Source: Nannobrachium achirus (taxonomy: Eukaryota > Chordata > Actinopteri > Myctophiformes > Myctophidae). From it: DNA of 64,000 nt. How positions within the stretch are numbered: position 1 is the stretch's first letter; each line of letters opens with the position of its first letter. Both the position numbers and the translations under genes were made by a program. Shown piece after piece: positions 1 to 64,000 of this stretch. The DNA lies in the NCBI GenBank assembly GCA_963921795.1, contig OY997653.1, positions 26,017,273 to 26,081,272 on the forward strand. The letters are read 5' to 3'. The notes under the pieces were generated by a model, which was not told where the DNA came from, did no database searches, and worked only from the letters and a program-made list of their open reading frames with translations.

Positions 1-94
1 GATCTACACTGTGGTGGAAACTACTCTGTCAGTGTTGTAGCTTTTGAAAGAGGTTGTCACAGTGAACCAATTTCACCTGTGGAACTGAAAACAG
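1..94 (+). CDS. Exon 1, FnIII domain B (5'-truncated by window edge)
   Basis: Only the last 31 codons are present, starting at D56. Tail is B3-like (H75, P81) but the following intron is B2-like. It uniquely has Ile at 79 (SEPIS). Donor ACAG|GTGAGA. Confidence 0.85.
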
Positions 95-3000
95 GTGAGA
101 AGATGTCACCAACTATTCTGTAATGCTGCATTTAACATGTTAGGTTTAATCATGATCTTTTCAGGAAGATTTGTTTAGAATGAAGGGTTTCAAATCTAGG
201 TTGGCCTAAGTGACTTGATTGCTAAATAAATAAACATATTATATTAGAACATTCGGCTAAAAGACAAATTAATTCTCTAAAAGTGTGTCATTAATCCTTT
301 CACATTTAATTTAATTCCCCGAATATAGGCTAATATAACATGTCAACATTGTGTTTTACCTTTGTCTCTTGCCAGCTCCATGTGCCCCAGAGAACGTTGG
401 TGCCAGTCTGGCGTGTCCCAACTCGGCCCATGTGACCTGGGTAGGAAGCTCCAGTGCCACAGCTTACAATGTGACAGCAGTGGGTCAGGATGGACACATA
501 CATGACTGCTACACCAACAGTACCAGCTGTCAGATACCCAACATGCCCTGTGGCCAGAACTATACCATCACAGTGACACCATATGCTGACTCCTGTGCTG
601 GGAATCCTAGCATTCCTCATCACTTCATTGGAGGTAAACAGAGGGAACAACACTTACAATCGTCTCCAACAGACTACTTTGATCAGACAAGGATTAGTTC
701 ATTTTATGTTTCACTTAATCAGTTGAAGCAAAAAAAATGTAAAAGAATAATGTTGTTTTCTCCACTTGTTCTCTCCATCTCTCCAGGTCCCTGCTCCCCC
801 AGTAATGTTTCTGTTTCTACAGAATGTGGGGCAAGCACAGTGTCCTGGTCCCCCGTTTCAGGAGCAGAAACCTACATAGCAACAGCAAAAGCACAAGATG
901 GACACATCCACACCTGTAACTCAAGCTCTGCACACTCCTGTTCTTTCACTGATCTACACTGTGGTGGAAACTATTCTGTCAGTGTTGTAGCTTTTGAAAG
1001 AGGTTGTCACAGTGAACCAAGTTCACTTGTGGAACTTAAAACAGGTGAGAGGATTTCACCAAATATTCTGTATGCTGCCTTTAACATGTTAGGTTTAATC
1101 ATGATATGTTCAGGAAGATTTGTTTAGAATGAAGGGTTTCAAATCTAGGTTGGCATATTAGTGACTGCTAAATAAATAAATAAATGCATGTTATATTAGA
1201 AAATTCGGCTAAAAGACAAATTAAGTCTCGAAAAGTGTGCCAGTTATCCTTTCGTATTTCATTTCATTCCCTGAATATAGGCTAATATAACATGTCAACA
1301 TTGTGTTTTAACGTTGTCTCTTGCCAGCTCCATGTGCCCCAGAGAACGTTGGTGCCAGTCTGGCGTGTACCAAATCAGCCGATGTGACCTGGGTAGGAAG
1401 CTCCAGTGCCACAGCTTACAATGTGACAGCAGTGGGTCAGGATGGACACATACATGACTGCTACACCAACAGTACCAGCTGTCAGATACCCAACATGCCC
1501 TGTGGACAAAACTATATCATCACAGTGACACCATATGCTGACTCCTGTGCTGGGAATCCCAGCATTCCTCATCACTTCATTGGAGGTACACAGAGAGAAC
1601 AAGACTTACAATCTAAAAGCCATGTACTAATCTGAACTCTCTCCAACAGACTTTGGTCAGACAAAGATGAGCTCATTTTACGTTTCATTTAATCAGTTGA
1701 AGCAATACATTAAAAAGAATAACGTTGTTTTCTCTCCACGTGTTACCTCCATCTCTCCAGGTCCCTGCTCCCCCAGTAATGTTTCTGTTTCTACAGAATG
1801 TGGGGCTAGTACAGTGTCCTGGTCCCCTGTTTCAGGAGCAGAAACATACATAGCAACAGCAAAAGCACATGATGGACACAACCACACCTGTAACTCAAGC
1901 TCTGCACACTCCTGCTCTTTCACTGATCTACACTGTGGTGGAAACTACTCTGTCAGTGTTGTAGCTTTTGAAAGAGGTTGTGACAGTGAACCAAGTTCAC
2001 CTGTGGAACTGAAAACAGGTGAGAAGATGTCACCAACTATTCTGTAATGCTGCCTTTAACATGTTAGGTTTAATCATGATCTTTTCAGGAAGATTTGTTT
2101 AGAATGAAGGGTTTCAAATCTAGGTTGGCCTAAGTGACTTGATTGCTAAATAAATAAACATATTATATTAGAACATTCGGCTAAAAGACAAATTCATTCT
2201 CTAAAAGTGTGTAATTTATCCTTTCACGTTTAATTTAATTCCCTGAATATAGGCTAATATAACATGTCAACATTGTGTTTTACCGTTGTCTCTTGCCAGC
2301 TCCATGTGCCCCAGAGAACGTTGGTGCCAGTCTGGCATGTCCAAACTCGGCCCATGTGACCTGGGTAGGAAGCTCCAGTGCCACAGCTTACAATGTGACA
2401 GCAGTGGGTCAGGATGGACACATACATGAGTGCTACACCAACAGTACCAGCTGTCAGATACCCAACATGTACTGTGGCCAGAACTATACCATCACAGTGA
2501 CACCATATGCTGACTCCTGTGCTGGGAATCCCAGCATTCCTCATCACTTCATTGGTACACAGATAGAACAAGACTTAAAGATCTAAATGCTCCGTACTAC
2601 TAAACTGAATTGTCTCCAACAGACTACTTTGATCAGACAAGGATTAGTTCATTTTATGTTTCACTTAATCAGTTGAAGCAAAAAAAATGTAAAAGAATAA
2701 TGTTGTTTTCTCTCCACTTGTTCTCTCCATCTCTCCAGGTCCCTGCTCCCCCAGTAATGTTTCTGTTTCTACAGAATGTGGGGCAAGCACAGTGTCCTGG
2801 TCCCCCGTTTCAGGAGCAGAAACCTACATAGCAACAGCAAAAGCACATGATGGACACAACCACACCTGTCACTCAAGCTCTGCACACTCCTGCTCTTTCA
2901 CTGATCTACACTGTGGTGGAAACTATTCTGTCAGTGTTGTAGCTTTTGAAAGAGGTTGTCACAGTGAACCAAGTTCACCTGTGGAATTGAAAACAGGTGA

Positions 3001-6000
3001 GAAAATCTGTAATGCTGCCTTTAACATGTTAGGTTTAATCATGATCTTTTCATGAAGATTTGATTGGAATGAAGGTTTTAAAATCTAGGTTGCTAAATAA
3101 ACCAGTAAGACTCCCTAATCGGGAGATAAGCGACCGTCAGGTCGCAGCGTGATTTTAGGGCAAAATGTGTAGGAGCAGTGTCCAAAAATGTGGTTGAAAA
3201 AAATCGGCCTGATGGTGGCGCTGAGTGTAGACATAGTGTGTACCGATTTGTGTGATTTTAGGGCAAAATCTGTAGGAGCAGTGTCCAAAAATGTGTTTGA
3301 GAAAATCGGCCTGAAGGTGGCGCTATATGGGAGAGATCCATGTTGATGACATGAGTGTAGACATACTGTGTAGCGATTTGCGTGATTTTAGGGCAAAAAT
3401 TGTAGGAGCAGTGTCCAAAAATGTGTTTTAAAAAATCGGCCTGAAGGTGGCGCTATATGGGACAGATCCATGTTGATGACATGAGTGTAGACATACTGTG
3501 TACCGATTTGAGTGATTTTAGGACACAAATTGTAGGAGCAGTGTCCAAAAATGTGTTTTGCAAGAATCCGCCACATGGTGGCGCTAGAAGAGGGCCATGT
3601 GAGAAATGAGGGGTGGGGTCTCCGCGCCGCCGAGGCGGACGAATAGGTACCGGCCCCGGCTCTCCCGGTCGCTCCTAGCCCGAGTTACGGCATTTTATGT
3701 GCGCTGCAGTGGCAGGGGGTCCTCCACTGGGGGCGCCACCACTTTTGCATCTGTTCTGGAGCACCAGGAGTCGGTGGTCCCCGGGAATTCCCCGTGAGCA
3801 GCCCCGTTGGGGTGGTCATTTGGTCATTTTTGCACATTTGGTCATTTTTTACATCTGGGGGTCCCCCAGGGACCTGGGGGTCCCTGGAGCTCCGGGGGTC
3901 CTTGGAGGTTGTAGTTTGGCAGGCAATGAGTGTGTGTGAAAAATCTGGCATGGATCGGGGCAACGGTTGCGGAGATATGAGCAGGGCAAAAGTGTGACAT
4001 GTGACGTGTGACAGACAGACTGACTGACGGACGGACTCACAGTTTGTGGAGGTTTTGATAGTAACTGCGACCTGACGGTCGCAATAAACATGTTATGTTA
4101 GAACATTCGGCTGAAAGACAACTTAAGTCTCTAAAACTTTGTCATTTATCCTTTCGTGTTTCATTTAATTCCCTGAATATAGGCTAATATAACATGTCAA
4201 CATTGTGTTTTAACTCTGTCTCTTGCCAGCTCCATGTGCCCCAGAGAACGTTGGTGCCAGTCTGGCGTGTCCCAACTCAGCCAATGTATCCTGGGTAGAA
4301 AGCTCCAGTGCCACAGCTTACAATGTGACAGCAGTGGGTCAGGATGGACACATACATGACTGCTACACCAACAGTACCAGCTGTCAGATACCCAACATGC
4401 CCTGTGGCCAGAACTATACCATCACAGTGACACCATATGCTGACTCCTGTGCTGGGAATCCTAGCATTCCTCATCACTTCATTGGAGGTAAACAGAGGGA
4501 ACAACACTTACAATCTAAAAGCTATGTCCTAATCTGAATTGTCTCCAACAGACTACCTTGATCAGACAAAGATTAGCTCATTTTATATTTCATTTAATCA
4601 GTTGAAGCAAAAAATTAAAAAGAATAACCTTGTTTTCTCTCCACTTGTTCTCTCTATCTCTCCAGGTCCCTGCTCCCCCAGTAATGTTTCTGTTTCTACA
4701 GAATGTGGGGCTAGCACAGTGTCCTGGTCCCCCGTTTCAGGAGCAGAAACCTACATAGCAACAGCAAAAGCACAAGATGGACACATCCACACCTGTAACT
4801 CAAGCTCTGCACACTCCTGTTCTTTCACTGATCTACACTGTGGTGGAAACTACTCTGTCAGTGTTGTAGCTTTTGAAAGAGGTTGTCACAGTGAACCAAG
4901 TTCACTTGTGGAACTTAAAACAGGTGAGAGGATTTCACCAAATATTCTGTATGCTGCCTTTATTAACATGTTAGGTTTAATCATCATGATATGTTCAGGA
5001 AGATTTGTTTAGAATGAAGGGTTTCAAATCTAGGTTGGCATATTAGTGACTTGATTGCTAAATAAATAAATAAATGCATGTTATATTAGAAAATTCGGCT
5101 AAAAGACAAATTAAGTCTCGAAAAGTGTGCCAGTTATCCTTTCGTATTTCATTTCATTCCCTGAATATAGGCTAATATAACATGTCAACATTGTGTTTTA
5201 ACGTTGTCTCTTGCCAGCTCCATGTGCCCCAGAGAACGTTGGTGCCAGTCTGGCGTGTACCAAATCAGCCGATGTGACCTGGGTAGGAAGCTCCAGTGCC
5301 ACAGCTTACAATGTGACAGCAGTGGGTCAGGATGGACACATACATGACTGCTACACCAACAGTACCAGCTGTCAGATACCCAACATGCCCTGTGGACAAA
5401 ACTATATCATCACAGTGACACCATATGCTGACTCCTGTGCTGGGAATCCCAGCATTCCTCATCACTTCATTGGAGGTACACAGAGAGAACAAGACTTACA
5501 ATCTAAAAGCCATGTACTAATCTGAACTCTCCCAACAGACTTTGGTCAGACAAAGATGAGCTCATTTTACGTTTCATTTAATCAGTTGAAGCAATACATT
5601 AAAAAGAATAACGTTGTTTTCTCTCCACGTGTTACCTCCATCTCTCCAGGTCCCTGCTCCCCCAGTAATGTTTCTGTTTCTACAGAATGTGGGGCTAGTA
5701 CAGTGTCCTGGTCCCCTGTTTCAGGAGCAGAAACATACATAGCAACAGCAAAAGCACATGATGGACACAACCACACCTGTAACTCAAGCTCTGCACACTC
5801 CTGCTCTTTCACTGATCTACACTGTGGTGGAAACTACTCTGTCAGTGTTGTAGCTTTTGAAAGAGGTTGTGACAGTGAACCAAGTTCACCTGTGGAACTG
5901 AAAACGGGTGAGAAGATGTCACCAACTATTCTGTAATGCTGCCTTTAACATGTTAGGTTTAATCATGATCTTTTCAGGAAGATTTGTTTAGAATGAAGGG

Positions 6001-9000
6001 TTTCAAATCTAGGTTGGCCTAAGTGACTTGATTGCTAAATAAATAAACATATTAAATCAGAACATTTGGCTAAAAGACAAATTAATTCTCTAAAAGTGTG
6101 TCATTTATCCTTTCACATTTAATTTAATTCCCTGAATATAGGCTAATATAACATGTCAACATTGTGTTTTACCGTTGTCTCTTGCCAGCTCCATGTGCCC
6201 CAGAGAACGTTGGTGCCAGTCTGGCGTGTCCCAACTCGGCCCATGTGACCTGGGTAGGAAGCTCCAGTGCCACAGCTTACAATGTGACAGCAGTGGGTCA
6301 GGATGGACACATACATGAGTGCTACACCAACAGTACCAGCTGTCAGATACCCAACATGTACTGTGGCCAGAACTATACCATCACAGTGACACCATATGCT
6401 GACTCCTGTGCTGGGAATCCCAGCATTCCTCATCACTTCATTGGTACACAGATAGAACAAGACTTAAAGATCTAAATGCTCCGTACTACTAAACTGAATT
6501 GTCTCCAACAGACTACTTTGATCAGAAAAGGATTAGTTCATTTTATGTTTCACTTAATCAGTTGAAGCAAAAAAAAAATGTAAAAGAATAATGTTGTTTT
6601 CTCTCCACTTGTTCTCTCCATCTCTCCAGGTCCCTGCTCCCCCAGTAATGTTTCTGTTTCTACAGAATGTGGGGCAAGCACAGTGTCCTGGTCCCCCGTT
6701 TCAGGAGCAGAAACCTACATAGCAACAGCAAAAGCACATGATGGACACAACCACACCTGTCACTCAAGCTCTGCACACTCCTGCTCTTTCACTGATCTAC
6801 ACTGTGGTGGAAACTATTCTGTCAGTGTTGTAGCTTTTGAAAGAGGTTGTCACAGTGAACCAAGTTCACCTGTGGAATTGAAAACAGGTGAGAAAATCTG
6901 TAATGCTGCCTTTAAGATGTTAGGTTTAATCATGATCTTTTCATGAAGATTTGATTGGAATGAAGGTTTTAAAATCTAGGTTGCTAAATAAATAAACATG
7001 TTATGTTAGAACATTCGGCTGAAAGACAACTTAAGTCTCTAAAACTTTGTCATTTATCCTTTCGTGTTTCATTTAATTCCCTGAATATAGGCTAATATAA
7101 CATGTCAACATTGTGTTTTAACTCTGTCTCTTGCCAGCTCCATGTGCCCCAGAGAACGTTGGTGCCAGTCTGGCGTGTCCCAACTCAGCCAATGTATCCT
7201 GGGTAGGAAGCTCCAGTGCCACAGCTTACAATGTGACAGCAGTGGGTCAGGATGGACACATACATGACTGCTACACCAACAGTACCAGCTGTCAGATACC
7301 CAACATGCCCTGTGGCCAGAACTATACCATCACAGTGACACCATATGCTGACTCCTGTGCTGGGAATCCTAGCATTCCTCATCACTTCATTGGAGGTAAA
7401 CAGAGGGAACAACACTTACAATCTAAAAGCTATGTCCTAATCTGAATTGTCTCCAACAGACTACCTTGATCAGACAAAGATTAGCTCATTTTATATTTCA
7501 TTTAATCAGTTGAAGCAAAAAATTAAAAAGAATAACCTTGTTTTCTCTCCACTTGTTCTCTCTATCTCTCCAGGTCCCTGCTCCCCCAGTAATGTTTCTG
7601 TTTCTACAGAATGTGGGGCTAGCACAGTGTCCTGGTCCCCCGTTTCAGGAGCAGAAACCTACATAGCAACAGCAAAAGCACAAGATGGACACATCCACAC
7701 CTGTAACTCAAGCTCTGCAAACTCCTGTTCTTTCACTGATCTACACTGTGGTGGAAACTACTCTGTCAGTGTTGTAGCTTTTGAAAGAGGTTGTCAAAGT
7801 GAACCAAGTTCACTTGTGGAACTTAAAACAGGTGAGAGGATTTCACCAAATATTCTGTATGCTGCCTTTAACATGTTAGGTTTAATCATGATATGTTCAG
7901 GAAGATTTGTTTAGAATGAAGGGTTTCAAATCTAGGTTGGCATATTAGTGACTTGATTGCTAAATAAATAAATAAATGCATGTTAAATTAGACAATTCGG
8001 CTAAAAGACAAATTAAGTCTCGAAAAGTGTGCCGGTTATCCTTTCGTATTTCATTTCATTCCCTGAATATAGGCTAATATAACATGTCAACATTGTGTTT
8101 TAACGTTGTCTCTTGCCAGCTCCATGTGCCCCAGAGAACGTTGGTGCCAGTCTGGCGTGTACCAAATCAGCCGATGTGACCTGGGTAGGAAGCTCCAGTG
8201 CCACAGCTTACAATGTGACAGCAGTGGGTCAGGATGGACACATACATGACTGCTACACCAACAGTACCAGCTGTCAGATACCCAACATGCCCTGTGGACA
8301 AAACTATATCATCACAGTGACACCATATGCTGACTCCTGTGCTGGGAATCCCAGCATTCCTCATCACTTCATTGGAGGTACACAGAGAGAACAAGACTTA
8401 CAATCTAAAAGCCATGTACTAATCTGAACTCTCCCAACGGACTTTGGTCAGACAAAGATGAGCTCATTTTACGTTTCATTTAATCAGTTGAAGCAATACA
8501 TTAAAAAGAATAACGTTGTTTTCTCTCCACGTGTTACCTCCATCTCTCCAGGTCCCTGCTCCCCCAGTAATGTTTCTGTTTCTACAGAATGTGGGGCAAG
8601 CACAGTGTCCTGGTCCCCCGTTTCAGGAGCAGAAACCTACATAGCAACAGCAAAAGCACATGATGGACACAACCACACCTGTCACTCAAGCTCTGCACAC
8701 TCCTGCTCTTTCACTGATCTACACTGTGGTGGAAACTATTCTGTCAGTGTTGTAGCTTTTGAAAGAGGTTGTCACAGTGAACCAAGTTCACTTGTGGAAC
8801 TTAAAACAGGTGAGAGGATTTCACCAAATATTCTGTATGCTGCCTTTAACATGTTAGGTTTAATCATGATATGTTCAGGAAGATTTGTTTAGAATGAAGG
8901 GTTTCAAATCTAGGTTGGCATATTAGTGACTTGATTGCTAAATAAATAAATAAATGCATGTTATATTAGAAAATGTGCCAGTTATCCTTTCGTATTTAAT

Positions 9001-12000
9001 TTAATTCCCTGAATATAGGCTAATATAACATGTCAACATTGTGTTTTACCGTTGTCTCTTGCCAGCTCCATGTGCCCCAGAGAACGTTGGTGCCAGTCTG
9101 GCGTGTACCAAATCAGCCGATGTGACCTGGGTAGGAAGCTCCAGTGCCACAGCTTACAATGTGACAGCAGTGGGTCAGGATGGACACATACATGACTGCT
9201 ACACCAACAGTACCAGCTGTCAGATACCCAACATGCCCTGTGGACAAAACTATATCATCACAGTGACACCATATGCTGACTCCTGTGCTGGGAATCCCAG
9301 CATTCCTCATCACTTCATTGGAGGTACACAGAGAGAACAAGACTTACAATCTAAAAGCCATGTACTAATCTGAACTCTCCCAACAGACTTTGGTCAGACA
9401 AAGATGAGCTCATTTTACGTTTCATTTAATCAGTTGAAGCAATACATTAAAAAGAATAACGTTGTTTTCTCTCCACGTGTTACCTCCATCTCTCCAGGTC
9501 CCTGCTCCCCCAGTAATGTTTCTGTTTCTACAGAATGTGGGGCTAGTACAGTGTCCTGGTCCCCTGTTTCAGGAGCAGAAACATACATAGCAACAGCAAA
9601 AGCACATGATGGACACAACCACACCTGTAACTCAAGCTCTGCACACTCCTGCTCTTTCACTGATCTACACTGTGGTGGAAACTACTCTGTCAGTGTTGTA
9701 GCTTTTGAAAGAGGTTGTGACAGTGAACCAAGTTCACCTGTGGAACTGAAAACGGGTGAGAAGATGTCACCAACTATTCTGTAATGCTGCCTTTAACATG
9801 TTAGGTTTAATCATGATCTTTTCAGGAAGATTTGTTTAGAATGAAGGGTTTCAAATCTAGGTTGGCCTAAGTGACTTGATTGCTAAATAAATAAACATAT
9901 TATATCAGAACATTTGGCTAAAAGACAAATTAATTCTCTAAAAGTGTGTCATTTATCCTTTCACATTTAATTTAATTCCCTGAATATAGGCTAATATAAC
10001 ATGTCAACATTGTGTTTTACCGTTGTCTCTTGCCAGCTCCATGTGCCCCAGAGAACGTTGGTGCCAGTCTGGCGTGTCCCAACTCGGCCCATGTGACCTG
10101 GGTAGGAAGCTCCAGTGCCACAGCTTACAATGTGACAGCAGTGGGTCAGGATGGACACATACATGAGTGCTACACCAACAGTACCAGCTGTCAGATACCC
10201 AACATGTACTGTGGCCAGAACTATACCATCACAGTGACACCATATGCTGACTCCTGTGCTGGGAATCCCAGCATTCCTCATCACTTCATTGGTACACAGA
10301 TAGAACAAGACTTAAAGATCTAAATGCTCCGTACTACTAAACTGAATTGTCTCCAACAGACTACTTTGATCAGAAAAGGATTAGTTCATTTTATGTTTCA
10401 CTTAATCAGTTGAAGCAAAACAAAATGTAAAAGAATAATGTTGTTTTCTCTCCACTTGTTCTCTCCATCTCTCCAGGTCCCTGCTCCCCCAGTAATGTTT
10501 CTGTTTCTACAGAATGTGGGGCAAGCACAGTGTCCTGGTCCCCCGTTTCAGGAGCAGAAACCTACATAGCAACAGCAAAAGCACATGATGGACACAACCA
10601 CACCTGTCACTCAAGCTCTGCACACTCCTGCTCTTTCACTGATCTACACTGTGGTGGAAACTATTCTGTCAGTGTTGTAGCTTTTGAAAGAGGTTGTCAC
10701 AGTGAACCAAGTTCACCTGTGGAATTGAAAACAGGTGAGAAAATCTGTAATGCTGCCTTTAAGATGTTAGGTTTAATCATGATCTTTTCATGAAGATTTG
10801 ATTGGAATGAAGGTTTTAAAATCTAGGTTGCTAAATAAATAAACATGTTATGTTAGAACATTCGGCTGAAAGACAACTTAAGTCTCTAAAACTTTGTCAT
10901 TTATCCTTTCGTGTTTCATTTAATTCCCTGAATATAGGCTAATATAACATGTCAACATTGTGTTTTAACTCTGTCTCTTGCCAGCTCCATGTGCCCCAGA
11001 GAACGTTGGTGCCAGTCTGGCGTGTCCCAACTCAGCCAATGTATCCTGGGTAGGAAGCTCCAGTGCCACAGCTTACAATGTGACAGCAGTGGGTCAGGAT
11101 GGACACATACATGACTGCTACACCAACAGTACCAGCTGTCAGATACCCAACATGCCCTGTGGCCAGAACTATACCATCACAGTGACACCATATGCTGACT
11201 CCTGTGCTGGGAATCCTAGCATTCCTCATCACTTCATTGGAGGTAAACAGAGGGAACAACACTTACAATCTAAAAGCTATGTCCTAATCTGAATTGTCTC
11301 CAACAGACTACCTTGATCAGACAAAGATTAGCTCATTTTATATTTCATTTAATCAGTTGAAGCAAAAAATTAAAAAGAATAACCTTGTTTTCTCTCCACT
11401 TGTTCTCTCTATCTCTCCAGGTCCCTGCTCCCCCAGTAATGTTTCTGTTTCTACAGAATGTGGGGCTAGCACAGTGTCCTGGTCCCCCGTTTCAGGAGCA
11501 GAAACCTACATAGCAACAGCAAAAGCACAAGATGGACACATCCACACCTGTAACTCAAGCTCTGCAAACTCCTGTTCTTTCACTGATCTACACTGTGGTG
11601 GAAACTACTCTGTCAGTGTTGTAGCTTTTGAAAGAGGTTGTCAAAGTGAACCAAGTTCACTTGTGGAACTTAAAACAGGTGAGAGGATTTCACCAAATAT
11701 TCTGTATGCTGCCTTTAACATGTTAGGTTTAATCATGATATGTTCAGGAAGATTTGTTTAGAATGAAGGGTTTCAAATCTAGGTTGGCATATTAGTGACT
11801 TGATTGCTAAATAAATAAATAAATGCATGTTAAATTAGAAAATTCGGCTAAAAGACAAATTAAGTCTCGAAAAGTGTGCCGGTTATCCTTTCGTATTTCA
11901 TTTCATTCCCTGAATATAGGCTAATATAACATGTCAACATTGTGTTTTAACGTTGTCTCTTGCCAGCTCCATGTGCCCCAGAGAACGTTGGTGCCAGTCT

Positions 12001-15000
12001 GGCGTGTACCAAATCAGCCGATGTGACCTGGGTAGGAAGCTCCAGTGCCACAGCTTACAATGTGACAGCAGTGGGTCAGGATGGACACATACATGACTGC
12101 TACACCAACAGTACCAGCTGTCAGATACCCAACATGCCCTGTGGACAAAACTATATCATCACAGTGACACCATATGCTGACTCCTGTGCTGGGAATCCCA
12201 GCATTCCTCATCACTTCATTGGAGGTACACAGAGAGAACAAGACTTACAATCTAAAAGCCATGTACTAATCTGAACTCTCTCCAACAGACTTTGGTCAGA
12301 CAAAGATGAGCTCATTTTACGTTTCATTTAATCAGTTGAAGCAATACATTAAAAAGAATAACGTTGTTTTCTCTCCACGTGTTACCTCCATCTCTCCAGG
12401 TCCCTGCTCCCCCAGTAATGTTTCTGTTTCTACAGAATGTGGGGCAAGCACAGTGTCCTGGTCCCCCGTTTCAGGAGCAGAAACCTACATAGCAACAGCA
12501 AAAGCACATGATGGACACAACCACACCTGTCACTCAAGCTCTGCACACTCCTGCTCTTTCACTGATCTACACTGTGGTGGAAACTATTCTGTCAGTGTTG
12601 TAGCTTTTGAAAGAGGTTGTCACAGTGAACCAAGTTCACCTGTGGAATTGAAAACAGGTGAGAAAATCTGTAATGCTGCCTTTAACATGTTAGATTTAAT
12701 CATGACCTTTTCACGAAGATTTGATTGGAATGAAGGTTTTAAAATCTAGGTTGCTAAATAAATAAACATGTTATGTTAGAACATTCGGCTGAAAGACAAC
12801 TTAAGTCTCTAAAACTTTGTCATTTATCCTTTCGTGTTTCATTTAATTCCCTGAATATAGGCTAATATAACATGTCAACATTGTGTTTTAACTCTGTCTC
12901 TTGCCAGCTCCATGTGCCCCAGAGAACGTTGGTGCCAGTCTGGCGTGTCCCAACTCAGCCAATGTATCCTGGGTAGGAAGCTCCAGTGCCACAGCTTACA
13001 ATGTGACAGCAGTGGGTCAGGATGGACACATACATGACTGCTACACCAACAGTACCAGCTGTCAGATACCCAACATGCCCTGTGGCCAGAACTATACCAT
13101 CACAGTGACACCATATGCTGACTCCTGTGCTGGGAATCCTGGCATTCCTCATCACTTCATTGGAGGTAAACAGAGGGAACAACACTTACAATCTAAAAGC
13201 TATGTCCTAATCTGAATTGTCTCCAACAGACTACATTGATCAGACAAAGATTAGCTCATTTTATATTTCATTTAATCAGTTGAAGCAAAAAATTAAAAAC
13301 AATAACCTTGTTTTCTCTCCACTTGTTCTCTCCATCCCTCCAGGTCCCTGCTCCCCCAGTAATGTTTCTGTTTCTACAGAATGTGGGGCTAGCACAGTGT
13401 CCTGGTCCCCTGTTTCAGGAGCAGAAACCTACATAGCAACAGCAAAAGCACAAGATGGACACATCCACACCTGTAACTCAAGCTCTGCACACTCCTGTTC
13501 TTTCACTGATCTACACTGTGGTGGAAACTACTCTGTCAGTGTTGTAGCTTTTGAAAGAGGTTGTCACAGTGAACCAAGTTCACTTGTGGAACTTAAAACA
13601 GGTGAGAGGATTTCACCAAATATTCTGTATGCTGCCTTTAACATGTTAGGTTTAATCATGATATGTTCAGGAAGATTTGTTTAGAATGAAGGGTTTCAAA
13701 TCTAGGTTGGCATATTAGTGACTTGATTGCTAAATAAATAAATAAATGCATGTTATATTAGAAAATGTGCCAGTTATCCTTTCGTATTTAATTTAATTCC
13801 CTGAATATAGGCTAATATAACATGTCAACATTGTGTTTTACCGTTGTCTCTTGCCAGCTCCATGTGCCCCAGAGAACGTTGGTGCCAGTCTGGCGTGTAC
13901 CAAATCAGCCGATGTGACCTGGGTAGGAAGCTCCAGTGCCACAGCTTACAATGTGACAGCAGTGGGTCAGGATGGACACATACATGACTGCTACACCAAC
14001 AGTACCAGCTGTCAGATACCCAACATGCCCTGTGGACAAAACTATATCATCACAGTGACACCATATGCTGACTCCTGTGCTGGGAATCCCAGCATTCCTC
14101 ATCACTTCATTGGAGGTACACAGAGAGAACAAGACTTACAATCTAAAAGCCATGTACTAATCTGAACTCTCCCAACGGACTTTGGTCAGACAAAGATGAG
14201 CTCATTTTACGTTTCATTTAATCAGTTGAAGCAATACATTAAAAAGAATAACGTTGTTTTCTCTCCACGTGTTACCTCCATCTCTCCAGGTCCCTGCTCC
14301 CCCAGTAATGTTTCTGTTTCTACAGAATGTGGGGCTAGTACAGTGTCCTGGTCCCCTGTTTCAGGAGCAGAAACATACATAGCAACAGCAAAAGCACATG
14401 ATGGACACAACCACACCTGTCACTCAAGCTCTGCACACTCCTGCTCTTTCACTGATCTACACTGTGGTGGAAACTATTCTGTCAGTGTTGTAGCTTTTGA
14501 AAGAGGTTGTCACAGTGAACCAAGTTCACCTGTGGAATTGAAAACAGGTGAGAAAATCTGTAATGCTGCCTTTAACATGTTAGGTTTAATCATGACCTTT
14601 TCACGAAGATTTGATTGGAATGAAGGTTTTAAAATCTAGGTTGCTAAATAAATAAACATGTTATGTTATGTTAGAACATTCGGCTGAAAGACAACTTAAG
14701 TCTCTAAAACTTTGTCATTTATCCTTTCGTGTTTCATTTAATTCCCTGAATATAGGCTAATATAACATGTCAACATTGTCTTTTAACTCTGTCTCTTGCC
14801 AGCTCCATGTGCCCCAGAGAACGTTGGTGCCAGTCTGGCGTGTCCCAACTCAGCCAATGTATCCTGGGTAGGAAGCTCCAGTGCCACAGCTTACAATGTG
14901 ACAGCAGTGAGTCAGGATGGACACATACATGACTGCTACACCAACAGTACCAGCTGTCAGATACCCAACATGCCCTGTGGCCAGAACTATACCATCACAG

Positions 15001-18000
15001 TGACACCATATGCTGACTCCTGTGCTGGGAATCCTAGCATTCCTCATCACTTCATTGGAGGTAAACAGAGGGAAAAACACTTACAATCTAAAAGCTATGT
15101 CCTAATCTGAATTGTCTCCAACAGACTACCTTGATCAGACAAAGATTAGCTCATTTTATATTTCATTTAATCAGTTGAAGCAAAAAATTAAAAAGAATAA
15201 CCTTGTTTTCTCTCCACTTGTTCTCTCCATCTCTCCAGGTCCCTGCTCCCCCAGTAATGTTTCTGTTTCTACAGAATGTGGGGCTAGCACAGTGTCCTGG
15301 TCCCCCGTTTCAGGAGCAGAAACCTACATAGCAACAGCAAAAGCACAAGATGGACACATCCACACCTGTAACTCAAGCTCTGCAAACTCCTGTTCTTTCA
15401 CTGATCTACATTGTGGTGGAAACTACTCTGTCAGTGTTGTAGCTTTTGAAAGAGGTTGTCAAAGTGAACCAAGTTCACTTGTGGAACTTAAAACAGGTGA
15501 GAGGATTTCACCAAATATTCTGTATGCTGCCTTTAACATGTTAGGTTTAATCATGATATGTTCAGGAAGATTTCTTTAGAATGAAGGGTTTCAAATCTAG
15601 GTTGGCATATTAGTGACTTGATTGCTAAATAAATAAATAAATGCATGTTATATTAGAAAATTCGGCTAAAAGACAAATTAAGTCTCGAAAAGTGTGCCGG
15701 TTATCCTTTCGTATTTCATTTCATTCCCTGAATATAGGCTAATATAACATGTCAACATTGTGTTTTAACGTTGTCTCTTGCCAGCTCCATGTGCCCCAGA
15801 GGACGTTGGTGCCAGTCTGGCGTGTACCAAATCAGCCGATGTGACCTGGGTAGGAAGCTCCAGTGCCACAGCTTACAATGTGACAGCAGTGGGTCAGGAT
15901 GGACACATACATGACTGCTACACCAACAGTACCAGCTGTCAGATACCCAACATGCCCTGTGGACAAAACTATATCATCACAGTGACACCATATGCTGACT
16001 CCTGTGCTGGGAATCCCAGCATTCCTCATCACTTCATTGGAGGTACACAGAGAGAACAAGACTTACAATCTAAAAGCCATGTACTAATCTGAACTCTCTC
16101 CAACAGACTTTGGTCAGACAAAGATGAGCTCATTTTACGTTTCATTTAATCAGTTGAAGCAATACATTAAAAAGAATAACGTTGTTTTCTCTCCACGTGT
16201 TACCTCCATCTCTCCAGGTCCCTGCTCCCCCAGTAATGTTTCTGTTTCTACAGAATGTGGGGCAAGCACAGTGTCCTGGTCCCCCGTTTCAGGAGCAGAA
16301 ACCTACATAGCAACAGCAAAAGCAGATGATGGACACAACCACACCTGTCACTCAAGCTCTGCACACTCCTGCTCTTTCACTGATCTACACTGTGGTGGAA
16401 ACTACTCTGTCAGTGTTGTAGCTTTTGAAAGAGGTTGTCACAGTGAACCAAGTTCACCTGTGGAATTGAAAACAGGTGAGAAAATCTGTAATGCTGCCTT
16501 TAACATGTTAGGTTTAATCATGACCTTTTCACGAAGATTTGATTGGAATGAAGGTTTTAAAATCTAGGTTGCTAAATAAATAAACATGTTATGTTAGAAC
16601 ATTCGGCTGAAAGACAACTTAAGTCTCTAAAACTTTGTCATTTATCCTTTCGTGTTTCATTTAATTCCCTGAATATAGGCTAATATAACATGTCAACATT
16701 GTGTTTTAACTCTGTCTCTTGCCAGCTCCATGTGCCCCAGAGAACGTTGGTGCCAGTCTGGCGTGTCCCAACTCAGCCAATGTATCCTGGGTAGGAAGCT
16801 CCAGTGCCACAGCTTACAATGTGACAGCAGTGGGTCAGGATGGAGACATACATGACTGCTACACCAACAGTACCAGCTGTCAGATACCCAACATGCCCTG
16901 TGGACAAAACTATATCATCACAGTGACACCATATGCTGACTCCTGTGCTGGGAATCCCAGCATTCCTCATCACTTCATTGGAGGTACACAGAGAGAACAA
17001 GACTTACAATCTAAAAGCCATGTACTAATCTGAACTCTCCCAACGGACTTTGGTCAGACAAAGATGAGCTCATTTTACGTTTCATTTAATCAGTTGAAGC
17101 AATACATTAAAAAGAATAACGTTGTTTTCTCTCCACGTGTTACCTCCATCTCTCCAGGTCCCTGCTCCCCCAGTAATGTTTCTGTTTCTACAGAATGTGG
17201 GGCTAGTACAGTGTCCTGGTCCCCTGTTTCAGGAGCAGAAACATACATAGCAACAGCAAAAGCACATGATGGACACAACCACACCTGTAACTCAAGCTCT
17301 GCACACTCCTGCTCTTTCACTGATCTACACTGTGGTGGAAACTACTCTGTCAGTGTTGTAGCTTTTGAAAGAGGTTGTCACAGTGAACCAAGTTCACCTG
17401 TGGAATTGAAAACAGGTGAGAAAATCTGTAATGCTGCCTTTAACATGTTAGGTTTAATCATGATCTTTTCATGAAGATTTGATTGGAATGAAGGTTTTAC
17501 AATCTAGTTTGCTAAATAAATAAACATGTTATGTTAGAACATTCGGCTGAAAGACAACTTAAGTCTCTAAAACTTTGTCATTTATCCTTTCGTGTTTCAT
17601 TTAATTCCCTGAATATAGGCTAATATAACATGTCAACATTGTGTTTTAACTCTGTCTCTTGCCAGCTCCATGTGCCCCAGAGAACGTTGGTGCCAGTCTG
17701 GCGTGTCCCAACTCAGCCAATGTATCCTGGGTAGGAAGCTCCAGTGCCACAGCTTACAATGTGACAGCAGTGGGTCAGGATGGAGACATACATGACTGCT
17801 ACACCAACAGTACCAGCTGTCAGATACCCAACATGCCCTGTGGCCAGAACTATACCATCACAGTGACACCATATGCTGACTCCTGTGCTGGGAATCCTAG
17901 CATTCCTCATCACTTCATTGGAGGTAAACAGAGGGAACAACACTTACAATCTAAAAGCTATGTCCTAATCTGAATTGTCTCCAACAGACTACCTTGATCA

Positions 18001-21000
18001 GACAAAGATTAGCTCATTTTATATTTCGTTTAATCAGTTGAAGCAAAAAATTAAAAAGAATAACATTGTTTTCTCTCCACTTGTTCTCTCCATCTCTCCA
18101 GGTCCCTGCTCCCCCAGTAATGTTTCTGTTTCTACAGAATGTGGGGCTAGCACAGTGTCCTGGTCCCCCGTTTCAGGAGCAGAAACCTACATAGCAACAG
18201 CAAAAGCACAAGATGGACACATCCACACCTGTAACTCAAGCTCTGCACACTCCTGTTCTTTCACTGATCTACACTGTGGTGGAAACTACTCTGTCAGTGT
18301 TGTAGCTTTTGAAAGAGGTTGTCACAGTGAACCAAGTTCACTTGTGGAACTTAAAACAGGTGAGAGGATTTCACCAAATATTCTGTATGCTGCCTTTAAC
18401 ATGTTAGGTTTAATCATGATATGTTCAGGAAGATTTGTTTAGAATGAAGGGTTTCAAATCTAGGTTGGCATATTCGTGACTTGATTGCTAAATAAATAAA
18501 TAAATGCATGTTATATTAGAAAATGTGCCAGTTATCCTTTCGTATTTAATTTAATTCCCTGAATATAGGCTAATATAACATGTCAACATTGTGTTTTACC
18601 GTTGTCTCTTGCCAGCTCCATGTGCCCCAGAGAACGTTGGTGCCAGTCTGGCGTGTACCAAATCAGCCGATGTGACCTGGGTAGGAAGCTCCAGTGCCAC
18701 AGCTTACAATGTGACAGCAGTGGGTCAGGATGGACACATACATGACTGCTACACCAACAGTACCAGCTGTCAGATACCCAACATGCCCTGTGGACAAAAC
18801 TATATCATCACAGTGACACCATATGCTGACTCCTGTGCTGGGAATCCCAGCATTCCTCATCACTTCATTGGAGGTACACAGAGAGAACAAGACTTACAAT
18901 CTAAAAGCCATGTACTAATCTGAACTCTCCCAACGGACTTTGGTCAGACAAAGATGAGCTCATTTTACGGTTCATTTAATCAGTTGAAGCAATACATTAA
19001 AAAGAATAACGTTGTTTTCTCTCCACGTGTTACCTCCATCTCTCCAGGTCCCTGCTCCCCCAGTAATGTTTCTGTTTCTACAGAATGTGGGGCAAGCACA
19101 GTGTCCTGGTCCCCCGTTTCAGGAGCAGAAACCTACATAGCAACAGCAAAAGCACATGATGGACACAACCACACCTGTCACTCAAGCTCTGCACACTCCT
19201 GCTCTTTCACTGATCTACACTGTGGTGGAAACTATTCTGTCAGTGTTGTAGCTTTTGAAAGAGGTTGTCACAGTGAACCAAGTTCACCCGTGGAATTGAA
19301 AACAGGTGAGAAAATCTGTAATGCTGCCTTTAACATGTTAGGTTTAATCATGACCTTTTCACGAAGATTTGATTGGAATGAAGGTTTTAAAATCTAGGTT
19401 GCTAAATAAATAAACATGTTATGTTAGAACATTCGGCTGAAAGACAACTTAAGTCTCTAAAACTTTGTCATTTATCCTTTCGTGTTTCATTTAATTCCCT
19501 GAATATAGGCTAATATAACATGTCAACATTGTCTTTTAACTCTGTCTCTTGCCAGCTCCATGTGCCCCAGAGAACGTTGGTGCCAGTCTGGCGTGTCCCA
19601 ACTCAGCCAATGTATCCTGGGTAGGAAGCTCCAGTGCCACAGCTTACAATGTGACAGCAGTGAGTCAGGATGGACACATACATGACTGCTACACCAACAG
19701 TACCAGCTGTCAGATACCCAACATGCCCTGTGGCCAGAACTATACCATCACAGTGACACCATATGCTGACTCCTGTGCTGGGAAACCTAGCATTCCTCAT
19801 CACTTCATTGGAGGTAAACAGAGGGAAAAACACTTACAATCTAAAAGCTATGTCCTAATCTGAATTGTCTCCAACAGACTACCTTGATCAGACAAAGATT
19901 AGCTCATTTTATATTTCATTTAATCAGTTGAAGCAAAAAATTAAAAAGAATAACCTTGTTTTCTCTCCACTTGTTCTCTCCATCTCTCCAGGTCCCTGCT
20001 CCCCCAGTAATGTTTCTGTTTCTACAGAATGTGGGGCTAGCACAGTGTCCTGGTCCCCCGTTTCAGGAGCAGAAACCTACATAGCAACAGCAAAAGCACA
20101 AGATGGACACATCCACACCTGTAACTCAAGCTCTGCAAACTCCTGTTCTTTCACTGATCTACATTGTGGTGGAAACTACTCTGTCAGTGTTGTAGCTTTT
20201 GAAAGAGGTTGTCAAAGTGAACCAAGTTCACTTGTGGAACTTAAAACAGGTGAGAGGATTTCACCAAATATTCTGTATGCTGCCTTTAACATGTTAGGTT
20301 TAATCATGATATGTTCAGGAAGATTTCTTTAGAATGAAGGGTTTCAAATCTAGGTTGGCATATTAGTGACTTGATTGCTAAATAAATAAATAAATGCATG
20401 TTATATTAGAGAATTCGGCTAAAAGACAAATTAAGTCTCGAAAAGTGTGCCGGTTATCCTTTCGTATTTCATTTCATTCCCTGAATATAGGCTAATATAA
20501 CATGTCAACATTGTGTTTTAACGTTGTCTCTTGCCAGCTCCATGTGCCCCAGAGGACGTTGGTGCCAGTCTGGCGTGTACCAAATCAGCCGATGTGACCT
20601 GGGTAGGAAGCTCCAGTGCCACAGCTTACAATGTGACAGCAGTGGGTCAGGATGGACACATACATGACTGCTACACCAACAGTACCAGCTGTCAGATACC
20701 CAACATGCCCTGTGGACAAAACTATATCATCACAGTGACACCATATGCTGACTCCTGTGCTGGGAATCCCAGCATTCCTCATCACTTCATTGGAGGTACA
20801 CAGAGAGAACAAGACTTACAATCTAAAAGCCATGTACTAATCTGAACTCTCCCAACGGACTTTGGTCAGACAAAGATGAGCTCATTTTACGGTTCATTTA
20901 ATCAGTTGAAGCAATACATTAAAAAGAATAACGTTGTTTTCTCTCCACGTGTTACCTCCATCTCTCCAGGTCCCTGCTCCCCCAGTAATGTTTCTGTTTC

Positions 21001-24000
21001 TACAGAATGTGGGGCAAGCACAGTGTCCTGGTCCCCCGTTTCAGGAGCAGAAACCTACATAGCAACAGCAAAAGCACATGATGGACACAACCACACCTGT
21101 CACTCAAGCTCTGCACACTCCTGCTCTTTCACTGATCTACACTGTGGTGGAAACTATTCTGTCAGTGTTGTAGCTTTTGAAAGAGGTTGTCACAGTGAAC
21201 CAAGTTCACCTGTGGAATTGAAAACAGGTGAGAAAATCTGTAATAATGCCTTTAACATGTTAGGTTTAATCATGACCTTTTCACGAAGATTTGATTGGAA
21301 TGAAGGTTTTAAAATCTAGGTTGCTAAATAAATAAACATGTTATGTTAGAACATTCGGCTGAAAGACAACTTAAGTCTCTAAAACTTTGTCATTTATCCT
21401 TTCGTGTTTCATTTAATTCCCTGAATATAGGCTAATATAACATGTCAACATTGTCTTTTAACTCTGTCTCTTGCCAGCTCCATGTGCCCCAGAGAACGTT
21501 GGTGCCAGTCTGGCGTGTCCCAACTCAGCCAATGTATCCTGGGTAGGAAGCTCCAGTGCCACAGCTTACAATGTGACAGCAGTGAGTCAGGATGGACACA
21601 TACATGACTGCTACACCAACAGTACCAGCTGTCAGATACCCAACATGCCCTGTGGCCAGAACTATACCATCACAGTGACACCATATGCTGACTCCTGTGC
21701 TGGGAATCCTAGCATTCCTCATCACTTCATTGGAGGTAAACAGAGGGAAAAACACTTACAATCTAAAAGCTATGTCCTAATCTGAATTGTCTCCAACAGA
21801 CTACCTTGATCAGACAAAGATTAGCTCATTTTATATTTCATTTAATCAGTTGAAGCAAAAAATTAAAAAGAATAACCTTGTTTTCTCTCCACTTGTTCTC
21901 TCCATCTCTCCAGGTCCCTGCTCCCCCAGTAATGTTTCTGTTTCTACAGAATGTGGGGCTAGCACAGTGTCCTGGTCCCCCGTTTCAGGAGCAGAAACCT
22001 ACATAGCAACAGCAAAAGCACAAGATGGACACATCCACACCTGTAACTCAAGCTCTGCAAACTCCTGTTCTTTCACTGATCTACATTGTGGTGGAAACTA
22101 CTCTGTCAGTGTTGTAGCTTTTGAAAGAGGTTGTCAAAGTGAACCAAGTTCACTTGTGGAACTTAAAACAGGTGAGAGGATTTCACCAAATATTCTGTAT
22201 GCTGCCTTTAACATGTTAGGTTTAATCATGATATGTTCAGGAAGATTTCTTTAGAATGAAGGGTTTCAAATCTAGGTTGGCATATTAGTGACTTGATTGC
22301 TAAATAAATAAATAAATGCATGTTATATTAGAAAATTCGGCTAAAAGACAAATTAAGTCTCGAAAAGTGTGCCGGTTATCCTTTCGTATTTCATTTCATT
22401 CCCTGAATATAGGCTAATATAACATGTCAACATTGTGTTTTAACGTTGTCTCTTGCCAGCTCCATGTGCCCCAGAGGACGTTGGTGCCAGTCTGGCGTGT
22501 ACCAAATCAGCCGATGTGACCTGGGTAGGAAGCTCCAGTGCCACAGCTTACAATGTGACAGCAGTGGGTCAGGATGGACACATACATGACTGCTACACCA
22601 ACAGTACCAGCTGTCAGATACCCAACATGCCCTGTGGACAAAACTATATCATCACAGTGACACCATATGCTGACTCCTGTGCTGGGAATCCCAGCATTCC
22701 TCATCACTTCATTGGAGGTACACAGAGAGAACAAGACTTACAATCTAAAAGCCATGTACTAATCTGAACTCTCTCCAACAGACTTTGGTCAGACAAAGAT
22801 GAGCTCATTTTACGTTTAATTTAATCAGTTGAAGCAATACATTAAAAAGAATAACGTTGTTTTCTCTCCACGTGTTACCTCCATCTCTCCAGGTCCCTGC
22901 TCCCCCAGTAATGTTTCTGTTTCTACAGAATGTGGGGCAAGCACAGTGTCCTGGTCCCCCGTTTCAGGAGCAGAAACCTACATAGCAACAGCAAAAGCAG
23001 ATGATGGACACAACCACACCTGTCACTCAAGCTCTGCACACTCCTGCTCTTTCACTGATCTACACTGTGGTGGAAACTACTCTGTCAGTGTTGTAGCTTT
23101 TGAAAGAGGTTGTCACAGTGAACCAAGTTCACCTGTGGAATTGAAAACAGGTGAGAAAATCTGTAATGCTGCCTTTAACATGTTAGGTTTAATCATGACC
23201 TTTTCACGAAGATTTGATTGGAATGAAGGTTTTAAAATCTAGGTTGCTAAATAAATAAACATGTTATGTTAGAACATTCGGCTGAAAGACAACTTAAGTC
23301 TCTAAAACTTTGTCATTTATCCTTTCGTGTTTCATTTAATTCCCTGAATATAGGCTAATATAACATGTCAACATTGTGTTTTAACTCTGTCTCTTGCCAG
23401 CTCCATGTGCCCCAGAGAACGTTGGTGCCAGTCTGGAGTGTCCCAACTCAGCCAATGTATCCTGGGTAGGAAGCTCCAGTGCCACAGCTTACAATGTGAC
23501 AGCAGTGGGTCAGGATGGAGACATACATGACTGCTACACCAACAGTACCAGCTGTCAGATACCCAACATGCCCTGTGGACAAAACTATATCATCACAGTG
23601 ACACCATATGCTGACTCCTGTGCTGGGAATCCCAGCATTCCTCATCACTTCATTGGAGGTACACAGAGAGAACAAGACTTACAATCTAAAAGCCATGTAC
23701 TAATCTGAACTCTCTCCAACAGACTTTGGTCAGACAAAGATGAGCTCATTTTACGTTTCATTTAATCAGTTGAAGCAATACATTAAAAAGAATAACGTTG
23801 TTTTCTCTCCACGTGTTACCTCCATCTCTCCAGGTCCCTGCTCCCCCAGTAATGTTTCTGTTTCTACAGAATGTGGGGCAAGCACAGTGTCCTGGTCCCC
23901 CGTTTCAGGAGCAGAAACCTACATAGCAACAGCAAAAGCACATGATGGACACAACCACACCTGTCACTCAAGCTCTGCACACTCCTGCTCTTTCACTGAT

Positions 24001-27000
24001 CTACACTGTGGTGGAAACTATTCTGTCAGTGTTGTAGCTTTTGAAAGAGGTTGTCACAGTGAACCAAGTTCACCTGTGGAATTGAAAACAGGTGAGAAAA
24101 TCTGTAATGCTGCCTTTAACACGTTAGATTTAATCATGACCTTTTCACGAAGATTTGATTGGAATGAAGGTTTTAAAATCTAGGTTGCTAAATAAATAAA
24201 CATGTTATGTTAGAACATTCGGCTGAAAGACAACTTAAGTCTCTAAAACTTTGTCATTTATCCTTTCGTGTTTCATTTAATTCCCTGAATATAGGCTAAT
24301 ATAACATGTCAACATTGTGTTTTAACTCTGTCTCTTGCCAGCTCCATGTGCCCCAGAGAACGTTGGTGCCAGTCTGGCGTGTCCCAACTCAGCCAATGTA
24401 TCCTGGGTAGGAAGCTCCAGTGCCACAGCTTACAATGTGACAGCAGTGGGTCAGGATGGACACATACATGACTGCTACACCAACAGTACCAGCTGTCAGA
24501 TACCCAACATGCCCTGTGGCCAGAACTATACCATCACAGTGACACCATATGCTGACTCCTGTGCTGGGAATCCTGGCATTCCTCATCACTTCATTGGAGG
24601 TAAACAGAGGGAACAACACTTACAATCTAAAAGCTATGTCCTAATCTGAATTGTCTCCAACAGACTACATTGATCAGACAAAGATTAGCTCATTTTATAT
24701 TTCATTTAATCAGTTGAAGCAAAAAATTAAAAACAATAACCTTGTTTTCTCTCCACTTGTTCTCTCCATCCCTCCAGGTCCCTGCTCCCCCAGTAATGTT
24801 TCTGTTTCTACAGAATGTGGGGCTAGCACAGTGTCCTGGTCCCCTGTTTCAGGAGCAGAAACCTACATAGCAACAGCAAAAGCACAAGATGGACACATCC
24901 ACACCTGTAACTCAAGCTCTGCACACTCCTGTTCTTTCACTGATCTACACTGTGGTGGAAACTACTCTGTCAGTGTTGTAGCTTTTGAAAGAGGTTGTCA
25001 CAGTGAACCAAGTTCACTTGTGGAACTTAAAACAGGTGAGAGGATTTCACCAAATATTCTGTATGCTGCCTTTAACATGTTAGGTTTAATCATGATATGT
25101 TCAGGAAGATTTGTTTAGAATGAAGGGTTTCAAATCTAGGTTGGCATATTAGTGACTTGATTGCTAAATAAATAAATAAATGCATGTTATATTAGAAAAT
25201 GTGCCAGTTATCCTTTCGTATTTAATTTAATTCCCTGAATATAGGCTAATATAACATGTCAACATTGTGTTTTACCGTTGTCTCTTGCCAGCTCCATGTG
25301 CCCCAGAGAACGTTGGTGCCAGTCTGGCGTGTACCAAATCAGCCGATGTGACCTGGGTAGGAAGCTCCAGTGCCACAGCTTACAATGTGACAGCAGTGGG
25401 TCAGGATGGACACATACATGACTGCTACACCAACAGTACCAGCTGTCAGATACCCAACATGCCCTGTGGACAAAACTATATCATCACAGTGACACCATAT
25501 GCTGACTCCTGTGCTGGGAATCCCAGCATTCCTCATCACTTCATTGGAGGTACACAGAGAGAACAAGACTTACAATCTAAAAGCCATGTACTAATCTGAA
25601 CTCTCCCAACGGACTTTGGTCAGACAAAGATGAGCTCATTTTACGTTTCATTTAATCAGTTGAAGCAATACATTAAAAAGAATAACGTTGTTTTCTCTCC
25701 ACGTGTTACCTCCATCTCTCCAGGTCCCTGCTCCCCCAGTAATGTTTCTGTTTCTACAGAATGTGGGGCTAGTACAGTGTCCTGGTCCCCTGTTTCAGGA
25801 GCAGAAACATACATAGCAACAGCAAAAGCACATGATGGACACAACCACACCTGTCACTCAAGCTCTGCACACTCCTGCTCTTTCACTGATCTACACTGTG
25901 GTGGAAACTATTCTGTCAGTGTTGTAGCTTTTGAAAGAGGTTGTCACAGTGAACCAAGTTCACCTGTGGAATTGAAAACAGGTGAGAAAATCTGTAATGC
26001 TGCCTTTAACATGTTAGGTTTAATCATGACCTTTTCACGAAGATTTGATTGGAATGAAGGTTTTAAAATCTAGGTTGCTAAATAAATAAACATGTTATGT
26101 TATGTTAGAACATTCGGCTGAAAGACAACTTAAGTCTCTAAAACTTTGTCATTTATCCTTTCGTGTTTCATTTAATTCCCTGAATATAGGCTAATATAAC
26201 ATGTCAACATTGTCTTTTAACTCTGTCTCTTGCCAGCTCCATGTGCCCCAGAGAACGTTGGTGCCAGTCTGGCGTGTCCCAACTCAGCCAATGTATCCTG
26301 GGTAGGAAGCTCCAGTGCCACAGCTTACAATGTGACAGCAGTGAGTCAGGATGGACACATACATGACTGCTACACCAACAGTACCAGCTGTCAGATACCC
26401 AACATGCCCTGTGGCCAGAACTATACCATCACAGTGACACCATATGCTGACTCCTGTGCTGGGAATCCTAGCATTCCTCATCACTTCATTGGAGGTAAAC
26501 AGAGGGAAAAACACTTACAATCTAAAAGCTATGTCCTAATCTGAATTGTCTCCAACAGACTACCTTGATCAGACAAAGATTAGCTCATTTTATATTTCAT
26601 TTAATCAGTTGAAGCAAAAAATTAAAAAGAATAACCTTGTTTTCTCTCCACTTGTTCTCTCCATCTCTCCAGGTCCCTGCTCCCCCAGTAATGTTTCTGT
26701 TTCTACAGAATGTGGGGCTAGCACAGTGTCCTGGTCCCCCGTTTCAGGAGCAGAAACCTACATAGCAACAGCAAAAGCACAAGATGGACACATCCACACC
26801 TGTAACTCAAGCTCTGCAAACTCCTGTTCTTTCACTGATCTACATTGTGGTGGAAACTACTCTGTCAGTGTTGTAGCTTTTGAAAGAGGTTGTCAAAGTG
26901 AACCAAGTTCACTTGTGGAACTTAAAACAGGTGAGGGGATTTCACCAAATATTCTGTATGCTGCCTTTAACATGTTAGGTTTAATCATGATATGTTCAGG

Positions 27001-30000
27001 AAGATTTCTTTAGAATGAAGGGTTTCAAATCTAGGTTGGCATATTAGTGACTTGATTGCTAAATAAATAAATAAATGCATGTTATATTAGAAAATTCGGC
27101 TAAAAGACAAATTAAGTCTCGAAAAGTGTGCCGGTTATCCTTTCGTATTTCATTTCATTCCCTGAATATAGGCTAATATAACATGTCAACATTGTGTTTT
27201 AACGTTGTCTCTTGCCAGCTCCATGTGCCCCAGAGGACGTTGGTGCCAGTCTGGCGTGTACCAAATCAGCCGATGTGACCTGGGTAGGAAGCTCCAGTGC
27301 CACAGCTTACAATGTGACAGCAGTGGGTCAGGATGGACACATACATGACTGCTACACCAACAGTACCAGCTGTCAGATACCCAACATGCCCTGTGGACAA
27401 AACTATATCATCACAGTGACACCATATGCTGACTCCTGTGCTGGGAATCCCAGCATTCCTCATCACTTCATTGGAGGTACACAGAGAGAACAAGACTTAC
27501 AATCTAAAAGCCATGTACTAATCTGAACTCTCTCCAACAGACTTTGGTCAGACAAAGATGAGCTCATTTTACGTTTCATTTAATCAGTTGAAGCAATACA
27601 TTAAAAAGAATAACGTTGTTTTCTCTCCACGTGTTACCTCCATCTCTCCAGGTCCCTGCTCCCCCAGTAATGTTTCTGTTTCTACAGAATGTGGGGCAAG
27701 CACAGTGTCCTGGTCCCCCGTTTCAGGAGCAGAAACCTACATAGCAACAGCAAAAGCAGATGATGGACACAACCACACCTGTCACTCAAGCTCTGCACAC
27801 TCCTGCTCTTTCACTGATCTACACTGTGGTGGAAACTACTCTGTCAGTGTTGTAGCTTTTGAAAGAGGTTGTCACAGTGAACCAAGTTCACCTGTGGAAT
27901 TGAAAACAGGTGAGAAAATCTGTAATGCTGCCTTTAACATGTTAGGTTTAATCATGACCTTTTCACGAAGATTTGATTGGAATGAAGGTTTTAAAATCTA
28001 GGTTGCTAAATAAATAAACATGTTATGTTAGAACATTCGGCTGAAAGACAACTTAAGTCTCTAAAACTTTGTCATTTATCCTTTCGTGTTTCATTTAATT
28101 CCCTGAATATAGGCTAATATAACATGTCAACATTGTGTTTTAACTCTGTCTCTTGCCAGCTCCATGTGCCCCAGAGAACGTTGGTGCCAGTCTGGCGTGT
28201 CCCAACTCAGCCAATGTATCCTGGGTAGGAAGCTCCAGTGCCACAGCTTACAATGTGACAGCAGTGGGTCAGGATGGAGACATACATGACTGCTACACCA
28301 ACAGTACCAGCTGTCAGATACCCAACATGCCCTGTGGACAAAACTATATCATCACAGTGACACCATATGCTGACTCCTGTGCTGGGAATCCCAGCATTCC
28401 TCATCACTTCATTGGAGGTACACAGAGAGAACAAGACTTACAATCTAAAAGCCATGTACTAATCTGAACTCTCCCAACGGACTTTGGTCAGACAAAGATG
28501 AGCTCATTTTACGTTTCATTTAATCAGTTGAAGCAATACATTAAAAAGAATAACGTTGTTTTCTCTCCACGTGTTACCTCCATCTCTCCAGGTCCCTGCT
28601 CCCCCAGTAATGTTTCTGTTTCTACAGAATGTGGGGCTAGTACAGTGTCCTGGTCCCCTGTTTCAGGAGCAGAAACATACATAGCAACAGCAAAAGCACA
28701 TGATGGACACAACCACACCTGTAACTCAAGCTCTGCACACTCCTGCTCTTTCACTGATCTACACTGTGGTGGAAACTACTCTGTCAGTGTTGTAGCTTTT
28801 GAAAGAGGTTGTCACAGTGAACCAAGTTCACCTGTGGAATTGAAAACAGGTGAGAAAATCTGTAATGCTGCCTTTAACATGTTAGGTTTAATCATGATCT
28901 TTTCATGAAGATTTGATTGGAATGAAGGTTTTACAATCTAGTTTGCTAAATAAATAAACATGTTATGTTAGAACATTCGGCTGAAAGACAACTTAAGTCT
29001 CTAAAACTTTGTCATTTATCCTTTCGTGTTTCATTTAATTCCCTGAATATAGGCTAATATAACATGTCAACATTGTGTTTTAACTCTGTCTCTTGCCAGC
29101 TCCATGTGCCCCAGAGAACGTTGGTGCCAGTCTGGCGTGTCCCAACTCAGCCAATGTATCCTGGGTAGGAAGCTCCAGTGCCACAGCTTACAATGTGACA
29201 GCAGTGGGTCAGGATGGAGACATACATGACTGCTACACCAACAGTACCAGCTGTCAGATACCCAACATGCCCTGTGGCCAGAACTATACCATCACAGTGA
29301 CACCATATGCTGACTCCTGTGCTGGGAATCCTAGCATTCCTCATCACTTCATTGGAGGTAAACAGAGGGAACAACACTTACAATCTAAAAGCTATGTCCT
29401 AATCTGAATTGTCTCCAACAGACTACCTTGATCAGACAAAGATTAGCTCATTTTATATTTCGTTTAATCAGTTGAAGCAAAAAATTAAAAAGAATAACAT
29501 TGTTTTCTCTCCACTTGTTCTCTCCATCTCTCCAGGTCCCTGCTCCCCCAGTAATGTTTCTGTTTCTACAGAATGTGGGGCTAGCACAGTGTCCTGGTCC
29601 CCCGTTTCAGGAGCAGAAACCTACATAGCAACAGCAAAAGCACAAGATGGACACATCCACACCTGTAACTCAAGCTCTGCACACTCCTGTTCTTTCACTG
29701 ATCTACACTGTGGTGGAAACTACTCTGTCAGTGTTGTAGCTTTTGAAAGAGGTTGTCACAGTGAACCAAGTTCACTTGTGGAACTTAAAACAGGTGAGAG
29801 GATTTCACCAAATATTCTGTATGCTGCCTTTAACATGTTAGGTTTAATCATGATATGTTCAGGAAGATTTGTTTAGAATGAAGGGTTTCAAATCTAGGTT
29901 GGCATATTCGTGACTTGATTGCTAAATAAATAAATAAATGCATGTTATATTAGAAAATGTGCCAGTTATCCTTTCGTATTTAATTTAATTCCCTGAATAT

Positions 30001-33000
30001 AGGCTAATATAACATGTCAACATTGTGTTTTACCGTTGTCTCTTGCCAGCTCCATGTGCCCCAGAGAACGTTGGTGCCAGTCTGGCGTGTACCAAATCAG
30101 CCGATGTGACCTGGGTAGGAAGCTCCAGTGCCACAGCTTACAATGTGACAGCAGTGGGTCAGGATGGACACATACATGACTGCTACACCAACAGTACCAG
30201 CTGTCAGATACCCAACATGCCCTGTGGACAAAACTATATCATCACAGTGACACCATATGCTGACTCCTGTGCTGGGAATCCCAGCATTCCTCATCACTTC
30301 ATTGGAGGTACACAGAGAGAACAAGACTTACAATCTAAAAGCCATGTACTAATCTGAACACTCCCAACGGACTTTGGTCAGACAAAGATGAGCTCATTTT
30401 ACGGTTCATTTAATCAGTTGAAGCAATACATTAAAAAGAATAACGTTGTTTTCTCTCCACGTGTTACCTCCATCTCTCCAGGTCCCTGCTCCCCCAGTAA
30501 TGTTTCTGTTTCTACAGAATGTGGGGCAAGCACAGTGTCCTGGTCCCCCGTTTCAGGAGCAGAAACCTACATAGCAACAGCAAAAGCACATGATGGACAC
30601 AACCACACCTGTCACTCAAGCTCTGCACACTCCTGCTCTTTCACTGATCTACACTGTGGTGGAAACTATTCTGTCAGTGTTGTAGCTTTTGAAAGAGGTT
30701 GTCACAGTGAACCAAGTTCACCCGTGGAATTGAAAACAGGTGAGAAAATCTGTAATGCTGCCTTTAACATGTTAGGTTTAATCATGACCTTTTCACGAAG
30801 ATTTGATTGGAATGAAGGTTTTAAAATCTAGGTTGCTAAATAAATAAACATGTTATGTTAGAACATTCGGCTGAAAGACAACTTAAGTCTCTAAAACTTT
30901 GTCATTTATCCTTTCGTGTTTCATTTAATTCCCTGAATATAGGCTAATATAACATGTCAACATTGTCTTTTAACTCTGTCTCTTGCCAGCTCCATGTGCC
31001 CCAGAGAACGTTGGTGCCAGTCTGGCGTGTCCCAACTCAGCCAATGTATCCTGGGTAGGAAGCTCCAGTGCCACAGCTTACAATGTGACAGCAGTGAGTC
31101 AGGATGGACACATACATGACTGCTACACCAACAGTACCAGCTGTCAGATACCCAACATGCCCTGTGGCCAGAACTATACCATCACAGTGACACCATATGC
31201 TGACTCCTGTGCTGGGAAACCTAGCATTCCTCATCACTTCATTGGAGGTAAACAGAGGGAAAAACACTTACAATCTAAAAGCTATGTCCTAATCTGAATT
31301 GTCTCCAACAGACTACCTTGATCAGACAAAGATTAGCTCATTTTATATTTCATTTAATCAGTTGAAGCAAAAAATTAAAAAGAATAACCTTGTTTTCTCT
31401 CCACTTGTTCTCTCCATCTCTCCAGGTCCCTGCTCCCCCAGTAATGTTTCTGTTTCTACAGAATGTGGGGCTAGCACAGTGTCCTGGTCCCCCGTTTCAG
31501 GAGCAGAAACCTACATAGCAACAGCAAAAGCACAAGATGGACACATCCACACCTGTAACTCAAGCTCTGCAAACTCCTGTTCTTTCACTGATCTACATTG
31601 TGGTGGAAACTACTCTGTCAGTGTTGTAGCTTTTGAAAGAGGTTGTCAAAGTGAACCAAGTTCACTTGTGGAACTTAAAACAGGTGAGAGGATTTCACCA
31701 AATATTCTGTATGCTGCCTTTAACATGTTAGGTTTAATCATGATATGTTCAGGAAGATTTCTTTAGAATGAAGGGTTTCAAATCTAGGTTGGCATATTAG
31801 TGACTTGATTGCTAAATAAATAAATAAATGCATGTTATATTAGAAAATTCGGCTAAAAGACAAATTAAGTCTCGAAAAGTGTGCCGGTTATCCTTTCGTA
31901 TTTCATTTCATTCCCTGAATATAGGCTAATATAACATGTCAACATTGTGTTTTAACGTTGTCTCTTGCCAGCTCCATGTGCCCCAGAGGACGTTGGTGCC
32001 AGTCTGGCGTGTACCAAATCAGCCGATGTGACCTGGGTAGGAAGCTCCAGTGCCACAGCTTACAATGTGACAGCAGTGGGTCAGGATGGACACATACATG
32101 ACTGCTACACCAACAGTACCAGCTGTCAGATACCCAACATGCCCTGTGGACAAAACTATATCATCACAGTGACACCATATGCTGACTCCTGTGCTGGGAA
32201 TCCCAGCATTCCTCATCACTTCATTGGAGGTACACAGAGAGAACAAGACTTACAATCTAAAAGCCATGTACTAATCTGAACTCTCCCAACGGACTTTGGT
32301 CAGACAAAGATGAGCTCATTTTACGGTTCATTTAATCAGTTGAAGCAATACATTAAAAAGAATAACGTTGTTTTCTCTCCACGTGTTACCTCCATTTCTC
32401 CAGGTCCCTGCTCCCCCAGTAATGTTTCTGTTTCTACAGAATGTGGGGCAAGCACAGTGTCCTGGTCCCCCGTTTCAGGAGCAGAAACCTACATAGCAAC
32501 AGCAAAAGCACATGATGGACACAACCACACCTGTCACTCAAGCTCTGCACACTCCTGCTCTTTCACTGATCTACACTGTGGTGGAAACTATTCTGTCAGT
32601 GTTGTAGCTTTTGAAAGAGGTTGTCACAGTGAACCAAGTTCACCTGTGGAATTGAAAACAGGTGAGAAAATCTGTAATGCTGCCTTTAACATGTTAGGTT
32701 TAATCATGACCTTTTCACGAAGATTTGATTGGAATGAAGGTTTTAAAATCTAGGTTGCTAAATAAATAAACATGTTATGTTAGAACATTCGGCTGAAAGA
32801 CAACTTAAGTCTCTAAAACTTTGTCATTTATCCTTTCGTGTTTCATTTAATTCCCTGAATATAGGCTAATATAACATGTCAACATTGTCTTTTAACTCTG
32901 TCTCTTGCCAGCTCCATGTGCCCCAGAGAACGTTGGTGCCAGTCTGGCGTGTCCCAACTCAGCCAATGTATCCTGGGTAGGAAGCTCCAGTGCCACAGCT

Positions 33001-36000
33001 TACAATGTGACAGCAGTGAGTCAGGATGGACACATACATGACTGCTACACCAACAGTACCAGCTGTCAGATACCCAACATGCCCTGTGGCCAGAACTATA
33101 CCATCACAGTGACACCATATGCTGACTCCTGTGCTGGGAATCCTAGCATTCCTCATCACTTCATTGGAGGTAAACAGAGGGAAAAACACTTACAATCTAA
33201 AAGCTATGTCCTAATCTGAATTGTCTCCAACAGACTACCTTGATCAGACAAAGATTAGCTCATTTTATATTTCATTTAATCAGTTGAAGCAAAAAATTAA
33301 AAAGAATAACCTTGTTTTCTCTCCACTTGTTCTCTCCATCTCTCCAGGTCCCTGCTCCCCCAGTAATGTTTCTGTTTCTACAGAATGTGGGGCTAGCACA
33401 GTGTCCTGGTCCCCCGTTTCAGGAGCAGAAACCTACATAGCAACAGCAAAAGCACAAGATGGACACATCCACACCTGTAACTCAAGCTCTGCAAACTCCT
33501 GTTCTTTCACTGATCTACATTGTGGTGGAAACTACTCTGTCAGTGTTGTAGCTTTTGAAAGAGGTTGTCAAAGTGAACCAAGTTCACTTGTGGAACTTAA
33601 AACAGGTGAGAGGATTTCACCAAATATTCTGTATGCTGCCTTTAACATGTTAGGTTTAATCATGATATGTTCAGGAAGATTTCTTTAGAATGAAGGGTTT
33701 CAAATCTAGGTTGGCATATTAGTGACTTGATTGCTAAATAAATAAATAAATGCATGTTATATTAGAAAATTCGGCTAAAAGACAAATTAAGTCTCGAAAA
33801 GTGTGCCGGTTATCCTTTCGTATTTCATTTCATTCCCTGAATATAGGCTAATATAACATGTCAACATTGTGTTTTAACGTTGTCTCTTGCCAGCTCCATG
33901 TGCCCCAGAGGACGTTGGTGCCAGTCTGGCGTGTACCAAATCAGCCGATGTGACCTGGGTAGGAAGCTCCAGTGCCACAGCTTACAATGTGACAGCAGTG
34001 GGTCAGGATGGACACATACATGACTGCTACACCAACAGTACCAGCTGTCAGATACCCAACATGCCCTGTGGACAAAACTATATCATCACAGTGACACCAT
34101 ATGCTGACTCCTGTGCTGGGAATCCCAGCATTCCTCATCACTTCATTGGAGGTACACAGAGAGAACAAGACTTACAATCTAAAAGCCATGTACTAATCTG
34201 AACTCTCTCCAACAGACTTTGGTCAGACAAAGATGAGCTCATTTTACGTTTAATTTAATCAGTTGAAGCAATACATTAAAAAGAATAACGTTGTTTTCTC
34301 TCCACGTGTTACCTCCATCTCTCCAGGTCCCTGCTCCCCCAGTAATGTTTCTGTTTCTACAGAATGTGGGGCAAGCACAGTGTCCTGGTCCCCCGTTTCA
34401 GGAGCAGAAACCTACATAGCAACAGCAAAAGCAGATGATGGACACAACCACACCTGTCACTCAAGCTCTGCACACTCCTGCTCTTTCACTGATCTACACT
34501 GTGGTGGAAACTACTCTGTCAGTGTTGTAGCTTTTGAAAGAGGTTGTCACAGTGAACCAAGTTCACCTGTGGAATTGAAAACAGGTGAGAAAATCTGTAA
34601 TGCTGCCTTTAACATGTTAGGTTTAATCATGACCTTTTCACGAAGATTTGATTGGAATGAAGGTTTTAAAATCTAGGTTGCTAAATAAATAAACATGTTA
34701 TGTTAGAACATTCGGCTGAAAGACAACTTAAGTCTCTAAAACTTTGTCATTTATCCTTTCGTGTTTCATTTAATTCCCTGAATATAGGCTAATATAACAT
34801 GTCAACATTGTGTTTTAACTCTGTCTCTTGCCAGCTCCATGTGCCCCAGAGAACGTTGGTGCCAGTCTGGAGTGTCCCAACTCAGCCAATGTATCCTGGG
34901 TAGGAAGCTCCAGTGCCACAGCTTACAATGTGACAGCAGTGGGTCAGGATGGAGACATACATGACTGCTACACCAACAGTACCAGCTGTCAGATACCCAA
35001 CATGCCCTGTGGACAAAACTATATCATCACAGTGACACCATATGCTGACTCCTGTGCTGGGAATCCCAGCATTCCTCATCACTTCATTGGAGGTACACAG
35101 AGAGAACAAGACTTACAATCTAAAAGCCATGTACTAATCTGAACTCTCTCCAACAGACTTTGGTCAGACAAAGATGAGCTCATTTTACGTTTCATTTAAT
35201 CAGTTGAAGCAATACATTAAAAAGAATAACGTTGTTTTCTCTCCACGTGTTACCTCCATCTCTCCAGGTCCCTGCTCCCCTAGTAATGTTTCTGTTTCTA
35301 CAGAATGTGGGGCTAGTACAGTGTCCTGGTCCCCCGTTTCAGGAGCAGAAACATACATAGCAACAGCAAAAGCACATGATGGACACAACCACACCTGTAA
35401 CTCAAGCTCTGCACACTCCTGCTCTTTCACTGATCTACACTGTGGTGGAAACTACTCTGTCAGTGTTGTAGCTTTTGAAAGAGGTTGTGACAGTGAACCA
35501 AGTTCACCTGTGGAACTAAAAACAGGTGAGAAGATGTCACCAACTATTCTGTAATGCTGCCTTTAACATGTTAGGTTTAATCGTGATCTTTTCAGGAAGA
35601 TTTGTTTAGAATGAAGGGTTTCAAATCTAGGTTGGCCTAAGTGACTTGATTGCTAAATAAATAAACATATTATATCAGAACATTTGGCTAAAAGACAAAT
35701 TAATTCTCTAAAAGTGTGTCATTTATCCTTTCACATTTAATTTAATTCCCTGAATATAGGCTAATATAACATGTCAACATTGTGTTTTACCGTTGTCTCT
35801 TGCCAGCTCCATGTGCCCCAGAGAACGTTGGTGCCAGTCTGGCGTGTCCCAACTCGGCCCATGTGACCTGGGTAGGAAGCTCCAGTGCCACAGCTTACAA
35901 TGTGACAGCAGTGGGTCAGGATGGACACATACATGAGTGCTACACCAACAGTACCAGCTGTCAGATACCCAACATGTACTGTGGCCAGAACTATACCATC

Positions 36001-39000
36001 ACAGTGACACCATATGCTGACTCCTGTGCTGGGAATCCCAGCATTCCTCATCACTTCATTGGTACACAGATAGAACAAGACTTAAAGATCTAAATGCTCC
36101 GTACTACTAAACTGAATTGTCTCCAACAGACTACTTTGATAAGAAAAGGATTAGTTCATTTTATGTTTCACTTAATCAGTTGAAGCAAAAAAAATGTAAA
36201 AGAATAATGTTGTTTTCTCTCCACTTGTTCTCTCCATCTCTCCAGGTCCCTGCTCCCCCAGTAATGTTTCTGTTTCTACAGAATGTGGGGCAAGCACAGT
36301 GTCCTGGTCCCCCGTTTCAGGAGCAGAAACCTACATAGCAACAGCAAAAGCACATGATGGACACAACCACACCTGTCACTCAAGCTCTGCACACTCCTGC
36401 TCTTTCACTGATCTACACTGTGGTGGAAACTATTCTGTCAGTGTTGTAGCTTTTGAAAGAGGTTGTCACAGTGAACCAAGTTCACCTGTGGAATTGAAAA
36501 CAGGTGAGAAAATCTGTAATGCTGCCTTTAACATGTTAGGTTTAATCATGATCTTTTCATGAAGATTTGATTGGAATGAAGGTTTTAAAATCTAGGTTGC
36601 TAAATAAATAAACATGTTATGTTAGAACATTCGGCTGAAAGACAACTTAAGTCTCTAAAACTTTGTCATTTATCCTTTCGTATTTCATTTCATTCCCTGA
36701 ATATAGGCTAATATAACATGTCAACATTGTGTTTTAACGTTGTCTCTTGCCAGCTCCATGTGCCCCAGAGAACGTTGGTGCCAGTCTGGCGTGTACCAAA
36801 TCAGCCGATGTGACCTGGGTAGGAAGCTCCAGTGCCACAGCTTACAATGTGACAGCAGTGGGTCAGGATGGACACATACATGACTGCTACACCAACAGTA
36901 CCAGCTGTCAGATACCCAACATGCCCTGTGGCCAGAACTATACCATCACAGTGACACCATATGCTGACTCCTGTGCTGGGAATCCTAGCATTCCTCATCA
37001 CTTCATTGGAGGTAAACAGAGGGAACAACACTTACAATCTAAAAGCTATGTCCTAATCTGAATTGTCTCCAACAGACTACCTTGATCAGACAAAGATTAG
37101 CTCATTTTATATTTCATTTAATCAGTTGAAGCAAAAAATTAAAAAGAATAGCCTTGTTTTCTCTCCACTTGTTCTCTCTATCTCTCCAGGTCCCTGCTCC
37201 CCCAGTAATGTTTCTGTTTCTACAGAATGTGGGGCTAGCACAGTGTCCTGGTCCCCCGTTTCAGGAGCAGAAACCTACATAGCAACAGCAAAAGCACAAG
37301 ATGGACACATCCACACCTGTAACTCAAGCTCTGCACACTCCTGTTCTTTCACTGATCTACACTGTGGTGGAAACTACTCTGTCAGTGTTGTAGCTTTTGA
37401 AAGAGGTTGTCACAGTGAACCAAGTTCACTTGTGGAACTTAAAACAGGTGAGAGGATTTCACCAAATATTCTGTATGCTGCCTTTAACATGTTAGGTTAA
37501 ATCATCATGATATGTTCAGGAAGATTTGTTTAGAATGAAGGGTTTCAAATCTAGGTTGGCATATTAGTGACTTGATTGCTAAATAAATAAATAAATGCAT
37601 GTTATATTAGAAAATTCGGCTAAAAGACAAATTAAGTCTCGAAAAGTGTGCCAGTTATCCTTTCGTATTTCATTTCATTCCCTGAATATAGGCTAATATA
37701 ACATGTCAACATTGTGTTTTAACGTTGTCTCTTGCCAGCTCCATGTGCCCCAGAGAACGTTGGTGCCAGTCTGGCGTGTACCAAATCAGCCGATGTGACC
37801 TGGGTAGGAAGCTCCAGTGCCACAGCTTACAATGTGACAGCAGTGGGTCAGGATGGACACATACATGACTGCTACACCAACAGTACCAGCTGTCAGATAC
37901 CCAACATGCCCTGTGGACAAAACTATATCATCACAGTGACACCATATGCTGACTCCTGTGCTGGGAATCCCAGCATTCCTCATCACTTCATTGGAGGTAC
38001 ACAGAGAGAACAAGACTTACAATCTAAAAGCCATGTACTAATCTGAACTCTCCCAACAGACTTTGGTCAGACAAAGATGAGCTCATTTTACGTTTCATTT
38101 AATCAGTTGAAGCAATACATTAAAAAGAATAACGTTGTTTTCTCTCCACGTGTTACCTCCATCTCTCCAGGTCCCTGCTCCCCCAGTAATGTTTCTGTTT
38201 CTACTGAATGTGGGGCTAGTACAGTGTCCTGGTCCCCTGTTTCAGGAGCAGAAACATACATAGCAACAGCAAAAGCACATGATGGACACAACCACACCTG
38301 TAACTCAAGCTCTGCACACTCCTGCTCTTTCACTGATCTACACTGTGGTGGAAACTACTCTGTCAGTGTTGTAGCTTTTGAAAGAGGTTGTGACAGTGAA
38401 CCAAGTTCACCTGTGGAACTGAAAACAGGTGAGAAGATGTCACCAACTATTCTGTAATGCTGCCTTTAACATGTTAGGTTTAATCATGATCTTTTCAGGA
38501 AGATTTGTTTAGAATGAAGGGTTTCAAATCTAGGTTGGCCTAAGTGACTTGATTGCTAAATAAATAAACATATTATATCAGAACATTTGGCTAAAAGACA
38601 AATTAATTCTCTAAAAGTGTGTCATTTATCCTTTCACATTTAATTTAATTCCCTGAATATAGGCTAATATAACATGTCAACATTGTGTTTTACCGTTGTC
38701 TCTTGCCAGCTCCATGTGCCCCAGAGAACGTTGGTGCCAGTCTGGAGTGTCCCAACTCGGCCCATGTGACCTGGGTAGGAAGCTCCAGTGCCACAGCTTA
38801 CAATGTGACAGCAGTGGGTCAGGATGGACACATACATGAGTGCTACACCAACAGTACCAGCTGTCAGATACCCAACATGTACTGTGGCCAGAACTATACC
38901 ATCACAGTGACACCATATGCTGACTCCTGTGCTGGGAATCCCAGCATTCCTCATCACTTCATTGGTACACAGATAGAACAAGACTTAAAGATCTAAATGC

Positions 39001-42000
39001 TCCGTACTACTAAACTGAATTGTCTCCAACAGACTACTTTGATCAGAAAAGGATTAGTTCATTTTATGTTTCACTTAATCAGTTGAAGCAAAAAAAAATG
39101 TAAAAGAATAATGTTGTTTTCTCTCCACTTGTTCTCTCCATCTCTCCAGGTCCCTGCTCCCCCAGTAATGTTTCTGTTTCTACAGAATGTGGGGCAAGCA
39201 CAGTGTCCTGGTCCCCCGTTTCAGGAGCAGAAACCTACATAGCAACAGCAAAAGCACATGATGGACACAACCACACCTGTCACTCAAGCTCTGCACACTC
39301 CTGCTCTTTCACTGATCTACACTGTGGTGGAAACTATTCTGTCAGTGTTGTAGCTTTTGAAAGAGGTTGTCACAGTGAACCAAGTTCACCTGTGGAATTG
39401 AAAACAGGTGAGAAAATCTGTAATGCTGCCTTTAACATGTTAGGTTTAATCATGATCTTTTCATGAAGATTTGATTGGAATGAAGGTTTTAAAATCTAGG
39501 TTGCTAAATAAATAACATGTTATGTTAGAACATTCGGCTGAAAGACAACTTAAGTCTCTAAAACTTTGTCATTTATCCTTTCGTGTTTCATTTAATTCCC
39601 TGAATATAGGCTAATATAACATGTCAACATTGTGTTTTAACTCTGTCTCTTGCCAGCTCCATGTGCCCCAGAGAACGTTGGTGCCAGTCTGGCGTGTCCC
39701 AACTCAGCCAATGTATCCTGGGTAGAAAGCTCCAGTGCCACAGCTTACAATGTGACAGCAGTGGGTCAGGATGGACACATACATGACTGCTACACCAACA
39801 GTACCAGCTGTCAGATACCCAACATGCCCTGTGGCCAGAACTATACCATCACAGTGACACCATATATTGACTCCTGTGCTGGGAATCCTAGCATTCCTCA
39901 TCACTTCATTGGAGGTAAACAGAGGGAACAACACTTACAATCTAAAAGCTATGTCCTAATCTGAATTGTCTCCAACAGACTACCTTGATCAGACAAAGAT
40001 TAGCTCATTTTATATTTCATTTAATCAGTTGAAGCAAAAAATTAAAAAGAATAACCTTGTTTTCTCTCCACTTGTTCTCTCTATCTCTCCAGGTCCCTGC
40101 TCCCCCAGTAATGTTTCTGTTTCTACAGAATGTGGGGCTAGCACAGTGTCCTGGTCCCCCGTTTCAGGAGCAGAAACCTACATAGCAACAGCAAAAGCAC
40201 AAGATGGACACATCCACACCTGTAACTCAAGCTCTGCAAACTCCTGTTCTTTCACTGATCTACACTGTGGTGGAAACTACTCTGTCAGTGTTGTAGCTTT
40301 TGAAAGAGGTTGTCAAAGTGAACCAAGTTCACTTGTGGAACTTAAAACAGGTGAGAGGATTTCACCAAATATTCTGTATGCTGCCTTTAACATGTTAGGT
40401 TTAATCATGATATGTTCAGGAAGATTTGTTTAGAATGAAGGGTTTCAAATCTAGGTTGGCATATTAGTGACTTGATTGCTAAATAAATAAATAAATGCAT
40501 GTTAAATTAGAAAATTCGGCTAAAAGACAAATTAAGTCTCGAAAAGTGTGCCGGTTATCCTTTCGTATTTCATTTCATTCCCTGAATATAGGCTAATATA
40601 ACATGTCAACATTGTGTTTTAACGTTGTCTCTTGCCAGCTCCATGTGCCCCAGAGAACGTTGGTGCCAGTCTGGCGTGTACCAAATCAGCCGATGTGACC
40701 TGGGTAGGAAGCTCCAGTGCCACAGCTTACAATGTGACAGCAGTGGGTCAGGATGGACACATACATGACTGCTACACCAACAGTACCAGCTGTCAGATAC
40801 CCAACATGCCCTGTGGACAAAACTATATCATCACAGTGACACCATATGCTGACTCCTGTGCTGGGAATCCCAGCATTCCTCATCACTTCATTGGAGGTAC
40901 ACAGAGAGAACAAGACTTACAATCTAAAAGCCATGTACTAATCTGAACTCTCTCCAACAGACTTTGGTCAGACAAAGATGAGCTCATTTTACGTTTCATT
41001 TAATCAGTTGAAGCAATACATTAAAAAGAATAACGTTGTTTTCTCTCCACGTGTTACCTCCATCTCTCCAGGTCCCTGCTCCCCCAGTAATGTTTCTGTT
41101 TCTACAGAATGTGGGGCAAGCACAGTGTCCTGGTCCCCCGTTTCAGGAGCAGAAACCTACATAGCAACAGCAAAAGCACATGATGGACACAACCACACCT
41201 GTCACTCAAGCTCTGCACACTCCTGCTCTTTCACTGATCTACACTGTGGTGGAAACTATTCTGTCAGTGTTGTAGCTTTTGAAAGAGGTTGTCACAGTGA
41301 ACCAAGTTCACCTGTGGAATTGAAAACAGGTGAGAAAATCTGTAATGCTGCCTTTAACATGTTAGGTTTAATCATGACCTTTTCACGAAGATTTGATTGG
41401 AATGAAGGTTTTAAAATCTAGGTTGCTAAATAAATAAACATGTTATGTTAGAACATTCGGCTGAAAGACAACTTAAGTCTCTAAAACTTTGTCATTTATC
41501 CTTTCGTGTTTCATTTAATTCCCTGAATATAGGCTAATATAACATGTCAACATTGTGTTTTAACTCTGTCTCTTGCCAGCTCCATGTGCCCCAGAGAACG
41601 TTGGTGCCAGTCTGGCGTGTCCCAACTCAGCCAATGTATCCTGGGTAGGAAGCTCCAGTGCCACAGCTTACAATGTGACAGCAGTGGGTCAGGATGGACA
41701 CATACATGACTGCTACACCAACAGTACCAGCTGTCAGATACCTAACATGCCCTGTGGCCAGAACTATACCATCACAGTGACACCATATGCTGACTCCTGT
41801 GCTGGGAATCCTGGCATTCCTCATCACTTCATTGGAGGTAAACAGAGGGAACAACACTTACAATCTAAAAGCTATGTCCTAATCTGAATTGTCTCCAACA
41901 GACTACCTTGATCAGACAAAGATTAGCTCATTTTATATTTCATTTAATCAGTTGAAGCAAAAAATTAAAAAGAATAACCTTGTTTTCTCTCCACTTGTTC

Positions 42001-45000
42001 TCTCCATCTCTCCAGGTCCCTGCTCCCCCAGTAATGTTTCTGTTTCTACAGAATGTGGGGCTAGCACAGTGTCCTGGTCCCCCGTTTCAGGAGCAGAAAC
42101 CTACATAGCAACAGCAAAAGCACAAGATGGACACATCCACACCTGTAACTCAAGCTCTGCACACTCCTGTTCTTTCACTGATCTACACTGTGGTGGAAAC
42201 TACTCTGTCAGTGTTGTAGCTTTTGAAAGAGGTTGTCAAAGTGAACCAAGTTCACTTGTGGAACTTAAAACAGGTGAGAGGATTTCACCAAATATTCTGT
42301 ATGCTGCCTTTAACATGTTAGGTTTAATCATGATATGTTCAGGAAGATTTGTTTAGAATGAAGGGTTTCAAATCTAGGTTGGCATATTAGTGACTTGATT
42401 GCTAAATAAATAAATAAATGCATGTTATATTAGAAAATGCGGCTAAAAGACAAATTAAGTCTCGAAAAGTGTGCCGGTTATCCTTTCGTATTTCATTTCA
42501 TTCCCTGAATATAGGCTAATATAACATGTCAACATTGTGTTTTAACGTTGTCTCTTGCCAGCTCCATGTGCCCCAGAGGACGTTGGTGCCAGTCTGGCGT
42601 GTACCAAATCAGCCGATGTGACCTGGGTAGGAAGCTCCAGTGCCACAGCTTACAATGTGACAGCAGTGGGTCAGGATGGACACATACATGACTGCTACAC
42701 CAACAGTACCAGCTGTCAGATACCCAACATGCCCTGTGGACAAAACTATATCATCACAGTGACACCATATGCTGACTCCTGTGCTGGGAATCCCAGCATT
42801 CCTCATCACTTCATTGGAGGTACACAGAGAGAACAAGACTTACAATCTAAAAGCCATGTACTAATCTGAACTCTCTCCAACAGACTTTGGTCAGACAAAG
42901 ATGAGCTCATTTTACGTTTCATTTAATCAGTTGAAGCAATACATTAAAAAGAATAACGTTGTTTTCTCTCCACGTGTTACCTCCATCTCTCCAGGTCCCT
43001 GCTCCCCCAGTAATGTTTCTGTTTCTACAGAATGTGGGGCAAGCACAGTGTCCTGGTCCCCCGTTTCAGGAGCAGAAACCTACATAGCAACAGCAAAAGC
43101 AGATGATGGACACAACCACACCTGTCACTCAAGCTCTGCACACTCCTGCTCTTTCACTGATCTACACTGTGGTGGAAACTACTCTGTCAGTGTTGTAGCT
43201 TTTGAAAGAGGTTGTCACAGTGAACCAAGTTCACCTGTGGAATTGAAAACAGGTGAGAAAATCTGTAATGCTGCCTTTAACATGTTAGGTTTAATCATGA
43301 CCTTTTCACGAAGATTTGATTGGAATGAAGGTTTTAAAATCTAGGTTGCTAAATAAATAAACATGTTATGTTAGAACATTCGGCTGAAAGACAACTTAAG
43401 TCTCTAAAACTTTGTCATTTATCCTTTCGTGTTTCATTTAATTCCCTGAATATAGGCTAATATAACATGTCAACATTGTGTTTTAACTCTGTCTCTTGCC
43501 AGCTCCATGTGCCCCAGAGAACGTTGGTGCCAGTCTGGCGTGTCCCAACTCAGCCAATGTATCCTGGGTAGGAAGCTCCAGTGCCACAGCTTACAATGTG
43601 ACAGCAGTGGGTCAGGATGGAGACATACATGACTGCTACACCAACAGTACCAGCTGTCAGATACCCAACATGCCCTGTGGACAAAACTATATCATCACAG
43701 TGACACCATATGCTGACTCCTGTGCTGGGAATCCCAGCATTCCTCATCACTTCATTGGAGGTACACAGAGAGAACAAGACTTACAATCTAAAAGCCATGT
43801 ACTAATCTGAACTCTCTCCAACAGACTTTGGTCAGACAAAGATGAGCTCATTTTACGTTTCATTTAATCAGTTGAAGCAATACATTAAAAAGAATAACGT
43901 TGTTTTCTCTCCACGTGTTACCTCCATCTCTCCAGGTCCCTGCTCCCCTAGTAATGTTTCTGTTTCTACAGAATGTGGGGCTAGTACAGTGTCCTGGTCC
44001 CCCGTTTCAGGAGCAGAAACATACATAGCAACAGCAAAAGCACATGATGGACACAACCACACCTGTAACTCAAGCTCTGCACACTCCTGCTCTTTCACTG
44101 ATCTACACTGTGGTGGAAACTACTCTGTCAGTGTTGTAGCTTTTGAAAGAGGTTGTGACAGTGAACCAAGTTCACCTGTGGAACTAAAAACAGGTGAGAA
44201 GATGTCACCAACTATTCTGTAATGCTGCCTTTAACATGTTAGGTTTAATCATGATCTTTTCAGGAAGATTTGTTTAGAATGAAGGGTTTCAAATCTAGGT
44301 TGGCCTAAGTGACTTGATTGCTAAATAAATAAACATATTATATCAGAACATTTGGCTAAAAGACAAATTAATTCTCTAAAAGTGTGTCATTTATTCTTTC
44401 ACATTTAATTTAATTCCCTGAATATAGGCTAATATAACATGTCAACATTGTGTTTTACCGTTGTCTCTTGCCAGCTCCATGTGCCCCAGAGAACGTTGGT
44501 GCCAGTCTGGCGTGTCCCAACTCGGCCCATGTGACCTGGGTAGGAAGCTCCAGTGCCACAGCTTACAATGTGACAGCAGTGGGTCAGGATGGACACATAC
44601 ATGAGTGCTACACCAACAGTACCAGCTGTCAGATACCCAACATGTACTGTGGCCAGAACTATACCATCACAGTGACACCATATGCTGACTCCTGTGCTGG
44701 GAATCCCAGCATTCCTCATCACTTCATTGGTACACAGATAGAACAAGACTTAAAGATCTAAATGCTCCGTACTACTAAACTGAATTGTCTCCAACAGACT
44801 ACTTTGATCAGAAAAGGATTAGTTCATTTTATGTTTCACTTAATCAGTTGAAGCAAAAAAAATGTAAAAGAATAATGTTGTTTTCTCTCCACTTGTTCTC
44901 TCCATCTCTCCAGGTCCCTGCTCCCCCAGTAATGTTTCTGTTTCTACAGAATGTGGGGCAAGCACAGTGTCCTGGTCCCCCGTTTCAGGAGCAGAAACCT

Positions 45001-48000
45001 ACATAGCAACAGCAAAAGCACATGATGGACACAACCACACCTGTCACTCAAGCTCTGCACACTCCTGCTCTTTCACTGATCTACACTGTGGTGGAAACTA
45101 TTCTGTCAGTGTTGTAGCTTTTGAAAGAGGTTGTCACAGTGAACCAAGTTCACCTGTGGAATTGAAAACAGGTGAGAAAATCTGTAATGCTGCCTTTAAC
45201 ATGTTAGGTTTAATCATGATCTTTTCATGAAGATTTGATTGGAATGAAGGTTTTAAAATCTAGGTTGCTAAATAAATAAACATGTTATGTTAGAACATTC
45301 GGCTGAAAGACAACTTAAGTCTCTAAAACTTTGTCATTTATCCTTTCGTGTTTCATTTAATTCCCTGAATATAGGCTAATATAACATGTCAACATTGTGT
45401 TTTAACTCTGTCTCTTGCCAGCTCCATGTGCCCCAGAGAACGTTGGTGCCAGTCTGGCGTGTCCCAACTCAGCCAATGTATCCTGGGTAGAAAGCTCCAG
45501 TGCCACAGCTTACAATGTGACAGCAGTGGGTCAGGATGGACACATACATGACTGCTACACCAACAGTACCAGCTGTCAGATACCCAACATGCCCTGTGGC
45601 CAGAACTATACCATCACAGTGACACCATATGCTGACTCCTGTGCTGGGAATCCTAGCATTCCTCATCACTTCATTGGAGGTAAACAGAGGGAACAACACT
45701 TACAATCTAAAAGCTATGTCCTAATCTGAATTGTCTCCAACAGACTACCTTTATCAGACAAAGATTAGCTCATTTTATATTTCATTTAATCAGTTGAAGC
45801 AAAAAATTAAAAAGAATAACCTTGTTTTCTCTCCACTTGTTCTCTCTATCTCTCCAGGTCCCTGCTCCCCCAGTAATGTTTCTGTTTCTACAGAATGTGG
45901 GGCTAGCACAGTGTCCTGGTCCCCCGTTTCAGGAGCAGAAACCTACATAGCAACAGCAAAAGCACAAGATGGACACATCCACACCTGTAACTCAAGCTCT
46001 GCAAACTCCTGTTCTTTCACTGATCTACACTGTGGTGGAAACTACTCTGTCAGTGTTGTAGCTTTTGAAAGAGGTTGTCAAAGTGAACCAAGTTCACTTG
46101 TGGAACTTAAAACAGGTGAGAGGATTTCACCAAATATTCTGTATGCTGCCTTTAACATGTTAGGTTTAATCATGATATGTTCAGGAAGATTTGTTTAGAA
46201 TGAAGGGTTTCAAATCTAGGTTGGCATATTAGTGACTTGATTGCTAAATAAATAAATAAATGCATGTTAAATTAGAAAATTCGGCTAAAAGACAAATTAA
46301 GTCTCGAAAAGTGTGCCGGTTATCCTTTCGTATTTCATTTCATTCCCTGAATATAGGCTAATATAACATGTCAACATTGTGTTTTAACGTTGTCTCTTGC
46401 CAGCTCCATGTGCCCCAGAGAACGTTGGTGCCAGTCTGGCGTGTACCAAATCAGCCGATGTGACCTGGGTAGGAAGCTCCAGTGCCACAGCTTACAATGT
46501 GACAGCAGTGGGTCAGGATGGACACATACATGACTGCTACACCAACAGTACCAGCTGTCAGATACCCAACATGCCCTGTGGACAAAACTATATCATCACA
46601 GTGACACCATATGCTGACTCCTGTGCTGGGAATCCCAGCATTCCTCATCACTTCATTGGAGGTACACAGAGAGAACAAGACTTACAATCTAAAAGCCATG
46701 TACTAATCTGAACTCTCTCCAACAGACTTTGGTCAGACAAAGATGAGCTCATTTTACGTTTCATTTAATCAGTTGAAGCAATACATTAAAAAGAATAACG
46801 TTGTTTTCTCTCCACGTGTTACCTCCATCTCTCCAGGTCCCTGCTCCCCCAGTAATGTTTCTGTTTCTACAGAATGTGGGGCAAGCACAGTGTCCTGGTC
46901 CCCCGTTTCAGGAGCAGAAACCTACATAGCAACAGCAAAAGCACATGATGGACACAACCACACCTGTCACTCAAGCTCTGCACACTCCTGCTCTTTCACT
47001 GATCTACACTGTGGTGGAAACTATTCTGTCAGTGTTGTAGCTTTTGAAAGAGGTTGTCACAGTGAACCAAGTTCACCTGTGGAATTGAAAACAGGTGAGA
47101 AAATCTGTAATGCTGCCTTTAACATGTTAGATTTAATCATGACCTTTTCACGAAGATTTGATTGGAATGAAGGTTTTAAAATCTAGGTTGCTAAATAAAT
47201 AAACATGTTATGTTAGAACATTCGGCTGAAAGACAACTTAAGTCTCTAAAACTTTGTCATTTATCCTTTCGTGTTTCATTTAATTCCCTGAATATAGGCT
47301 AATATAACATGTCAACATTGTGTTTTAACTCTGTCTCTTGCCAGCTCCATGTGCCCCAGAGAACGTTGGTGCCAGTCTGGCGTGTCCCAACTCAGCCAAT
47401 GTATCCTGGGTAGGAAGCTCCAGTGCCACAGCTTACAATGTGACAGCAGTGGGTCAGGATGGACACATACATGACTGCTACACCAACAGTACCAGCTGTC
47501 AGATACCTAACATGCCCTGTGGCCAGAACTATACCATCACAGTGACACCATATGCTGACTCCTGTGCTGGGAATCCTGGCATTCCTCATCACTTCATTGG
47601 AGGTAAACAGAGGGAACAACACTTACAATCTAAAAGCTATGTCCTAATCTGAATTGTCTCCAACAGACTACCTTGATCAGACAAAGATTAGCTCATTTTA
47701 TATTTCATTTAATCAGTTGAAGCAAAAAATTAAAAACAATAACCTTGTTTTCTCTCCACTTGTTCTCTCCATCTCTCCAGGTCCCTGCTCCCCCAGTAAT
47801 GTTTCTGTTTCTACAGAATGTGGGGCTAGCACAGTGTCCTGGTCCCCTGTTTCAGGAGCAGAAACCTACATAGCAACAGCAAAAGCACAAGATGGACACA
47901 TCCACACCTGTAACTCAAGCTCTGCACACTCCTGTTCTTTCACTGATCTACACTGTGGTGGAAACTACTCTGTCAGTGTTGTAGCTTTTGAAAGAGGTTG

Positions 48001-51000
48001 TCACAGTGAACCAAGTTCACTTGTGGAACTTAAAACAGGTGAGAGGATTTCACCAAATATTCTGTATGCTGCCTTTAACATGTTAGGTTTAATCATGATA
48101 TGTTCAGGAAGATTTGTTTAGAATGAAGGGTTTCAAATCTAGGTTGGCATATTAGTGACTTGATTGCTAAATAAATAAATAAATGCATGTTATATTAGAA
48201 AATGCGGCTAAAAGACAAATTAAGTCTCGAAAAGTGTGCCGGTTATCCTTTCGTATTTCATTTCATTCCCTGAATATAGGCTAATATAACATGTCAACAT
48301 TGTGTTTTAACGTTGTCTCTTGCCAGCTCCATGTGCCCCAGAGGACGTTGGTGCCAGTCTGGCGTGTACCAAATCAGCCGATGTGACCTGGGTAGGAAGC
48401 TCCAGTGCCACAGCTTACAATGTGACAGCAGTGGGTCAGGATGGACACATACATGACTGCTACACCAACAGTACCAGCTGTCAGATACCCAACATGCCCT
48501 GTGGACAAAACTATATCATCACAGTGACACCATATGCTGACTCCTGTGCTGGGAATCCCAGCATTCCTCATCACTTCATTGGAGGTACACAGAGAGAACA
48601 AGACTTACAATCTAAAAGCCATGTACTAATCTGAACTCTCTCCAACAGACTTTGGTCAGACAAAGATGAGCTCATTTTACGTTTCATTTAATCAGTTGAA
48701 GCAATACATTAAAAAGAATAACGTTGTTTTCTCTCCACGTGTTACCTCCATCTCTCCAGGTCCCTGCTCCCCCAGTAATGTTTCTGTTTCTACAGAATGT
48801 GGGGCAAGCACAGTGTCCTGGTCCCCCGTTTCAGGAGCAGAAACCTACATAGCAACAGCAAAAGCAGATGATGGACACAACCACACCTGTCACTCAAGCT
48901 CTGCACACTCCTGCTCTTTCACTGATCTACACTGTGGTGGAAACTACTCTGTCAGTGTTGTAGCTTTTGAAAGAGGTTGTCACAGTGAACCAAGTTCACC
49001 TGTGGAATTGAAAACAGGTGAGAAAATCTGTAATGCTGCCTTTAACATGTTAGGTTTAATCATGACCTTTTCACGAAGATTTGATTGGAATGAAGGTTTT
49101 AAAATCTAGGTTGCTAAATAAATAAACATGTTATGTTAGAACATTCGGCTGAAAGACAACTTAAGTCTCTAAAACTTTGTCATTTATCCTTTCGTGTTTC
49201 ATTTAATTCCCTGAATATAGGCTAATATAACATGTCAACATTGTGTTTTAACTCTGTCTCTTGCCAGCTCCATGTGCCCCAGAGAACGTTGGTGCCAGTC
49301 TGGCGTGTCCCAACTCAGCCAATGTATCCTGGGTAGGAAGCTCCAGTGCCACAGCTTACAATGTGACAGCAGTGGGTCAGGATGGAGACATACATGACTG
49401 CTACACCAACAGTACCAGCTGTCAGATACCCAACATGCCCTGTGGACAAAACTATATCATCACAGTGACACCATATGCTGACTCCTGTGCTGGGAATCCC
49501 AGCATTCCTCATCACTTCATTGGAGGTACACAGAGAGAACAAGACTTACAATCTAAAAGCCATGTACTAATCTGAACTCTCTCCAACAGACTTTGGTCAG
49601 ACAAAGATGAGCTCATTTTACGTTTCATTTAATCAGTTGAAGCAATACATTAAAAAGAATAACGTTGTTTTCTCTCCACGTGTTACCTCCATCTCTCCAG
49701 GTCCCTGCTCCCCTAGTAATGTTTCTGTTTCTACAGAATGTGGGGCTAGTACAGTGTCCTGGTCCCCCGTTTCAGGAGCAGAAACATACATAGCAACAGC
49801 AAAAGCACATGATGGACACAACCACACCTGTAACTCAAGCTCTGCACACTCCTGCTCTTTCACTGATCTACACTGTGGTGGAAACTACTCTGTCAGTGTT
49901 GTAGCTTTTGAAAGAGGTTGTGACAGTGAACCAAGTTCACCTGTGGAACTAAAAACAGGTGAGAAGATGTCACCAACTATTCTGTAATGCTGCCTTTAAC
50001 ATGTTAGGTTTAATCATGATCTTTTCAGGAAGATTTGTTTAGAATGAAGGGTTTCAAATCTAGGTTGGCCTAAGTGACTTGATTGCTAAATAAATAAACA
50101 TATTATATCAGAACATTTGGCTAAAAGACAAATTAATTCTCTAAAAGTGTGTCATTTATCCTTTCACATTTAATTTAATTCCCTGAATATAGGCTAATAT
50201 AACATGTCAACATTGTGTTTTACCGTTGTCTCTTGCCAGCTCCATGTGCCCCAGAGAACGTTGGTGCCAGTCTGGCGTGTCCCAACTCGGCCCATGTGAC
50301 CTGGGTAGGAAGCTCCAGTGCCACAGCTTACAATGTGACAGCAGTGGGTCAGGATGGACACATACATGAGTGCTACACCAACAGTACCAGCTGTCAGATA
50401 CCCAACATGTACTGTGGCCAGAACTATACCATCACAGTGACACCATATGCTGACTCCTGTGCTGGGAATCCCAGCATTCCTCATCACTTCATTGGTACAC
50501 AGATAGAACAAGACTTAAAGATCTAAATGCTCCGTACTACTAAACTGAATTGTCTCCAACAGACTACTTTGATCAGAAAAGGATTAGTTCATTTTATGTT
50601 TCACTTAATCAGTTGAAGCAAAAAAAATGTAAAAGAATAATGTTGTTTTCTCTCCACTTGTTCTCTCCATCTCTCCAGGTCCCTGCTCCCCCAGTAATGT
50701 TTCTGTTTCTACAGAATGTGGGGCAAGCACAGTGTCCTGGTCCCCCGTTTCAGGAGCAGAAACCTACATAGCAACAGCAAAAGCACATGATGGACACAAC
50801 CACACCTGTCACTCAAGCTCTGCACACTCCTGCTCTTTCACTGATCTACACTGTGGTGGAAACTATTCTGTCAGTGTTGTAGCTTTTGAAAGAGGTTGTC
50901 ACAGTGAACCAAGTTCACCTGTGGAATTGAAAACAGGTGAGAAAATCTGTAATGCTGCCTTTAACATGTTAGGTTTAATCATGATCTTTTCATGAAGATT

Positions 51001-54000
51001 TGATTGGAATGAAGGTTTTAAAATCTAGGTTGCTAAATAAATAAACATGTTATGTTAGAACATTCGGCTGAAAGACAACTTAAGTCTCTAAAACTTTGTC
51101 ATTTATCCTTTCGTGTTTCATTTAATTCCCTGAATATAGGCTAATATAACATGTCAACATTGTGTTTTAACTCTGTCTCTTGCCAGCTCCATGTGCCCCA
51201 GAGAACGTTGGTGCCAGTCTGGCGTGTCCCAACTCAGCCAATGTATCCTGGGTAGAAAGCTCCAGTGCCACAGCTTACAATGTGACAGCAGTGGGTCAGG
51301 ATGGACACATACATGACTGCTACACCAACAGTACCAGCTGTCAGATACCCAACATGCCCTGTGGCCAGAACTATACCATCACAGTGACACCATATGCTGA
51401 CTCCTGTGCTGGGAATCCTAGCATTCCTCATCACTTCATTGGAGGTAAACAGAGGGAACAACACTTACAATCTAAAAGCTATGTCCTAATCTGAATTGTC
51501 TCCAACAGACTACCTTTATCAGACAAAGATTAGCTCATTTTATATTTCATTTAATCAGTTGAAGCAAAAAATTAAAAAGAATAACCTTGTTTTCTCTCCA
51601 CTTGTTCTCTCTATCTCTCCAGGTCCCTGCTCCCCCAGTAATGTTTCTGTTTCTACAGAATGTGGGGCTAGCACAGTGTCCTGGTCCCCCGTTTCAGGAG
51701 CAGAAACCTACATAGCAACAGCAAAAGCACAAGATGGACACATCCACACCTGTAACTCAAGCTCTGCAAACTCCTGTTCTTTCACTGATCTACACTGTGG
51801 TGGAAACTACTCTGTCAGTGTTGTAGCTTTTGAAAGAGGTTGTCAAAGTGAACCAAGTTCACTTGTGGAACTTAAAACAGGTGAGAGGATTTCACCAAAT
51901 ATTCTGTATGCTGCCTTTAACATGTTAGGTTTAATCATGATATGTTCAGGAAGATTTGTTTAGAATGAAGGGTTTCAAATCTAGGTTGGCATATTAGTGA
52001 CTTGATTGCTAAATAAATAAATAAATGCATGTTATATTAGAAAATTCGGCTAAAAGACAAATTAAGTCTCGAAAAGTGTGCCGGTTATCCTTTCGTATTT
52101 CATTTCATTCCCTGAATATAGGCTAATATAACATGTCAACATTGTGTTTTAACGTTGTCTCTTGCCAGCTCCATGTGCCCCAGAGAACGTTGGTGCCAGT
52201 CTGGCGTGTACCAAATCAGCCGATGTGACCTGGGTAGGAAGCTCCAGTGCCACAGCTTACAATGTGACAGCAGTGGGTCAGGATGGACACATACATGACT
52301 GCTACACCAACAGTACCAGCTGTCAGATACCCAACATGCCCTGTGGACAAAACTATATCATCACAGTGACACCATATGCTGACTCCTGTGCTGGGAATCC
52401 CAGCATTCCTCATCACTTCATTGGAGGTACACAGAGAGAACAAGACTTACAATCTAAAAGCCATGTACTAATCTGAACTCTCTCCAACAGACTTTGGTCA
52501 GACAAAGATGAGCTCATTTTACGTTTCATTTAATCAGTTGAAGCAATACATTAAAAAGAATAACATTGTTTTCTCTCCATGTGTTACCTCCATCTCTCCA
52601 GGTCCCTGCTCCCCCAGTAATGTTTCTGTTTCTACAGAATGTGGGGCTAGTACAGTGTCCTGGTCCCCTGTTTCAGGAGCAGAAACATACATAGCAACAG
52701 CAAAAGCACATGATGGACACAACCACACCTGTAACTCAAGCTCTGCACACTCCTGCTCTTTCACTGATCTACACTGTGGTGGAAACTACTCTGTCAGTGT
52801 TGTAGCTTTTGAAAGAGGTTGTGACAGTGAACCAAGTTCACCTGTGGAACTGAAAACAGGTGAGAAGATGTCACCAACTATTCTGTAATGCTGCCTTTAA
52901 CATGTTAGGTTTAATCATGATCTTTTCAGGAAGATTTGTTTAGAATGAAGGGTTTCAAATCTAGGTTGGCCTAAGTGACTTGATTGCTAAATAAATAAAC
53001 AAATTATATTAGAACATTCGGCTAAAATACAAATTAATTCTCTAAAAGTGTGTCATTTATCCTTTCACATTTAATTTAATTCCCTGAATATAGGCTAATA
53101 TAACATGTCAACATTGTGTTTTAACTCTGTCTCTTGCCAGCTCCATGTGCCCCAGAGAACGTTGGTGCCAGTCTGGCGTGTCCCAACTCAGCCAATGTAT
53201 CCTGGGTAGGAAGCTCCAGTGCCACAGCTTACAATGTGACAGCAGTGGGTCAGGATGGACACATACATGACTGCTACACCAACAGTACCAGCTGTCAGAT
53301 ACCCAACATGCCCTGTGGCCAGAACTATACCATCACAGTGACACCATATGCTGACTCCTGTGCTGGGAATCCTGGCATTCCTCATCACTTCATTGGAGGT
53401 AAACAGAGGGAACAACACTTACAATCTAAAAGCTATGTCCTAATCTGAATTGTCTCCAACAGACTACATTGATCAGACAAAGATTAGCTCATTTTATATT
53501 TCATTTAATCAGTTGAAGCAAAAAATTAAAAAGAATAACCTTGTTTTCTCTCCACTTGTTCTCTCCATCTCTCCAGGTCCCTGCTCCCCCAGTAATGTTT
53601 CTGTTTCTACAGAATGTGGGGCTAGCACAGTGTCCTGGTCCCCCGTTTCAGGAGCAGAAACCTACATAGCAACAGCAAAAGCACAAGATGGACACATCCA
53701 CACCTGTAACTCAAGCTCTGCACACTCCTGTTCTTTCACTGATCTACACTGTGGTGGAAACTACTCTGTCAGTGTTGTAGCTTTTGAAAGAGGTTGTCAA
53801 AGTGAACCAAGTTCACTTGTGGAACTTAAAACAGGTGAGAGGATTTCACCAAATATTCTGTATGCTGCCTTTAACATGTTAGGTTTAATCATGATATGTT
53901 CAGGAAGATTTGTTTAGAATGAAGGGTTTCAAATCTAGGTTGGCATATTAGTGACTTGATTGCTAAATAAATAAATAAATGCATGTTATATTAGAAAATG

Positions 54001-57000
54001 CGGCTAAAAGACAAATTAAGTCTCGAAAAGTGTGCCGGTTATCCTTTCGTATTTCATTTAATTCCCTGAATATAGGCTAATATAACATGTCAACATTGTG
54101 TTTTAACGTTGTCTCTTGCCAGCTCCATGTGCCCCAGAGAACGTTGGTGCCAGTCTGGCGTGTACCAAATCAGCCGATGTGACCTGGGTAGGAAGCTCCA
54201 GTGCCACAGCTTACAATGTGACAGCAGTGGGTCAGGATGGACACATACATGACTGCTACACCAACAGTACCAGCTGTCAGATACCCAACATGCCCTGTGG
54301 ACAAAACTATATCATCACAGTGACACCATATGCTGACTCCTGTGCTGGGAATCCCAGCATTCCTCATCACTTCATTGGAGGTAGACAGAGAGAACAAGAC
54401 TTACAATCTAAAAGCCATGTACTAATCTGAACTCTCTCCAACAGACTTTGGTCAGACAAAGATGAGCTCATTTTACGTTTCATTTAATCAGTTGAAGCAA
54501 TACATTAAAAAGAATAACGTTGTTTTCTCTCCACGTGTTACCTCCATCTCTCCAGGTCCCTGCTCCCCCAGTAATGTTTCTGTTTCTACAGAATGTGGGG
54601 CTAGTACAGTGTCCTGGTCCCCTGTTTCAGGAGCAGAAACATACATAGCAACAGCAAAAGCACATGATGGACACAACCACACCTGTAACTCAAGCTCTGC
54701 ACACTCCTGCTCTTTCACTGATCTACACTGTGGTGGAAACTACTCTGTCAGTGTTGTAGCTTTTGAAAGAGGTTGTGACAGTGAACCAAGTTCACCTGTG
54801 GAACTGAAAACAGGTGAGAAGATGTCACCAACTATTCTGTAATGCTGCCTTTAACATGTTAGGTTTAATCATGATCTTTTCAGGAAGATTTGTTTAGAAT
54901 GAAGGGTTTCAAATCTAGGTTGGCCTAAGTGACTTGATTGCTAAATAAATAAACAAATTATATTAGAACATTCGGCTAAAAGACAAATTAATTCTCTAAA
55001 AGTGTGTCATTTATTCTTTCACATTTAATTTAATTCCCTGAATATAGGCTAATATAACATGTCAACATTGTGTTTTACCGTTATCTCTTGCCAGCTCCAT
55101 GTGCCCCAGAGAACGTTGGTGCCAGTCTGGCGTGTCCCAACTCGGCCCATGTGACCTGGGTAGGAAGCTCCAGTGCCACAGCTTACAATGTGACAGCAGT
55201 GGGTCAGGATGGACACATACATGAGTGCTACACCAACAGTACCAGCTGTCAGATACCCAACATGTACTGTGGCCAGAACTATACCATCACAGTGACACCA
55301 TATGCTGACTCCTGTGCTGGGAATCCCAGCATTCCTCATCACTTCATTGGTACACAGATAGAACAAGACTTAAAGATCTAAATGCTCCGTACTACTAAAC
55401 TGAATTGTCTCCAACAGACTACTTTGATCAGACAAGGATTAGTTCATTTTATGTTTCACTTAATAAGTTGAAGCAAAAAAAATGTAAAAGAATAATGTTG
55501 TTTTCTCTCCACTTGTTCTCTCCATCTCTCCAGGTCCCTGCTCCCCCACTAATGTTTCTGTTTCTACAGAATGTGGGGCAAGCACAGTGTCCTGGTCCCC
55601 CGTTTCAGGAGCAGAAACCTACATAGCAACAGCAAAAGCACATGATGGACACAACCACACCTGTCACTCAAGCTCTGCACACTCCTGCTCTTTCACTGAT
55701 CTAAACTGTGGTGGAAACTATTCTGTCAGTGTTGTAGCTTTTGAAAGAGGTTGTCACAGTGAACCAAGTTCACCTGTGGAATTGAAAACAGGTGAGAAAA
55801 TCTGTAATGCTGCCTTTAACATGTTAGGTTTAATCATGACCTTTTCACGAAGATTTGATTGGAATGAAGGTTTTAAAATCTAGGTTGCTAAATAAATAAA
55901 CATGTTATGTTAGAACATTCGGCTGAAAGACAACTTAAGTCTCTAAAACTTTGTCATTTATCCTTTCGTGTTTCATTTAATTCCCTGAATATAGGCTAAT
56001 ATAACATGTCAACATTGTGTTTAACTCTGTCTCTTGCCAGCTCCATGTGCCCCAGAGAACGTTGGTGCCAGTCTGGCGTGTCCCAACTCAGCCAATGTAT
56101 CCTGGGTAGGAAGCTCCAGTGCCACAGCTTACAATGTGACAGCAGTGGGTCAGGATGGACACATACATGACTGCTACACCAACAGTACCAGCTGTCAGAT
56201 ACCCAACATGCCCTGTGGCCAGAACTATACCATCACAGTGACACCATATGCTGACTCCTGTGCTGGGAATCCTGGCATTCCTCATCACTTCATTGGAGGT
56301 AAACAGAGGGAACAACACTTACAATCTAAAAGCTATGTCCTAATCTGAATTGTCTCCAACAGACTACATTGATCAGACAAAGATTAGCTCATTTTATATT
56401 TCATTTAATCAGTTGAAGCAAAAAATTAAAAAGAATAACCTTGTTTTCTCTCCACTTGTTCTCTCCATCTCTCCAGGTCCCTGCTCCCCCAGTAATGTTT
56501 CTGTTTCTACAGAATGTGGGGCTAGCACAGTGTCCTGGTCCCCCGTTTCAGGAGCAGAAACCTACATAGCAACAGCAAAAGCACAAGATGGACACATCCA
56601 CACCTGTAACTCAAGCTCTGCACACTCCTGTTCTTTCACTGATCTACACTGTGGTGGAAACTACTCTGTCAGTGTTGTAGCTTTTGAAAGAGGTTGTCAA
56701 AGTGAACCAAGTTCACTTGTGGAACTTAAAACAGGTGAGAGGATTTCACCAAATATTCTGTATGCTGCCTTTAACATGTTAGGTTTAATCATGATATGTT
56801 CAGGAAGATTTGTTTAGAATGAAGGGTTTCAAATCTAGGTTGGCATATTAGTGACTTGATTGCTAAATAAATAAATAAATGCATGTTATATTAGAAAATG
56901 CGGCTAAAAGACAAATTAAGTCTCGAAAAGTGTGCCGGTTATCCTTTCGTATTTCATTTCATTCCCTGAATATAGGCTAATATAACATGTCAACATTGTG

Positions 57001-60000
57001 TTTTAACGTTGTCTCTTGCCAGCTCCATGTGCCCCAGAGAACGTTGGTGCCAGTCTGGCGTGTACCAAATCAGCCGATGTGACCTGGGTAGGAAGCTCCA
57101 GTGCCACAGCTTACAATGTGACAGCAGTGGGTCAGGATGGACACATACATGACTGCTACACCAACAGTACCAGCTGTCAGATACCCAACATGCCCTGTGG
57201 ACAAAACTATATCATCACAGTGACACCATATGCTGACTCCTGTGCTGGGAATCCCAGCATTCCTCATCACTTCATTGGAGGTACACAGAGAGAACAAGAC
57301 TTACAATCTAAAAGCCATGTACTAATCTGAACTCTCTCCAACAGACTTTGGTCAGACAAAGATGAGCTCATTTTACGTTTCATTTAATCAGTTGAAGCAA
57401 TACATTAAAAAGAATAACGTTGTTTTCTCTCCACGTGTTACCTCCATCTCTCCAGGTCCCTGCTCCCCCAGTAATGTTTCTGTTTCTACAGAATGTGGGG
57501 CTAGTACAGCGTCCTGGTCCCCTGTTTCAGGAGCAGAAACATACATAGCAACAGCAAAAGCACATGATGGACACAACCACACCTGTAACTCAAGCTCTGC
57601 ACACTCCTGCTCTTTCACTGATCTACACTGTGGTGGAAACTACTCTGTCAGTGTTGTAGCTTTTGAAAGAGGTTGTGACAGTGAACCAAGTTCACCTGTG
57701 GAACTGAAAACAGGTGAGAAGATGTCACCAACTATTCTGTAATGCTGCCTTTAACATGTTAGGTTTAATCATGATCTTTTCAGGAAGATTTGTTTAGAAT
57801 GAAGGGTTTCAAATCTAGGTTGGCCTAAGTGACTTGATTGCTAAATAAATAAACAAATTATATTAGAACATTCGGCTAAAAGACAAATTAATTCTCTAAA
57901 AGTGTGTCATTTATTCTTTCACATTTAATTTAATTCCCTGAATATAGGCTAATATAACATGTCAACATTGTGTTTTACCGTTATCTCTTGCCAGCTCCAT
58001 GTGCCCCAGAGAACGTTGGTGCCAGTCTGGCGTGTCCCAACTCGGCCCATGTGACCTGGGTAGGAAGCTCCAGTGCCACAGCTTACAATGTGACAGCAGT
58101 GGGTCAGGATGGACACATACATGAGTGCTACACCAACAGTACCAGCTGTCAGATACCCAACATGTACTGTGGCCAGAACTATACCATCACAGTGACACCA
58201 TATGCTGACTCCTGTGCTGGGAATCCCAGCATTCCTCATCACTTCATTGGTACACAGATAGAACAAGACTTAAAGATCTAAATGCTCCGTACTACTAAAC
58301 TGAATTGTCTCCAACAGACTACTTTGATCAGACAAGGATTAGTTCATTTTATGTTTCACTTAATAAGTTGAAGCAAAAAAAATGTAAAAGAATAATGTTG
58401 TTTTCTCTCCACTTGTTCTCTCCATCTCTCCAGGTCCCTGCTCCCCCACTAATGTTTCTGTTTCTACAGAATGTGGGGCAAGCACAGTGTCCTGGTCCCC
58501 CGTTTCAGGAGCAGAAACCTACATAGCAACAGCAAAAGCACATGATGGACACAACCACACCTGTCACTCAAGCTCTGCACACTCCTGCTCTTTCACTGAT
58601 CTAAACTGTGGTGGAAACTATTCTGTCAGTGTTGTAGCTTTTGAAAGAGGTTGTCACAGTGAACCAAGTTCACCTGTGGAATTGAAAACAGGTGAGAAAA
58701 TCTGTAATGCTGCCTTTAACATGTTAGGTTTAATCATGACCTTTTCACGAAGATTTGATTGGAATGAAGGTTTTAAAATCTAGGTTGCTAAATAAATAAA
58801 CATGTTATGTTAGAACATTCGGCTGAAAGACAACTTAAGTCTCTAAAACTTTGTCATTTATCCTTTCGTGTTTCATTTAATTCCCTGAATATAGGCTAAT
58901 ATAACATGTCAACATTGTGTTTAACTCTGTCTCTTGCCAGCTCCATGTGCCCCAGAGAACGTTGGTGCCAGTCTGGCGTGTCCCAACTCAGCCAATGTAT
59001 CCTGGGTAGGAAGCTCCAGTGCCACAGCTTACAATGTGACAGCAGTGGGTCAGGATGGACACATACATGACTGCTACACCAACAGTACCAGCTGTCAGAT
59101 ACCCAACATGCCCTGTGGCCAGAACTATACCATCACAGTGACACCATATGCTGACTCCTGTGCTGGGAATCCTGGCATTCCTCATCACTTCATTGGAGGT
59201 ACACAGAGAGAACAAGACTTACAATCTAAAAGCCATGTACTAATCTGAACTCTCTCCAACAGACTTTGGTCAGACAAAGATGAGCTCATTTTACGTTTCA
59301 TTTAATCAGTTGAAGCAATACATTAAAAAGAATAACGTTGTTTTCTCTCCATGTGTTACCTCCATCTCTCCAGGTCCCTGCTCCCCCAGTAATGTTTCTG
59401 TTTCTACAGAATGTGGGGCTAGTACAGTGTCCTGGTCCCCTGTTTCAGGAGCAGAAACATACATAGCAACAGCAAAAGCACATGATGGACACAACCACAC
59501 CTGTAACTCAAGCTCTGCACACTCCTGCTCTTTCACTGATCTACACTGTGGTGGAAACTACTCTGTCAGTGTTGTAGCTTTTGAAAGAGGTTGTGACAGT
59601 GAACCAAGTTCACCTGTGGAACTGAAAACAGGTGAGAAGATGTCACCAACTATTCTGTAATGCTGCCTTTAACATGTTAGGTTTAATCATGATCTTTTCA
59701 GGAAGATTTGTTTAGAATGAAGGGTTTCAAATCTAGGTTGGCCTAAGTGACTTGATTGCTAAATAAATAAACAAATTATATTAGAACATTCGGCTAAAAT
59801 ACAAATTAATTCTCTAAAAGTGTGTCATTTATCCTTTCACATTTAATTTAATTCCCTGAATATAGGCTAATATAACATGTCAACATTGTGTTTTACCGTT
59901 ATCTCTTGCCAGCTCCATGTGCCCCAGAGAACGTTGGTGCCAGTCTGGCGTGTCCCAACTCGGCCCATGTGACCTGGGTAGGAAGCTCCAGTGCCACAGC

Positions 60001-63000
60001 TTACAATGTGACAGCAGTGGGTCAGGATGGACACATACATGAGTGCTACACCAACAGTACCAGCTGTCAGATACCCAACATGTACTGTGGCCAGAACTAT
60101 ACCATCACAGTGACACCATATGCTGACTCCTGTGCTGGGAATCCCAGCATTCCTCATCACTTCATTGGTACACAGATAGAACAAGACTTAAAGATCTAAA
60201 TGCTCCGTACTACTAAACTGAATTGTCTCCAACAGACTACTTTGATCAGACAAGGATTAGTTCATTTTATGTTTCACTTAATAAGTTGAAGCAAAAAAAA
60301 TGTAAAAGAATAATGTTGTTTTCTCTCCACTTGTTCTCTCCATCTCTCCAGGTCCCTGCTCCCCCACTAATGTTTCTGTTTCTACAGAATGTGGGGCAAG
60401 CACAGTGTCCTGGTCCCCCGTTTCAGGAGCAGAAACCTACATAGCAACAGCAAAAGCACATGATGGACACAACCACACCTGTCACTCAAGCTCTGCACAC
60501 TCCTGCTCTTTCACTGATCTAAACTGTGGTGGAAACTATTCTGTCAGTGTTGTAGCTTTTGAAAGAGGTTGTCACAGTGAACCAAGTTCACCTGTGGAAT
60601 TGAAAACAGGTGAGAAAATCTGTAATGCTGCCTTTAACATGTTAGGTTTAATCATGACCTTTTCACGAAGATTTGATTGGAATGAAGGTTTTAAAATCTA
60701 GGTTGCTAAATAAATAAACATGTTATGTTAGAACATTCGGCTGAAAGACAACTTAAGTCTCTAAAACTTTGTCTTTTATCCTTTCGTGTTTCATTTAATT
60801 CCCTGAATATAGGCTAATATAACATGTCAACATTGTGTTTAACTCTGTCTCTTGCCAGCTCCATGTGCCCCAGAGAACGTTGGTGCCAGTCTGGCGTGTC
60901 CCAACTCAGCCAATGTATCCTGGGTAGGAAGCTCCAGTGCCACAGCTTACAATGTGACAGCAGTGGGTCAGGATGGACACATACATGACTGCTACACCAA
61001 CAGTACCAGCTGTCAGATACCCAACATGCCCTGTGGCCAGAACTATACCATCACAGTGACACCATATGCTGACTCCTGTGCTGGGAATCCTGGCATTCCT
61101 CATCACTTCATTGGAGGTACACAGAGAGAACAAGACTTACAATCTAAAAGCCATGTACTAATCTGAACTCTCTCCAACAGACTTTGGTCAGACAAAGATG
61201 AGCTCATTTTACGTTTCATTTAATCAGTTGAAGCAATACATTAAAAAGAATAACGTTGTTTTCTCTCCATGTGTTACCTCCATCTCTCCAGGTCCCTGCT
61301 CCCCCAGTAATGTTTCTGTTTCTACAGAATGTGGGGCTAGTACAGTGTCCTGGTCCCCTGTTTCAGGAGCAGAAACATACATAGCAACAGCAAAAGCACA
61401 TGATGGACACAACCACACCTGTAACTCAAGCTCTGCACACTCCTGCTCTTTCACTGATCTACACTGTGGTGGAAACTACTCTGTCAGTGTTGTAGCTTTT
61501 GAAAGAGGTTGTGACAGTGAACCAAGTTCACCTGTGGAACTGAAAACAGGTGAGAAGATGTCACCAACTATTCTGTAATGCTGCCTTTAACATGTTAGGT
61601 TTAATCATGATCTTTTCAGGAAGATTTGTTTAGAATGAAGGGTTTCAAATCTAGGTTGGCCTAAGTGACTTGATTGCTAAATAAATAAACAAATTATATT
61701 AGAACATTCGGCTAAAATACAAATTAATTCTCTAAAAGTGTGTCATTTATCCTTTCACATTTAATTTAATTCCCTGAATATAGGCTAATATAACATGTCA
61801 ACATTGTGTTTTACCGTTGTCTCTTGCCAGCTCCATGTGCCCCAGAGAACGTTGGTGCCAGTCTGGCGTGTCCCAACTCGGCCCATGTGACCTGGGTAGG
61901 AAGCTCCAGTGCCACAGCTTACAATGTGACAGCAGTGGGTCAGGATGGACACATACATGAGTGCTACACCAACAGTACCAGCTGTCAGATACCCAACATG
62001 TACTGTGGCCAGAACTATACCATCACAGTGACACCATATGCTGACTCCTGTGCTGGGAATCCCAGCATTCCTCATCACTTCATTGGTACACAGATAGAAC
62101 AAGACTTAAAGATCTAAATGCTCCGTACTACTAAACTGAATTGTCTCCAACAGACTACTTTGATCAGACAAGGATTAGTTCATTTTATGTTTCACTTAAT
62201 CAGTTGAAGCACAAAAAATTTAAAAGAATAATGTTGTTTTCTCTCCACTTGTTCTCTCCATCTCTCCAGGTCCCTGCTCCCCCAGTAATGTTTCTGTTTC
62301 TACAGAATGTGGGGCAAGCACAGTGTCCTGGTCCCCCGTTTCAGGAGTAGAAACCTACATAGCAACAGCAAAAGCACATGATGGACACAACCACACCTGT
62401 CACTCAAGCTCTGCACACTCCTGCTCTTTCACTGATCTACACTGTGGTGGAAACTATTCTGTCAGTGTTGTAGCTTTTGAAAGAGGTTGTCACAGTGAAC
62501 CAAGTTCACCTGTGGAATTGAAAACAGGTGAGAAAATCTGTAATGCTGCCTTTAACATGTTAGGTTTAATCATGACCTTTTCACGAAGTTTTGATTGGAA
62601 TGAAGGTTTTAAAATCTAGGTTGCTAAATAAATAAACATGTTATGTTAGAACATTCGGCTGAAAGACAACTTAAGTCTCTAAAACTTTGTCATTTATCCT
62701 TTCGTGTTTCATTTAATTCCCTGAATATAGGCTAATATAACATGTCAACATTGTGTTTTAACTCTGTCTCTTGCCAGCTCCATGTGCCCCAGAGAACGTT
62801 GGTGCCAGTCTGGCGTGTCCCAACTCAGCCAATGTATCCTGGGTAGGAAGCTCCAGTGCCACAGCTTACAATGTGACAGCAGTGGGTCAGGATGGACACA
62901 TACATGACTGCTACACCAACAGTACCAGCTGTCAGATACCCAACATGCCCTGTGGCCAGAACTATACCATCACAGTGACACCATATGCTGACTCCTGTGC

Positions 63001-64000
63001 TGGGAATCCTAGCATTCCTCATCACTTCATTGGAGGTAAACAGAGGGAACAACACTTACAATCTAAAAGCTATGTCCTAATCTGAATTGTCTCCAACAGA
63101 CTACATTGATCAGACAAAGATTAGCTCATTTTATATTTCATTTAATCAGTTGAAGCAAAAAATTAAAAAGAATAACCTTGTTTTCTCTCCACTTGTTCTC
63201 TCCATCTCTCCAGGTCCCTGCTCCCCCAGTAATGTTTCTGTTTCTACAGAATGTGGGGCTAGCACAGTGTCCTGGTCCCCCGTTTCAGGAGCAGAAACCT
63301 ACATAGCAACAGCAAAAGCACAAGATGGACACATCCACACCTGTAACTCAAGCTCTGCACACTCCTGTTCTTTCACTGATCTACACTGTGGTGGAAACTA
63401 CTCTGTCAGTGTTGTAGCTTTTGAAAGAGGTTGTCAAAGTGAACCAAGTTCACTTGTGGAACTTAAAACAGGTGAGAGGATTTCACCAAATATTCTGTAT
63501 GCTGCCTTTAACATGTTAGGTTTAATCATGATATGTTCAGGAAGATTTGTTTAGAATGAAGGGTTTCAAATCTAGGTTGGCATATTAGTGACTTGATTGC
63601 TAAATAAATAAATAAATAAATGCATGTTATATTAGAAAATTCGGCTAAAAGACAAATTAAGTCTCGAAAAGTGTGCTGGCTATCCTTTCGTATTTCATTT
63701 CATTCCCTGAATATAGGCTAATATAACATGTCAACATTGTGTTTTAACGTTGTCTCTTGCCAGCTCCATGTGCCCCAGAGAACGTTGGTGCCAGTCTGGC
63801 GTGTACCAAATCAGCCGATGTGACCTGGGTAGGAAGCTCCAGTGCCACAGCTTACAATGTGACAGCAGTGGGTCAGGATGGACACATACATGACTGCTAC
63901 ACCAACAGTACCAGCTGTCAGATACCCAACATGCCCTGTGGACAAAACTATATCATCACAGTGACACCATATGCTGACTCCTGTGCTGGGAATCCCAGCA
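1..64000 (+). CDS. fndc7-like: Interior of giant FNDC7-like gene: 132 tandem FnIII exons (both ends outside window)
   Basis: One open multi-exon gene is read on the plus strand; individual exons are listed separately. Each exon encodes one whole FnIII domain of 86 residues (85 in class A3). Visible domain marks are Trp at 21-22 (strand B), Tyr at 30-31 (strand C) and the N-Y-(T/S/I) strand-F motif at 62-64. Each domain also has cysteines near 3, 14, 44-45, 52, 59 and 74. Such cysteine-rich FnIII domains in tandem resemble fibronectin type III domain-containing protein 7, judged from memory of the family and not by a search. All introns are GT-AG and phase 1, so exons splice in frame in any combination. 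Three to four N-X-S/T sequons per domain point to a secreted or cell-surface protein. No signal peptide, membrane segment, start or stop is in the window. Several adjacent genes are possible, but no terminal exon is seen. Confidence 0.8.
376..633 (+). CDS. Exon 2, FnIII domain A (A3 head/A1 tail chimera)
   Basis: H19 and T21 as in A3, but D44, P58 and the GGAG|GTAAAC donor as in A1. The downstream intron is open in frame into exon 3. Confidence 0.9.
787..1044 (+). CDS. Exon 3, FnIII domain B1
   Basis: Q37, I41, N45, H50, H75, L81. Acceptor CTCTCCAG. The exon uses GCAAGC at A16-S17 as B3 copies do, so its 5' part may derive from B3. Confidence 0.9.
1328..1585 (+). CDS. Exon 4, FnIII domain A2
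   Basis: T15-K16-S-A-D19 and N-Y-I at 62-64, so the strand-F sequon is lost. Acceptor TTGCCAG, donor GGAG|GTACAC. Confidence 0.92.
1761..2018 (+). CDS. Exon 5, FnIII domain B2
   Basis: H37, N41, N45 (sequon kept), D75, P81. Acceptor ATCTCTCCAG, donor ACAG|GTGAGA. Confidence 0.92.
2300..2554 (+). CDS. Exon 6, FnIII domain A3
   Basis: H19, E44 and Y58. The exon is 255 nt because GAG before the donor is missing (ATTG|GTACAC), leaving one Gly in the linker to the next domain. Confidence 0.92.
2739..2996 (+). CDS. Exon 7, FnIII domain B3
   Basis: H37, N41, H45 (sequon lost), H75, P81. Its downstream intron holds the 981-bp insertion. Confidence 0.92.
3111..3125. repeat. Small hairpin at left end of insertion
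   Basis: CTCCC and GGGAG arms flank a five-base loop, just outside the left inverted repeat. Confidence 0.5.
3130..3147 (+). repeat. Left inverted repeat of insertion
   Basis: Perfect reverse complement of 4065-4082. It is also an internal hairpin: GCGACC, loop GTCA, GGTCGC. Confidence 0.85.
3149..3586 (+). repeat. Minisatellite within insertion, about 3.5 units of 130 bp
   Basis: Units start at 3149, 3252, 3382 and 3512, each opening with GTGATTTTAGG and carrying TGTAGGAGCAGTGTCC. The first unit lacks 27 bp that the second and third have, and the last stops after GGTGGCGCTA. Confidence 0.85.
3855..3905. repeat. GC-rich fold-back tract in insertion
   Basis: CTGGGGG and CCCCCAG arms (3855-3869) are followed by further GGGGGTCC/GGACC elements able to pair with each other. 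No gene is supported in 3600-4064. That stretch also contains repeated GGTCATTT motifs near 3813-3848 and GAC-rich short repeats at 3993-4040. Confidence 0.6.
4065..4082 (-). repeat. Right inverted repeat of insertion
   Basis: Reverse complement of 3130-3147. It forms the hairpin GCGACC, loop TGAC, GGTCGC, and borders the resumed intron at AATAAACATG. Confidence 0.85.
4230..4487 (+). CDS. Exon 8, FnIII domain A1
   Basis: N19-V-S sequon, G24E (WVESSS). This variant recurs only in exons 82, 94 and 106. Donor GGAG|GTAAAC. Confidence 0.92.
4666..4923 (+). CDS. Exon 9, FnIII domain B1
   Basis: Q37, I41, N45, H50, H75, L81. The next intron has small ATT and ATC triplet duplications near 4961-4986. 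Confidence 0.92.
5218..5475 (+). CDS. Exon 10, FnIII domain A2
   Basis: Same protein as exon 4. First exon of the eight-exon, 3.85-kb block. Confidence 0.92.
5650..5907 (+). CDS. Exon 11, FnIII domain B2
   Basis: D75, P81. T86 is encoded by ACG (silent change before the donor), shared with exon 19. Confidence 0.92.
6189..6443 (+). CDS. Exon 12, FnIII domain A3
   Basis: H19, E44, Y58; 255 nt with ATTG|GTACAC donor. Confidence 0.92.
6630..6887 (+). CDS. Exon 13, FnIII domain B3
   Basis: H45, H75, P81. The preceding intron has a lengthened A run near 6570. Confidence 0.92.
7138..7395 (+). CDS. Exon 14, FnIII domain A1
   Basis: N19-V-S, G24, N62-Y-T; the consensus A1 form with four sequons. 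Confidence 0.92.
7574..7831 (+). CDS. Exon 15, FnIII domain B1
   Basis: H50N (SANS) and Q75, a paired variant recurring in many B1 copies. Confidence 0.92.
8120..8377 (+). CDS. Exon 16, FnIII domain A2
   Basis: T15-K16, D19, N-Y-I 62-64. The following intron has CCCAACGG instead of the usual CTCCAACAG. Confidence 0.92.
8552..8809 (+). CDS. Exon 17, FnIII domain B (B3 body/B1 tail chimera)
   Basis: H37, N41, H45, H75 as B3 but L81 and a GAGAGGATTTC donor flank as B1. The upstream intron is B2-type. Three classes join within about 400 bp. Confidence 0.9.
9066..9323 (+). CDS. Exon 18, FnIII domain A2
   Basis: A2 protein. The upstream intron has the 32-bp deletion and an A3-like TTTACCGTTG acceptor context. 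Confidence 0.92.
9498..9755 (+). CDS. Exon 19, FnIII domain B2
   Basis: D75, P81; ACG at T86 as in exon 11. Confidence 0.92.
10037..10291 (+). CDS. Exon 20, FnIII domain A3
   Basis: H19, E44, Y58; 255 nt. Confidence 0.92.
10477..10734 (+). CDS. Exon 21, FnIII domain B3
   Basis: H45, H75, P81. The downstream intron has AAGATG where most copies have AACATG, shared with exon 13. Confidence 0.92.
10985..11242 (+). CDS. Exon 22, FnIII domain A1
   Basis: Consensus A1, four sequons, same as exon 14. Confidence 0.92.
11421..11678 (+). CDS. Exon 23, FnIII domain B1
   Basis: N50 and Q75 variant, same as exon 15. Confidence 0.92.
11967..12224 (+). CDS. Exon 24, FnIII domain A2
   Basis: A2 with H41. 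The 11.4-kb duplication alignment begins inside this exon, just after the H41/D41 difference at 12086. Confidence 0.92.
12400..12657 (+). CDS. Exon 25, FnIII domain B3 behind a B2 intron
   Basis: H45, H75, P81. The upstream intron is B2-type, marking loss of an A3-B pair by unequal exchange. The downstream intron has TTAGATTT as in exons 49 and 97. Confidence 0.92.
12908..13165 (+). CDS. Exon 26, FnIII domain A1
   Basis: S79G variant (NPGIP), shared with exon 50. Confidence 0.92.
13344..13601 (+). CDS. Exon 27, FnIII domain B1
   Basis: H50, H75, L81. Acceptor tract reads ATCCCTCCAG here and in exon 51 only. Confidence 0.92.
13858..14115 (+). CDS. Exon 28, FnIII domain A2
   Basis: A2 protein with the 32-bp-deleted upstream intron. 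Confidence 0.92.
14290..14547 (+). CDS. Exon 29, FnIII domain B (B2 head/B3 tail chimera)
   Basis: B2 silent markers (GCTAGT, CCTGTT, ACATAC) up to residue 30, then H45 and H75 of B3. The crossover lies inside the exon. The next intron has an extra TTATG copy near 14662. Confidence 0.92.
14803..15060 (+). CDS. Exon 30, FnIII domain A1
   Basis: G37S (VSQDG); TTGTCTTTTAA in the upstream intron. Confidence 0.92.
15239..15496 (+). CDS. Exon 31, FnIII domain B1
   Basis: N50, Q75. CAT at H58 is a silent marker shared with exons 41, 45, 55, 65 and 69. Confidence 0.92.
15785..16042 (+). CDS. Exon 32, FnIII domain A2
   Basis: N7D (PEDVG) variant. Confidence 0.92.
16218..16475 (+). CDS. Exon 33, FnIII domain B3 behind a B2 intron
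   Basis: H37D (KADDGH); H45, H75, P81. Confidence 0.92.
16726..16983 (+). CDS. Exon 34, FnIII domain A (A1 head/A2 tail chimera)
   Basis: N19-V-S of A1, H41D (DGDIH), then N-Y-I and GTACAC donor of A2. A B1-A2 pair is missing after it. Confidence 0.92.
17158..17415 (+). CDS. Exon 35, FnIII domain B (B2 head/B3 tail chimera)
   Basis: N45 as B2, H75 and the B3 donor flank GAGAAAATC. Confidence 0.92.
17666..17923 (+). CDS. Exon 36, FnIII domain A1
   Basis: H41D with the full A1 tail (N-Y-T, GTAAAC donor). Confidence 0.92.
18102..18359 (+). CDS. Exon 37, FnIII domain B1
   Basis: H50, H75, L81. Confidence 0.92.
18616..18873 (+). CDS. Exon 38, FnIII domain A2
   Basis: A2 protein with the 32-bp-deleted upstream intron. 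Confidence 0.92.
19048..19305 (+). CDS. Exon 39, FnIII domain B3 behind a B2 intron
   Basis: H45, H75, P81 encoded by CCC (silent). Confidence 0.92.
19556..19813 (+). CDS. Exon 40, FnIII domain A1
   Basis: G37S and N77K (GKPS), a pair shared only with exon 64. Confidence 0.92.
19992..20249 (+). CDS. Exon 41, FnIII domain B1
   Basis: N50, Q75, CAT at H58. Confidence 0.92.
20538..20795 (+). CDS. Exon 42, FnIII domain A2
   Basis: N7D. Confidence 0.92.
20970..21227 (+). CDS. Exon 43, FnIII domain B3 behind a B2 intron
   Basis: H45, H75, P81. Downstream intron has TAATAATGCC, absent from its duplicate at exon 67. Confidence 0.92.
21478..21735 (+). CDS. Exon 44, FnIII domain A1
   Basis: G37S. 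Confidence 0.92.
21914..22171 (+). CDS. Exon 45, FnIII domain B1
   Basis: N50, Q75, CAT at H58. Confidence 0.92.
22460..22717 (+). CDS. Exon 46, FnIII domain A2
   Basis: N7D. The following intron has TTTAATTTAATC in place of TTTCATTTAATC. Confidence 0.92.
22893..23150 (+). CDS. Exon 47, FnIII domain B3 behind a B2 intron
   Basis: H37D; H45, H75, P81. Confidence 0.92.
23401..23658 (+). CDS. Exon 48, FnIII domain A (A1 head/A2 tail chimera)
   Basis: A13E (LEC), H41D, N-Y-I tail; duplicate is exon 72. Confidence 0.92.
23834..24091 (+). CDS. Exon 49, FnIII domain B3 behind a B2 intron
   Basis: H45, H75, P81. The downstream intron has AACACGTTAGATTT. Confidence 0.92.
24342..24599 (+). CDS. Exon 50, FnIII domain A1
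   Basis: S79G; duplicate of exon 26. Confidence 0.92.
24778..25035 (+). CDS. Exon 51, FnIII domain B1
   Basis: H50, H75; ATCCCTCCAG acceptor as in exon 27. Confidence 0.92.
25292..25549 (+). CDS. Exon 52, FnIII domain A2
   Basis: Duplicate of exon 28, with the 32-bp-deleted upstream intron. Confidence 0.92.
25724..25981 (+). CDS. Exon 53, FnIII domain B (B2 head/B3 tail chimera)
   Basis: Same crossover as exon 29, including the extra TTATG downstream near 26096. Confidence 0.92.
26237..26494 (+). CDS. Exon 54, FnIII domain A1
   Basis: G37S; duplicate of exon 30. Confidence 0.92.
26673..26930 (+). CDS. Exon 55, FnIII domain B1
   Basis: N50, Q75. Donor reads GTGAGG rather than GTGAGA, still a good donor. 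Confidence 0.92.
27219..27476 (+). CDS. Exon 56, FnIII domain A2
   Basis: N7D; duplicate of exon 32. Confidence 0.92.
27652..27909 (+). CDS. Exon 57, FnIII domain B3 behind a B2 intron
   Basis: H37D; duplicate of exon 33. Confidence 0.92.
28160..28417 (+). CDS. Exon 58, FnIII domain A (A1 head/A2 tail chimera)
   Basis: H41D, N-Y-I; duplicate of exon 34. Confidence 0.92.
28592..28849 (+). CDS. Exon 59, FnIII domain B (B2 head/B3 tail chimera)
   Basis: N45, H75; duplicate of exon 35. Confidence 0.92.
29100..29357 (+). CDS. Exon 60, FnIII domain A1
   Basis: H41D, N-Y-T; duplicate of exon 36. Confidence 0.92.
29536..29793 (+). CDS. Exon 61, FnIII domain B1
   Basis: H50, H75; duplicate of exon 37. 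Confidence 0.92.
30050..30307 (+). CDS. Exon 62, FnIII domain A2
   Basis: Duplicate of exon 38. The following intron has GAACACTCCC against GAACTCTCCC in copy 1. Confidence 0.92.
30482..30739 (+). CDS. Exon 63, FnIII domain B3 behind a B2 intron
   Basis: CCC at P81, as in exon 39. Confidence 0.92.
30990..31247 (+). CDS. Exon 64, FnIII domain A1
   Basis: G37S and N77K; duplicate of exon 40. Confidence 0.92.
31426..31683 (+). CDS. Exon 65, FnIII domain B1
   Basis: N50, Q75, CAT at H58. Confidence 0.92.
31972..32229 (+). CDS. Exon 66, FnIII domain A2
   Basis: N7D; duplicate of exon 42. Confidence 0.92.
32404..32661 (+). CDS. Exon 67, FnIII domain B3 behind a B2 intron
   Basis: H45, H75, P81. 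Acceptor tract is ATTTCTCCAG, a single-base difference from exon 43. Confidence 0.92.
32912..33169 (+). CDS. Exon 68, FnIII domain A1
   Basis: G37S; duplicate of exon 44. Confidence 0.92.
33348..33605 (+). CDS. Exon 69, FnIII domain B1
   Basis: N50, Q75, CAT at H58. Confidence 0.92.
33894..34151 (+). CDS. Exon 70, FnIII domain A2
   Basis: N7D; following intron has TTTAATTTAATC as after exon 46. Confidence 0.92.
34327..34584 (+). CDS. Exon 71, FnIII domain B3 behind a B2 intron
   Basis: H37D; duplicate of exon 47. Confidence 0.92.
34835..35092 (+). CDS. Exon 72, FnIII domain A (A1 head/A2 tail chimera)
   Basis: A13E, H41D, N-Y-I; duplicate of exon 48. Confidence 0.92.
35268..35525 (+). CDS. 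Exon 73, FnIII domain B2
   Basis: N45, D75. Silent CCT at P5 and CTA at L84, both shared with exons 91 and 103. Confidence 0.92.
35807..36061 (+). CDS. Exon 74, FnIII domain A3
   Basis: H19, E44, Y58; 255 nt. Confidence 0.92.
36246..36503 (+). CDS. Exon 75, FnIII domain B3
   Basis: H45, H75, P81. Confidence 0.92.
36754..37011 (+). CDS. Exon 76, FnIII domain A (A2 head/A1 tail chimera)
   Basis: T15-K16, D19 of A2 then N-Y-T and GTAAAC donor of A1: the reciprocal of the exon 34 chimera. Confidence 0.92.
37190..37447 (+). CDS. Exon 77, FnIII domain B1
   Basis: H50, H75, L81. The downstream intron has the ATC triplet duplication as after exon 9. Confidence 0.92.
37739..37996 (+). CDS. Exon 78, FnIII domain A2
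   Basis: Consensus A2 protein. Confidence 0.92.
38171..38428 (+). CDS. Exon 79, FnIII domain B2
   Basis: D75, P81; unique silent ACT at T12. Confidence 0.92.
38710..38964 (+). CDS. Exon 80, FnIII domain A3
   Basis: A13E on an A3 body. The same change occurs in A1/A2 chimeras 48 and 72: recurrent mutation or conversion. Confidence 0.92.
39150..39407 (+). CDS. Exon 81, FnIII domain B3
   Basis: H45, H75, P81. The next intron lacks one A in the TAAATAAAC stretch. Confidence 0.92.
39657..39914 (+). CDS. Exon 82, FnIII domain A1
   Basis: G24E plus unique A71I (PYIDSC), a two-base change next to C74. Confidence 0.92.
40093..40350 (+). CDS. Exon 83, FnIII domain B1
   Basis: N50, Q75. Confidence 0.92.
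40639..40896 (+). CDS. Exon 84, FnIII domain A2
   Basis: N7 retained; consensus A2. Confidence 0.92.
41072..41329 (+). CDS. Exon 85, FnIII domain B3 behind a B2 intron
   Basis: H45, H75, P81. Confidence 0.92.
41580..41837 (+). CDS. Exon 86, FnIII domain A1
   Basis: S79G; silent CCT at P55, shared with exon 98. Confidence 0.92.
42016..42273 (+). CDS. Exon 87, FnIII domain B1
   Basis: H50 combined with Q75, a recombinant of the two common B1 forms. Confidence 0.92.
42562..42819 (+). CDS. Exon 88, FnIII domain A2
   Basis: N7D. Confidence 0.92.
42995..43252 (+). CDS. Exon 89, FnIII domain B3 behind a B2 intron
   Basis: H37D. Confidence 0.92.
43503..43760 (+). CDS. Exon 90, FnIII domain A (A1 head/A2 tail chimera)
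   Basis: H41D, N-Y-I. Confidence 0.92.
43936..44193 (+). CDS. Exon 91, FnIII domain B2
   Basis: D75; CCT at P5 and CTA at L84 as in exon 73. Confidence 0.92.
44475..44729 (+). CDS. Exon 92, FnIII domain A3
   Basis: H19, E44, Y58; 255 nt. Confidence 0.92.
44914..45171 (+). CDS. Exon 93, FnIII domain B3
   Basis: H45, H75, P81. Confidence 0.92.
45422..45679 (+). CDS. Exon 94, FnIII domain A1
   Basis: G24E; A71 retained, unlike exon 82. Confidence 0.92.
45858..46115 (+). CDS. Exon 95, FnIII domain B1
   Basis: N50, Q75. Upstream intron has CTACCTTTATC, shared with exon 107. Confidence 0.92.
46404..46661 (+). CDS. Exon 96, FnIII domain A2
   Basis: Consensus A2. Confidence 0.92.
46837..47094 (+). 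CDS. Exon 97, FnIII domain B3 behind a B2 intron
   Basis: H45, H75, P81; TTAGATTT downstream as after exon 25. Confidence 0.92.
47345..47602 (+). CDS. Exon 98, FnIII domain A1
   Basis: S79G; CCT at P55. Confidence 0.92.
47781..48038 (+). CDS. Exon 99, FnIII domain B1
   Basis: H50, H75, where the counterpart exon 87 has Q75. Confidence 0.92.
48327..48584 (+). CDS. Exon 100, FnIII domain A2
   Basis: N7D. Confidence 0.92.
48760..49017 (+). CDS. Exon 101, FnIII domain B3 behind a B2 intron
   Basis: H37D. Confidence 0.92.
49268..49525 (+). CDS. Exon 102, FnIII domain A (A1 head/A2 tail chimera)
   Basis: H41D, N-Y-I. Confidence 0.92.
49701..49958 (+). CDS. Exon 103, FnIII domain B2
   Basis: D75; CCT at P5, CTA at L84. 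Confidence 0.92.
50240..50494 (+). CDS. Exon 104, FnIII domain A3
   Basis: H19, E44, Y58; 255 nt. Confidence 0.92.
50679..50936 (+). CDS. Exon 105, FnIII domain B3
   Basis: H45, H75, P81. Confidence 0.92.
51187..51444 (+). CDS. Exon 106, FnIII domain A1
   Basis: G24E; opens the partial third copy of the 5,765-bp block. Confidence 0.92.
51623..51880 (+). CDS. Exon 107, FnIII domain B1
   Basis: N50, Q75. Confidence 0.92.
52169..52426 (+). CDS. Exon 108, FnIII domain A2
   Basis: Consensus A2; last exon matching the 5,765-bp block. Confidence 0.92.
52602..52859 (+). CDS. Exon 109, FnIII domain B2
   Basis: D75, P81. Upstream intron reads CCATGTGTTACC, a variant shared with exons 123 and 127. 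Confidence 0.92.
53141..53398 (+). CDS. Exon 110, FnIII domain A1 directly after B2
   Basis: S79G. The upstream intron joins B2-type left sequence to an A1-type acceptor, so an A3-B3 pair is missing here. Confidence 0.92.
53577..53834 (+). CDS. Exon 111, FnIII domain B1
   Basis: H50, Q75. Confidence 0.92.
54123..54380 (+). CDS. Exon 112, FnIII domain A2
   Basis: A2 protein. Donor is GTAGAC instead of GTACAC, the only such case. Confidence 0.9.
54556..54813 (+). CDS. Exon 113, FnIII domain B2
   Basis: D75, P81. Confidence 0.92.
55095..55349 (+). CDS. Exon 114, FnIII domain A3
   Basis: 255 nt; acceptor context TTATCTCTTGCCAG shared with exons 120 and 124. Confidence 0.92.
55534..55791 (+). 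CDS. Exon 115, FnIII domain B3
   Basis: S6T (sequon N7 kept) and H58N next to C59; shared with exons 121 and 125. Confidence 0.92.
56041..56298 (+). CDS. Exon 116, FnIII domain A1
   Basis: S79G; the upstream intron lacks one T in the GTGTTTAACT tract. Confidence 0.92.
56477..56734 (+). CDS. Exon 117, FnIII domain B1
   Basis: H50, Q75. Confidence 0.92.
57023..57280 (+). CDS. Exon 118, FnIII domain A2
   Basis: Consensus A2, with the normal GTACAC donor. Confidence 0.92.
57456..57713 (+). CDS. Exon 119, FnIII domain B2
   Basis: Unique V19A (STASW) just before the core Trp; D75. Confidence 0.92.
57995..58249 (+). CDS. Exon 120, FnIII domain A3
   Basis: 255 nt; H19, E44, Y58. Confidence 0.92.
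58434..58691 (+). CDS. Exon 121, FnIII domain B3
   Basis: T6, N58 variant. Confidence 0.92.
58941..59198 (+). CDS. Exon 122, FnIII domain A (A1 body/A2 donor chimera)
   Basis: A1 protein with S79G and N-Y-T, but the donor flank switches to A2 type (GTACAC) within 40 bp. The B1-A2 pair is deleted. Confidence 0.92.
59374..59631 (+). CDS. Exon 123, FnIII domain B2
   Basis: D75, P81. Confidence 0.92.
59913..60167 (+). CDS. Exon 124, FnIII domain A3
   Basis: 255 nt; H19, E44, Y58. Confidence 0.92.
60352..60609 (+). CDS. Exon 125, FnIII domain B3
   Basis: T6, N58 variant. Confidence 0.92.
60859..61116 (+). CDS. Exon 126, FnIII domain A (A1 body/A2 donor chimera)
   Basis: Duplicate of exon 122. 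Confidence 0.92.
61292..61549 (+). CDS. Exon 127, FnIII domain B2
   Basis: D75, P81. Confidence 0.92.
61831..62085 (+). CDS. Exon 128, FnIII domain A3
   Basis: 255 nt; normal TTGTCTCTTGCCAG acceptor. Confidence 0.92.
62270..62527 (+). CDS. Exon 129, FnIII domain B3
   Basis: Unique A27V (SGVETY); S6 and H58 as in other B3 copies. Confidence 0.92.
62778..63035 (+). CDS. Exon 130, FnIII domain A1
   Basis: Consensus A1 with S79 and four sequons. Confidence 0.92.
63214..63471 (+). CDS. Exon 131, FnIII domain B1
   Basis: H50, Q75, L81. Confidence 0.92.
63601..63621 (+). repeat. (TAAA)5 microsatellite in B-to-A intron
   Basis: Longest form of the (TAAA)n stretch that sits in every B-to-A intron. 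Other B1-type introns have four units, and B2/B3-type introns have two to three. Confidence 0.8.
63764..64000 (+). CDS. Exon 132, FnIII domain A2 (3'-truncated by window edge)
   Basis: T15-K16, D19, N-Y-I 62-64; the window ends before the donor. Confidence 0.88.

Follow-up and report, generated by a model that had tools for sequence, protein, structure and literature searches.

A giant FnIII exon array in Nannobrachium achirus as the probable stalk of a group-F-like adhesion GPCR

Introduction

ADGRF1 (GPR110) is an adhesion G-protein-coupled receptor (GPCR) whose extracellular part comprises only a SEA and a GAIN domain, and VLGR1 (ADGRV1), an adhesion GPCR with a giant repeat ectodomain, has about 6,300 residues. 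Uromodulin carries a ZP polymer module, and titin has FnIII domains in a number of the same order as the array described here. Receptors of the adhesion class are held to act by transmitting force from a large N-terminus to a tethered agonist, and VLGR1b is known as the largest of them, the relevance of its size being left open (PMC11810715). The class has an H-X-S/T cleavage motif, which according to PMC13062082 does not by itself ensure cleavage. Tandem repeats that are coding and consist of near-identical cysteine-rich units are exemplified by kringle IV-2 of human LPA, with 5.6 kb per unit and 1-40 units (PMC11462820). Of the genes named for FnIII domains, fndc7a and fndc7rs4 are expressed by support cells of zebrafish neuromasts (PMC6363392), and the mouse cochlea shows enrichment of Fndc7 in its supporting cells (PMC5137903).

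Here we describe a stretch of 64,000 nucleotides from the 1.66-Gb genome of Nannobrachium achirus (C16:26017273-26081272, contig OY997653.1), hereafter the window, which quite probably falls entirely within a single gene for a giant adhesion GPCR of the ADGRF (group VI) kind. On our best reading of the sequence, the gene would encode a group-F-like adhesion GPCR at least 22,700 residues long. The locus is like ADGRF1 in its GAIN-GPS-7TM part and the exon preceding that part, which align, and unlike ADGRF1 in having an EGF exon, about 254 FnIII exons and a D8C head upstream on the same strand. With VLGR1 it would share the receptor class and the giant repeat ectodomain; the two differ in subfamily, in length and in their repeats, which in VLGR1 are calcium exchanger beta motifs. 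An EGF-D8C exon is common to this locus and to uromodulin and GP2, and tandem FnIII domains are a likeness to FNDC7 and zebrafish fndc7rs that their names suggest. The growth habit appears to be that of LPA kringle IV-2, whereas the unit here is about 0.95 kb and encodes two domains, and there are at least three times as many domains. The titin-scale comparison made in a preliminary description of the window holds for domain count and no further: unlike those of titin, the domains here are cysteine-rich, occupy one exon each and lie behind a signal-peptide-like exon.

Results

The preliminary description had claimed 132 consecutive FnIII exons in the window, all phase 1, encoding about 11,280 residues without a stop or frameshift. 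Searching with a hidden Markov model (HMM) built from two seed domains, we found exactly 132, of which 130 are complete, all on the + strand (Table 1). Every intron is phase 1, with AG at 131/131 acceptors and GT at 131/131 donors, and the spliced array of 33,838 nt encodes 11,279 residues with 0 stops, the other two frames containing 418 and 570. The domains are cysteine-rich, as had been stated, with six cysteines at positions fixed per type in 130/130 complete domains (788 cysteines in total), and the 407 N-glycosylation sequons predicted from the sequence agree with the glycosylated, extracellular type that had been proposed. A giant unbroken extracellular-type FnIII array is borne out, with no gene boundary inside the window; that neither gene end is in view there is likewise correct, the array's first exon beginning just 164 bases to the left.

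Table 1. Features of the locus in window-based coordinates, where 0 is the base before base 1 and the C16 position is the coordinate plus 26,017,272.
Feature	Position	Strand	Remarks
Signal-peptide-like exon	-5613..-5550	+	heuristic scan
EGF-D8C exon	-3999..-3235	+	Pfam; second possible donor 9 bases further
T/P (Thr/Pro) exon	-1630..-1580	+	phase 1
First FnIII exon	-163..94	+	HMM
Array's first FnIII exon, last 94 bases, B type	1..94	+	exon start 164 bases before window
132 FnIII exons (130 complete), A-B alternation, phase 1	1..64000	+	roughly first half of the putative receptor's FnIII stalk
Sole long window intron, 1,233 bases, with inserted element	2997..4229	+	inverted repeats
24-exon block, first copy	12200..23846	+	offset 11,434, 7 differences
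24-exon block, second copy	23634..35280	+	offset 11,434, 7 differences
Exon 132, A type, cut at window end	63764..64000	+	array carries on rightwards
A/B array rightward	to 119,639	+	HMM
Five-exon units	from 119,773; last complete exon read ends near 128,173	+	
EGF exon	146,240-146,344	+	phase 1-1
SEA-like exon	152,797-152,988	+	phase 1-1
GAIN1 exon	153,099-153,277	+	phase 1-0
GAIN2 exon	154,276-154,449	+	phase 0-0
GAIN-GPS-7TM exon, 1,452 bases	155,171-156,622	+	

Single domains passed the Pfam fn3 model (29.3 and 31.1 bits, cutoff 25), and the structures predicted for an A domain (pLDDT 84) and a B domain (pLDDT 77) had best PDB matches mostly titled FN3 domains or monobodies. Matches in the libraries used included neither a model nor a sequence of FNDC7. 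The two exon types alternate strictly in the window, giving 65 pairs. Among the 130 complete exons there are 36 distinct sequences and 26 distinct proteins, and 67 of the 131 introns are distinct. Several genes within the window were considered and rejected: 130 of the 131 introns are no longer than 294 bases, the sole long one containing an inserted element, and the 129 aligned introns make just two families with maximum distances of 0.16 and 0.12.

The copies of the FnIII array evolve as coding sequence. Indel alleles number 1 (3 bp, in frame) in 516 exon columns versus 31 in 455 intron columns (p = 1e-9), and variable columns 50/516 versus 111/455 (p = 9e-10), the intron figures coming from 129/131 introns with the 1,233-base intron and the first intron omitted. 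Synonymous changes make up 22/52 substitution alleles where 25.7% was expected (p = 0.007), and A and B exons have pairwise pN/pS values of 0.56 and 0.31, with intron p-distances of 0.078 and 0.064; as the array copies are related by descent, these tests do not count independent events.

We examined 100 kb on each side of the window, part of which reads N. The preliminary description was right that the array is giant and put its extent too low: followed beyond the window, the readable FnIII exons total 254, the last being cut by a stretch reading N and the final 20 belonging to a different, five-exon unit. An apparently broken FnIII exon at 120,294 proved to be a truncated HMM match with its donor intact. 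Leftward, the HMM found no further FnIII in the next 98 kb beyond the first FnIII exon.

A search of the flanks for signal-peptide and terminal exons, which the preliminary description had suggested, yielded candidates on both sides. Upstream and in phase lies a signal-peptide-like exon, MDSSLILSLCFFCLVQTIQPS, with a phase-1 donor at its end; it was chosen among 7 candidates of a heuristic scan and is common, with one change, to a neighbouring locus (copy L; the present locus is copy R). The EGF-D8C exon matched D8C_UMOD at 2.5e-28 when Pfam was applied to chosen open exons and frames, and its nearest solved structure is uromodulin (9.7e-42), with GP2 at 2.4e-24. Joined to the array, the 5' exons give 22,009 aa with 0 stops, a sum in which one intact exon is not included.

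Downstream, on the same strand and in compatible phases, are EGF, SEA-like, GAIN, GPS and seven-helix exons. GPS (1e-16) and 7tm_2 (5.2e-30) matches from Pfam fall within one exon and one frame, and 700 stop-free aa from the 3' exons align as a single segment with positions 204-830 of ADGRF1 chain 7wxu_R (E = 8e-95). The four best PDB matches of this 3' end are ADGRF1 constructs (best 8e-95), followed by ADGRL3 at 1.3e-32. The string HLTSFSILMSPF, comprising the cleavage site and tethered agonist, is identical in the 3' receptor end and ADGRF1, and the motif at the predicted GPS cleavage site is HLT, of the H-X-S/T type. The joined exons align through the ADGRF1 GAIN region, where a separate Pfam GAIN match is absent; the SEA-like exon aligns to ADGRF1 from position 204, and three homologous SEA-like exons gave 0 Pfam SEA matches. 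The receptor end was traced through the GAIN-GPS-7TM exon, beyond which the rest of the last helix and the tail would lie.

Between array and EGF exon, copy R contains the stretch reading N and, at about 136.8k-142.3k, a retroelement that encodes a reverse transcriptase domain (8.3e-24) and weakly matches an integrase SAM-like model below the cutoff (0.0011), so the junction is deduced from copy L and two other loci. Between array and EGF, T/P exons are present in copy L, and none was found in the readable sequence of copy R. A block of about 600 bases conserved after the array between L and a locus on C21 was tried as a terminal exon and rejected, having stops in all six frames. The frame before the EGF exon (146150-146239) in R and L, MKHMLIMNAIMCLCCSA, could mimic a signal peptide; by eye, no MKHMLIMNAIMCLCCSA-like hydrophobic start was seen before the EGF acceptor at C21 and at C16:29.49M.

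In copy L, the D8C lies at C16:25,761,472, FnIII matches run from 25,765,875 to 25,918,758 and the 7TM is at 25,930,538, all on the + strand. The D8C exons of L and R are 91% identical. The tails of the two copies are 99.2% alike over 8.86 kb, so L is not an independent case. The C21 locus has FnIII exons, three T/P exons, EGF, SEA-like, GAIN and 7TM, the last 80% identical to that of R, and a minus-strand locus at C16:29.49M matches this order, with a single clear T/P exon ahead of EGF and a 7TM 83% identical to R. Splice sites and phases agree in three loci for the EGF, SEA-like, GAIN1 and 7TM exons, and in two for GAIN2. A locus at C16:29.60M also has FnIII matches upstream of a 7TM.

Merging 21 matches by eye gave 15 ADGRF-like 7TM loci, eight of which lie within C16:25.93-26.42M. 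Among the best 150 of about 1,440 candidate FnIII matches, same-strand matches occur within 30 kb upstream at at least 5 of the 15 loci, and a sixth, at 31.1M, has two about 84 kb upstream. A D8C (E <= 1e-10) is near just two of the five array-plus-7TM loci, R and L. FnIII matches of the same kind also lie on contigs C1, C2, C4, C5, C14 and C18, where an ADGRF 7TM was not found, so such arrays are not tied to the receptor. Between L and R, at about -65.4k to -61.2k (C16:25.954M), sits a further ADGRF-like receptor gene, whose 7TM is about 71% identical.

The AB units of the window measure 940-988 bases, with a mean identity of 95.3% among 64 of the 65 (the insert-bearing unit being omitted). 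Adjacent units are least similar (93.5%), none of the 63 adjacent pairs exceeding 99.5%; over lags 1-32, lags of 2, 6, 7 and 12 account for 37 of the 79 pairs above that value. At a 4% cut-off there are three unit types, type 1 being followed by type 3 in 22/22 cases. The 24-exon block of 11.6 kb repeats with differences that are all intronic in an ungapped comparison, and the longest exact repeat in the window is 3,423 bases. The array would grow and stay uniform through unequal crossing-over or conversion of AB units. Adding or removing units would leave the frame intact, all FnIII exons being phase 1-1, so stalk length should vary between individuals.

The element in the sole long window intron looks mobile, with 18-base inverted repeats (3130; 4065-4082) that flank a 130-bp tandem repeat. 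Viral contigs contained no exact match to a 52-base piece of the intron-7 insert, no relatives were confirmed in viral contigs or bacterial and archaeal genomes, and an NCBIfam search gave no match. Four introns of about 1.3 kb in the right flank (86255-87580, 92261-93602, 98282-99618 and 100423-101759) are 97.9-99.9% alike, which suggests that an insertion came first and was then copied together with its repeat unit. AATAAA or ATTAAA is present in 119 of the 131 window introns, against a mean of 54 in mononucleotide shuffles; a transcript crossing the whole array could form only if those signals were ignored.

Hints of fast change in head and neck come from uncorrected Nei-Gojobori estimates on overlapping data. 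Among eight pairs taken without intervals, dN exceeds dS in 5/5 for SEA-like and GAIN exons and is below it in 3/3 for the 7TM exon; with bootstrap intervals of dN-dS, one of eight pairs lies above zero, two lie below and five include zero. The SEA, GAIN1 and GAIN2 exons of R versus C16:29.49M gave dN 0.315 and dS 0.153 (interval 0.058 to 0.254), and in the other two SEA plus GAIN1 pairs the interval includes zero. For GPS plus 7TM, dN is below dS with an interval excluding zero in R versus C21, and not clearly so in R versus C16:29.49M (139 codons). The GAIN part of the GAIN-GPS-7TM exon is constrained in R versus C16:29.49M, and its interval includes zero in R versus C21. The EGF-D8C exons of R and L differ by 27 nonsynonymous and 3 synonymous changes (interval -0.002 to 0.053).

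Discussion

With a uromodulin-like EGF-D8C head on one side and an ADGRF1-like GAIN-GPS-7TM end on the other, the array most probably forms the stalk of an adhesion GPCR. The preliminary description recognised the giant array and missed both flanking parts, drawing its comparison with FNDC7 instead; an FNDC7-type secreted matrix protein of sensory organs was likewise a candidate of ours until the D8C and 7TM exons were found in the flanks. Order, strand, open frame, splice sites and compatible phases can be read directly from the DNA, as can the matching arrangement of 3' exons at two diverged loci, and from these we infer a single transcript spanning head, array and receptor, including the array-to-receptor splice. 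The protein would begin with a signal peptide, followed by the EGF/D8C head, a Thr/Pro linker, about 254 or more cysteine-rich, sequon-rich FnIII domains encoded for the most part by alternating A and B exons, a second Thr/Pro linker, EGF, SEA-like and GAIN domains, the GPS and seven helices. At the tip of the stalk the head would bind a partner, which may be mucus, a glycan, a microbe or a neighbouring cell. An FnIII domain is roughly 3.2 nm long, so 254 of them would form a very long tether of up to about 0.8 micrometre. The receptor is predicted to cut itself between the L and T of HLT, and pulling or shedding of the stalk fragment would bare the tethered agonist TSFSILMSPF and start G-protein signalling. 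By analogy with uromodulin, a D8C head on a long stalk at a mucosal surface would suit microbe or mucus binding, which is a guess.

It is unlikely that the locus comprises two neighbouring genes, one for a secreted giant D8C-FnIII protein whose transcript would stop after the array and then a separate ADGRF gene that would begin, at the EGF exon or ahead of it, with a signal peptide of its own. Such an arrangement would fit the same-kind FnIII matches on six contigs where the 7TM was not matched, the signal-peptide-like frame ahead of the EGF exon in R and L, and the retroelement and unread sequence separating array from receptor in R. Against it stand the two diverged loci, where array, T/P, EGF, SEA-like, GAIN and 7TM follow one another with phase-1 acceptors at EGF and where a hydrophobic start is lacking by eye; moreover, the T/P exons that follow the array end in donors and thus point to further exons, and the conserved block checked between array and EGF holds no open frame. 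A single real gene whose FnIII number was inflated by the assembly, through near-identical blocks that may be two haplotypes placed end to end, is quite improbable. The repeated 24-exon block with its 7 differences and the long exact repeat would fit two haplotypes, in which case the count may be overstated by 24, but about 230 FnIII exons would then remain, most units are distinguishable by their introns and mean identity, and the heads of L and R differ more than haplotypes would.

Also rather unlikely is that the locus is transcribed and the giant protein rarely or never made, with intronic poly(A) signals, exon skipping or internal starts yielding short products. The poly(A)-signal excess speaks for this, as does the harmlessness to frame of skipping phase 1-1 exons; the window introns are copies, however, so the excess reflects few independent events, and the coding constraint across copies and the 254 readable FnIII exons without a stop speak against this reading.

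Returning to the single giant receptor, it might exceed in size every other known animal GPCR, and perhaps every other known cell-surface receptor: a head on a length-variable stalk of 250 to 300 FnIII domains, in a small gene family whose head and SEA/GAIN-A exons may evolve rapidly alongside a homogenised stalk and a conserved GPS-7TM transducer, as would suit a receptor engaged at the body surface in self-recognition or an arms race. We offer this wider picture tentatively and hold it to be somewhat less than an even chance. If the reading is true, the receptor would be more than three times longer than VLGR1 and built from one repeated unit, and its frame-neutral unit number would provide a natural length series for relating stalk length to the mechanical activation of this receptor class.

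Taken singly, the receptor class, the D8C head and FnIII arrays are all known; their combination and its size were not met in the literature searched, where no title dealt with FnIII arrays in adhesion GPCRs, a weak test in which subscription journals are thinly covered. Annotation may split such loci into 'FNDC7-like' and 'ADGRF-like' genes, and the class may thereby be overlooked.

Further EGF-D8C and FnIII loci occur elsewhere in the genome. EGF-D8C (uromodulin-like) exons cluster at C2:16-21M and C8:5.99-6.12M, the best-covered ones being about 73-83% identical to the head exon. On the minus strand of C2:30.08-30.32M there are long runs of C-type FnIII with many score-identical matches about 1.95 kb apart, on a contig with no ADGRF 7TM match; these are perhaps further giant arrays of another gene. 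Two FnIII-rich loci at C22:15.82-15.91M and 30.21-30.28M, with open frames of 5,739 and 7,261 residues, are presumably titin genes.
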